Origin: a virus
Virus record (IMG/VR): IMGVR_UViG_3300009702_000048
Span: 1-39,112 of that record
Reading direction: 5' to 3' (one strand)
Length of the DNA: 39,112 nt
The notes under the pieces are model-generated. The model saw only the letters and a program-made list of their open reading frames with translations. It made no database searches and was not told the DNA's origin. The position numbers and the translations under genes are program-made. This document shows, piece after piece, positions 1-39,112 of the stretch. How positions within the stretch are numbered: the stretch's first letter is position 1; each line of letters opens with the position of its first letter.

Positions 1-2
1 GT

Positions 3-329
3 AAGGGGGCGGATCTCCGAAAGGCTGTTCCGACCGGTTTTGAGGGGGCTTCGGGGTCGCCACGGAACCAGGTGAACCAGATCCTCGACTACCTGTTGCG
101 GATCTACGCGCCCTTCTCTCAGGTGAGGGTGCTCGACAGCCTGGGGGACACGAGGCTCTATTCGACGTTCATGGAGGCCGTCTCCCCGTTGGATGAGGTA
201 CCCGAGATTACCGAGCGTGTGCTAGGGTTTGCCTTGACCCTCAGGGTCGAAGCAGAACTGGATCTGAAGGATCCGGAAACGGCGCAGGCAGTGGGGCGGC
301 CGTTGACTCTCAGCACCGAGGTCCTGTAA
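3..329 (+). CDS. Partial phage tail/neck-region protein (5' end outside window)
   Basis: The frame is open from the first complete codon at position 3 to the TAA at 327-329, so the start lies upstream of the window. An internal GTG at 72 has no convincing ribosome site. About 108 residues are visible. They contain a predicted helix (NQILDYLLRIY), then alternating hydrophobic strands ending in LTLRVEAELDL. I do not recognise the family. Its place two genes before the tail sheath is where tail-completion or tail-terminator genes often sit, so a neck or tail-terminator role is a positional inference only. The next gene starts 10 bases after its stop, behind the ribosome site AAGGAAG. Confidence 0.6.
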   Translation, partial: KGADLRKAVPTGFEGASGSPRNQVNQILDYLLRIYAPFSQVRVLDSLGDTRLYSTFMEAVSPLDEVPEITERVLGFALTLRVEAELDLKDPETAQAVGRPLTLSTEVL

Positions 330-339
330 GGAAGATCAG

Positions 340-711
340 ATGGCTCGCTACTACAACAAAACTTCAGGCCTGATCACCGTCACCCTGAAGGACGGGTCGG
401 CAACGGTGGTGCCCTCGAAGCAGTGGCTTCCGGTGGCTCCCGAGCAGGATGGCTCCTCAGATCTTCAACGGAAGGTCGCCAAAGGCTTCCTGGTTCGGCG
501 CGAAGATCCCCAGTCCGCACCCGTGCTCAACATTTCGCCAGCCACCCCCGCTCCCGCTCTCGTACCCGATTCAGGGCCCGAGGAGGTGGAAGATCTGCCG
601 AGCATGGATTGGCGGAAGGGCGATCTCGTGGCATACGCGGAGGGTACGGGTCTGAGTGTTTCCGGGATGACTAAAGCGGAGATCCTCGAAGCCCTCGAAG
701 GTGCCTCATGA
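340..711 (+). CDS. Small tail-region protein with C-terminal SAP/HeH-like helical motif
   Basis: This is a 123-residue protein starting at ATG 340, eight bases after a good GGAAG ribosome site. The N-terminal ~60 residues (RYYNKTSGLITVTLKDG) look like a small beta domain. Residues ~62-84 form a Pro/Ala-rich linker. The last ~35 residues (WRKGDLVAYAEGTGLSVSG then MTKAEILEALEG) have the helix-extended-loop-helix pattern seen in SAP/HeH/Rho-N-like motifs, which often bind nucleic acid or act as protein docking modules. It lies directly upstream of the tail sheath. I infer a minor structural or tail-assembly role. The motif assignment is by eye. Confidence 0.65.
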   Translation: MARYYNKTSGLITVTLKDGSATVVPSKQWLPVAPEQDGSSDLQRKVAKGFLVRREDPQSAPVLNISPATPAPALVPDSGPEEVEDLPSMDWRKGDLVAYAEGTGLSVSGMTKAEILEALEGAS

Positions 712-764
712 CGATTAGCAACGAAAACTCCCGGCGTGGTCGCCGACAGAGGAGGAGCTAGACA

Positions 765-3287
765 ATGGCCGAAATCCTGTCCCCCGGCGTCTTCATCGAG
801 GAAGTCCCGTCCAGCGTTCAGGTGGTCCAGCCGGTTTCCACCAGCAACTTGGGCATCATCGGGGCTACTCAGCGCGGACCGACGAACGTGGCCACCCTGG
901 TGACTTCGTTCCCTCAGTTCGAGCGCCTGTTTGGACCGCAGATCGCGGAGAGTCGCATGGCTCTCTCGATGGGCGCGTTTTACGCGAACGGTGGTCGACG
1001 AGCCTACGTCGTTCGGGTCATGCCCGGGGACGCCGTAGTGGCATCTGGGTTTGTCTCGTCCGCTCGTGAGGGCTTCATCACCAACACGGGTGACGGTTCC
1101 ACGGCGGCGGTGACTGAGGCAGTGCTCTCGGGCACGGCCCTGGAAACTCCGGTCGAGTCCGTCGCTGGTACCGCTGGAGTCACCTGGGCGTGGCGAGCGG
1201 ATGGGACGCCGCTCATGACCGACCCTCTCGTCGAGCGGGACGGGACGACTGCGCTCGTGCAGGCGAGCATCGCAACGGTGGAGGGGAGAGTCGATCCGAC
1301 CTCGCTTCCGACCGTCGACCTCGACCACCCGAGCATCGCTCCCGGAGCCACGATCACGCTCCACTGGGATCCCAACGGGTCGTCCCCGACCACTCTCACG
1401 CTACTCCAGGTGGGGTCGACTCTCGTCGCCTCCGGCACTTCCGCCGCCGGCACGGTGGCCACCCTCGATCTCGTCACGGGCTTCCTCTCGGTCGAGTTTG
1501 CAGGGGTCGAGGTCCCGGTGGCTGGTGGCGATGGCACCGCCATCACGCTCGACTTCACCCCGGGTACGGCGTTGATCTCCATCGCCGACGACGGCTCGGG
1601 AGTCATCCCCGCCACGGCCGACCTCACGGGAGCTGGCACGGTCACCTATGCGACCGGTGCCTACACCTTCACGGCGGCGGCCGGGTCGGTTCCCGGAACT
1701 GGGATGCCGATCGTTGCCAGCTACGCGGTCACCGCGTGGGACCTGGACCCGATCTCGGTCGGGACCTGGGGCAACGACATGCGGGTGCAGCTTTCGGGCA
1801 ACGCCGACTTCTACGACGCGGCCACGAACACCTACAGCCGCTTCAACATGAACGTGCTTCTGTTGAATCCGGCCACGGGCCTGCACGACATCCTGGAGAC
1901 GTTCGAGGAGTTGGAGTTCACCGACTCCACGAGCGCGCAGTACTTCCCGTCGGTCATCAACGACCTCTCCGACCTCGTCAACGTGGTCGAGCCTCCGCTC
2001 GTCACGCCCGGCGAGGCGCCCTCGAACCTGAATGGGCTCGCCCAGTCTCAGGTCATCGCGGGGGGTGATGCGGACGCGGCCAATCGTCAGATCACGACCA
2101 CGCTGATCACCGCGGGCATCGCGCCGCGCTCGGTGTCCATCACCTATATCGACTCCGGTGCGGTGGCTCGGACCATCACCGACGACGGCGCGGGCAACCT
2201 CATCGGGGATGTGGACGCGGGTGGAACCAACACCATCGACTACACGTCCGGTGCGGTCGATGTGACGGTCTCCGACGCGATCAACGCGACCGACCTCGTC
2301 ACGGCAGCGTGGCGCGAGACGGCCTCCGCAACGGACACCTCGACCTTCTCGAATGGAACGGACGGGACTTTCACAAGCTCGCTCCAGTACGGCCGGAGCC
2401 AGTTCTCGGCTCCGGGCACTCTCCAGACCAACTACCAGGGGCTCTACGCGCTGGATCGGGTCGAGGAGCTGATGCAGGTCGCCATCCCCGACTTCGCGGG
2501 TGACGTTCAGATCACGCAGGACCTCTTCGACTATGCGGACAGTCGAGAGTCGCTCCCGTCTGGTGGCGATCGGTTCATCATCTCGATGGTCCCGCAGGGC
2601 TCGACAGCTCAAGAGGCGGTGGACTTCATCCGCTTCGATCTTTTGAGAAACTCGAAGTACGCAGCGCTCTACTGGCCGTGGGTTCGAGTCGCGGACCCGC
2701 TCCAGGACAACCGCGCCGTGACCTTCCCTCCGCTCGGTCATCTGGCGGGCATCTACGCCCGCACCGACTCGCAGCGCAACGTGGGCAAGGCCCCGGGCGG
2801 TGTTGTGGATGGCTCGCTCCGATTCCTCACGGGCTTGGAGCTTGACCCGACGCTTGGCGAGCGCGACCTCGTGTACCCGAATCGGATCAACCCTCTCATC
2901 TCCAGCCCGCAGACGGGTTTGGCGGTGTGGGGTGTACGCACCTCTTCTCTCCAGAGCGAGTGGCGCTACATCAACGTCCGGCGCCTCTTCATGTTCGTCG
3001 AGAAGAGCATCTTCAACTCGACGGCGTGGATCGTCTTCGAGAACAACGGTCCGGCGCTGTGGGCGCGGATCAAGGCTCAGATCCAGTCGTTCCTCAACGG
3101 CCTGTTCAACGACGGGCTCTTCGCGGGTACGACTCCGAGCGAGGCCTTCTTCGTCATCGTCGACGACACCAACAATACCGCCGACTCGATCGCTCAAGGG
3201 CAAGTGATCATCGATGTCGGCATCGCCGCGAACCGGCCTGCTGAGTTTGTCCGGTTCAGGTTCCAGCAGAAGTCCCTAGAGAGCTGA
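765..3287 (+). CDS. Contractile tail sheath protein
   Basis: This 840-residue protein starts with the classic sheath signature SPGVFIEEVPSS (residues ~6-17), which begins the inner-layer strand of contractile sheaths in T4 gp18, Mu gpL and R-type pyocins. The C-terminal ~200 residues carry the conserved sheath core: GVRTSS, then WRYINVRRLFMFVEKSI, then FENNGPALWARIK, ending in a strand of the type used for subunit meshing. It is longer than T4 gp18 (659 aa). The extra length is a Thr/Ser/Gly/Asp-rich beta region at ~100-420, presumably surface-exposed insert domains. The ribosome site GAGGAGG lies just before the ATG. It polymerises around the tube and contracts on infection. Confidence 0.95.
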   Translation: MAEILSPGVFIEEVPSSVQVVQPVSTSNLGIIGATQRGPTNVATLVTSFPQFERLFGPQIAESRMALSMGAFYANGGRRAYVVRVMPGDAVVASGFVSSAREGFITNTGDGSTAAVTEAVLSGTALETPVESVAGTAGVTWAWRADGTPLMTDPLVERDGTTALVQASIATVEGRVDPTSLPTVDLDHPSIAPGATITLHWDPNGSSPTTLTLLQVGSTLVASGTSAAGTVATLDLVTGFLSVEFAGVEVPVAGGDGTAITLDFTPGTALISIADDGSGVIPATADLTGAGTVTYATGAYTFTAAAGSVPGTGMPIVASYAVTAWDLDPISVGTWGNDMRVQLSGNADFYDAATNTYSRFNMNVLLLNPATGLHDILETFEELEFTDSTSAQYFPSVINDLSDLVNVVEPPLVTPGEAPSNLNGLAQSQVIAGGDADAANRQITTTLITAGIAPRSVSITYIDSGAVARTITDDGAGNLIGDVDAGGTNTIDYTSGAVDVTVSDAINATDLVTAAWRETASATDTSTFSNGTDGTFTSSLQYGRSQFSAPGTLQTNYQGLYALDRVEELMQVAIPDFAGDVQITQDLFDYADSRESLPSGGDRFIISMVPQGSTAQEAVDFIRFDLLRNSKYAALYWPWVRVADPLQDNRAVTFPPLGHLAGIYARTDSQRNVGKAPGGVVDGSLRFLTGLELDPTLGERDLVYPNRINPLISSPQTGLAVWGVRTSSLQSEWRYINVRRLFMFVEKSIFNSTAWIVFENNGPALWARIKAQIQSFLNGLFNDGLFAGTTPSEAFFVIVDDTNNTADSIAQGQVIIDVGIAANRPAEFVRFRFQQKSLES

Positions 3288-3304
3288 TCAGGAGGTAGCT
3301 ACCC

Positions 3305-3703
3305 ATGCAGGTTACGATCATCAACACCACGGCCGATCCGGTCGCTATCTCGTTCCTCTACAGGACACTGGACGCGAACGGCACGGTCATCGACAACGGC
3401 GACGGCACTACGGTCCAGTCGGATCGCGTCACCATCTCTGCGACTTGGTCGGCGCTCGATGCCGAGACCGACTTCCGGAGGCAGGTCGAGGACGGCACGC
3501 TCACGCTCACCTTTGCCACCGAGGCAGGGGACAGCGCGGCGCTCGGACATCCGGGCACCTTGGAGTCGTTCGCCAACGCCGCCGGGCTCCCGGCAGCCGG
3601 CAGCCGGCCGCTCTTCACGACCGTTTGGCAGGTCGATGCCGCCTTGGCGGTTTGGACCGATGGGACCAACTGGCGACGTGCCGCAGGCACCATCACGACC
3701 TGA
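3305..3703 (+). CDS. Unknown small beta-rich structural protein
   Basis: This is a 132-residue protein placed between the sheath and the tube, starting after a GGAGGTAG ribosome site. It begins with strands (QVTIINTTADPVAISFLYR), has a central acidic segment, and ends with a Trp-containing region. There is no cysteine, signal peptide or membrane segment. The family is not recognised. Its position in a sheath-tube operon suggests a minor virion or tail-assembly protein. Downstream, 57 bases separate it from the tube gene and include the TAAGTTTTAGGTAGGAGG element. Confidence 0.7.
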   Translation: MQVTIINTTADPVAISFLYRTLDANGTVIDNGDGTTVQSDRVTISATWSALDAETDFRRQVEDGTLTLTFATEAGDSAALGHPGTLESFANAAGLPAAGSRPLFTTVWQVDAALAVWTDGTNWRRAAGTITT

Positions 3704-3760
3704 GCCCTGGCCTACTCTCCAGGATCAAGTACTCTAAGTTTTAGGTAGGAGGATCAACGT

Positions 3761-4303
3761 ATGGCCCGCGAAGTAGCCACTGACTTCATCCACTCGATGC
3801 GCTTTCAGGTGGTCGCCACCGATGGCGGCCGTCCGGGGCTCTCTCCGTCGGGCCGTGCCGACGCTGGCTTCACCACCATGTCGACGCCCGAGATGACTGT
3901 CGAAGCTGTCGAGTACAAGGAAGGCACGTTCATCTACACCCGGAAGTACCCGGGCAACCCCACGATGAACGACCTCACTCTCGCTCGCGGTGTCGCGCGT
4001 CAGGACAGCATCTTCTGGAGCTGGCTCCGCATCGTCATCGAGGGCACGGGCGAGTACCGTCAGGACCTCGACATCAACCACTTCCACCGCGACACGTCGC
4101 TGGTGCGTGGTGTTCCCGCGACGGGTGCCGAGGCGAACCTCACGAAGCTCGACACGGACTCGCCAGCGCGCGTGTACCACGTGCGGGAGGCGTTCCCGAT
4201 TCGCCACAAGGTCGCGGCAGATCTGGACGCGACGGCTTCCGAAATCTCGATCATGGAGCTGGATCTCAGCTTCGAGCACTTCGAGGTCGAAGAGGTCGCC
4301 TGA
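3761..4303 (+). CDS. Tail tube protein
   Basis: This 180-residue protein is of the T4 gp19-like / conserved phage tail region type. Family marks are an early hydrophobic strand (HSMRFQVVATDG), the MSTPEMTVEAVEYKEG stretch, the KYPGNPTMNDLTLARGV segment, and the C-terminal strand pattern SEISIMELDLSFEHFEVEEV that inter-subunit tube sheets share. The length is typical of tube proteins. It stacks in rings to form the inner tail tube through which DNA passes, inside the sheath. It starts after the strong ribosome site TAGGAGG and is followed by a rho-independent terminator, consistent with a highly expressed major tail gene. Confidence 0.93.
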   Translation: MAREVATDFIHSMRFQVVATDGGRPGLSPSGRADAGFTTMSTPEMTVEAVEYKEGTFIYTRKYPGNPTMNDLTLARGVARQDSIFWSWLRIVIEGTGEYRQDLDINHFHRDTSLVRGVPATGAEANLTKLDTDSPARVYHVREAFPIRHKVAADLDATASEISIMELDLSFEHFEVEEVA

Positions 4304-4317
4304 CCCACTCTGAGAAG

Positions 4318-4343
4318 GGCCGGGTCTTCGGGCCCGGCCTTTT
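4318..4343 (+). terminator. Rho-independent terminator after tail tube gene
   Basis: A 9-bp GC-rich stem (GGCCGGGTC paired with GGCCCGGCC, one T-G wobble) closes a TTCG tetraloop and is followed by TTTT then C. It lies 14 bases after the tube stop codon. This is a classic intrinsic terminator, here probably attenuating between the highly expressed tube gene and downstream tail genes. Confidence 0.9.
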
Positions 4344-4373
4344 CTCGATCCGGCCATACCTAAAAGTTGACAG

Positions 4374-5123
4374 ATGGCGCGAACCAACCTCACGGACTTC
4401 CTCCAGGTCTACCCCTTCTGGCTGACGGACGTCGCACCGATTGAGCCGTTTGCACTTCCGATCTTCTCTCCGCTCTCCGGCTTCTCTACGATCACCTCTC
4501 CCGAGGTGACGATCGAGACGCGGCCGGTGGAGCAGGCAAACTGGTACTTCCCTGTGCCGGTGGTGAAGTCGGCCTCGAACAACACCCTCTCGCTCACGCG
4601 GGGGGCCAAGTGGTTCGACTCGGACTTCTACCACTGGATCACAACTGCACTGACCGGTGATTCGGGCGGGCAGAACGTGGGCGGGTCCAACCCTGCATCC
4701 CCCTCGATGGGGCAGGCCTTCCAGCGTGGCGGGCCCACGCCCCGCAGGGACCTGCTCCTCATCCAGTTCCTTGCGCACTCCCCCATTCCTCGGAACGTGA
4801 GTCCTGCGGTAGCGGCAGCGGCCAATGCGGCTCTTGTGCTGGCCGTACAGGGCGCTTCCTCGGCGATCGCGGGAGGCGGAGCGGCCCTCGGGGGCGCGGC
4901 GGTCGGAGCGGCCTCGTCGGCGCTCACAGCCGGTGGGAACGTAGGCTTCGGGATGACCGAGTTTGCGCCCCGGCTCCCGGCCAAGGCCTGGATGCTCTAC
5001 GGGTGCCTTCCGACTCGCTACAAGGTCGGGGGTGACTTCGATGCCAAGTCATCGGACATCTCGATTCAAGAGTTGGATGTCCAGTACGAGTACTTCGACG
5101 AGATCGCACTCTCGCTTCCATAG
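4374..5123 (+). CDS. Second tail tube-like protein (tube paralog with Ala-rich insert)
   Basis: This 249-residue protein shares the layout of the tube gene just upstream: an N-terminal strand region, a TSPEVTIETRPVEQ segment matching the tube's STPEMTVEAVEYKE, a NNTLSLTRGAKW segment matching MNDLTLARGV, and a C-terminal DISIQELDVQYEYFDEI strand matching the tube's end. Between them is an Ala/Gly-rich stretch at ~144-195 that the first paralog lacks. Such second tube-like proteins in myoviruses often cap or initiate the tube or connect to the baseplate. That role here is inference. It lies downstream of the terminator, with a CCTAAAAGTTGACAG stretch immediately before the ATG. Confidence 0.85.
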   Translation: MARTNLTDFLQVYPFWLTDVAPIEPFALPIFSPLSGFSTITSPEVTIETRPVEQANWYFPVPVVKSASNNTLSLTRGAKWFDSDFYHWITTALTGDSGGQNVGGSNPASPSMGQAFQRGGPTPRRDLLLIQFLAHSPIPRNVSPAVAAAANAALVLAVQGASSAIAGGGAALGGAAVGAASSALTAGGNVGFGMTEFAPRLPAKAWMLYGCLPTRYKVGGDFDAKSSDISIQELDVQYEYFDEIALSLP

Positions 5124-5131
5124 GAGCGCCC

Positions 5132-5338
5132 ATGAGCACAGACTGGCAGCCTCTTGAAAAGAAGGTCCTCGACCGCCTTCGGCAGATCCGACAGGAGACG
5201 ACCTCGGCGGGCGCTGGTGGGTACGAGGTGCCCTTCGGGGGTGAGCCTCTTCGGCCCATCCCTCCCTACGAGAACGTGAGGCGACGGAAGAGGGCGAAGC
5301 GCCGGATTCGGGAGATGCTAGATCTGGACGATAACTAA
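5132..5338 (+). CDS. Small basic protein of unknown function
   Basis: A 68-residue protein starts nine bases after the tube-paralog stop, behind a TAGGAG ribosome site. It has an N-terminal helix (WQPLEKKVLDRLRQIRQE), a Gly/Pro-rich middle and a C-terminal Arg/Lys-rich helix (RRRKRAKRRIREMLDL). The family is not recognised. Its size and charge would suit a small tail-assembly factor, but nothing in the sequence proves this. Confidence 0.6.
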   Translation: MSTDWQPLEKKVLDRLRQIRQETTSAGAGGYEVPFGGEPLRPIPPYENVRRRKRAKRRIREMLDLDDN

Positions 5339-5360
5339 AACTTGAGGTAGGACGTAGGGT

Positions 5361-5945
5361 ATGGAAACGGACGAAGGCATCGAGATATTCACGGACGACG
5401 GCGAGGAGGCTTGGGCCACCCTGGTGTGGAAGGCCCAACAGGGGCGGTGTTCTGGTTGCGGGTGCGACCAGGCGGATCAGCTCAAGGTGCGGATGGTCAT
5501 TCCGCGGGAGTTGGGAGGGAAGGAGATCGTCTCGAACGGCATCCTTCTCTGCCGCACCTGTGAGATGGCCAAGAACATCGCCAGCCGATCCCCGTCCCCT
5601 GCCTCTGGAGAGAACACCCGCCCGATCAACTTCTGGGTCAGCCGGCAGTTGCACGGAAAACTCACCAACGGGCTGAGCACAAAGTACGGGTTCAAGTCGA
5701 TCTCGTCGCTCGTGCGCTACCTGATGCAGAAATACGCCGAGGACCCGGACTGGTTCCCCGATCTGGAGCTGTACCAAGACACCGGCGCGGACACGAAGGT
5801 CAATGTATGGGTGGGGCGCGAGCTGTACGCTGCGTTCAAGGATGAGGTGGACTCGCGCGGGAGCACGGTCACCGACATCTTGAAGAGCCTCATCCAGATG
5901 TACGAGATTGAACACGAACGAATCGTGGGAAGGACGAGAGACTGA
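5361..5945 (+). CDS. HNH-like zinc module fused to two ribbon-helix-helix-like segments
   Basis: This is a 194-residue protein. Residues ~21-72 follow the HNH endonuclease plan: a C-x2-C pair at 30/33, an LGG-x7-NG...LLC turn, a second C-x2-C pair at 64/67 and a Lys at 71. The position expected to hold the DH metal/catalytic histidine reads RM, and the usual CH of the last pair reads CE, so it is probably catalytically dead but still zinc binding. Two similar segments follow, at ~88-126 (INFWVSRQLHGKL... ISSLVRYLMQKY) and ~145-184 (VNVWVGRELYAAF... VTDILKSLIQMY). Each has a strand-helix-helix pattern like MetJ/Arc/CopG RHH domains. An operator-binding or tail-assembly role is possible. The architecture is clear; the function is not. 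Confidence 0.7.
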   Translation: METDEGIEIFTDDGEEAWATLVWKAQQGRCSGCGCDQADQLKVRMVIPRELGGKEIVSNGILLCRTCEMAKNIASRSPSPASGENTRPINFWVSRQLHGKLTNGLSTKYGFKSISSLVRYLMQKYAEDPDWFPDLELYQDTGADTKVNVWVGRELYAAFKDEVDSRGSTVTDILKSLIQMYEIEHERIVGRTRD

Positions 5946-5946
5946 G

Positions 5947-6732
5947 ATGGGAATCGAACAGACGCATACCGTCAACCAGATGGAGACACCGCACTCGTCG
6001 GTGGGTGCCTTCCAACTGCCTTGTGGCTACCTGGACCCAGATACGAGGGAGCTGTACCGCGAGGTGAAGGTCCGGGAAATCTCGGGCCACGAGGAGGACA
6101 TGATGTCCTCCAAGAAGACTCCTAACGCGCAGAAGTTGAACAACCTCCTTCTGGCGTGCGTGGTCCAGATTGGACCGATCGAGGGGGCGAAGCTGTCCCG
6201 GGTGCTCAAGGCCCTCCCGATCGGCGATCGAATCTTCCTCCTCTTCGCTATTCGGCGGGTCACGCTCGGGGACGAGCTGCCGGTCACGGAGACTTGTCCG
6301 AGCTGTGGTACCAAGAGCCTCTTCATGGTCGACCTCGGTGAGGAGCTGGTCGTCAAGGAGATGCCCAGTCCGATGAAGTGGGTCTACGACGATGTACTGC
6401 CTCGTTCGCAGATGGCGGTCCGCTTCCGAGTTTCCACCGGAGCGGACGAGGCGACGGTGGTGAAGCTGAACAACGGCAAGCGCTCGGACGCCCGCTCGCA
6501 GGCGATCATGATGCGGCTGGATCTGCTCGGGGAGGAGCCCCCGACGCTCAAGGGGGTCCAGGGTCTCTCGCTCGTGGATCGCAACTACCTGCGTGATAGG
6601 TTCAACGAGGTGGAGGGTGGGGTCGATACTTCGATCGACTTCGAGTGTTCCGAGTGTGGCCACGAGTGGCAGAAGGACCTGGACATTGGTGCCCGGGATT
6701 TTTTCTTCCCTTCGGGGATGTCGAGTCGCTAG
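5947..6732 (+). CDS. T4 gp26-like tail assembly chaperone (zero-frame product)
   Basis: This 261-residue protein begins at ATG 5947, one base after the previous stop, with GGAAGGA upstream. Residues ~20-130 resemble the T4 gp26-type baseplate-assembly family: LP-G, then VKVREISGHEED, a helical core, and FAIRRVTLGDE. It has two CxxC pairs, CPSC (117-120) and CSEC (234-237), forming a likely zinc ribbon. It sits immediately upstream of the tape measure region, the position of tail assembly chaperones (lambda gpG/gpGT). Its 3' end carries a -1 slippery heptamer, so a longer fusion of about 322 residues is predicted from the same start. Confidence 0.8.
   Translation: MGIEQTHTVNQMETPHSSVGAFQLPCGYLDPDTRELYREVKVREISGHEEDMMSSKKTPNAQKLNNLLLACVVQIGPIEGAKLSRVLKALPIGDRIFLLFAIRRVTLGDELPVTETCPSCGTKSLFMVDLGEELVVKEMPSPMKWVYDDVLPRSQMAVRFRVSTGADEATVVKLNNGKRSDARSQAIMMRLDLLGEEPPTLKGVQGLSLVDRNYLRDRFNEVEGGVDTSIDFECSECGHEWQKDLDIGARDFFFPSGMSSR
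6699..6705 (+). other. Predicted -1 ribosomal frameshift site (T TTT TTC)
   Basis: In the chaperone zero frame the codons read GAT TTT TTC. The heptamer T TTT TTC fits the X XXY YYZ rule for -1 slippage. Shifting back one base enters an open frame of 69 codons that continues to 6914. A short CCC-TTCG-GGG hairpin (6707-6718) follows at once, and an AGAAGGA Shine-Dalgarno-like stretch lies about 30 bases upstream. Both could stimulate slippage, though the hairpin is closer than usual. Frameshifting in chaperone genes ahead of the tape measure is a widely conserved phage feature. Confidence 0.8.
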
Positions 6733-6914
6733 AGCAGGAGGTCTTCTTCCTGTTGGAGGTCTGGCAGGGGTCTGACTACGATGCGATCATGAAGATCCCT
6801 GTGACCCGACGTCACCGACTCGTGGTAGAAAAGAGCAACCTGGAGCGGAAGCGGCAAGCAGAACACAGGGCGTCGATGTCACGGGCCAGGTCCCGGGCGC
6901 GCGCAAGGCGGTAG
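6705..6914 (+). CDS. Tail assembly chaperone, -1 frameshift extension
   Basis: This is the 69-codon extension reached by -1 slippage from the upstream chaperone frame. The joined protein would be about 322 residues, with the junction after the two Phe codons of the slippery site. The extension reads LPFGDVESLEQEVFFLLEVW, then a KIPVTRRHRLVVEKSNLERK stretch, and ends in an Arg/Ala-rich tail. Acidic/aromatic then basic helices of this kind are typical of the gpT-like part of frameshifted chaperones, which contacts the tape measure protein during tail assembly. It has no independent ribosome site at a sensible start, which argues for frameshifting. Confidence 0.75.
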   Translation, partial: LPFGDVESLEQEVFFLLEVWQGSDYDAIMKIPVTRRHRLVVEKSNLERKRQAEHRASMSRARSRARARR

Positions 6915-6916
6915 TC

Positions 6917-6932
6917 GCGACCACGTGGTCGC
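6917..6932. repeat. 16-bp perfect palindrome GCGACCACGTGGTCGC, copy 1
   Basis: The self-complementary sequence lies three bases after the frameshift-extension stop and 17 bases before the small gene at 6950. Identical copies lie at 20126 and 28302, all between genes. It could be an operator for a dimeric regulator, or form a hairpin with a 6-bp stem and ACGT loop. No T-run follows, so a simple terminator is unlikely. Confidence 0.85.
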
Positions 6933-6949
6933 AGTAGGAGAGAAAGCTC

Positions 6950-7093
6950 GTGGCGTTGGTAGCGGAGAGAGGGAAGGCGGCCTCGGTCACCACCGAAGAG
7001 GTGGATCGGATGGTCGCGCTCTACCTCGGCACCCCTGTCTCGCGTTGCGAGCGCAAGTACAAGATCGCCCTCGGCGAGTTTGGTGGGCAGTAG
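6950..7093 (+). CDS. Small 47-residue protein before the tape measure gene
   Basis: It has a GTG start with TAGGAG nine bases upstream and a TAG stop at 7091-7093. The product has an N-terminal basic segment, a helix (TTEEVDRMVALYLG) and a short Cys-containing end (VSRCERKYKIALGEF). Codon third positions are strongly G/C, as in neighbouring genes, whereas the overlapping frame 6925-7093 lacks this bias, so this small frame is the better call. The family is not recognised. Its stop lies two bases before the proposed tape measure start, suggesting translational coupling. Confidence 0.6.
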   Translation: MALVAERGKAASVTTEEVDRMVALYLGTPVSRCERKYKIALGEFGGQ

Positions 7094-7095
7094 TC

Positions 7096-10000
7096 ATCGC
7101 GCTGAACTTTTTGGGCCTCGGTTTCAGTTTTGGCGCGAAGGACGCCGGGCTCGGGTCGTTCCTGTCAGGGGTCGACGCCCAGTTCCAGCAAGTCACTGAG
7201 ACGCTGAGGGGCCTCTACAGCGTCGCCGACACGGCTCCCCAGGTGGGCGGGCAGGCAGCGATGGCAGGAGCCTCAGGGGCCCCAGGAGCCCTTGCAGGGG
7301 CCGCTGAGGCTGCGGCAGGGCTTGGGGATGTGGGAGACGCCGCAAAGGCCGTAGAGGGCGTCTCAGAGGCCGCAGACGCCGCTTCTGCGGCTGGCGACGC
7401 CATGTCGACGCTTGGGAGTGCGGGCCACACCGGTGGCAAGTTGCTGTCGGGTGGGGCCTTCAAGGCGGTCGGGGCCCTGGGCAGGGTCGCAGGTGCGGCG
7501 GGGATCGTCGGGATGGCGATCGGCCCGGTGATCTCGGGTTTCGGCGAGGCGGTGAACGCGGTCCAGGGCTTCGGGGAGCAGGTCGGCGGGTTCCTTCCCG
7601 GCATGGTTCAGCGGGGGATGGACGGCATCTCTCGGATGAACCAGGGCATCAACCTCACAAACTCGTTGGAGGCAGAGGCTCAGGGGCTCTCGGTGTCGGC
7701 TCGCTCGCTCGGCGCGAACCTGGGCTACACTGGGGATCGACTCAACGACTTCACCCATCGGGCGACATCGATGGCCATGGCCCTCAACATGGGCTCCGAT
7801 TCGACGGGGAAGGCGATCCGTGCGTGGGATGAGGCGGGCACCGAGCTGAGGTCCCTCGGCTTCGGGGGCGCGGCTGATGTGGCGCGGTTCACTGAGGCGT
7901 TCGGGGTCGACGCGGACACCTTGCGTAACAGCACGATGCAGATGACTCGGGAGTTCGGTCTCACGACCGACCAGGTCCGGCAAGTCATGTCCTCGACCGT
8001 TGCGTATGGGCAAGCCTCTGGCGATGTCAGTGGGGCGATCGGTGGGCTAGAGGCCTCGATGTCTCATATGCGCGAGGAGGCGTCCCTGATGGGGGAGACC
8101 CTCAACTCTGATGAGCTGATGCGCCACGCTGCAAGTGCTCAGGCACTTGCGGCCGGGCTCTTCCAGGTGGGGCAGACGTCGGGGCAAACTCTCGAAGCCT
8201 CGCAGTCCCTTGCGCAGACGATGGTGGATTCTCGTCGGGAGTTCCACAACATGTTCGCCGGAACGCAGGACGAGCTACCGGGGTTCGCGAACGAGATCGC
8301 AATCGCCACGGGCGATGTTCAGCAAGCGTTCGATGCCATGCAGCAAGGGCCCTCCGAGTTCGTCGAGGGCATGATCGGGCTCGTGGAGCAGACCCGGCAG
8401 AGTAGGGGTGACGTAGGGCGTCTTCTCGGGTTCATGAACTCCCGATTGGAGCAGACGCTAGGCCCGGAACAGGCGGCACAGCTCACGAACTTCTTCCGAC
8501 AGGCCAACCCTGAGATCCTCGACATGATGCACAATGTCGCAGGGGCCTCACGGAATCTCGGAGACATGGGTCGCGAGGCGCATCGAACGGGCCGCACCCT
8601 TCAGGAATCCTTCGACCGCGCGCTCGAAGGGGCCAATACCGCGCTCAGATCTGTGACTCGTCGAGACACCGCCTCGTTCGTGCGTGACACGGGCCGAGAG
8701 ATGCGCCGGCTAGGTGGAGCGTTCCGAGATGTCGGGAATCAGCAAGGCCCGCTCGGGGAGGTGGTCAAGCTCATGTCGCGGACGGCTCAGATGGGCCAGC
8801 TCGGACTGGTGCCGGAGCGGTTCCGCACGACTGCGGTGATGGCGAACCAGATCCACGAGAACATGCAGCCGCTCATCGCTTCGCTCACCAGCTTCGGGGG
8901 CATGTTGGACTTCGCGGCGACGCAGGGGATCCTCTTCGGCACCCGAGTCGTGCAGAACATGGAGGCGGCCCGGGCTCAGATGTCGGACACCGCGGATGAG
9001 TCTGCGGTGCTTCGGACAGCCTTCGACATCACGGCCAACGAGTTTGCGGACTCCTGGATCGACTCCATCGACACCTTCGAGCGCTACTTCACGACGTTCG
9101 TGGAAGGCTTCGAGGGGATCAACTGGGCGAACCTCTTCACGCCGTCCGATGCGGACACCGCAGAGGGTGCAGATGGTGCGATGGGGGCCTTCCAGCATGT
9201 CGTCCAGAGGCTTCGACAGGTGGACTGGTCGGGGATCTGGCAGTCTCTCGCGAACGGGGCCCAGCACCTCTGGGACTACTTGCAGCCCTACATGCAGACG
9301 GTCTGGAACGACTTTCAGAGGTGGATCGTTCCCGAGCTGGAGGGGGTCTGGAAGGACATCACGGACGCTTGGAATGACTGGTGGGATGCGAACTGGATGG
9401 CGGTGGCGACAGGGCTCGCTGTGTTCATGACAGCGATCTTTGTCACTGCAATCTTGGCGGCTCTTGCTGCGCTTGCGATTGTCATCGTTGCGTCGTTCGT
9501 GCTCACGTTCCTCGCACCCTTCCTCCTGGTCGGCGCTCTCCTCGTCGGTGCGTGGGAGCTGGTCGGGGACAGTCTCACTGAGGCCTGGCACAGCTTTACG
9601 AACTCATGGTCGGAGGCGCTTGACTACATGCCAACCCTCTGGAGTGACTTCACTTCCTGGCTCGGTGGGCTGTGGGACGACACCTGGAATGGGACCTCGG
9701 AGACGTTCGAGAGCGCCATGACGGGGAGCGGGGAGTTCTTCAAGAACATCTGGACAGGGATCACCTCCTGGTTCAGCGATCTATGGTCGGGGGTCGTCGA
9801 TACCTGGCAGGGGATGTGGGATGGCATCTTCGAGTTCTTCGATGGGATCGCTCAGGGCTTCCGCGATGTGTGGCAGGGGGTCGCGGATTGGTTCACCGGG
9901 GTCTGGGGTTCCATTAGTGGGCCGATCGACACGATGCTCGAAGGGGCCCGTGCGGTCTTCAGCACCTTGAGCGGGGCTGGCGAAGACGCGATGCACAGCA

Positions 10001-10719
10001 TCGGGGACGCCGCGGAGGAGGTCTTCGGAAACTCGGTAAACGACGTTGTGGGCGAGGACATGGATGCGACACAGGGGGTCATCACGGCTGCGTCCGAGGC
10101 ATCCGCGCAAGCCGTTCGCGACATCCTCTACAACCAGACCCTCCAGGCGATCACGTCGGCTTTCGCTGACGCTTACACCCAGGTGTCGGAGAACACGGGG
10201 GACTTCACGGCGGGGCTCGAAGAGGCGTTCACGAACCTTGGTGACACGATCAGCACGATCCTCGGTCAGATCTTCCTCAACATCGTCAACGGGTCGATCG
10301 TCACGATGCAGGTCGCGGAGGATGCGGCGTCGGGGATCATCCAGAACCTCCAGGCGATGGCACAGGCCCAGCGTGCGCTCGCGGACGCCCGGTTCATGGC
10401 AGCGGACGCCCTGACCCCGCAGGCCTCGCCGCAGGCACAGGAAGCTCGGGTGCGTGCCATCGAGCAGGGGCCGGAAGTCATCCGCGCGATCCACTATCCG
10501 GAGTGGTACGAGCGCAGCGGGACAGGCTATCAGGACCTCTTCCGCAACAAGATGGACCAACTCATCGGCGCGGTACATTCGGGTTCGGGCGGGCAGACGA
10601 CGGCGGCCACCCGTCCTGACGCAGCGAGACAGCGTCGAGAGTTTGCGGCGCGTGCAGCGGCGGCATTGGAGCGAGGGCTCCCGGCTTCTGCGGCAACGCC
10701 CGCTGGGATTCGGAGGTAA
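7096..10719 (+). CDS. Tail tape measure protein
   Basis: This is a protein of about 1,207 residues, the longest gene here, placed right after the tail chaperone as in most long-tailed phages. It determines tail length, fills the tail tube and is ejected with DNA. The N-terminus (ALNFLGLGFSFGAKDAGLG) is typical. Residues ~50-170 are Ala/Gly-rich and the central part is helical. Residues ~767-822 form a long hydrophobic membrane-compatible block, and ~710-945 is a Trp-rich repeated region (SWFSDLW, DTWQGMW, DVWQGVADWFTGVW). No ATG, GTG or TTG starts the conserved N-terminus. The codon where Met is expected is ATC at 7096, eight bases after GGTGGG. An in-frame GTG at 6925 would add 57 unlikely residues overlapping the small gene. 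Confidence 0.88.
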   Translation: MALNFLGLGFSFGAKDAGLGSFLSGVDAQFQQVTETLRGLYSVADTAPQVGGQAAMAGASGAPGALAGAAEAAAGLGDVGDAAKAVEGVSEAADAASAAGDAMSTLGSAGHTGGKLLSGGAFKAVGALGRVAGAAGIVGMAIGPVISGFGEAVNAVQGFGEQVGGFLPGMVQRGMDGISRMNQGINLTNSLEAEAQGLSVSARSLGANLGYTGDRLNDFTHRATSMAMALNMGSDSTGKAIRAWDEAGTELRSLGFGGAADVARFTEAFGVDADTLRNSTMQMTREFGLTTDQVRQVMSSTVAYGQASGDVSGAIGGLEASMSHMREEASLMGETLNSDELMRHAASAQALAAGLFQVGQTSGQTLEASQSLAQTMVDSRREFHNMFAGTQDELPGFANEIAIATGDVQQAFDAMQQGPSEFVEGMIGLVEQTRQSRGDVGRLLGFMNSRLEQTLGPEQAAQLTNFFRQANPEILDMMHNVAGASRNLGDMGREAHRTGRTLQESFDRALEGANTALRSVTRRDTASFVRDTGREMRRLGGAFRDVGNQQGPLGEVVKLMSRTAQMGQLGLVPERFRTTAVMANQIHENMQPLIASLTSFGGMLDFAATQGILFGTRVVQNMEAARAQMSDTADESAVLRTAFDITANEFADSWIDSIDTFERYFTTFVEGFEGINWANLFTPSDADTAEGADGAMGAFQHVVQRLRQVDWSGIWQSLANGAQHLWDYLQPYMQTVWNDFQRWIVPELEGVWKDITDAWNDWWDANWMAVATGLAVFMTAIFVTAILAALAALAIVIVASFVLTFLAPFLLVGALLVGAWELVGDSLTEAWHSFTNSWSEALDYMPTLWSDFTSWLGGLWDDTWNGTSETFESAMTGSGEFFKNIWTGITSWFSDLWSGVVDTWQGMWDGIFEFFDGIAQGFRDVWQGVADWFTGVWGSISGPIDTMLEGARAVFSTLSGAGEDAMHSIGDAAEEVFGNSVNDVVGEDMDATQGVITAASEASAQAVRDILYNQTLQAITSAFADAYTQVSENTGDFTAGLEEAFTNLGDTISTILGQIFLNIVNGSIVTMQVAEDAASGIIQNLQAMAQAQRALADARFMAADALTPQASPQAQEARVRAIEQGPEVIRAIHYPEWYERSGTGYQDLFRNKMDQLIGAVHSGSGGQTTAATRPDAARQRREFAARAAAALERGLPASAATPAGIRR

Positions 10720-10722
10720 CGG

Positions 10723-11049
10723 ATGGCTGTCAAGGTTCGCCGTTTCAGTCGTCTTCGCTTCGGTGAGCTGATCACCGTGGACGGGGTTGAGTTTTGGGAT
10801 GTGCTCGACCTCCCCACGATCCCCGAGCAGCCTGACGACCTCCAGTACCAGGTTCGCAAGCCCGACCGGATCGACCTGCTCGCGCAGCGGTTCTACAAGG
10901 ACGTGCGCCTGTGGTGGGTCATCGCGGTGGCGAACGACATGGAGATCATTCCTACCGACCTGAACGAGGGGGATGAGATCCGCATCCCGAGCCCCCGCTA
11001 TGTGAAGCAGGAACTCTTCAAGAAGGCCTCGGTGGGGGCTCGTGGCTAG
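10723..11049 (+). CDS. Baseplate LysM/gp53-like protein
   Basis: This 108-residue protein follows the tape measure by three bases, with GGAGGTAACGG upstream. The central part (YQVRKPDRIDLLAQRFYKD, then LWWVIAVAND, then DLNEGDEIRIP) matches the LysM-like fold used by T4 gp53-type and tail-X-type baseplate proteins: a repeated helix pair ending in a G-D/E-x-I-x-I-P strand. In phages these link the hub, the tube and the wedge rather than bind cell wall during infection. Its end overlaps the next gene's GTG start by eight bases, indicating coupled translation with the hub. Confidence 0.8.
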   Translation: MAVKVRRFSRLRFGELITVDGVEFWDVLDLPTIPEQPDDLQYQVRKPDRIDLLAQRFYKDVRLWWVIAVANDMEIIPTDLNEGDEIRIPSPRYVKQELFKKASVGARG

Positions 11050-12445
11050 CTACGACTTCTCTGGTCCGTTTGTCGCGGCGAGGATCGTTGACGCGGAGGG
11101 GAACGTCTTCCCCCTGTGGACGAACACCCAGCAATCCACGCAATCGACCTTCGACAACGAGGCGGAGATCGAGCTGGGGGCGCTCTCCTATCTCCAGAGC
11201 GTGACGGTCGAGCTGAACCTCTCCGGGCTTCCGAAGATCTCTGCGTCTCTGGCGCCGACTTTCGAGGCGGGGGTCAAGTTCATCGACTCCAAACTCGCGG
11301 ACTCCGGCGGCGCCAACTTCCTGGAGGTCCAGTTCGGGTACACCGGGGGTGTGGAAGATGGCTCTGTGGTGCTCTCTCCGGTCTACGGTGGGATCGTGCT
11401 GAACCCTGAGGTCAGCATCGCGGAGGACATCACCATCCAGCTCAACGCACAGGGCACCGGGGGCTTCGCCATGGTGAGGCAGACGGGCACCCGCACGGCT
11501 CAGGAGGGGGAGACCCGGAGGGAGATGATCCAACGCCTCGCCGCGGGGGCGAATCGGGAGCGGAACACTACGGTCAACTTCGAGGACGCGGATAAGAACG
11601 ACGCAGCACGCGCGGCGCTCGATGCCGCGGTGGACTACACGCAGGGCGGGCGCACCGACTGGTTCGCGATCTGGGAGCTGGCCAACAGTGCAAACTGCTG
11701 GCTGCTCGTCATCGGCGATGAGCTGCGCGTGCTCTCCCGGGCTAATCGCCTCCAGGGTCCGCCGACACGGATCCTCTATCTCTACAACTACCCCGGGGGC
11801 CGCCTCGGAGGCCTAACTCGGCGTCCCGGCCAGACCCAGGACGACCCGGTGGGGACGTATCCGATTCTCAGCTTCGATTCTCCGACCAACGCGGTCTACC
11901 TCCCCGGCAGTGTGCGGGGCATCCGTGTGGAGGACGTCGATGAAACTTCTCGCGAGCCCGTGAGCGTCGACATCAACGACGCCAACGACCGTCCCGAGCG
12001 CACAGGCGAGGGCGCAGCGGAGCCCGAGGGCAGTGCGGTGCTCACGAACGTAGAGGAGGAGACGGGCGATGGTGGAGAGCGCCGTCCTGGAGACCCTCTC
12101 GACCATGAGGCTGTCGAGGCCGCCCGAGAGGACTTCTACAGGGGCTCGAACCTGGGCATCCAGGTCGAGATCGAGACCGTCGGTATTCCCGACCTCTTCC
12201 CGGGTGAGATTGTGAAGATCGTTGGGGTCGGGCAGCGCTTCGAGCGGAACAACTACGCCGTTCACAAGGTGGTTCACAACCTGGGGCTCGACGGGTTCAC
12301 CACGCAGCTCACGTGCGTGAGCAACGTGGACGCGCTCACGGCGGGTGTGGCGGCGCAGGGTCCGGCCAACACGCGGGAGGCCGAGCCCTCCACCACAGAT
12401 ACGGCGGAGGCGACCGCTGACCCCGACCAGGCGGCGCCAGCATGA
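11042..12445 (+). CDS. Baseplate hub protein (gp27/gpD-like)
   Basis: This 467-residue protein sits between a LysM-like protein and the spike, the standard hub position. It starts at GTG 11042 inside the preceding gene. The N-terminal ~150 residues are beta-rich (IELGALSYLQSVTVELNLSG). A middle section resembles the tube-like hub domains of T4 gp27 and P2 gpD (RREMIQRLAAGANRE, then WFAIWELANSANCWLLVIGDELRVLSR). A strand (LFPGEIVKIVGVGQRFERNNYAVHKVVHNL) with a following TQLTCVSN segment is typical of the C-terminal hub beta domain. The last ~40 residues are acidic and disordered-looking. It would form the trimeric hub holding the spike. Confidence 0.82.
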   Translation: MASYDFSGPFVAARIVDAEGNVFPLWTNTQQSTQSTFDNEAEIELGALSYLQSVTVELNLSGLPKISASLAPTFEAGVKFIDSKLADSGGANFLEVQFGYTGGVEDGSVVLSPVYGGIVLNPEVSIAEDITIQLNAQGTGGFAMVRQTGTRTAQEGETRREMIQRLAAGANRERNTTVNFEDADKNDAARAALDAAVDYTQGGRTDWFAIWELANSANCWLLVIGDELRVLSRANRLQGPPTRILYLYNYPGGRLGGLTRRPGQTQDDPVGTYPILSFDSPTNAVYLPGSVRGIRVEDVDETSREPVSVDINDANDRPERTGEGAAEPEGSAVLTNVEEETGDGGERRPGDPLDHEAVEAAREDFYRGSNLGIQVEIETVGIPDLFPGEIVKIVGVGQRFERNNYAVHKVVHNLGLDGFTTQLTCVSNVDALTAGVAAQGPANTREAEPSTTDTAEATADPDQAAPA

Positions 12446-13269
12446 CCGCGGACGACCTTGTTGACCTGATGATGACCTACGGGATCGAGCGTCTCTCGAT
12501 CTTTCCTGGGCTCTATCGCGCAGTGGTCGTCCGCACCGATGACCCCGAGGAGCGAGGGCGCATCCAAGTTCGGGTGCCTACGGTTTCGGGTGCGGTGAAC
12601 ACCATCAACGTATGGGTGAAGCCGGCCATCATGGGTGCGGGCTTGAAGCGCGGGTGGTTCTGGCCACCGGACGAGGGTGATGTCGTCTATGTGAGTTTTC
12701 GACAGGGGCACCCCGGAAAGCCGGAGCTGTACTTCGGAGGCTTCTACGGTCGCCCGGATGACGAGACCGACGTGGCAGATGAGCTGGGCTATGGGGGCAA
12801 CGGGCTTCCGGAGCGACGAGGGCTACGCACGCGCGCGGGCCACTACTTCGTCTTCAACGACACAGCGGGCGAGGAGGCGATCGAGCTGGTCTGGAACCAG
12901 CCGGATGACAACCCCGACGATCGGGCAACGACGGCTTCTGCGGGCACGCAGATGTCGATGAAGTTCACCAAAGACGGGATGGTCATCTTCACGGACAAGG
13001 CGGCGCAGAAGGTCACTCTCGATGGGGCGAACAAGAAGGTCGTGGTCGAGGACGCGAATGGGAACGTGCTGACGCTCGACTCCAATGGGGTCACCGTGAA
13101 GTCCGACGCGATCATGCTGAGCGATCAGGCGGACACGGAGGCGATGCGCTTCTCCGACTGGCAGCGATGGGCGCTGGCGCACACGCATCCGACCGGTACG
13201 GGCCCTTCGGGTCCTCCGATCCAACCCATTCCCAGCACGGTCGCGTCGACCGTCGTAAAGCTCAAGTGA
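12442..13269 (+). CDS. Baseplate spike protein (gp5/gpV/VgrG-like OB domain)
   Basis: This 275-residue protein overlaps the hub gene by four bases (ATGA). Residues ~20-110 form the OB-fold seen in gp5/gpV/VgrG spikes: LYRAVVVRTDDPEERGRIQV, then WVKPAIMG, FWPPDEGDVVYVSFRQGHP and ELYFGGFYG. Repeats (KVTLDGANKKVVVEDANGN, LTLDSNGVTVKSD) make a short beta-helix, and the C-terminus has the HTHPTGTGPSGPP stretch typical of spike tips. No lysozyme domain is present, unlike T4 gp5. It punctures the outer envelope when the sheath contracts. Confidence 0.92.
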   Translation: MTADDLVDLMMTYGIERLSIFPGLYRAVVVRTDDPEERGRIQVRVPTVSGAVNTINVWVKPAIMGAGLKRGWFWPPDEGDVVYVSFRQGHPGKPELYFGGFYGRPDDETDVADELGYGGNGLPERRGLRTRAGHYFVFNDTAGEEAIELVWNQPDDNPDDRATTASAGTQMSMKFTKDGMVIFTDKAAQKVTLDGANKKVVVEDANGNVLTLDSNGVTVKSDAIMLSDQADTEAMRFSDWQRWALAHTHPTGTGPSGPPIQPIPSTVASTVVKLK

Positions 13270-13700
13270 TGCCCCTGGTTGTTGCCACGCTCCAGAATGG
13301 TTTGAAGCGGGTCTTCGATGCAGGGGCGGAGAACGAGGCGACCGCCATCAACGGATGGGTCAACGCGGTTCTCCAGTACGCGAGTCCGATCGTTCCTCCG
13401 AGCACGACCGTGGCCTTGGCGGCCCAGTCTCTCCGCTCGGGGCTCTCAGGGTTCAGTCAGGATAGCGGGGCTCTCTCGAAGCTCCCTTCGGCGATGGCGA
13501 CTTTCGCCGGGGTCGTGGCTACGAGCATGGTGCCTACAGGGCCCCCTTTCACCCCTGCGGTGCCGCCAGCGGCTCCGCTTGTCATCCCTTTCGTTCTCGC
13601 TACGGACTCGACCCAGGCGGCCCAGGTCATCGCTGCGGCGATCGACGCTTGGATGCGAACGGGGATTGGTCCTGCTACTGCCCTCTCTCCCTGGTCATGA
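13269..13700 (+). CDS. Unknown baseplate-region protein
   Basis: This 143-residue protein begins at ATG 13269, overlapping the spike stop by one base. A longer in-frame opening from 13167 would lie wholly inside the spike gene and is rejected. It is rich in Ala, Ser and Pro, with a Pro-rich section (TGPPFTPAVPPAAPLVIPF) and a C-terminal helix (TQAAQVIAAAIDAWMRTG). The family is not recognised. Lying between spike and gp25-like genes, it is most likely a baseplate or tail accessory protein. Confidence 0.7.
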   Translation: MPLVVATLQNGLKRVFDAGAENEATAINGWVNAVLQYASPIVPPSTTVALAAQSLRSGLSGFSQDSGALSKLPSAMATFAGVVATSMVPTGPPFTPAVPPAAPLVIPFVLATDSTQAAQVIAAAIDAWMRTGIGPATALSPWS

Positions 13701-13715
13701 GGTAAACTCGATCCG

Positions 13716-14099
13716 ATGGCTGCTCCGATCATCTTCAACGGCATCTCCTTCCCCTTCCGGCGGGGGGATGCGTCGTTTCCCGAAGCGGCGACGGACGACG
13801 ACCTGATCAAGGAGTCCCTCGTGCAGCTCGTGCTCACGCAGAACAGCGAGCGCATCATGCGGCCCGGGTTCGGGACCAACGCGCTCTCTTTCGTCTTCGA
13901 GCCCAACAACGTGGTCCTGGAGCAGACCATCCGCGTAGAGCTTCAGGCTGTGATCGCCCGGTACGAGCCCCGCGTGGTGCTTACGAACGTGAAAACTGAG
14001 CGGCGGCCCGATGAAGGGTCGGTGATTGTCACCATCGAATACGTGGTAGTGGCGTCCCGCAGGAGCGGTACGGTCGCTGTGCCCCTGTCCGTCCCCTGA
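13716..14099 (+). CDS. Baseplate wedge protein, gp25/GpW-like
   Basis: This 127-residue protein has the gp25-like pattern: an early FPFRRGD segment, a central DLIKESLVQLVLTQNSER-type helix followed by RPGFGTN, and a later strand region (VVLTNVKTERRPDEGSVIV) ending in repeated hydrophobic strands. In T4 gp25, Mu gp46 and P2 gpW this small protein joins the wedge to the sheath base and starts sheath polymerisation. Its position between spike and baseplate J is standard. The ATG is preceded by GAGGTAAACTCGATCCG rather than a close strong ribosome site. Confidence 0.9.
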   Translation: MAAPIIFNGISFPFRRGDASFPEAATDDDLIKESLVQLVLTQNSERIMRPGFGTNALSFVFEPNNVVLEQTIRVELQAVIARYEPRVVLTNVKTERRPDEGSVIVTIEYVVVASRRSGTVAVPLSVP

Positions 14100-14107
14100 G
14101 AGGAACT

Positions 14108-15850
14108 ATGGCTACCGATCTCAACCGCGTGCAGTATTCCGGGCTCGACTTCGACACCTTCAACGACGAGCTGCGCGCTCGCCTCCAGGTTCAGTACGCC
14201 ACGGTCTTCAACGACTTCGCCGCCTCGTCGCTGGGCATCATGCTCCTCGACCTCACGGCCTTTGGTCTGAGCACCCTCTCGTTCTACCTGGATCGGCGAG
14301 CGACGGACACCTATCTCCAGACCGCACGCACACGGAAGGCGGTCTCCCGGCTCACCCGGCAGATCGGGTTCAAGATGGGCGGTGCCGTGGCCTCTGGGGT
14401 CAACCTCCAGATCCAGGTCGACGAGGTCCAGGCCTTCAACGTTCCGATCCCTGAGGGCTTCCAGATCAAGGGACCGAACGACCTCATCTTCGAGGTGGCT
14501 CAGGACACGCTCTTCACTCCGTCGGAGCAAGGGGCGGGAAACTCCAAGTCGGTGCCTGCCTTCGAGGGGGAGACGATTCAGGAGACGTTTGTCTCGGATG
14601 GCACACCCGCTCAGGTCTTCGAGCTGCGGAGCGTTCCGGAGAACAAGTTTGTAGTCGAGGGCACGGTCACCTGTACGGTGAACGGGGGCTCCTTCGACGT
14701 GACCGACTTCCTGGAGTTCGATGGCGGAGATCGGTTCGAGGTCGGCTTCAACGATGAGCCCCCGACCATCCGGTTCGGCGACGGCATCGCGGGCAACATC
14801 CCCACGGCTGGGGACTCGATCGTGGTCACCTACGTGGCTTCGCGCGGCAAGGAGGGGCAGGTACCGGCGGGCACGATCACGGACGAGGTGACTCCGCTCG
14901 TGGTCAGCTTCGTTCAGATCCCTCTCACCATCACCAACTCCGAGGCGTCGGTCGGCGGGGACGCGCCCCTCAGCATCTCGGCGGCGAAAGCTCTCGCGCC
15001 GAAGGTCTTCAAGTCCCGCGATGTGGCGGTTACCGGAGGGGACTACGAGGGCCTCGCAGGCTCCTTCGCGGATCCGCTCTTCGGGCGCGTGGCGGTGGCG
15101 AAGGCGATCTCCTCTCGCAGCGCGGCCTCTGACCTCACGGTTCAGAACGCGCTGGCGGCGATCTCTAGCGCGTCTTCGGCGCTGGACACGTCGATCACGA
15201 CCGAGACGACGGCCGGGCTGGCGAGCAGCGCGACGATCGCCACTGAGAAGGGCAGCATCGACACTGCTCTCGCGAACATCGTCACAGAGATCGCGACGAT
15301 CGTGACGGAGGCTGCGGCGGCCAAGACGACGGCTCAGGACTCGAAGAACCTGCTCGTGGAGGTCTCCACCGACGCTTCGGACATCCAGTCGCTCGTGACG
15401 CAGGGCAACGCGCTGGTCACGACCTTCGACACGACCAGTGGTTCAGGGGCCCTAACCGACTCCCAGGCGGACAGCATCCGGGCCTTCTTCGACCGCATCT
15501 CGTTGGAGGCGACGGCCATCTCTTCCAACGCCTCTTCGGTAAGCTCGAATGAGGACAGCCTCATCGGCAACCAGAATACTATCGAGGTCGCAGTGGAGGC
15601 TATCGGCACCACGACGGCGCTCGGGGAGCTGGGAGACGCTCAGACCGCGGCCGATGCAATCGCTGCCGCCAACACGAGCATCAACGGCAACCTGCTCACG
15701 ATTCAGTCCGATACCATCGGGCTCACGGCCACCGTCGCAGCCAACCAGGTCATCATCAACGACCACCTGGACCAGGTCCTTGCGGAGGACTGCCAGTCGA
15801 ACCTCGTGACTGTGCCTATTCTCACGCGGGATGCTGGGGGGTTCTACTAG
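14108..15850 (+). CDS. Baseplate J (gp6-like) protein, part before in-frame amber
   Basis: It has 580 residues up to a TAG at 15848-15850. The N-terminal half is typical of baseplate J proteins: the DFAASSLGIMLLDLTAFGLSTLSFYLDRRA helix pair, a TRKAVSRLTRQIGFKM segment, beta strands with ENKFVVEG, RFGDGIAGNIPTAGD, then TGGDYEGLAGSFADP. Residues ~335-550 are an unusual low-complexity Ser/Thr/Ala helical insert, probably a coiled coil. Sequence typical of the family continues after the TAG in the same frame, so this may be read through, or be a recent nonsense mutation or sequence error. It forms the wedge ring around the hub. Confidence 0.85.
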   Translation: MATDLNRVQYSGLDFDTFNDELRARLQVQYATVFNDFAASSLGIMLLDLTAFGLSTLSFYLDRRATDTYLQTARTRKAVSRLTRQIGFKMGGAVASGVNLQIQVDEVQAFNVPIPEGFQIKGPNDLIFEVAQDTLFTPSEQGAGNSKSVPAFEGETIQETFVSDGTPAQVFELRSVPENKFVVEGTVTCTVNGGSFDVTDFLEFDGGDRFEVGFNDEPPTIRFGDGIAGNIPTAGDSIVVTYVASRGKEGQVPAGTITDEVTPLVVSFVQIPLTITNSEASVGGDAPLSISAAKALAPKVFKSRDVAVTGGDYEGLAGSFADPLFGRVAVAKAISSRSAASDLTVQNALAAISSASSALDTSITTETTAGLASSATIATEKGSIDTALANIVTEIATIVTEAAAAKTTAQDSKNLLVEVSTDASDIQSLVTQGNALVTTFDTTSGSGALTDSQADSIRAFFDRISLEATAISSNASSVSSNEDSLIGNQNTIEVAVEAIGTTTALGELGDAQTAADAIAAANTSINGNLLTIQSDTIGLTATVAANQVIINDHLDQVLAEDCQSNLVTVPILTRDAGGFY

Positions 15851-16276
15851 GCGCCTAGCTCGGGGTTGATCGATGCGCTCCAGACGTTCCTCGACGCCCG
15901 CAAGGAGGTCACTCAGACGGTCTCGGTCACTTCGGGTGAAGATTTCCTCGTGCCGGCCGTCATCCACGCTCGTGTGGGTGTGAGCCCGAACTTCTCCGAG
16001 GCAGTTCTTCGCACCACGATCGAGGCGGTCATCGAGGGCATCCTGCGAGACCGGGCGTTCAACGAGGACCTCTTCGAGTCCGACCTCGACCAGCAAGTGC
16101 TCGCGGTGGATGGGGTGGTCTTCACCAACGTGAGGATTCTCGGGAGCCTGGCTTCTGACGGAGTCACGGTGGAGACTGTCCGGCTCGACGCGGATGGGAA
16201 CCTGATCGTTGGGGAGAGCGAGGTCATCACCCGCGGGACGATCACCGTGAGCACCGAGGTCGCGGTTACCACATAA
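15851..16276 (+). CDS. Baseplate J C-terminal part, same frame, downstream of amber
   Basis: It has 141 codons from the amber at 15850 to the TAA at 16276. It reads APSSGLIDALQTFLDARKEV, then TQTVSV, an FLVPAVIHARVGVSPNFSEA region, and an IEGILRDRAFNEDLFESDL helix, the standard C-terminal arm of baseplate J proteins. It lacks a credible start: the first candidate is a TTG at 15866 touching CGGGG with no spacing. The simplest reading is that it belongs to the gene starting at 14108, giving 722 codons in total. The amber lies inside a 12-bp palindrome (15847-15858). Confidence 0.75.
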   Translation, partial: APSSGLIDALQTFLDARKEVTQTVSVTSGEDFLVPAVIHARVGVSPNFSEAVLRTTIEAVIEGILRDRAFNEDLFESDLDQQVLAVDGVVFTNVRILGSLASDGVTVETVRLDADGNLIVGESEVITRGTITVSTEVAVTT

Positions 16277-16382
16277 CGGGCGAGTAGCTAGCTCGACGCA
16301 CCCCTTCGGGGATCCTAAGATCGGGACAGGCGTGTGCTAAACTCGCACCGTCTACCCACACACGCTTTAGGAGTAGGATCAA

Positions 16383-18329
16383 ATGGCCCGCACCTTCGTC
16401 CGCCAGGACACCCAGATCCGTCGTTCCGACGTCTACAACGACGCGCTTGCACCCACGCAGGCCAACTACGAGACCAACCCGGTCCATATCGAGGACGACC
16501 TCAACAGTCTCCGTTCGATGGTCCACACGCTCCTCAAGAAGCGGACGGGCAACTGGTGGGACGACCTCGCGACCCCGGCCACGTTCACGGGCGAGGGTGA
16601 GACCCAGCGCGCCGTAGACGACCTGAACACCGACCTCCACAACCTGGAGCGGAAGCGTGTTCTGGTGAAGGCCGTGAGTTTGGCCGATGTGACCGTGGGC
16701 GCAGCAACGGCAGCGACAGGGTCCCTCACGAGTACGGCCAACCTGGTGGACGGGGACACGGTCACCGTCGGGACGACCGTCTACACGATGAAGAGCCCGT
16801 TTGTGGACGCGGCGTTCAACATCGACGCCTCGGTTTCGCAGGCCCAGACGATGGAGAACCTGCGTCGGGCGATCAACAGCGATGGGGTGGCGGGCACCAA
16901 CTACGGTACGGGCACCACGGTTCACCCGGATGTGACGGCGGCCAGCACGGCCACCACGGTGGTGCTCACCGCACAGAAGTCCGGCACGTTCGGAAACTCG
17001 ATCGCGACAACCGAGACCTCGGCCAACGCATCCTTTGGCGCGGCGACTCTCACCGGCGGTGCAGGGGGCGATGTCTCGGTTCTCGGTTCTGGGGAGCTGC
17101 CTCCGAACACGACGGCGGCGCTCGGTGGGGTCACGACCCTCGGCACGGTAGTCGTGTCGCACACGGGCACTTTCGGAGAGGCGACACTGGATCAGCTCTC
17201 CGGCTCGACGGCGATCAGTCCGAAGAACTTCGTCGTGGTAGTCGATGGCTCGACTCGGGATCCGATCCTCGACGCTGGGCAGACGATCTACGGCTTGCTC
17301 TCCGCGGAGTCGGGGATCTCCGATGGCACGACGATCACCGCGGCGACCACCACTCGGGTGCAGGTCACTTACGTCAAGGTGAGCAGCGCAGGTGATGGTC
17401 TGGAGACCATCGACGGGACCGCACTCGCAGGTCAGGTCGTCAACCTCTGCTTCACGGAGCGGAAAGCTCTTGACGACCTCACCGAGCAGGACTTCCTTCG
17501 GGGCGCCATCGTGGATGTGCCTGGAACTGCCACCGTCACCCGACAGGTTGGCTACGACAACCAGGGCACGGTTCCGGTCGACCTTACGACGAACGCGACT
17601 CTCGACCTGGAGGGCGCCGGGCTCACCTGGGAGGTTCGGGACGACCTCCAGACTCGACTCTTCGCGATCATCGAGGGCTCGGCTGGAGGTACTTCGACCG
17701 TCCAGCTCGGCTCGGATGTCGACACCTTCGACAACAACGCGGCGGCCAACGACTTCTTGACCGGTGCAACGATCAACAGCGGAGGCACCCGACCGATCGC
17801 AGTCGGCGAGACCGACGGTGTGGTCGAGAGCACGGCGGGCAACCTCCGCATCGCGGCGGACCCGGCTGGTTCCGGTGAGCTGTTCCTCGACGATGCGAAC
17901 CAGACGGGCTCGACGTGGGCGCAGACGGACGGCATCAAACTCAGCGAGACAACGGCGGAGTGGGACGCCTTCGAGACGAACTTTGGCGAGGTCTCCCTTC
18001 TGAACGCTATCAGCCAGGCCTTCAGCGGAGGGGTACGGACCAAGGTGCAGGCGGTGGTGACGTCGAACACGACTGCCAACAACGATGTGAACCTGGCAAC
18101 CTACGCCAACGTCGATGTCCAGCTTCCGGCATACGACACCGTTACCTTCGTGGACGACGTCGAGGTGTTCGTGAACGGCATCCTCCAGCGGAACGGCGCG
18201 AACGCGGCAGCCAACGAGGATGTGTACCCCGGAGCGAGTGCGGCGGTGGGAGATCTCCGGTTCGAGTACAACTTGAAGGGTGCGGGAGCGAACCCGGACG
18301 TCATCACGGTGATCGTGAACGGCCAGTAG
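16383..18329 (+). CDS. Large tail fibre/baseplate-periphery structural protein
   Basis: This 648-residue, Thr/Ser/Gly/Asn-rich, beta-predicted protein follows a 106-base gap that contains TAAACT and a strong TTAGGAGTAGGA ribosome site. The N-terminal ~60 residues (FVRQDTQIRRSDVYNDALAP, then DDLNSLRSMVHTLL) look like an attachment helix. A long series of beta modules follows, including an FGNSIATTETS... GAATLTGG segment common in phage structural proteins. Near the C-terminus a VTFVDDVEVFVNGILQ strand pair resembles the adhesin module found in the small genes at 19015 and 19278. A host-contacting fibre or baseplate decoration is likely. There is no recognisable enzyme domain. Confidence 0.7.
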   Translation: MARTFVRQDTQIRRSDVYNDALAPTQANYETNPVHIEDDLNSLRSMVHTLLKKRTGNWWDDLATPATFTGEGETQRAVDDLNTDLHNLERKRVLVKAVSLADVTVGAATAATGSLTSTANLVDGDTVTVGTTVYTMKSPFVDAAFNIDASVSQAQTMENLRRAINSDGVAGTNYGTGTTVHPDVTAASTATTVVLTAQKSGTFGNSIATTETSANASFGAATLTGGAGGDVSVLGSGELPPNTTAALGGVTTLGTVVVSHTGTFGEATLDQLSGSTAISPKNFVVVVDGSTRDPILDAGQTIYGLLSAESGISDGTTITAATTTRVQVTYVKVSSAGDGLETIDGTALAGQVVNLCFTERKALDDLTEQDFLRGAIVDVPGTATVTRQVGYDNQGTVPVDLTTNATLDLEGAGLTWEVRDDLQTRLFAIIEGSAGGTSTVQLGSDVDTFDNNAAANDFLTGATINSGGTRPIAVGETDGVVESTAGNLRIAADPAGSGELFLDDANQTGSTWAQTDGIKLSETTAEWDAFETNFGEVSLLNAISQAFSGGVRTKVQAVVTSNTTANNDVNLATYANVDVQLPAYDTVTFVDDVEVFVNGILQRNGANAAANEDVYPGASAAVGDLRFEYNLKGAGANPDVITVIVNGQ

Positions 18330-18352
18330 GCTCGGCGGTCGTGTAGACTAGG

Positions 18353-18387
18353 CGGGGAGCGGGGTGTATCGCCTTGCTCCCCGTTTT
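18353..18387 (+). terminator. Rho-independent terminator after fibre gene
   Basis: CGGGGAGC at 18353-18360 pairs with GCTCCCCG at 18376-18383, and the stem is extended by wobble pairs. TTTT follows at 18384-18387. It lies 24 bases beyond the stop of the 648-residue protein and before the ribosome site of the next gene. Confidence 0.85.
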
Positions 18388-18409
18388 GAATGAAGGACGA
18401 AGGAAGACG

Positions 18410-19000
18410 ATGAACCCGATGAAAGCTCAAGTGAAGATGCTGACGGTGGAGGCCCTCGGAAACGACATGGATGATCTCCTGGAGGGGTCACGAGTCACGC
18501 TCCATAAGGCGGCTGGAGGCGTGGAGTATCTGGCCAAGGCTGCGGAAGGGATCAGATCGGTTGCCCTGAGCGTCGATCGTGACCTCGACGAGGGGAAGAT
18601 CACCGATCGCATGGGGGCGATAGAGGTGGCCAAGTACGTCAAGTCGAAGCTCTCCCACGCGGGGCAGAGCCTCAACGATATCGCTCTCCAGGCCCAGAGC
18701 GCCAAACTCGCAGCGGACGGTCAGGCCGCCGGCATCAAGAAGTGTGTGGCGCTCGCGAAGAAGGTCTTCGACGCCGAGGGGCTGAAGCTGGAAGCCTCAC
18801 TCGTGCAGATGGAGAAGGCGAAGGCGGAGGGCAGGGAGTCCGAGGGACCTCGTCCTCGCTCGAACGCTCGGGCGGATGACCTTACGGCGCGGAAGGCTAA
18901 GGCTCGTGCAACCAAGAAGAAGGCGACGCAGAAGCGAGCCCCGAGGAAGACGGCCAAGAAGACGACAGCTAGGAAGAAGCGAAGTGCCTCGAAGTCCTGA
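18410..19000 (+). CDS. Helical protein with histone H1-like Lys/Ala tail
   Basis: This 196-residue protein starts at ATG 18410, behind AAGGAAG. An upstream in-frame start at 18374 overlaps the terminator and is rejected. Residues 1-140 are helical (a VEYLAKAAEGIRSVALSVDR-type segment, then KYVKSKLSHAGQSLNDIALQ). Residues ~155-196 form a Lys/Arg/Ala/Thr tail (ATKKKATQKRAPRKTAKKTT) resembling histone H1/HC1-type tails. Such tails bind nucleic acid nonspecifically. In a tail/fibre cluster the tail could instead bind anionic partners or capsid DNA. The function is not known. Confidence 0.75.
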   Translation: MNPMKAQVKMLTVEALGNDMDDLLEGSRVTLHKAAGGVEYLAKAAEGIRSVALSVDRDLDEGKITDRMGAIEVAKYVKSKLSHAGQSLNDIALQAQSAKLAADGQAAGIKKCVALAKKVFDAEGLKLEASLVQMEKAKAEGRESEGPRPRSNARADDLTARKAKARATKKKATQKRAPRKTAKKTTARKKRSASKS

Positions 19001-19014
19001 CAGGACCTTCTGAG

Positions 19015-19245
19015 GTGCAGCCTCCACGGATTGAGACCCCCTCCGGCACGATCAACGGGGCGAACAAGACCTTCTTCGTGGCGGCGGACTACCTGCCGGG
19101 CTCGACGAGGGTCTACCTCAACGGGGTGTTGTTGTTGCCGTCCCTGGTAGACGGGCACACCGAGCTGGGGGACAAGAAGCTCAATCTCAAGGAGGCCCCG
19201 GACCCTGGAGACGTGGTGCGGGTCTACTACATCCCGCTCGGATGA
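19015..19245 (+). CDS. Small fibre/adhesin beta module, paralog of the gene at 19278
   Basis: This 76-residue protein starts at GTG 19015, nine bases after AGGA. Its whole length is one beta module: PPRIETPSGTINGANKTFFV, then PGSTRVYLNGVLL, LNLKEAPDPGDVVRVYYI. The next gene's first ~80 residues match it closely (PRFEVPSGTIDGVNTVFNV, PGTTAVYLNGLLQ, LKEAP), showing a tandem duplication. The VYLNG-x-L / KEAP-x-PGD pattern is common in phage tail fibre and baseplate adhesin modules. It is likely an accessory virion component. Confidence 0.7.
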   Translation: MQPPRIETPSGTINGANKTFFVAADYLPGSTRVYLNGVLLLPSLVDGHTELGDKKLNLKEAPDPGDVVRVYYIPLG

Positions 19246-19277
19246 CGGTCTATCGAGTTTGAGGTATAAGTGATCCC

Positions 19278-19730
19278 ATGCCGATCCCTCGGTTCGAGGT
19301 CCCTTCCGGGACCATCGACGGCGTCAACACCGTCTTCAACGTTTCGGCGCCCTACCAGCCAGGGACGACCGCGGTGTACCTGAACGGCCTCCTCCAGGAG
19401 CCCTCGCTCGATGACGGCTGGACGGAGACAGACCCGCTCACGGGAGAGGTCACGCTCAAGGAGGCGCCCAAGAGCCTCGGTGCCTGTCCGGACGTTCTCC
19501 AGGTCTTCTTCCTCGATACGAGCCCTCAGCTCCCTGAGTCGGTCATTGACCGCATCAAGGGGCGCCTGAGCGCCGTTGGGGACCTCAAGGGTAGTCTGAC
19601 CCTCACCAGCCCCCTTGCGGGCCTTGTAGAGGCGTCTGGGACGCTTCAGGGGGCCTTTATGGCTTCGACTCAGCTCAAGGGTCTGGTAGAGCCTGCGGGG
19701 GCCCTCAAGGGCCGTTTGGAGTCGTGCTGA
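19278..19730 (+). CDS. Fibre/adhesin module with six exact decapeptide repeats
   Basis: This is a 150-residue protein. Residues 1-80 are a paralog of the preceding 76-residue module. Residues ~91-150 consist of six 10-residue repeats with a (L/I)-x-G core at positions 93/95, 103/105, 113/115, 123/125, 133/135 and 143/145, e.g. SGTLQGAFMA, STQLKGLVEP, AGALKGRLES. Strict 10-residue periodicity suggests a small beta-solenoid or spike-like stack. The start at 19278 lies 15 bases after the GG of a GAGGTA motif. The stop overlaps the next gene's ATG by one base. Confidence 0.72.
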   Translation: MPIPRFEVPSGTIDGVNTVFNVSAPYQPGTTAVYLNGLLQEPSLDDGWTETDPLTGEVTLKEAPKSLGACPDVLQVFFLDTSPQLPESVIDRIKGRLSAVGDLKGSLTLTSPLAGLVEASGTLQGAFMASTQLKGLVEPAGALKGRLESC

Positions 19731-20125
19731 TGGCGAACACCTCATCCATCGTGGGGACCGAGAACGAGATCGAGATCGTGCGAGGCACCTCGAAAAACTT
19801 CGAGCTGTCGGTCTGCGATGACGCGGGGGCCTTCGTGGACCTCACGGGAGCGCGCTTGATTGCGACCGTGAAGTGCGACCTTCGGGAAGATCGGATCTCG
19901 ATCCAGAAGGACAGCCAGGTAGGCCCGGCGGAGATCGAGATCTACACTCAGACGGGGGACACCCTTGGCAAGGCCTTGATCAAGTTTGCCCCGTCGGATA
20001 CGCAGAACCTCGACCCGGGCGAGTACATCTTCGATGTCTGGGTCATCCTCTCTTCGGGGGCTCGTCACATTGTGGTCGGTCCTGATCCCTTCATCATCGA
20101 GCGGGGCGTGACCGTCTTGACCTGA
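19730..20125 (+). CDS. Baseplate-upper-protein-like (BppU-type) immunoglobulin-like domain
   Basis: This 131-residue protein begins at ATG 19730, overlapping the previous TGA. The pattern IEIVRGTSKNFELSVCDDAG, a VDLTGARLIATVK strand, FAPSDTQNLDPGEYIFDVWV and the closing FIIERGVTVLT is the beta-sandwich layout of BppU N-terminal-type domains found in phage baseplates and fibre adaptors. It may anchor fibres to the baseplate. The 16-bp palindrome (copy 2) begins immediately after its stop. Confidence 0.75.
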   Translation: MANTSSIVGTENEIEIVRGTSKNFELSVCDDAGAFVDLTGARLIATVKCDLREDRISIQKDSQVGPAEIEIYTQTGDTLGKALIKFAPSDTQNLDPGEYIFDVWVILSSGARHIVVGPDPFIIERGVTVLT

Positions 20126-20141
20126 GCGACCACGTGGTCGC
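20126..20141. repeat. 16-bp perfect palindrome GCGACCACGTGGTCGC, copy 2
   Basis: The palindrome abuts the stop codon of the BppU-like gene and lies 44 bases before the fibre gene at 20186. It is identical to the copies at 6917 and 28302. Confidence 0.85.
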
Positions 20142-20185
20142 AGCCGAGGATTGCATGGCGAGCCTAGAAAACTGCGGAGAGCCGA

Positions 20186-21220
20186 ATGCCTAACACGTCC
20201 CGGATGAACTGGATCTTCCCATCGGAGAACCAGACTCCGTACTTCGACGCCATCGAGGCCTTCTACGGGCAACAGGACGCCGCAGCCTACGCTGCGCGCG
20301 AGGACCGCCACATCATCCTCCGAGGTGGGGGCACGGTCTCGTTCGTCACTGCCGGGGGCACGCTCTCGTGGACTGACGACTTCGAGATGCTGGCAGCCGT
20401 CACCGGGTTCAAGTGGCGGATCCCTGCCAGTAGCATCCAGCTCCTCGATGGGGAGATCGCTTGGGTCGAACTCGTTCGGGCACCGTCCAACAACCTGGTC
20501 GTGGTGCTCCAGAAGGGGAACCAGATCCCGAGCAGCGACACCGCACACATCCTGGGCGTGCGCGTAGGCGCGCGAGTCTACTTCTTCAACGGATCCTCGG
20601 TCATCCAGGGCTCGCCGGTCACCGACATCGGTGCGGGAGGGGGCGGGGGCGGAGGGTCCGCTCTCGAAATCTTGGACGAGGGGACTTCGCAGACGGCGGG
20701 CGCGACGTCCATCGACTTCGTGGGTTCCGGAGTCACCGCCTCGGCAGCCGGTTCAGCGGTCACGGTTACGGTCGGTGTGGGCGGAGGTGTTCCGCAGATG
20801 ACCGGCAATACCCGGGTGCAGGTGGTCGACGACACGCTCCTCAATGCCGAGATAAAGCTCGGTGGCTTCCAGTTCAACCCCTCGCTGTTCTCCGGCAGCA
20901 CGATGGTTCTCGGGGGCTTGGTAACCCTCACGGACGCAGGCGGGGTCGCCCCGGCGCTGGACCTTCGTCTCTACGACATGGGGACCACGCTGGTGCCTCA
21001 GGCGGGTGACTTGAGGGCTTCTCGGCTCTTCTCTATCCCGGGCTCGCTCCGTTTCGAGCAGACTATTCTCGTTCCCTCTGCGACGCCTACAACGCCCGGG
21101 TCGAGTCCGGATGACGGGACGATGTACGACGTGGCTCGCATCTACGAGGTGCGTGCGCTGCTCACAGGGGATGCAGGGGACCTGGCGGAGATCGACTGGG
21201 CAGGGATCCAAGGGGTCTAG
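20186..21220 (+). CDS. Tail fibre/adhesin-like protein with Gly-rich hinge
   Basis: This 344-residue protein starts behind GCGGAGAGCCGA. Residues 1-150 form an attachment-like domain (MNWIFPSENQTPYFDAIEAF, then a beta region with FEMLAAVTGFKWRIPA). A polyglycine hinge (GAGGGGGGG, ~150-158) follows, then a Ser/Thr/Val beta segment (SGVTASAAGSAVTVTVGVGGG). The C-terminal ~140 residues resemble a jelly-roll-like fibre head (GGFQFNPSLFSGSTMVLGGL). Gly hinges between anchor and head are common in fibres, so receptor binding is inferred. The 34-base gap after it holds AAAACTTGAGGTAGG. Confidence 0.68.
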   Translation: MPNTSRMNWIFPSENQTPYFDAIEAFYGQQDAAAYAAREDRHIILRGGGTVSFVTAGGTLSWTDDFEMLAAVTGFKWRIPASSIQLLDGEIAWVELVRAPSNNLVVVLQKGNQIPSSDTAHILGVRVGARVYFFNGSSVIQGSPVTDIGAGGGGGGGSALEILDEGTSQTAGATSIDFVGSGVTASAAGSAVTVTVGVGGGVPQMTGNTRVQVVDDTLLNAEIKLGGFQFNPSLFSGSTMVLGGLVTLTDAGGVAPALDLRLYDMGTTLVPQAGDLRASRLFSIPGSLRFEQTILVPSATPTTPGSSPDDGTMYDVARIYEVRALLTGDAGDLAEIDWAGIQGV

Positions 21221-21254
21221 CTGGTACTGAAAACTTGAGGTAGGGTGCGGATCG

Positions 21255-24194
21255 ATGCCGGGTTACGGATCAGGACCATTTGGAGGAGAGCCCTTCGGCG
21301 AGTTCAACTGGGCTCGTCGTGTCCTCTTCGATCTGGCTCCAGTCCTCTACCGGGAGGAGGATGTCGACGACCTCTTCCTGAAGTACGCGGACTCGCAGGG
21401 GGAGGTCTTCACGGACCTGCGAAGGCAGATCCGTAACTTCTTCGAGCTGCGCGAGGCTCGGGCGGTGCGGACGCAGTTTGACGAGACGGGGCTGCTCCTT
21501 CTCGGCGCCATTCAGCTCATCAAGGAGCCGGTTGAGCAGACGGGCATCCGAGGGTCGGTTACGGGTGTGAGCGTCTTCCAGACCGAGCGAGGTCGCTTCA
21601 CCTTCGCGGACGTGGGCAAGGAGCTGACGGTCACTAACTCGACCCTCGCAGACAACAACACCTCGGTGGTCATCACCTCGGTGGTCGACTCCACGTCGGT
21701 GCTCACCAACCCCCCGCTCGTCGTAGACGCCGGCCCTCTCCGCTGGGAGGTCCGACCCGTAAGTGCTTCGCTCACCAACGAGACGATCGTCGAGGTGGTG
21801 TCGGGGGACGTAGAGCCGATAGGTCCAGGGTGGATCCTTTCAGACGGCTCGACCGAGTTCGAGGTCACCGAGCGTAAGCAGTTCTTCAATATCGAGGACG
21901 AGCGAAAGCTCCAGACCGAGCGAGAGGGGCAAGACGGGGCGATCAACGCGAGCCTGCGACTCACGAGCCCGACAGCCGCGTTCCAGCGCCGGGATGTGGG
22001 CAAGCGCATTACGGTCTCGGGATCGACTGCACTCAAGCCCGCGGTCGACAGCTCCAACGAGGGCAAGTTCACCATCGTCGAGCTGATCAGCGCCACGGAG
22101 GTGGTGCTCGATTCGCCGTTCCTCTTCCAGGAGGTGGGGCCCCTCACATGGGCGATCCTCCGGAGGCCTCAGCTCACCCTGAGCGGGACCTCAACGCTTC
22201 GGGGGGCGGTTGAGCAGTCCGGGGAGGACATGACGACGATTGTGGGTCCGCTCCTTCAGGCCTTGTCGGGGGCGTTCAGCAGCGCGGATATCGGAAAGCT
22301 CGTCACGGTCTACGCGGAGAACGATATCAACAACGGGGTCATCTTCGAGGTGACCGGGGCCCCTACAGCCAACCAGCTTGAGGTGACTCCCAATCCGACC
22401 CTCACGGGCTCCACCTACCGCTACGAGCTGCGGGCGGCGACGACCGAAGGGGACACCCGCCAAGTCTCGGTCCGGGCTCCCGGTCTCCTGCGGTGGCTCG
22501 CACAGGACTTCGGGATCGAGATCGACGTGCGCGAGGAGGAGGAGTTTCAGCGTCGGTGGGTCGAGAGCGTTTCTAGGTGGATCGGTCTCAAGGGTACGGT
22601 GAAGGGCTATCAGTACCTTGCCGCGCTCACGGGGTACTCTCCGACGACAGTCGAGCCCCTCTATCGGGTCACCCTGGAGCTGTACCAGGCGGTGCTCACG
22701 GCCGGAGGTACGGCCTACGCCGTCGGAGAGGGCCTCCCAGGGGCCGACGGGAGCCTCAACCTGGTGAGTGGTCGGGTGAGATTTTCCTCGCCTACAGCGG
22801 CTTTCACGGCCGCGCACGTGGGGCGTGCGGTCGAGACGACGGGGACGGGCGCGGGAACGAACGACGGCTTCCGTGTCATCGACCTGGTCATCGATGCGCA
22901 CACGATCGCGTTCCGACCCGTTGACACGATGGGGGGAACGGCTGACGCGAACAACGGGGCGATCGTCTGGCGGCTGGTTCGGTTCTACTCCGTAGAGGCT
23001 CCGTTGATCCCTGTCTACGATGAGATCAACGCCGACCGGATGGAGTACTTGAAGACCTCCGCGGTCTTCACCGTCGACAAGTATTGCTGGGAGCAGTCGC
23101 CTTCGCCGTGGAGCACCCTCATCGGCTTCGGTGCGGACGGGCTGATCGAGATCACCGGCGTGACGCCCACGGCGGCCAGCGCGTTTCCAACCACCTACAC
23201 GCTGCGGGGCCAGGGGGACTTCGATGTGGTTACGGGGCTCGGGGTGGGCCGGTGGAAACTCACGAACTTCGGGACGGAGTACTTCCTGGAGACGGTGCCC
23301 AAGTTCCCCCTGATTCGGTCAGGGGCGATCATCGATCCGACTGGGGCGAACCTTCCGGCGGGTACGGAGCTGGAGGATGTGGACGCCTTCGAGATCGACA
23401 CCTCCGTGGCCCCCTTTACGGTCACGGCTACTGACGGTCTGGGCACCTTCGGCAACGTTCGACCCGGGGACATCTTCGTCGTGACCGGGGAGTCGGTGCG
23501 AGTCCCTCCGGGGGCTCTCCCAGCGAAGCTCCTGGACGGTTGGCGTGTCGCCTCGGTCGCGCCGGACGGCTCCAGCTTCGAGCTGGACGCTTCGTACACG
23601 CTCGCGTCCACGGGTCTTCCTTCCTTCATCCGGAATGTGAAGGGCACGGTCATCGAGGTCTTCAACGATGGCACCGCCCACTCGGGGGTCGACGGGAGTT
23701 TGACAGGCGCGGCTCCGGCTCGACTCACGATCGGGTCGGTGGGCTTCGACCCTTTCGCGGATGACGGGAAGCGTGCGCTCGTCTTCCAGAGCGGCTCGGG
23801 GAACAACGGGACGGTCATTTTGGACACCTATGTCTCGGGTACGGACTTCGATCTCGACCCTACGGATACTCCGACCACCCCTGATGCGAACAACGCGGCG
23901 CTGACTTGGGCCCTGGTGGAGTTCGAGTTTCAGGTGGTGGCGACGACCCCTCCGAGTACTGGGGTTTCGACTATCGAGTACATCTGTGCGGAGGTTCTGA
24001 GCTGCGACTTCTGCAAGTCGCACCGGATCCGGATCGAGACTACGACTCCGTATGTGCTAGAGGGTGGGATTGAACGGCTCCGAGATCGGATCGGGCAGAC
24101 GACGCCCGAGCACGTGGAGGTAGTTGAAGCCTATGGAGTGAGACCTCTAGCGACCCTGGCCTTCTCGGCTTCCGGGTCTTCGACCTTCCCGTAA
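21255..24194 (+). CDS. Phage tail protein I-like baseplate wedge with repeated beta modules
   Basis: This is a 979-residue protein. The start (GYGSGPFGGEPFGEFNWA, then VLFDLAPVLYREEDVD) and the section LLRWLAQDFGIEIDVREEEE, RRWVESVSRWIGLKGTVKG, YQYLAALTGYSP are typical of P2 gpI / T4 gp7-like wedge proteins. Interspersed are about five beta modules of 65-80 residues (roughly 101-167, 229-303, 325-393, 498-577, 811-893) sharing a phrase such as FTFADVGKELTV plus a closing L-x-W strand. A Cys cluster (ICAEVLSCDFC) occurs near 912-921. Standard gpI is ~200 aa, so most of this length is inserted modules. It connects baseplate to fibres. Confidence 0.78.
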   Translation: MPGYGSGPFGGEPFGEFNWARRVLFDLAPVLYREEDVDDLFLKYADSQGEVFTDLRRQIRNFFELREARAVRTQFDETGLLLLGAIQLIKEPVEQTGIRGSVTGVSVFQTERGRFTFADVGKELTVTNSTLADNNTSVVITSVVDSTSVLTNPPLVVDAGPLRWEVRPVSASLTNETIVEVVSGDVEPIGPGWILSDGSTEFEVTERKQFFNIEDERKLQTEREGQDGAINASLRLTSPTAAFQRRDVGKRITVSGSTALKPAVDSSNEGKFTIVELISATEVVLDSPFLFQEVGPLTWAILRRPQLTLSGTSTLRGAVEQSGEDMTTIVGPLLQALSGAFSSADIGKLVTVYAENDINNGVIFEVTGAPTANQLEVTPNPTLTGSTYRYELRAATTEGDTRQVSVRAPGLLRWLAQDFGIEIDVREEEEFQRRWVESVSRWIGLKGTVKGYQYLAALTGYSPTTVEPLYRVTLELYQAVLTAGGTAYAVGEGLPGADGSLNLVSGRVRFSSPTAAFTAAHVGRAVETTGTGAGTNDGFRVIDLVIDAHTIAFRPVDTMGGTADANNGAIVWRLVRFYSVEAPLIPVYDEINADRMEYLKTSAVFTVDKYCWEQSPSPWSTLIGFGADGLIEITGVTPTAASAFPTTYTLRGQGDFDVVTGLGVGRWKLTNFGTEYFLETVPKFPLIRSGAIIDPTGANLPAGTELEDVDAFEIDTSVAPFTVTATDGLGTFGNVRPGDIFVVTGESVRVPPGALPAKLLDGWRVASVAPDGSSFELDASYTLASTGLPSFIRNVKGTVIEVFNDGTAHSGVDGSLTGAAPARLTIGSVGFDPFADDGKRALVFQSGSGNNGTVILDTYVSGTDFDLDPTDTPTTPDANNAALTWALVEFEFQVVATTPPSTGVSTIEYICAEVLSCDFCKSHRIRIETTTPYVLEGGIERLRDRIGQTTPEHVEVVEAYGVRPLATLAFSASGSSTFP

Positions 24195-24202
24195 GGAAAC
24201 TC

Positions 24203-24703
24203 ATGCCCACCGTCATCCAGGCCATCATTCCGAACGCTGCGCTCGATGCGGTTCTCCAGAACTTTGGAGGGCTCAGCGGGCCTCCGGCTATTCTGATCGA
24301 CTCCTTCAAGGTGGGGGAGGGCGGGTACGAGATCACCCCGTCGGGCAACGTTCCGCGGGATCCCTCAGACCCCGGTTCTCTGAACACCCGTGGGCCCTAC
24401 CTGACCGACCTGGATGCCCTCCAGAACCCTTCGGACTACCCGACAGCTACAGGGACCTTCTCGAAGGCCCTGGCGACGCCTGCGGACTTCAACTTCGATG
24501 TGCCCACGAGGTCGTTGGAGGTAACCTGCCTGCTAGACTTCGGGGAGTTCAATGACGACGGCTTTGGAAACGCCCCTGAAATCTACGAGATCGGCCTCTT
24601 CGCTGGTACGCTTCTGGTCGCCTACGGTACGATGACGAAGCAGGTCAAGACGCTGGGCGTCCAGATCCCCAACGTCGTCCGGATCACGGCTACAGGAACC
24701 TAA
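24203..24703 (+). CDS. Tail-collar/fibre N-terminal-like protein
   Basis: This 166-residue protein starts nine bases after the wedge gene. Its second half (NAPEIYEIGLFAGTLLVAYG, then TKQVKTLGVQIPNVVRI) matches the phrase that ends the tail-collar fibre domain in many myoviruses. Its first half (IDSFKVGEGGYEITPSGN) is also typical of that domain. It stands alone, without a distal fibre, just before the large fibre gene, suggesting a baseplate adaptor for fibres. The stop and next start are one base apart. Confidence 0.78.
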   Translation: MPTVIQAIIPNAALDAVLQNFGGLSGPPAILIDSFKVGEGGYEITPSGNVPRDPSDPGSLNTRGPYLTDLDALQNPSDYPTATGTFSKALATPADFNFDVPTRSLEVTCLLDFGEFNDDGFGNAPEIYEIGLFAGTLLVAYGTMTKQVKTLGVQIPNVVRITATGT

Positions 24704-24704
24704 G

Positions 24705-27299
24705 ATGCCCGTAACGCTCAGCCAGTTCACCAACAGTGAGATCGACGTCCGGTACAAGGAGGAGTTCCTCTCCGGGTCGATGAACACCAAGGTGGGTGGA
24801 GGGATCATCCCCACCGGGATCCACTCCGGCTTCTACCTCACGACGAGCGGCGTAGCGCTCTCGGTCACGGTGGATCCGAGCAGCGACACGCAGAACATCG
24901 CGATGACTCCCTCGGGGGACTTCGTGGTCACGCTGCGGCGGACGGGGAGCCAGGCTGTCGACCTCTCCTCGAAGGTGAGCACGACCGTCGCGATCTGCCT
25001 GTACGCAAACTACGCTATCGGGGGAACGACAGCGGGGGAGATCCGGGCCTATGAGACCTCCCCCACCGACGAGCTGACGGTTGCTCCGGAGTTCGACGAC
25101 CTGGTCATCCTCGGCGAGGTGGTGGTCCCAGCCTCAGGGGTTATCGCGGGTTCGAGTATCACCGCCAACCGGAGGACGCCGGCGGCCGAGTTTGTTCTGC
25201 CTGGTCAGAAGCCCCTGACCTCCCTGGTTCAGAACCCTGCCTTCACCTTCGGCGATCTGGGGTCAGCGTACTCGCTCAACACGCCCCCATGGGAGTGGCA
25301 GGCGACCAGCCCGACGGATACCCGGTTGCGGTGCAGCAACTCGAACGTCTCACCGGTTGCTGGCACGGATCGCTACCAGGCCGTGGAGGTGCTCTCGGCT
25401 TCGACTCCGGCCTCGCTGAGTCTCTACCAGGACCTCTCTTACCCCATCGTGCTCGGAGGGTCGTCGACCAAGGGCGAGCAGTTCATCCGAGTCCGTGCGC
25501 TCATTGGGGTCAACGCGGCAGCGGCCGGAGGTACTGCGCAGATCACCGTCCAGACGATGGACAACAACGGGAACTCAACCTTCGATGCGATGACCCTCTC
25601 GGTGGATCTTTCTTCCCCGGGGCTCCTCTCCATCAACGAGGTGGTCGAGGTCGCCTCTTCCGCTGAGGTGTACCTCTCGCGCATCGGGATCGACTTCGTT
25701 GGGGTCTCGTGGGGGACGACGGGCGAGCAGGTCGACATCTACTACTTGCAAGCTCAGATCGTTGACTACGAGTACACCGGGATTACCGACAAGGACCTGA
25801 AGGACTTTCGGATCTTTCAGACGATCATGGGCGGTCGGATGGCCCTATTCGATCGGAACGAACTGGATGGGACGAGCTTCACCTCGACCCCGAGTGTCAC
25901 TCCGGCAGTGTTGCTCCAGTTGCTTTCGAGGGGGACGGCGAACAGCAACCCTCTCTTGAAGCTCCTTCGGCTCGACCGCACCGATGAGGACAACACCAAC
26001 GGCGGTGTGAGCCTGGAGATGCGGGGGCATATCGAGCACCTGCACGAAGCGGATGTCAACAACGGGCTCCGGGACACGCCTGCGATCCAGTCGGTCTTTG
26101 CGGCGGCCGATTCATACACCTTGTTCTGGGAGTCCCAGTCGAGTTTGGGGCCAGGGGTTTCTCATCCGTCCTTGCGGCTCTACTCCAGTCACTCGGGTGA
26201 GATGTGGTTCACCTCGAACGCCTACTTCGAGCCGACTGGTGCTCTTTGGCACAAGGACACGGGCGCGGAGTCGACCGCGTTCGTGATCACGAACACGGAG
26301 GGGGTCAAGGTCCTCAAGGAGACCTCGGTCGTGTTGTCCACGACGTGGCTCAGCACCGCTTGGGACGAGTACGCGGTTGCTGCGGATCCCTCGGCAGTGA
26401 TGCGCCTCGGGGAGGGCCTCCAAGGGGCCATCGCTGATGCGCTGCTCCCCCGGGTTTCCGGGGTTACCGCGGGTGTCGGGGTCTCAGATCGAACGCTGAT
26501 GTTCGAGTTTGAGGACCCGAACCCTCCCAACAATCGCGTCCGCGTTTACCACGCCCCGAACGGGCTTGTTCCTGCCATTGGGGGTGAGCCGATCGAGATC
26601 ACCGAGAACGCCGAGTACTTGGCGACGGGGCAGTGGCAGAAGGACATCGCCACGAACCCCTCGGGGATCTGGTCGTTCGCTCGCTCGGGGATGGGGATCG
26701 GGTATCACCCCTCGACCGCTGACGGGGGGACCAACCCCTTCAACGACGGGGATTGGGATGAGACGATTCGGATGGATCAGGGGATCTCATCTTCCCCCAT
26801 CGGGGGCTTCACGCACGCGGCCGTCCTCGCTCGGGATGGGAGGCTCCAACTCTTCTCCCCCACGACCGAAGACCAGGGGTCCAACCCGCTGAACAACTCA
26901 CCGGTCGCTCCAGTAGCCAACACGCTCTACGCCAAGACGATGGTCAAGGCGATGGGCCGGTTCACCGTAACGAACGGTGGGGCCCCGGTGATCGACCAGG
27001 ACGCCAGCTTCAACATCTCGTCGATCACCAATCTCGGGCTCTTGGGGATGGATGTCGTTCTAAGGGCGCCTGTCGAGACCGACTCTCACTACGTGGTCGT
27101 GATCACGGGAGGTCTCATCACCTCAGTGGCCGCTAACACGCTCCCCGTGTACCAGGTTTCGGATGGTGCAGGGGGCCCGCCTGGAGACAACTTCATCATC
27201 GTCGGGGCGGATGCGAACAACCTGGCGAATCCCTTCAACTTCGGCTCGGCGAACTACAGCGACCGGGTGATGTTCATCATGTTGGGGAAGCAGACATGA
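24705..27299 (+). CDS. Large tail fibre / receptor-binding protein
   Basis: This 864-residue protein is the largest distal structural candidate here. The N-terminus (MPVTLSQFTNSEIDVRYKEE, then FLSGSMNTKVGGGIIPTGIH) resembles fibre starts that sit on the collar protein encoded just before. Beta-rich sections follow, with a galactose-binding-like jelly-roll region at ~150-340 (FGDLGSAYSLNTPPWEWQAT, then STPASLSLYQDLSYPIVLGG). Late blocks contain NNSPVAPVANTLYAKTMVKA, common in fibre tips. No lyase motif or chaperone was recognised. Recognition of the host surface is inferred. The next gene overlaps by four bases. Confidence 0.75.
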   Translation: MPVTLSQFTNSEIDVRYKEEFLSGSMNTKVGGGIIPTGIHSGFYLTTSGVALSVTVDPSSDTQNIAMTPSGDFVVTLRRTGSQAVDLSSKVSTTVAICLYANYAIGGTTAGEIRAYETSPTDELTVAPEFDDLVILGEVVVPASGVIAGSSITANRRTPAAEFVLPGQKPLTSLVQNPAFTFGDLGSAYSLNTPPWEWQATSPTDTRLRCSNSNVSPVAGTDRYQAVEVLSASTPASLSLYQDLSYPIVLGGSSTKGEQFIRVRALIGVNAAAAGGTAQITVQTMDNNGNSTFDAMTLSVDLSSPGLLSINEVVEVASSAEVYLSRIGIDFVGVSWGTTGEQVDIYYLQAQIVDYEYTGITDKDLKDFRIFQTIMGGRMALFDRNELDGTSFTSTPSVTPAVLLQLLSRGTANSNPLLKLLRLDRTDEDNTNGGVSLEMRGHIEHLHEADVNNGLRDTPAIQSVFAAADSYTLFWESQSSLGPGVSHPSLRLYSSHSGEMWFTSNAYFEPTGALWHKDTGAESTAFVITNTEGVKVLKETSVVLSTTWLSTAWDEYAVAADPSAVMRLGEGLQGAIADALLPRVSGVTAGVGVSDRTLMFEFEDPNPPNNRVRVYHAPNGLVPAIGGEPIEITENAEYLATGQWQKDIATNPSGIWSFARSGMGIGYHPSTADGGTNPFNDGDWDETIRMDQGISSSPIGGFTHAAVLARDGRLQLFSPTTEDQGSNPLNNSPVAPVANTLYAKTMVKAMGRFTVTNGGAPVIDQDASFNISSITNLGLLGMDVVLRAPVETDSHYVVVITGGLITSVAANTLPVYQVSDGAGGPPGDNFIIVGADANNLANPFNFGSANYSDRVMFIMLGKQT

Positions 27300-27688
27300 G
27301 CTTTACTGTTCAGTGGTTCCGGCAGACTGACGGTCGGGATATCAACCCCGATCTGACGGTGACTCCGAAGGGGGTCACGGTGGGTCAAGGGTCTTGGGTC
27401 TTGCGCGGGCAGAAGGTCGTGCTTGAAGCGGACGCTGTTTGGTCGCACAGATCCCGGGCGAAGGACGTCCAGGTGATTGCCTACCTTGTCCGGCACACAG
27501 GCACGCAGGCGATCTCCGTGCTCGTGGACGAGATCGTGGAGGACGGGGCGGACTTCCCCTACAGCTTCGACATCGGCCCCTACGAGGAGCTGTGGAAGCT
27601 GTGGTACCTGAAGATCCCAGGAGGGACGTCGGATCTGACAGCCCTTGAGGGGATTTGTTTTCGCACGAAGGTCTTCGAGGAGGGCTGA
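27296..27688 (+). CDS. Unknown fibre-adjacent structural protein
   Basis: This 130-residue protein overlaps the fibre gene by an ATGA. It is beta-rich: FTVQWFRQTDGRDINPDLTV, RGQKVVLEADAVW, then an LWKLWYLKIPGGTSDL strand. There is no cysteine cluster or membrane segment. The family is not recognised. Coupling to the fibre gene suggests it is a fibre accessory or assembly factor. It overlaps the next gene by one base. Confidence 0.7.
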   Translation: MSFTVQWFRQTDGRDINPDLTVTPKGVTVGQGSWVLRGQKVVLEADAVWSHRSRAKDVQVIAYLVRHTGTQAISVLVDEIVEDGADFPYSFDIGPYEELWKLWYLKIPGGTSDLTALEGICFRTKVFEEG

Positions 27689-27891
27689 TGGCTTCCAACG
27701 TTATCGACACGAAGGACATCGAGGAGCACGACCAAGAGGTACGAGCGCGTCGTCGGCGGCACCGTCGCGAGACGAAGGGCTCCGACCTCAAGGACCTCTC
27801 CTTCGAGGCTCTCACCCCCGCCCAGCGGGACCGCCTTCTGAAAGCGGTGGCGATCAAACTCGGCCTGATCCAGGATAGTGAGGACCCATGA
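27688..27891 (+). CDS. Small charged helical protein
   Basis: This 67-residue protein begins at ATG 27688, overlapping the previous TGA. It is highly charged (DIEEHDQEVRARRRRHRRE), with a C-terminal helix (TPAQRDRLLKAVAIKLGLIQ). The family is not recognised. Tight overlap on both sides (one base before, four after) supports it as a real coupled gene. Confidence 0.65.
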   Translation: MASNVIDTKDIEEHDQEVRARRRRHRRETKGSDLKDLSFEALTPAQRDRLLKAVAIKLGLIQDSEDP

Positions 27892-28295
27892 GTGTGCGCG
27901 TGCGATTCAGGATGGAGGCTTCGGTCTCGTCGACCTCCAACGAAGAGAAGGACCTCGGCAACGTTGCCTATGAGGACGTCACGGATTCGCTCGGTGAGGG
28001 AGGGTCACGAAAGAACCTCTTGGCAGTCGGCGCGACCGATGTGGAGATCACCACGCGGGAGATTGCTGACAAGTCGTTCCTCCTCATCCGAACCAACGCT
28101 CGGTCGTCCACGGACACCCCCGGAACTGTCGAGATCAAGAAAAATAGTGTCGGTGGTGAGGTGACCAGCATCACTCCGCTGGCCACAACCCGCGAGGGGT
28201 TCATGCTTCTCACCACCTCCGGGATCACGGCGCTTTACGCCTCAAACATCGGCTCGGTGGACATGGAAGTCACTGTGGTGGCGGCCGGAGACTGA
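27888..28295 (+). CDS. Unknown beta-rich structural protein
   Basis: This 135-residue protein overlaps its neighbour by ATGA. It is beta-predicted, with SVRVRFRMEASVSSTS, a VEITTREIADKSFLLIRTNA stretch and SDTPGT-like turns. It resembles small virion decoration proteins in composition but matches no family I recognise. It is the last gene before palindrome copy 3 and a promoter-like stretch, so it may close a transcription unit. Confidence 0.68.
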   Translation: MSVRVRFRMEASVSSTSNEEKDLGNVAYEDVTDSLGEGGSRKNLLAVGATDVEITTREIADKSFLLIRTNARSSTDTPGTVEIKKNSVGGEVTSITPLATTREGFMLLTTSGITALYASNIGSVDMEVTVVAAGD

Positions 28296-28300
28296 GCGCC

Positions 28301-28318
28301 TGCGACCACGTGGTCGCA
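28301..28318. repeat. 18-bp perfect palindrome containing GCGACCACGTGGTCGC, copy 3
   Basis: The 16-bp core (28302-28317) is the same as copies 1 and 2. Here the flanking T and A extend the symmetry to 18 bp. It lies between the stop at 28295 and a promoter-like stretch at 28329-28358, a good place for an operator. Confidence 0.85.
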
Positions 28319-28328
28319 AGTGCCTGGC

Positions 28329-28358
28329 TTGACACCCAGATCAACGGTAAACTAGCCT
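28329..28358 (+). promoter_or_regulatory. Possible sigma70-type promoter downstream of palindrome copy 3
   Basis: A perfect TTGACA (28329-28334) is followed after 18 bases by TAGCCT. An alternative -10, TAAACT (28348-28353), is only 13 bases away and too close. The downstream gene starts at 28384 behind CTAGGAGG. The -35 is good and the -10 weak, so this is tentative. Its closeness to the palindrome suggests control by whatever binds it. Confidence 0.4.
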
Positions 28359-28383
28359 CGTTCCAACTAGGAGGTCTTCCCCA

Positions 28384-28755
28384 ATGCTCGTCACTATACA
28401 GAATCAGCTCGCCACCCCGATCAACTACCCGGCTGTCGCCGAAGACGGCATCGCGGTCGGCGGAGGCAATCACCCCGAGGAGACGACCCACCGGGTCGAT
28501 GCGCTCCCCTACCCCTTCGGGCGGTATGTGGGCACGCTCGCAGCCAGTGGTGGCGCCGACTCGATCCAGCTCCCGATGCACACGGCGGACTTCCGCCAGA
28601 GCAGCCTCGTGGGCATGGGCTCGTCCCAGATGGCTCGTGGACTCCCCGTCCGCGACCAGTGGAACCAGATGGTCCAGGCTGGCACCGTGACCTTCGCGGT
28701 CGCTGCCCAGACGGACGAACAGGACGTCGAAGAGGCCTTCATCGCCCTTGTCTGA
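28384..28755 (+). CDS. Unknown small virion-like protein
   Basis: This 123-residue protein has a strong TAGGAGG ribosome site eight bases before the ATG. It starts with LVTIQNQLATPINYPAVAED and is Gly/Ala-rich with a beta character (ASGGADSIQLPMH, then VTFAVAAQTDEQDVEEAFI). The family is not recognised. As the first gene after palindrome copy 3 and the promoter-like stretch it may head a new operon. A decoration or structural role is inferred from context only. Confidence 0.68.
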   Translation: MLVTIQNQLATPINYPAVAEDGIAVGGGNHPEETTHRVDALPYPFGRYVGTLAASGGADSIQLPMHTADFRQSSLVGMGSSQMARGLPVRDQWNQMVQAGTVTFAVAAQTDEQDVEEAFIALV

Positions 28756-28768
28756 TCCACGACGGGTG

Positions 28769-28821
28769 TGCGGCCCATCCCGCCCCGAACGGGGCGAAGC
28801 GGGGATCTCCGCATGGCCGCA
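28769..28821 (+). other. Large imperfect intergenic stem-loop
   Basis: A perfect inner hairpin (CGCCCCG, loop AA, CGGGGCG, at 28781-28796) is nested within outer matching arms, including TGCGGCC at 28769 with GGCCGCA at 28815. No T-run follows. It sits between the stop at 28755 and the preferred start at 28846, and covers an alternative ATG at 28813. It could block or processively modulate translation, or stabilise the upstream mRNA end. Confidence 0.6.
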
Positions 28822-28845
28822 CCCTTCATCCCTTGGAGCGCATCG

Positions 28846-29145
28846 ATGGCCCTGAACGAACTACTGGAGCGAGTCAACGCCACGGGAGCTTTCCGTCACT
28901 GGAAGCACCCGAAGGAGCTGAACGAAACCAGCTCAGGGTCCATCGACTTGCGTCACCTCGGCTCTTCGTGCCGGATGGTCCTCGACTACTCCAAGGTGCT
29001 GGCCTCGGCGGTGATGAAGGATGACCAGGGGCTCGCGGTCCGCGCAGCCTTCGCGATCATGCAGAATCTCTATCCCATCGTCGAGTCGCTCGACGCGGAT
29101 GCTGCCAAGTACCTGGCTCAGGCCGCGGAGCAGCTCCGGCAGTAG
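28846..29145 (+). CDS. Small helical unknown protein
   Basis: This 99-residue protein has its start placed at ATG 28846 because GGAG lies seven bases before it. The in-frame starts at 28768 (GTG) and 28813 (ATG) lie within the stem-loop. The product is helical (ALNELLERVNATGAFRHWKH, then VLASAVMKDDQGLAVRAAFA) with a C-terminal helix ending in AAEQLRQ. The family is not recognised. The next ATG follows its stop by one base. Confidence 0.62.
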   Translation: MALNELLERVNATGAFRHWKHPKELNETSSGSIDLRHLGSSCRMVLDYSKVLASAVMKDDQGLAVRAAFAIMQNLYPIVESLDADAAKYLAQAAEQLRQ

Positions 29146-29146
29146 C

Positions 29147-29488
29147 ATGGCGAAGATCGTTCTACGTTCTGCCCATCTTCGAGACGACCGCTTTGTCGTC
29201 GAGGAGGATGCTGAGCCGGTCGAACTCGACTGGCCCCAGGCGCTTGAGCGCTTGGCCCCCTCGCGAACGCCGCAGGCGCTCAACATGCTGAGGCTCGTGC
29301 GTGCGGGGTGGTTCATCGGGACGCGCCGACAGGGGCAAGTGGTTCGCAACTTCGCGCTCGATGCTGCCGGCAAGGCAAACTCGATCGCGGAGGTGCTTCG
29401 ATGTCAGCCAGCCTTCGAGGCTGAGCTGGTTGAACTCTTCTACGTCGAACGCATCGAGTGGGATGCGCAGATGCAGGAGGCAGTGTGA
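29147..29488 (+). CDS. Small unknown protein
   Basis: This 113-residue protein starts at ATG 29147, one base after the previous stop. An earlier in-frame opening from 29021 lies inside the preceding gene and is rejected. Features are AKIVLRSAHLRDDRFVVEED, a basic LRLVRAGWFIGTRRQGQVV section and a C-terminal helix (FEAELVELFYVERIEWDAQM). The family is not recognised. Its stop overlaps the next gene's ATG by one base. Confidence 0.65.
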   Translation: MAKIVLRSAHLRDDRFVVEEDAEPVELDWPQALERLAPSRTPQALNMLRLVRAGWFIGTRRQGQVVRNFALDAAGKANSIAEVLRCQPAFEAELVELFYVERIEWDAQMQEAV

Positions 29489-30135
29489 TGATCGACGTGA
29501 ACGTCCTGCGGGGCTCGTTCGTTCGTCACACCGATGGCCGCGAAGGACAGGTCCTTCGGGTGTCTTTGCCGTGGGTCCGCTTGGAGTGGGTCGACGAAGA
29601 TGGTAGTGAAGCAATGCTCCGGTCTGATCCCAAGTTGCGGGAGGACATTGAAGTCCTGACGACCGACCGGGGCTGGATCCCACTGGGATCGATCCTGGGA
29701 GTCGTCAAGGAGGAAGCCGAGATGGAAAACTACGATTCAGTGCGAAGCCTGGTCGAGGAGGTTCGAGGCATCCTCGATCTCGACCAAGAGGATGGAGTCC
29801 TCAGCGAGACCAAGAAGCTGATGGGCAAGTTCAAGAAGGGGACCAAGCACAACCCCTTCAAGCGCGTGAAGAAGGGCAAGGGTCTCGGTCCGGGTCCTCG
29901 TGGCTCGACCGCGGTGCCTGGCAAGAAGCGCAACTACTGGAAGTGCCGCTGCCAGAGCTACAAGTGCCTCTGCCGAGGCTCCGAGAACGAGAAGAAGATC
30001 GTGAAGATCGGACGCTCCTACAAGAGCAGCTACAACATCGCCTACCGCAAGTGGCGCAAGAAGAAGGCCAAGGAATACGAACCCGGCGGCAAGCGTGGGT
30101 TCAAGAAGGTCAAGAAGGGCAAGCTCACCAAGTAG
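29488..30135 (+). CDS. SH3/KOW-like protein with Lys-rich, Cys-clustered basic tail
   Basis: This is a 215-residue protein. Residues ~4-60 form a small beta domain (RGSFVRHTDGREGQVLRVS, then WVRLEWVDEDGSEAML) like KOW/SH3 folds. Residues 80-115 are an acidic helix. Residues 113-215 are strongly basic (KKGTKHNPFKRVKKGKGLG) and contain CxC-x4-CxC (Cys 153, 155, 160, 162, WKCRCQSYKCLC), a possible metal site, followed by KIGRSYKSSYNIAYRKWRKK. The tail could bind nucleic acid, as in capsid- or DNA-associated proteins. I do not recognise this combination. It lies among late structural genes. Confidence 0.72.
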   Translation: MIDVNVLRGSFVRHTDGREGQVLRVSLPWVRLEWVDEDGSEAMLRSDPKLREDIEVLTTDRGWIPLGSILGVVKEEAEMENYDSVRSLVEEVRGILDLDQEDGVLSETKKLMGKFKKGTKHNPFKRVKKGKGLGPGPRGSTAVPGKKRNYWKCRCQSYKCLCRGSENEKKIVKIGRSYKSSYNIAYRKWRKKKAKEYEPGGKRGFKKVKKGKLTK

Positions 30136-30158
30136 GCCTCGCCTACTGAGGGAAATCC

Positions 30159-30980
30159 ATGCCGACGTTGGGGTCGCTCGCTACCGGACTCCGCACCGTG
30201 ATGAACTCGCGGCGGAGCGAGGTCTACATGATCGAGCTGGACCGTGATGATCGGCCCCTCAGCGCGACCTCGCGTGGAGATGCTGGAACCGGTGTTGTCC
30301 CTGGGGGCGGAGCCCCCTCGGACACCCGGCGAAAGTTTCAGTACTACCCCGACTCGATCACCGACACGAAGCAGGTCAACTACTCGACCAAGGAGGTCCC
30401 TGGTGGATCTCTCCCGCTCTATCAGTGGGTCAACTCGGGTGAGCGCACGATCAGCTTCACGGCGGTCTTCACGACCGACGTCGACCACTACGCCTTCCGA
30501 TCGCTGGACACCTTCCTCACTGCGTCGGGGGGCGAGTTTGAGCTGGCAGCCAAGGCCCAGGCCGCGGCTGAGCGCCTTCGGGCGGTGGGAGTCAACGAGC
30601 GGAACGCCTACATCCCTGGTGCGCTTGCCTGGCTTCGGCGCTTCATGCTCCCCCGTTACGGGGAGCAGTCCGAGGTGGGGGTGCCGTTCACGGAGCCCCC
30701 TCGAAAGCTCTACCTGGTCTTCCCGGGGACCAACATTCACTGGAGCGGCGGGGATGGGGGCTTCAGCGCGAACAGCGCGCTCCTCTGCATCATGACGCAG
30801 TGTGATGTGACCTATGAGGCGCTCTTCCCCTCGGGCAACCCTCGAATCGTGACGGTGCAGCTCTCCTTTGCAGAGGTTCCGCAGAAGGGCGGGTCGGTCC
30901 GCTTCCCGCGTGTGGGATCCCTGGATACGATCTCCGACGCGCTCTACACCTACCAGCCGTCCGATCGGACATCCTTCTGA
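30159..30980 (+). CDS. Contractile-injection-system tube/baseplate adaptor-like protein (gp48/gp54-like)
   Basis: This is a 273-residue protein. The region ~58-105 (RRKFQYYPDSITDTKQVNYS, then an EVPGGSLPLYQWVNSGERTI phrase, ISFTAVFTTD) matches CIS tube-type proteins related to T4 gp48/gp54 and PVC/Afp7, which seat the tube on the hub. The C-terminal part has a beta region with a YEALFPSGNPRIVTVQLSFA strand, also typical. It is far from the other tube genes (3.8-5.1 kb), an unusual place. The ribosome site is GAGGGAAATCC. The next gene overlaps its stop. Confidence 0.68.
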   Translation: MPTLGSLATGLRTVMNSRRSEVYMIELDRDDRPLSATSRGDAGTGVVPGGGAPSDTRRKFQYYPDSITDTKQVNYSTKEVPGGSLPLYQWVNSGERTISFTAVFTTDVDHYAFRSLDTFLTASGGEFELAAKAQAAAERLRAVGVNERNAYIPGALAWLRRFMLPRYGEQSEVGVPFTEPPRKLYLVFPGTNIHWSGGDGGFSANSALLCIMTQCDVTYEALFPSGNPRIVTVQLSFAEVPQKGGSVRFPRVGSLDTISDALYTYQPSDRTSF

Positions 30981-31411
30981 TGGCCCTGGAGGCGCTCAGG
31001 AGGGCCCTCAAGGAGACGCTGGGTGCTCCTTCGGGGCAGAGGTCTTCCGGGGCCTGGACGGGCTACAGCGCCCCTCTAGGGGCCGCACAGGCCCTCGCGC
31101 CCAACGAGCCTGGCTGGCAGCCCTTCCCCTTCCGCACGGAAACGGCGGAAGTGCTGTGGCGGTACATCCTCAAGATGATGCCGCTCTACCCCGCGCTCCA
31201 GGACATGCCGTTGATCCAGAAAGCTGTCGACGAGTCGGGGGTCAGCCCGCTCGATCTCAGCCCCGAGGACTGGCGACTGTTGGAGATGGCGGTCGAGTGG
31301 AGGCGCAACGGGCTCAAGGGGATGAAGATGCCGACCATCGGTGGTGCCCCAGGGGGCCCATTCGACCCTCGCGAGTACGGGCACCACCTCGCGAAGCGCG
31401 GCGCCCCGTAG
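30980..31411 (+). CDS. Unknown baseplate-region protein
   Basis: This 143-residue protein overlaps the CIS-tube-like gene by one base (TGATG). It is Pro/Gly-rich at both ends with a helical middle (ETAEVLWRYILKMMPLYPAL, then LDLSPEDWRLLEMAVEWRRN). The family is not recognised. Coupling to the tube-adaptor-like gene suggests a baseplate-assembly partner. A 34-base gap follows, holding a GGTAGTTTTCACTCC element. Confidence 0.66.
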   Translation: MALEALRRALKETLGAPSGQRSSGAWTGYSAPLGAAQALAPNEPGWQPFPFRTETAEVLWRYILKMMPLYPALQDMPLIQKAVDESGVSPLDLSPEDWRLLEMAVEWRRNGLKGMKMPTIGGAPGGPFDPREYGHHLAKRGAP

Positions 31412-31445
31412 CCGATCCTCTTGTCATCTGGTAGTTTTCACTCCA

Positions 31446-31637
31446 ATGGCGCTAGGGATCCCCAACATCGATGAAGTGAACCGAGCGATTGACGAGTCGC
31501 CCGAACCGGGTGACCTTTTCTTTCTCCCGGTCCCTATGCCGGTCTACAAGGCGCTGTCCGACGCGGCGGCCAAGAAGAACATGAACGTCGCGCAGCTCCT
31601 CGCTCGGGGGATCGCGCTCGCTGTCGAGGAGGACTGA
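31446..31637 (+). CDS. Small ribbon-helix-helix-like protein
   Basis: This 63-residue protein starts at ATG 31446. A longer in-frame opening from 31341 overlaps the upstream gene and is rejected. Residues ~26-61 (FFLPVPMPVYKALSDAAAKK, then NMNVAQLLARGIALAVEE) show the strand-helix-helix spacing of MetJ/Arc/CopG regulators. It lacks an obvious close ribosome site and instead has GGTAGTTTTCACTCCA before the ATG. A dimeric palindrome-binding protein is possible, but no target is shown. Confidence 0.6.
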   Translation: MALGIPNIDEVNRAIDESPEPGDLFFLPVPMPVYKALSDAAAKKNMNVAQLLARGIALAVEED

Positions 31638-31638
31638 G

Positions 31639-32022
31639 ATGGAAGCTGTTCAAGGAGTCTGGGACTTTTTGGCCCCGCACTGGCCGGGCCTTTCATGGAT
31701 GCTGATCGCGATGCTGGTTGGCCAGGTGATGGCTCACCGGATCTTCACGCGGGAGCAGGCCCACAAGAAGCGCAAGAGCCAGTGGTTCTGGTGGTGGATG
31801 CGGAAAACTCTCCCCCTCCACCCGGTCGTGTCGGGGCTTCTCCTCGGAATCGTCTGGCAGGATCCCGAAGGGGCAGGCTGGCCGTGGGTCGCGAGCCTCA
31901 TGTACTTCGCTGCTTTTGGAGGCGGGAGCATCTGGGCCTACGAAACGGCCAAGGGCCTGTTGAAGAAGAAGGGCATCAACGTGGGTGAGCTGCCCGGTGG
32001 CTCCTCGAAGGAGGACGAGTAA
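31639..32022 (+). CDS. Three-helix membrane protein, holin candidate
   Basis: This 127-residue protein is separated from the previous stop by one base. It has predicted membrane segments at ~17-33 (GLSWMLIAMLVGQVMAH), ~60-74 (LHPVVSGLLLGIVW) and ~81-101 (WPWVASLMYFAAFGGGSIWA), a basic loop (KKRKSQWFWWWMRK) and a charged C-terminus (LLKKKGIN ... SSKEDE). Three transmembrane helices, small size and late-gene context fit class I holins. No endolysin is adjacent in this window, so the lysis role is inference. Confidence 0.65.
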   Translation: MEAVQGVWDFLAPHWPGLSWMLIAMLVGQVMAHRIFTREQAHKKRKSQWFWWWMRKTLPLHPVVSGLLLGIVWQDPEGAGWPWVASLMYFAAFGGGSIWAYETAKGLLKKKGINVGELPGGSSKEDE

Positions 32023-32450
32023 TGGCGTTCCCCGTTCGAGGTTGGCCCCCGCCGCCTGCGACTGCGATCAAGTCTCTTCGCGTCCGTATTGCGGGCTCGG
32101 GGACAGCCTCCTTTTCGGACAACGCCTATCTGTGGATCGACGTGGTCGGGGCGAACCCCTACACTCCGCTCCCCGTGGTGGAGCCAGGGTCGAGCACGCC
32201 CGTGAACGTCGCCACGCCGCCGGTCGGCTCGGGGGACAACGGGAGCGACGGCAGCGCCGGGCCCTATCCTGCGATCTGGGCCTCGCACATCTTGATCGAG
32301 GCGACCGGTGGATACGTCGAGTTTTCGTTCGATGGAACCAACATCCACGGCAAGGTCCTGGCAGGTCAGCGTCGCGAGTTCAGCGATCGGTACGAGGCCG
32401 GCATCGCGGTCCGCGGAGCCGCAGCCACGTTCGTGATCGAAGCGTGGTGA
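32022..32450 (+). CDS. Unknown beta-rich small virion protein
   Basis: This 142-residue protein overlaps the holin candidate's stop (TAATG). It has beta strands (IKSLRVRIAGSGTASFSDNA, then FSFDGTNIHGKVLAGQRREF) and a Pro/Gly/Ser-rich loop (~52-80). This resembles decoration or fibre-tip folds in composition only. The family is not recognised. Four bases separate it from the Nudix gene's GTG. Confidence 0.65.
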   Translation: MAFPVRGWPPPPATAIKSLRVRIAGSGTASFSDNAYLWIDVVGANPYTPLPVVEPGSSTPVNVATPPVGSGDNGSDGSAGPYPAIWASHILIEATGGYVEFSFDGTNIHGKVLAGQRREFSDRYEAGIAVRGAAATFVIEAW

Positions 32451-32454
32451 ACCT

Positions 32455-33240
32455 GTGTCTCGGCAGCTCACCGAGGAGCCCCTCAAGGCGTTTGCCAAGC
32501 ACGTCCTGAAATGGGCCAAGAAGACCAAGGGGACGCCTGAGGAACCGCCTCAGCCCCTTCCGGGCGTTCCGAAGGGGCCTGCTTCCAAGCCGGTCCCAGG
32601 GCAGTTGTCCCCCTACGTTGATCCGAAGACAGGGAAGAAGTTCTACGTCAGTCCCTCAGGGAAGCTCTATCCGTGGGACCCGAAGAAGGCCGCAGCCCCT
32701 AGCTCCAAGAAGAAACAACCCGCCCCCTACGTTGATCCGAAGACAGGGAAGAAGTTCTACGTCAGTCCCTCAGGGAAGCTCTATCCGTGGGACCCGAAGA
32801 AGGCCGCAGCCCCGCCCAAGAAGAAGAAGAAGTGGATCTCGTCTGGAGGGGTTGTCTTCCCTTCGATGGACGACACGGAGCACGTCTACATCATCCGACC
32901 CTCGAACAACTACGGGCCCTGGTCCTTCCCCAAGGGCCGAGTGGATGAGGGCGAGACGATGAAGCAGGCCGCCATCCGCGAGGTGTGGGAGGAGACCGGG
33001 CTCAAGGCGAAGATCCTCCCCGGAAACTCCTACGTGGGCAAGGGTGAGGGCTCCTTCTCCATCACGCACTTCTTCCTCATGGTGAAGGTGGGAGGGTATC
33101 CGAAGCGCACCAACGAAACCGACCGGGTGGAGCTAGTTACATGGGACGAAGCAGTACGGATCTTCAAGCAGGCCGGCAACAAACGCGATCCGAAGATTGT
33201 GAAGCTCGCCCAGAGGGCGCTTGCGCGCTACCAGCGCTGA
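32455..33240 (+). CDS. Nudix hydrolase with N-terminal tandem repeats
   Basis: This is a 261-residue protein starting at GTG 32455. Residues ~128-260 form a Nudix fold: WISSGGVVFP, then a perfect Nudix box GRVDEGET...REVWEETG at 161-182 (pattern G-x5-E-x7-REVWEETG), hydrolysing nucleoside-diphosphate-linked substrates using the box acids with a metal. The N-terminus has two identical copies of PYVDPKTGKKFYVSPSGK plus LYPWDPKKAAAP (~53-81 and 91-120), encoded by a 91-bp perfect DNA repeat, joined by Lys-rich linkers. The end overlaps the histidine kinase gene. Confidence 0.85.
   Translation: MSRQLTEEPLKAFAKHVLKWAKKTKGTPEEPPQPLPGVPKGPASKPVPGQLSPYVDPKTGKKFYVSPSGKLYPWDPKKAAAPSSKKKQPAPYVDPKTGKKFYVSPSGKLYPWDPKKAAAPPKKKKKWISSGGVVFPSMDDTEHVYIIRPSNNYGPWSFPKGRVDEGETMKQAAIREVWEETGLKAKILPGNSYVGKGEGSFSITHFFLMVKVGGYPKRTNETDRVELVTWDEAVRIFKQAGNKRDPKIVKLAQRALARYQR
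32609..32699 (+). repeat. 91-bp perfect direct repeat, unit 1 (within Nudix gene)
   Basis: It is identical in sequence to 32723-32813 (offset 114 bp, i.e. 38 codons, in frame). The start is CCCCCTACGTTGATCCG and the end GGCCGCAGCCCC. It codes for the duplicated PYVDPKTGKKFYVS module. Perfect identity with no synonymous change suggests a recent duplication or concerted exchange. Confidence 0.95.
32723..32813 (+). repeat. 91-bp perfect direct repeat, unit 2 (within Nudix gene)
   Basis: This is the second copy, separated from the first by 23 bp of Ser/Lys-coding linker. Confidence 0.95.
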
Positions 33241-34079
33241 CTGTTTCAAGCGGCTACGACTACAAGACCCTCTTCGATCTCAGTCCGTGCCCGATGGGCG
33301 AGGGCGACAGTGAGCGGTTCGTTCGTGTCAACGAGCGCAAGCTCAGGAACTACATCCGCAAGCAGCAAGCGATCGCGGAGGACTTGAAGCGCTCGAATCG
33401 GGACTTGGAGTCCTTCGCCTACGCGGCATCGCACGATCTCCAGACACCGCTCCGGAAGGTGTGCAACTTCGCAGCCTACCTTCAAGACGAGTACGGCGAC
33501 GGCTTCGAGGACCCGATGGCTCAGAAGTACCTGAAGTTCATCGTGGACGGGGCGTCCACGGCACAGGCCCTCATCAACGGTCTGCTCTACTTCTCTCGCA
33601 TCGGTCGGGAGGTTCATTCGGAGCGCTTCAACCTCGACTCAGCCCTCGATGAGGCGCTCTTCATTCTGGAGGACGACATTCGGGAGAAGGGGGTGAAGAT
33701 CGAGCGGGGCAAACTCCCAGAGGTCTACGGGGACGAGAGTCTGCTCGCCCGGGTGTTTCAGAACCTAGTGGGGAACGCGATCAAGTTCCGCCATCCGGAG
33801 CACGCGCCTGTCGTGAGGATCTGTTTGGAGGATGCGGGGGACCACTGGAAGATCAGCGTGGCGGATAACGGCATGGGGATCGACATGCGCCATGCCGAAC
33901 AGATCTTCGTCATCTTTCGACGCCTGGGGACGAGCAAGAACGGGTCGGGGCTTGGTCTCGCCCTGTGCAAACGCATTGTGGAGCGCCACCTCGGGCGCAT
34001 CTGGGTCGAGTCCGCAGAGGGCAAGGGCTCGACCTTTTACTTTACCCTCCCCAAGGAGCCGGCAGTATGGGCTCGATGA
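33237..34079 (+). CDS. Phage-encoded histidine kinase (HisKA + HATPase), cytosolic
   Basis: It has 280 residues if begun at CTG 33237, which overlaps the Nudix stop (CTGA). The only downstream ATG, 33294, gives 261. Residues ~7-20 (YDYKTLFDLSPCPM) look like the beginning of a PAS domain, which then stops. The H-box is FAYAASHDLQTPLRKV (His 66). The ATP-binding half shows the N-box FQNLVGNAIKF (176-183), the D-box VADNGMGI (208-215) and the G-box NGSGLGLALCKRIVE (235-249), with a late GSTFYFTLP strand. The type is phytochrome-like. It would autophosphorylate on His 66 and pass phosphate to the regulators encoded next. There is no membrane segment. Confidence 0.88.
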   Translation: MTVSSGYDYKTLFDLSPCPMGEGDSERFVRVNERKLRNYIRKQQAIAEDLKRSNRDLESFAYAASHDLQTPLRKVCNFAAYLQDEYGDGFEDPMAQKYLKFIVDGASTAQALINGLLYFSRIGREVHSERFNLDSALDEALFILEDDIREKGVKIERGKLPEVYGDESLLARVFQNLVGNAIKFRHPEHAPVVRICLEDAGDHWKISVADNGMGIDMRHAEQIFVIFRRLGTSKNGSGLGLALCKRIVERHLGRIWVESAEGKGSTFYFTLPKEPAVWAR

Positions 34080-34510
34080 ACTACTCGAAGCGTCCACCAC
34101 GACCAGCGGAGATCCTCCTCGTAGAAGACGACGAGGGGGACGCACTGCTCACGGAGAAGGCCCTTCGGAAGGGGGCGATCTCGTTCCGCTTGCATCTGGC
34201 GGAGAACGGTACTGACGCCCTGGCCTTCCTCACGAAAAGCTCACCTCGGCCGGACCTCATCTTGCTCGATCTGAACCTGCCAGGGATGCACGGGAGGGAC
34301 GTCCTTGCACAGGTCAAGCAGCACGCGGACTGGCGCCGAATCCCGGTGGTCATTCTGACCAGCTCCAGCGCGGAGAGCGACATCCTCTCGACCTACAACC
34401 TGTTCTGCAACGCCTACATGGTGAAGCCGGGGGACCCGAAGGTCTTCGAGCGCATCACAGGCTCGCTGGAAGACTTCTGGTTCCAGACGGCGGAACTGGC
34501 TCCGAGGTAG
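34067..34510 (+). CDS. Rcp1/CheY-like single-domain response regulator
   Basis: This 147-residue protein starts at ATG 34067, behind AAGGAG, overlapping the kinase gene by 13 bases. It has a receiver fold: ILLVEDDEGD (acidic E20/D21/D22), phospho-acceptor Asp 68 in LILLDLNLPGMHG, Thr98/Ser99 in VVILTSSS and Lys 120 in AYMVKP. The phrase SSAESDILSTYNLFCNAYMV and the ending EDFWF match Rcp1-type partners of phytochrome-like kinases. There is no output domain, so output would be through protein contact or phosphate transfer. Confidence 0.92.
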   Translation: MGSMNYSKRPPRPAEILLVEDDEGDALLTEKALRKGAISFRLHLAENGTDALAFLTKSSPRPDLILLDLNLPGMHGRDVLAQVKQHADWRRIPVVILTSSSAESDILSTYNLFCNAYMVKPGDPKVFERITGSLEDFWFQTAELAPR

Positions 34511-34512
34511 AC

Positions 34513-35307
34513 ATGCGACTCGCTCTATCCGTGCTGCTCGTGGAGGACGACGACGGCGAGGCCATCTACGTCGAGAAGATGCTCAAGCGCGCCGAGGAGG
34601 CGGACTTCAAGGTCCGACGCGCGGTGAGTTTGAAGGCGGCCCTCATGGTGGTGGAGGCTGTCCGGCCCGATCTTGTACTTCTCGATCTCTCGCTCCCCGA
34701 CGTCCATGGCTACGAGACCGCTACGGAGTTCTCGAAGGCGACCGACGTCCCCTTCATCGTCTTGACAGGCAACGACGACATCCAGATGGCGATGCGCACG
34801 ACTGCGCTCGGCGCACAGGACTACCTCATCAAAGGGGAGGTCCAGGCCAAGCCCTTGGAGCGGGCGATCCTCATGGCGGTGCGTCGGCACGCCCGGCAGT
34901 CCGTTCAGCGCAAGCGCACGCACGAGACCATCGCCTCGCTCATTCCCGACGACAAGGCCACCGTTGCGATGCTCCAGCCTCGGGTGTCTCATCTCGTAGA
35001 GGCGGTGGAGGATCTTGAAAACTACCTTCGGGCGAACGCTCCCGGGCTCCTGGGGGATGTCGAGGCTCTCATGGACAAGCACGAGGTCCCGTCCACGATC
35101 AAAGAGATCCGCGACCTCTTGCGGTTCGCTGAGCAGGAGGAGGGCGAGAGGAAGGGGAGGCCCGCTCGCCGGAGCCTCAGCGATGCGGCTCTCCAAGTGA
35201 TGGACTCCGTTTCGCAGAAGCGGCCGATGGCCTCGAAGTCGCCGAAGAGCTGGGAGGAAGCCGAACAGATTTGGGAGGACGTGATCTCCAAAGGCGAAGC
35301 CTCATGA
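34513..35307 (+). CDS. Response regulator with C-terminal helical extension
   Basis: This 264-residue protein starts two bases after the first regulator. The receiver (1-125) has SVLLVEDDDGE (E11/D12/D13), Asp 58 in LVLLDLSLPD, Thr 85 in FIVLTGNDD and Lys 107 in YLIKGEV. Residues ~130-264 are helical and charged (KRTHETIASLIPDDKATVAM, then HLVEAVEDLENYLRANAPGL, TIKEIRDLLRFAEQEEGE). They match no DNA-binding, GGDEF or EAL output I recognise. This tail may bind a partner or act in phosphotransfer. The next gene overlaps by ATGA. Confidence 0.88.
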   Translation: MRLALSVLLVEDDDGEAIYVEKMLKRAEEADFKVRRAVSLKAALMVVEAVRPDLVLLDLSLPDVHGYETATEFSKATDVPFIVLTGNDDIQMAMRTTALGAQDYLIKGEVQAKPLERAILMAVRRHARQSVQRKRTHETIASLIPDDKATVAMLQPRVSHLVEAVEDLENYLRANAPGLLGDVEALMDKHEVPSTIKEIRDLLRFAEQEEGERKGRPARRSLSDAALQVMDSVSQKRPMASKSPKSWEEAEQIWEDVISKGEAS

Positions 35308-35693
35308 GTGAGAACGAGACGTACAAGGACATGGCGCGCGAGACCAATGAACTGCGCAACGACCTGACGCGGCACAGCCACGCAGCAAAGTTCGCGACGA
35401 GCGCCAACAAGTCGGCGATCGAGGACCTGCGATCGGAGCAGGCGAAGCTCGAAGAGCGGGTCCGCGAGCTGGAGAAGCGGGAGGCGGTCAGCTCCGATCG
35501 CATCGAGGAGTTGCGCGAGGCGAAGAGGGAGCACACCGGGAAGATCCAGACTCTCACGGTCAACGACGCCAAGGACACCTCCGGCACTGAGAAAGCTAAG
35601 GCCAAGTGGGGGCTCTACGCGGGGGTTGCGGTCGCCGTGGTCTCGGGTCTAGCCTCCCTGTTGGCCCAGCTTCTCAAGATGCTGGTCGGGTGA
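35304..35693 (+). CDS. Coiled-coil protein with C-terminal membrane anchor (XhlA-like topology)
   Basis: This 129-residue protein overlaps the second regulator by four bases. Residues ~35-82 form a charged coiled coil (DLRSEQAKLEERVRELEKRE) and ~103-126 a membrane helix (LYAGVAVAVVSGLASLLAQL). The topology resembles XhlA-type holin-associated proteins. Its coupling to the two-component genes also allows a role as a membrane tether or sensor partner for the cassette. Neither is proven. Confidence 0.68.
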   Translation: MSENETYKDMARETNELRNDLTRHSHAAKFATSANKSAIEDLRSEQAKLEERVRELEKREAVSSDRIEELREAKREHTGKIQTLTVNDAKDTSGTEKAKAKWGLYAGVAVAVVSGLASLLAQLLKMLVG

Positions 35694-35696
35694 TTT

Positions 35697-36038
35697 ATGG
35701 ACGACTGGAAGTTGGAGCCGAGTCCCTCGGTCCCTGCCCCGAGGAGCGCTCCGAGGAGGCTTCGGTGGTGGTTTCTGCGAGTGGCGGGTGTGCGGGGTCC
35801 CTCAGACCTGGCTTACGCCCGGACGTGGGTTGCTCGGGCTGGGAGGGTCTGGGACGAGGGCTGCGGGACGGCAGCGGCCCCCGATGCCGGGTGGTTCGTG
35901 GTCCGAGCCCGCTGCGAGACGGTGGCGGAGCTGCGCGGGCGTCTGGGCGAGGATCACGTGGCGGCGGACCTCATCGAGGAGATCCCTCATCGCGCGCACG
36001 CAGCGACGCTAGTCCGCCAGCTCCCCCTGATCGGCTAG
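35697..36038 (+). CDS. Unknown Arg/Ala-rich protein
   Basis: This 113-residue protein starts at ATG 35697, four bases after the previous stop. It is Pro/Arg-rich at the N-terminus with WWFLRVAGVRG, then AYARTWVARAGRVWDEGCGT, and has two later Cys-free helices. The family is not recognised. A competing longer frame (from 35606) overlaps it. The present call follows spacing and the short gap, but confidence is limited. A 44-base gap follows. Confidence 0.5.
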   Translation: MDDWKLEPSPSVPAPRSAPRRLRWWFLRVAGVRGPSDLAYARTWVARAGRVWDEGCGTAAAPDAGWFVVRARCETVAELRGRLGEDHVAADLIEEIPHRAHAATLVRQLPLIG

Positions 36039-36082
36039 TCCCGAGCAGGGTTTCGTCGTATCCTGCCGCGAGGACCTGGTCC

Positions 36083-36394
36083 ATGAAAGCTCTCCTCAAA
36101 CAAGCCAAGTACTATCTGGTTGCCGCGGGTGTCCTGTTGGCGATCGTGCTGTTCTTCGTGCTGCGAGGGCTCTTCAACCGCGAGGACGCGACCGGGCACA
36201 AGACTGATGTTCTCCCCGAAGTCGAGGACGCGCTGAAAGAGCGAGTCCGTGCGGCCGAGGAAGAGGCCCTTGTGGCCCGGGTCGAAGCCCGGGTCGAGGC
36301 TGAAGGTCAGCGCAAGGAGCTGGATGCGGTCGCCGAAATCGAAGACGGGGCTGAGCGTCGGCGCCGGCTCGCGGAGATGCTGAGGAAGCTATGA
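36083..36394 (+). CDS. Membrane coiled-coil protein, i-spanin-like topology
   Basis: This 103-residue protein has its start at ATG 36083, with GAGG nine bases upstream. An extension of the frame upstream to 35606 overlaps other genes and is rejected. An N-terminal membrane helix (YYLVAAGVLLAIVLFFVLRG, ~10-30) is followed by a highly charged coiled coil (ERVRAAEEEALVARVEARVE, then AEIEDGAERRRRLAEMLRKL). This fits an inner-membrane spanin (Rz-like), but no partner lipoprotein is visible nearby, so this is tentative. The end overlaps the next gene by ATGA. Confidence 0.65.
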   Translation: MKALLKQAKYYLVAAGVLLAIVLFFVLRGLFNREDATGHKTDVLPEVEDALKERVRAAEEEALVARVEARVEAEGQRKELDAVAEIEDGAERRRRLAEMLRKL

Positions 36395-37239
36395 CCCCTA
36401 CTGAGATCGTCGACAGCGCGATGGGCATGATGCGGAAGGATGAGGCCCAAGCGGTCTGCGTCCGCCTGCACAAGGGCAAGTGTCAGATCACCGACACGGA
36501 GGGCTTCCCCTATGGGGATGCAGCCACAGGGTACGACCCAAAGCTGGCGGAGGTGGTTGCTTCGACGCTGCGCGAACGCGGGTATCGAGTCGACTTCATG
36601 GCAGAGCACACGAGCTTTCGGGGCTCCCCGATGCTGGAGGACTACCGTCGGCTGATCGGTGTCGCACCTTCGATGGTTGAGAAGACGATGGGCAGCGACA
36701 AGGCGATGCTCGCCGCGCTCTCGAAGGCCTTCACGGCGAAGGTGAAGAAGGCCGACGTCCCCTTCATCCGCTACCGGGACTTCAAGGGTGAGGTCGAGAT
36801 GGAGGACACGCAGGGCCGTCTCGGGGGTGTGCTGACTTCGTTGGGCCCGAAGGAGGCGGACCTCGCAGTGTTGAAGGCCTGGCTCAAGAAGCACGGTGCC
36901 AAGGCGGTGAAGAAGTTCACTGAGTCCACAGGGGGCGTTTTTACGACGGGTGACCCCAAGGTCGACAAGGTCGTGTCCTGGCTCCTGAGCAAGGCGAAGC
37001 GGACGAAGTTGAGGGACGGCACCGTCAACTCCTTCTTCCGGGGAAAGCTCCCCAAGGGGATGGTGCTCGCTGTCAGTCGTTCGTCGAAGTTGCAGCACAA
37101 GGATGCGGGCAAGGAGATGGTCTATCACTGGAGTGGATCGACCGGAGACTTTGCGATCGCCCAAGGGACGCGGATGAGCACGCAGTATCGGGTGCGCTTC
37201 ACGGCCAACGACTACACGGTGCCGGCAGCGAAGGGCTGA
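36391..37239 (+). CDS. Unknown 282-residue phage protein
   Basis: This 282-residue protein overlaps the spanin-like gene by four bases and the J-domain gene by one. Features are a helical N-terminus (TEIVDSAMGMMRKDEAQAVC), a mid-region acidic stretch (FKGEVEMEDTQGRLGGVLTS), a basic helical region (ADLAVLKAWLKKHGAKAVKK) and a C-terminal beta region (MVLAVSRSSKLQHKDAGKEM, then YHWSGSTGDFAIAQGTRMST). No catalytic motif is recognised. It may be a late virion or host-takeover protein. Confidence 0.7.
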   Translation: MTPTEIVDSAMGMMRKDEAQAVCVRLHKGKCQITDTEGFPYGDAATGYDPKLAEVVASTLRERGYRVDFMAEHTSFRGSPMLEDYRRLIGVAPSMVEKTMGSDKAMLAALSKAFTAKVKKADVPFIRYRDFKGEVEMEDTQGRLGGVLTSLGPKEADLAVLKAWLKKHGAKAVKKFTESTGGVFTTGDPKVDKVVSWLLSKAKRTKLRDGTVNSFFRGKLPKGMVLAVSRSSKLQHKDAGKEMVYHWSGSTGDFAIAQGTRMSTQYRVRFTANDYTVPAAKG

Positions 37240-37538
37240 TGGACTACTCGGACCGACAGATCACGACGGCGTTCGAGCTGCTAGGGATCTCCCGGCGAGA
37301 ACTCATGCGCGCTCGGGCCAACCCAGGCATCCTCGAAGCGCTGAAGGTCCGAGCGAAGAGGAACTGGCGGGCGACGGCCAAGGAGCTGCATCCCGACCAC
37401 ACTCAGGACGACCCCCAGCTCACTGAAATGTTCAAACTCGTGAAGCACGTGCTGGACGAGATCACAGACATGCACGTTCAGACCTCCCCTCGGCGGGTCA
37501 AGTGGGCGCTGCGTATGGTACAGGTGGAAGCAACATGA
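37239..37538 (+). CDS. J-domain (DnaJ-like) protein
   Basis: This is a 99-residue protein overlapping both neighbours (one base before, four after). It has AFELLGISRRELMR (~11-24), a basic helix (LKVRAKRNWRATAKEL) and the invariant HPD at 51-53, then TEMFKLVKHVLDEITD. This is the helix I/II-HPD-helix III plan of J-domains, which stimulate the ATPase of DnaK/Hsp70. No Gly/Phe or zinc region follows. It could recruit host DnaK to phage assembly or replication complexes. The substrate is unknown. Confidence 0.82.
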   Translation: MDYSDRQITTAFELLGISRRELMRARANPGILEALKVRAKRNWRATAKELHPDHTQDDPQLTEMFKLVKHVLDEITDMHVQTSPRRVKWALRMVQVEAT

Positions 37539-38752
37539 CTGATCTTCTCAACGAATCGCTCGCCCTGATGCCAGGGCACTCCCGAGGGCACTGGTCCCTC
37601 GATGAGTCCAAGACCCAGGTGTTCAACCCCTACGGGATGGGCATGTGGGTGATCAGAGTCGAGGACTACCTCTACAAGCTCACCGGGAAGAAGTGGACCT
37701 GGAAGAAGCCGATCCTCACGATGGAGGGCGGCAAGAAGATCCAGTACAAGTGGGTAGGTCGGAAGAAGCGCGGCGCGATCTCTCCGGCCATCTTTACCTC
37801 GACCGTTGAGTACAAGCCCGGCCCGGACGCCTATGACGTCGAGACGGCTTACTTCGACGGCAACAACATCGTCGCCTCGAAGTCCCATCGGGGTGTCTAC
37901 ATCGAGCAGGCGGTCGACCCCGCGGTCCTCTTCGGTTGGGTGCGGCGCAAGTGGAACAGGAAGACCGGGATGCAGGCCGAGTCGATCAACGAGTCCAAGG
38001 CCCCGTTTGCGGACATCGAGCGGGGTCTCATCGACTACCTCAAGACGCACAAGAGCATCTCGGTCAAGGAGCTGGCCTACTCCTTCAAGGGCGGCTCAGC
38101 GAAGATCGAAAAGCTCCTCTCGAAGATGGTCAAGGCGGGGAAGCTGAAGAAGCACAAGCACCAGACTGGTGGCGCCATGACCCCGAAGATGAGCGACTAC
38201 GTCTATTCGCTTGCGTCCACCCACGAGAGCGCGGACCCGGGATGGGCCCGCGCGGCGAGCGTGATGCTCAAGAAGCGCCGGGGGAAGTCGCGTGAGGACC
38301 TGTACTACCGGGCCTACCTCCGTGCGGTCATCCAAGGGAACCAGGCACAGGCGACTCACCTGCGGAAAAAGTTCGCGGCGAGCGAGAAAGCTGCGCAGGA
38401 CCTCATCGACCGCGGCCCCATGTTGAAGCATGAGGGTGCCCCCGGCCCGTTCGCGGTGAGCGACAATCCGCCGTCGATCCAGGACATGGTCGACACGGTT
38501 CGCGAGCAGATCAAGAACCCGAGCTGGACCTATCCGAGCTGGGCACTCCCGAAGGTGCAGTTGGATGAGAGCTTGCCCCCCGCGCAGCGGAAGGCTCTCT
38601 CGTTCATCGCTCGCAGCGATGCGTTGCCGATGTCGGCGCTTCGAGCGAAGGGCTCCGAGCTGAAGGCCCTTTCGGACCGAGGGCTTATCCGGTGGGACCT
38701 CGGTACCAAGGGCTATGCGATCACCCCGAAGGGGCGGAACGCGCTGGCATGA
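37535..38752 (+). CDS. Protein with two winged-helix-like segments
   Basis: This 405-residue protein starts at ATG 37535, overlapping the J-domain gene by ATGA. The N-terminal ~150 residues are a beta-containing region of no recognised family (WSLDESKTQVFNPYGMGMWV, then SHRGVYIEQAVDP). Residues ~165-215 (IERGLIDYLKTHKSISVKEL, then KIEKLLSKMVKAGKLKKHK) and the last ~45 residues (ALPMSALRAKGSELKALSDR, then GLIRWDLGTKGYAITPKGRN) both look like winged helix-turn-helix units. DNA binding or regulation is inferred; an assembly role remains possible. Confidence 0.68.
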   Translation: MTDLLNESLALMPGHSRGHWSLDESKTQVFNPYGMGMWVIRVEDYLYKLTGKKWTWKKPILTMEGGKKIQYKWVGRKKRGAISPAIFTSTVEYKPGPDAYDVETAYFDGNNIVASKSHRGVYIEQAVDPAVLFGWVRRKWNRKTGMQAESINESKAPFADIERGLIDYLKTHKSISVKELAYSFKGGSAKIEKLLSKMVKAGKLKKHKHQTGGAMTPKMSDYVYSLASTHESADPGWARAASVMLKKRRGKSREDLYYRAYLRAVIQGNQAQATHLRKKFAASEKAAQDLIDRGPMLKHEGAPGPFAVSDNPPSIQDMVDTVREQIKNPSWTYPSWALPKVQLDESLPPAQRKALSFIARSDALPMSALRAKGSELKALSDRGLIRWDLGTKGYAITPKGRNALA

Positions 38753-38955
38753 CTGACCACAGCGACCAGGTGAAGGCTGCGGCGGCCAAGCTGCGGATCA
38801 AGGTGCCAGGGCTCAAGAGGAGCCTCGGCGCCGGTGATGTCGTGCGGAAGGTGACCGAGTCCCTCGGCATCGAGCACTGCTCCGACTGCGATCGGCGCAA
38901 GGACCGGATGAACCGCTTCCTCCGTTTCGAGGCAGCGATGGAGGACGAGACATGA
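38749..38955 (+). CDS. Small protein with CxxC motif
   Basis: This 68-residue protein overlaps both neighbours by four bases. It has an N-terminal helix (SDQVKAAAAKLRIKVPGLKR), a central GAGDVVRKVTESLGIEHCSD stretch and a CSDC pair followed by DRRKDRMNRF. Similar small phage proteins with GDVV-x-ALGI-x-C-x2-C-x3-R-x-LN phrases recur near late genes, but I know of no assigned function. A metal-binding role is plausible. Confidence 0.72.
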   Translation: MTDHSDQVKAAAAKLRIKVPGLKRSLGAGDVVRKVTESLGIEHCSDCDRRKDRMNRFLRFEAAMEDET

Positions 38956-39112
38956 GCGAGTTGGACCACCAAAGAGTGCTGGCGGGAGTTGCCCGCTGGG
39001 ATCGATCCTCCTCTCGTCACCTCGACGAGGCCAAGGCGCACAAGACGAGGACCGCAGGGTACGTCGCCGCTGCGATGGACTCTCTCAAGCAGGCCACGCG
39101 CGCCGCAGGGCA
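38952..39112 (+). CDS. Partial gene running off the window end
   Basis: It starts at ATG 38952 (ATGA overlap with the previous stop) and is open to the last base: 53 full codons plus two bases. The visible N-terminus reads SELDHQRVLAGVARWDRSSS, then HLDEAKAHKTRTAGYVAAAM. The family is not recognisable from this length. The coupled start makes it a real gene. Confidence 0.65.
   Translation, partial: MSELDHQRVLAGVARWDRSSSRHLDEAKAHKTRTAGYVAAAMDSLKQATRAAG

Follow-up and report, generated by a model that had tools for sequence, protein, structure and literature searches.

The 16-bp palindrome GCGACCACGTGGTCGC, which occurs in three perfect copies in the window (the whole 39,112-nt stretch of record IMGVR_UViG_3300009702_000048 analyzed here), belongs to a network of repeated intergenic palindromes carried by large T4-like phages of an uncultivated lineage, of which the window is a fragment. 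At a probability of roughly 55%, our data favor the reading that these palindromes are double-stranded DNA sites for a symmetric protein, forming a network that presumably has a role in transcription at gene boundaries. The elements in the window are as follows.

6917..6932, no strand assigned: palindromic site 1, GCGACCACGTGGTCGC, found by exact-match scan
20126..20141, no strand assigned: palindromic site 2, GCGACCACGTGGTCGC, found by exact-match scan
28301..28318, no strand assigned: palindromic site 3, TGCGACCACGTGGTCGCA, 18 bp, with the 16-bp core at 28302-28317
28329..28334, plus strand: TTGACA, described as promoter-like in an earlier note on this DNA, without a matching −10 hexamer

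The copies lie outside genes and just after stop codons, as the earlier note had stated: none of the three overlaps a called gene, and each lies 0 to 6 nt past a stop codon. Site 1 begins 2 nt after the TAG (6912-6914) that ends a small open reading frame and is followed after 17 nt by a GTG at 6950; site 2 directly adjoins the TGA (20123-20125) of gene 19730-20125; and the TGA (28293-28295) of gene 27888-28295 ends 6 nt before site 3. The extension of the third palindrome to 18 bp was also confirmed. The copies are three of the four longest perfect palindromes in the window, which holds no further copy at up to 3 mismatches and no copy of a letter-reversed control motif. In agreement with the absence of T-runs reported earlier, none follows site 1, and no intrinsic terminator was found at sites 2 and 3. 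For the TTGACA hexamer, an acceptable −10 partner is missing: a sigma-70 scan of positions 20000 to 28500 returned none.

Scanned genome-wide, as the earlier note had proposed, the motif occurs far above background and is strongly intergenic. GCGACC-N4-GGTCGC was found in 60 copies in 16 related records, while 59 anagrams of GCGACC with the same N4 spacing averaged 0.19 copies in those records, which excludes chance. One 179-kb record alone carries about 40 palindrome copies. A gapped-palindrome scan of relatives among G020-G029 revealed a 15-bp version, GCGACC-N3-GGTCGC, present in 18 copies (anagram mean, 0.12) in a sister clade without the 16-mer. Part of the lineage has the 16-bp site GCGACCAYRTGGTCGC and the sister clade the 15-bp one, and spacing is exclusive, with 60 N4 and 0 N3 copies in the 16-bp set and 18 N3 and 0 N4 copies in the 15-bp set. 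The sites concentrate in the gaps that separate neighboring genes, including neighboring tRNA genes: 80 of 100 were intergenic in the 16-bp set (14.4 expected), as were 22 of 24 in the 15-bp set (2.2 expected). Moreover, a stop triplet ends 0 to 6 nt upstream at 67 of 90 sites (74%), compared with 18% of control positions. A repeated intergenic palindrome was not found in two partial relatives of 98 kb each (G032 and G033) or in the shorter fragments G021 and G028. Streptomyces phage BRock, the nearest isolate by tail sheath, lacks the motif and, one tRNA-like word excepted, other repeated intergenic palindromes. A search for phage DNA resembling the tail region was without result, BLAST with the motif as query returned nothing, and single-protein searches of IMG/VR with 27296-27688 and 12442-13269 yielded no relatives, these being too diverged for the method.

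Several junctions retain a site across genomes whose proteins are only about 40 to 50% identical. The interval of site 1, between a T4_baseplate gene and the tape-measure gene, also holds a site in G001/G008, G003, and G019. The junction orthologous to that of site 2 has one in G003, G006, G022, and G023, each in its own genome's version. For site 3, the orthologous junction in G005 carries GCGACCACATGGTCGG, and no site was found there in G003, G006, G022, G023, and G032.

Within a genome, the copies share one version of the site that is particular to that genome. Across genomes, the versions comprise an AYRT center, a W center (10/10 sites of G023 and 4/4 of G035) or S center (G025 and G036), and arms of TCC/GGA (G022) or CCG/CGG (G027/G029); the center counts were CG 39, TG 23, CA 13, TA 4, and other 1. 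The palindromes are perfect or near-perfect, and their orientation is undefined; in G020, one asymmetric word was found in both orientations. Substitutions are symmetric at positions 1/16, 4/13, and 7/10. This variation bears on whether the palindromes act as an RNA hairpin past stop codons (6-bp stem, 3- to 4-nt loop) that serves to terminate or process the transcript or to protect its 3′ end. Such a hairpin folds at all three window sites (−12.8 to −19.5 kcal/mol in 41-nt windows), the sites are anchored past stop codons on the coding strand, and the arms vary jointly between genomes, as in G022 and G027. Nevertheless, stem changes within genomes are uncompensated, including mid-stem U-U and A-A pairs, and G-U is not preferred: 6 stem substitutions were wobble compatible and 8 incompatible, and 18 were transversions. 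In addition, a W, S, or YR center is kept whichever strand is read; T-runs are absent; and an Rfam search gave no match. Uncompensated, strand-equivalent substitutions without a G-U preference fit a double-stranded DNA site rather than an RNA hairpin, and we regard the hairpin, which the earlier note had offered as an option, as quite unlikely. Its other proposal, an operator-like site for a dimeric protein, is well supported by the strand-symmetric variation, the genome-specific consensus, and the intergenic placement. On the coding strand of G002, the record with most sites, the center is CA over TG at 18:4, a preference that speaks for the hairpin and is unexpected for a symmetric site.

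The position of the sites relative to start codons raises the question of whether the palindrome serves the following gene as a phage-specific promoter or activator element, which we consider highly improbable. Forty-five sites do lie 8 to 30 nt ahead of a start codon, and G020, G023, and G027 have a palindrome in the short gap between the capsid gene and the next gene. However, an upstream −10 box was not clearly enriched at the near-start sites, 7 sites lie at convergent junctions, and in G002 the site often adjoins the stop codon, with the next start far away.

According to the reading that we prefer, the palindromes would be recognized by a DNA-binding protein, dimeric or pseudo-dimeric and most likely phage encoded, that would act on transcription at gene boundaries. 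RNA polymerase might be blocked or modulated in the gap, much as happens at cluster A mycobacteriophage stoperators, except that the site here is symmetric; such stoperator-like control at gene ends would be the likeliest role. Against this reading, polymerase would stall within the gene at a protein bound 0 to 6 nt past the stop, so that a simple roadblock would leave the upstream message truncated. Sites at convergent junctions, moreover, do not need an operator.

Stoperators, bound by repressors such as those of L5 and TipsytheTRex, are short sites, as many as about 30 in a genome, with many located in short intergenic spaces, and their motifs are phage specific and covary with phage distance; they are 13-bp, asymmetric, and mostly in one orientation, and the temperate-phage repressor that binds them is monomeric (PMC9283540, PMC6550527). 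Like stoperators and operator networks, the palindromes are multicopy, enriched between genes, and specific to each phage. In contrast to the asymmetric, one-orientation site of the L5 type, they are symmetric and 15 or 16 bp long, and they occur in phages in which no tyrosine integrase was found (no PF00589 match in 11 records, which may be incomplete); one resolvase was found in G001. The SPBRE of prophage SPbeta is likewise a repeated intergenic element of a large phage. It measures 15 bp, was spotted in silico long before its binder, and is bound at about ten sites in promoter regions by MrpR, a recombinase-fold repressor of the prophage (PMC10516654); here, by contrast, 74% of the tested sites follow a stop triplet, and a recombinase-fold repressor like MrpR was not identified in these phages. 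Genome-wide networks of a single repressor site are known from temperate phages and plasmids; here, such a network is found in large T4-like phages without a common-type integrase seen, strongly attached to gene ends. The sites offer a handle on gene timing in such uncultivated phages. Their natural variants differ by one base pair in the spacer or in the center, or by matched arm changes, a series that would allow a direct test of protein/site coevolution.

Regarding the identity of the binder, the main rival candidate is a phage ParB/KorB-like protein: the sites would load a ParB/Noc/KorB-like clamp and be parS-, NBS-, or OB-like elements for genome organization, segregation, or long-range silencing. 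We rate this as unlikely. The OB of KorB (plasmid RK2) and the parS and NBS sites of ParB and Noc are also multicopy (PMC11790492, PMC7383237), and these phages too encode a ParB/KorB-like protein, with ParB_N (PF02195) above the Pfam cutoff in 9 of 12 records searched. Over about 200 columns, its structural model aligns with chains of Noc, ParB, and KorB, although the helical part is of low confidence. parS, TGTTTCACGTGAAACA, is likewise palindromic, 16 bp long, and centered on CACGTG; NBS sites have a wide distribution along the chromosome (PMC7383237). The palindrome, however, matches neither parS nor NBS (TATTTCCCGGGAAATA), sharing only the central CACGTG with parS (consensus from PMC7383237) and differing in its arms. 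Further, no ParA-type ATPase was found (no PF13614 match in 11 records, which may be incomplete); the sites cluster at stop codons and syntenic junctions, neither of which genome spacing needs; G032 and G033 encode the ParB protein and carry no sites; and G002, for all its sites, has no ParB_N match, in a record that may be incomplete. The ParB-like protein is a putative binder. Binding of a host protein, with versions differing as hosts differ, appears very unlikely. The genome-specific words do not simply track the phage core phylogeny, as this would allow (window core proteins stand at about 50% to the 15-bp clade and about 42% to the other 16-bp genomes), but the exact 16-mer gave scattered single matches in bacterial and archaeal genomes, with no genome repeated among the matches listed.

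The earlier note had named two ribbon-helix-helix (RHH)-like proteins of the phage as possible binders.

5361..5945, plus strand: candidate site-binding protein with an HNH-like zinc fold and a TraY-like tandem RHH
31446..31637, plus strand: small RHH-like protein, a weak candidate

The first of these is indeed a tandem RHH protein. The protein of 31446-31637 has no Pfam match and, among the compared records, was found only in G000, G002, G003, G006, G022, and G023. A tandem MerR protein was also considered and rejected; it is present in 12 records, including the site-less G032 and G033, and absent from G002. The 5361-5945 protein, found in 18 of 18 records covering the locus, is a plausible candidate, and it may bind with one tandem RHH unit per half-site; binding is unproven, since G032 and G033 have the protein and no sites. 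In its predicted structure, a single chain holds two strand-helix-helix units (E86-93, H95-104, H114-127 and E145-152, H153-165, H170-192). The five best structural matches were F-plasmid TraY chains (Z 8.4 to 8.9), the best with Z 8.9, rmsd 3.0, and 99 aligned positions over residues 85-186. The fold of these residues is common to TraY (PDB 9f10), whereas identity is 9%, and the candidate has an HNH-like zinc domain in addition and is encoded within a phage tail operon. A search for this RHH protein in 50,697 isolate phage records found nothing.

Pfam assigned the protein to HNH (PF01844, 0.00028) and weakly to ParG (0.013). The catalytic histidines of the HNH motif are expected at the DH/HH and CH positions; the zinc cysteines and Asn are conserved here, and none of the 18 aligned homologues has a histidine at those positions. 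It is possible, though doubtful, that the protein descends from an HNH nuclease and, as a tandem RHH protein, now reads the genome-specific palindromes, and that the shift from 16 to 15 bp went along with replacement of W by F in the strand that faces the DNA; if true, T4-like large phages would have a global control system that had not been described before. Strand residues N90, W92, K146, N148, and W150 are invariant in five homologues. In G022 and G027, strand residues are unchanged despite the altered half-sites. In the first strand, genomes with the 16-bp site have N-F/I-W-V, and those with the 15-bp site have N-F-F-V, a covariation that may stem from a single event on the tree.

Three perfect copies of GCGACCACGTGGTCGC, which the earlier note had described as intergenic and preceded by a stop codon, were indeed found in the window. 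The features concerned are as follows.

5361-5945, + strand: gene for the candidate site-binding protein
6917-6932: site 1; stop codon ends 2 nt upstream
20126-20141: site 2, behind gene 19730-20125 (+ strand); stop codon ends 0 nt upstream
28302-28317: site 3; stop codon ends 6 nt upstream

A gene call based on codon usage gave 51 genes, every one of them on the + strand, and all three copies lie in gaps despite a coding fraction of 96.5%. Among the perfect palindromes of the 39 kb they take three of the top four places by length, and a scan of the window revealed no near copies elsewhere. A second 16-bp perfect palindrome, GTTCGTGATCACGAAC, occurs once (26279-26294), within gene 24705-27299.

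A motif scan of viral contigs found the exact 16-mer in 52 stretches, several of them from shared large contigs; some lone matches inside genes of GC-rich contigs are probably due to chance. In one 179-kb related record (G002), 38 copies were present at ≤2 mismatches. Across 16 records, GCGACC-N4-GGTCGC occurred 60 times compared to a mean of 0.19 for 59 half-site anagrams, and no other spacing of the half-sites from 0 to 12 exceeded 1 occurrence. A profile search with the tandem ribbon-helix-helix (RHH) protein encoded by gene 5361-5945 yielded 20 loci, 10 of which were without the 16-mer; the RHH proteins of these 10 are 52 to 61% identical to that of the window. A gapped-palindrome scan of intergenic DNA in this sister clade identified a 15-bp form, GCGACC-N3-GGTCGC, 18 times and the N4 form 0 times, while the N3 spacing occurred 0 times in the 16-bp set. 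Moreover, each genome has its own version of the site word, as listed below. The samples of G035 and G036 coincide with, or neighbour in number, those of G023 and G025, so these two records may hold additional pieces of the same phages or derive from close relatives.

Site words in related virus records
G023, G035: 15-mer with central A/T
G025, G026, G036: 15-mer with central G/C
G022: GCGTCCA-W-TGGACGC
G027, G029: GCGACCG-N-CGGTCGC
G020: same asymmetric word in opposite orientations

The test for intergenic enrichment suggested in the earlier note was carried out, and 80 of 100 sites (≤1 mismatch) were intergenic versus 14.4 expected. Among co-directional sites of the 16-bp and 15-bp kinds together, a coding-strand stop triplet ended 0 to 6 nt before the palindrome in 67/90 cases, compared to 18% at control positions. 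Because related records do not supply independent sites, p-values overstate certainty, though the effects themselves are large. Convergent junctions account for seven sites, and some sites adjoin tRNA genes. A further word, GGAAAACTCC or a near variant, recurs in several intergenic gaps of G002, G023, and G025, near the palindrome or near the next promoter-like TTGACA.

Sites were also compared at orthologous junctions. At the site 2 junction, G003 and G006 carry 16-bp-type sites (ACGACCACATGGTCGC and GCGACCGCGTGGTCGC, respectively), G023 a 15-mer with an A/T centre, and G022 a TCC/GGA-type 15-mer. The site 1 interval, behind the T4_baseplate gene, has a site in G000, G001/G008, G003, and G019, and behind the capsid gene, the single-strand-binding gene, and others, sites recur in one subset of records or another. 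Conservation is not universal: the site 3 junction carries a site in G005 and none in G003, G006, G022, G023, and G032.

The earlier note had offered two readings of the palindrome, an operator for a dimeric regulator and an RNA hairpin. Three sequence-based tests favour double-stranded DNA as the acting form. The centre of the 16-mer was pyrimidine-purine in 79 of 80 intergenic copies, and that of the 15-mer was A/T or G/C according to genome, whichever strand was read. Single substitutions were symmetric at positions 1/16, 4/13, and 7/10, with few or none at the other arm positions. A hairpin would be stable as RNA, so that energy is no bar, and in G002 the coding-strand centre was CA rather than TG by 18 to 4 (p = 0.004; 6 to 3 outside G002), which counts against the DNA reading. 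Nonetheless, coding-strand substitutions comprised 6 wobble-compatible changes versus 8 incompatible transitions, with 18 uncompensated transversions; this lack of a wobble excess and of compensation, together with a centre kept irrespective of strand, argues against the hairpin and for the operator.

The product of gene 5361-5945 opens with an HNH-type zinc-finger fold that lacks the usual histidines and continues with two RHH units. F-plasmid TraY chains are the best structural matches to its AlphaFold model (mean pLDDT, 74), at Z 8.4 to 8.9, with the next match at 5.5, in agreement with the RHH fold proposed in the earlier note, and the family is present in 18/18 records covering its locus. 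In the first unit, the strand sequence is N-F/I-W-V in 16-bp-site genomes versus N-F-F-V in 15-bp-site genomes, a W/F difference that may reflect one event. The proposal that this protein binds the sites is less settled, as G032 and G033 encode it and no repeated palindrome was found in them, and as the strand residues do not differ where the site arms differ. A phage ParB_N protein is another candidate. Most records encode it within their replication module, its best PHROG match is a ParB-like partition nuclease, and its model is similar to Noc, ParB, and KorB; on the other hand, no ParA was found, and the gene is absent from G002. The latter is weak evidence because G002 and G005 share one sample (3300036987) and have complementary gene sets, which suggests a single phage genome of ≥255 kb split across the two records. 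Thus, with evidence for and against both, each of the two proteins is a candidate binder.

The sites lie at the end of the upstream gene, usually ahead of the next ribosome-binding site. By analogy, we infer that a bound protein would control transcription at gene ends, much as a stoperator does. Compact genomes alone, however, could press a stop codon and ribosome-binding site against any site confined to gaps; therefore, stop-codon anchoring by itself does not prove such a role. The closest analogy is with the stoperators of cluster A mycobacteriophages, phage-specific sites in short intergenic gaps that stop elongation (PMC9283540, PMC6550527). Those are asymmetric and orientation dependent, whereas the palindromes here are symmetric, so the likeness is one of working rather than membership. 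SPBRE/MrpR (PMC10516654) and KorB (PMC11790492) are also close in kind. A tyrosine integrase was looked for in 11 records and not found.

The window, from an IMG/VR virus record, encodes a module for a contractile tail (sheath, tube, T4_baseplate protein, tape measure, and baseplate wedge). It has no close isolate, the nearest by sheath being Streptomyces phage BRock and its kin (~31%), and its core proteins are nearest to the 15-bp sister clade (~50%). A homologous sheath is encoded by 7 of 19 contigs tested, and gene families are widely common to the motif-bearing set; all records are metagenomic and possibly incomplete, with gene calls of our own. Very large tRNA arrays were observed in G002 (42 tRNA genes in 40 kb; loci L070 and L071) and G003 (38; locus L081), with the palindrome between some of the tRNA genes. 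Intein-like insertions were recognised by eye in polymerase, portal-like, helicase, and ParB-like genes of relatives (G001_049, G001_035, G005_011, and G033_045). In the window, a NUDIX-domain gene (32455-33240) contains two 106-bp repeat copies, 94% identical and 114 bp apart, ahead of the domain, and 33294-35307 encodes a histidine kinase (HisKA, HATPase_c) and, after it, two response-regulator receiver proteins, an unusual set for a phage.
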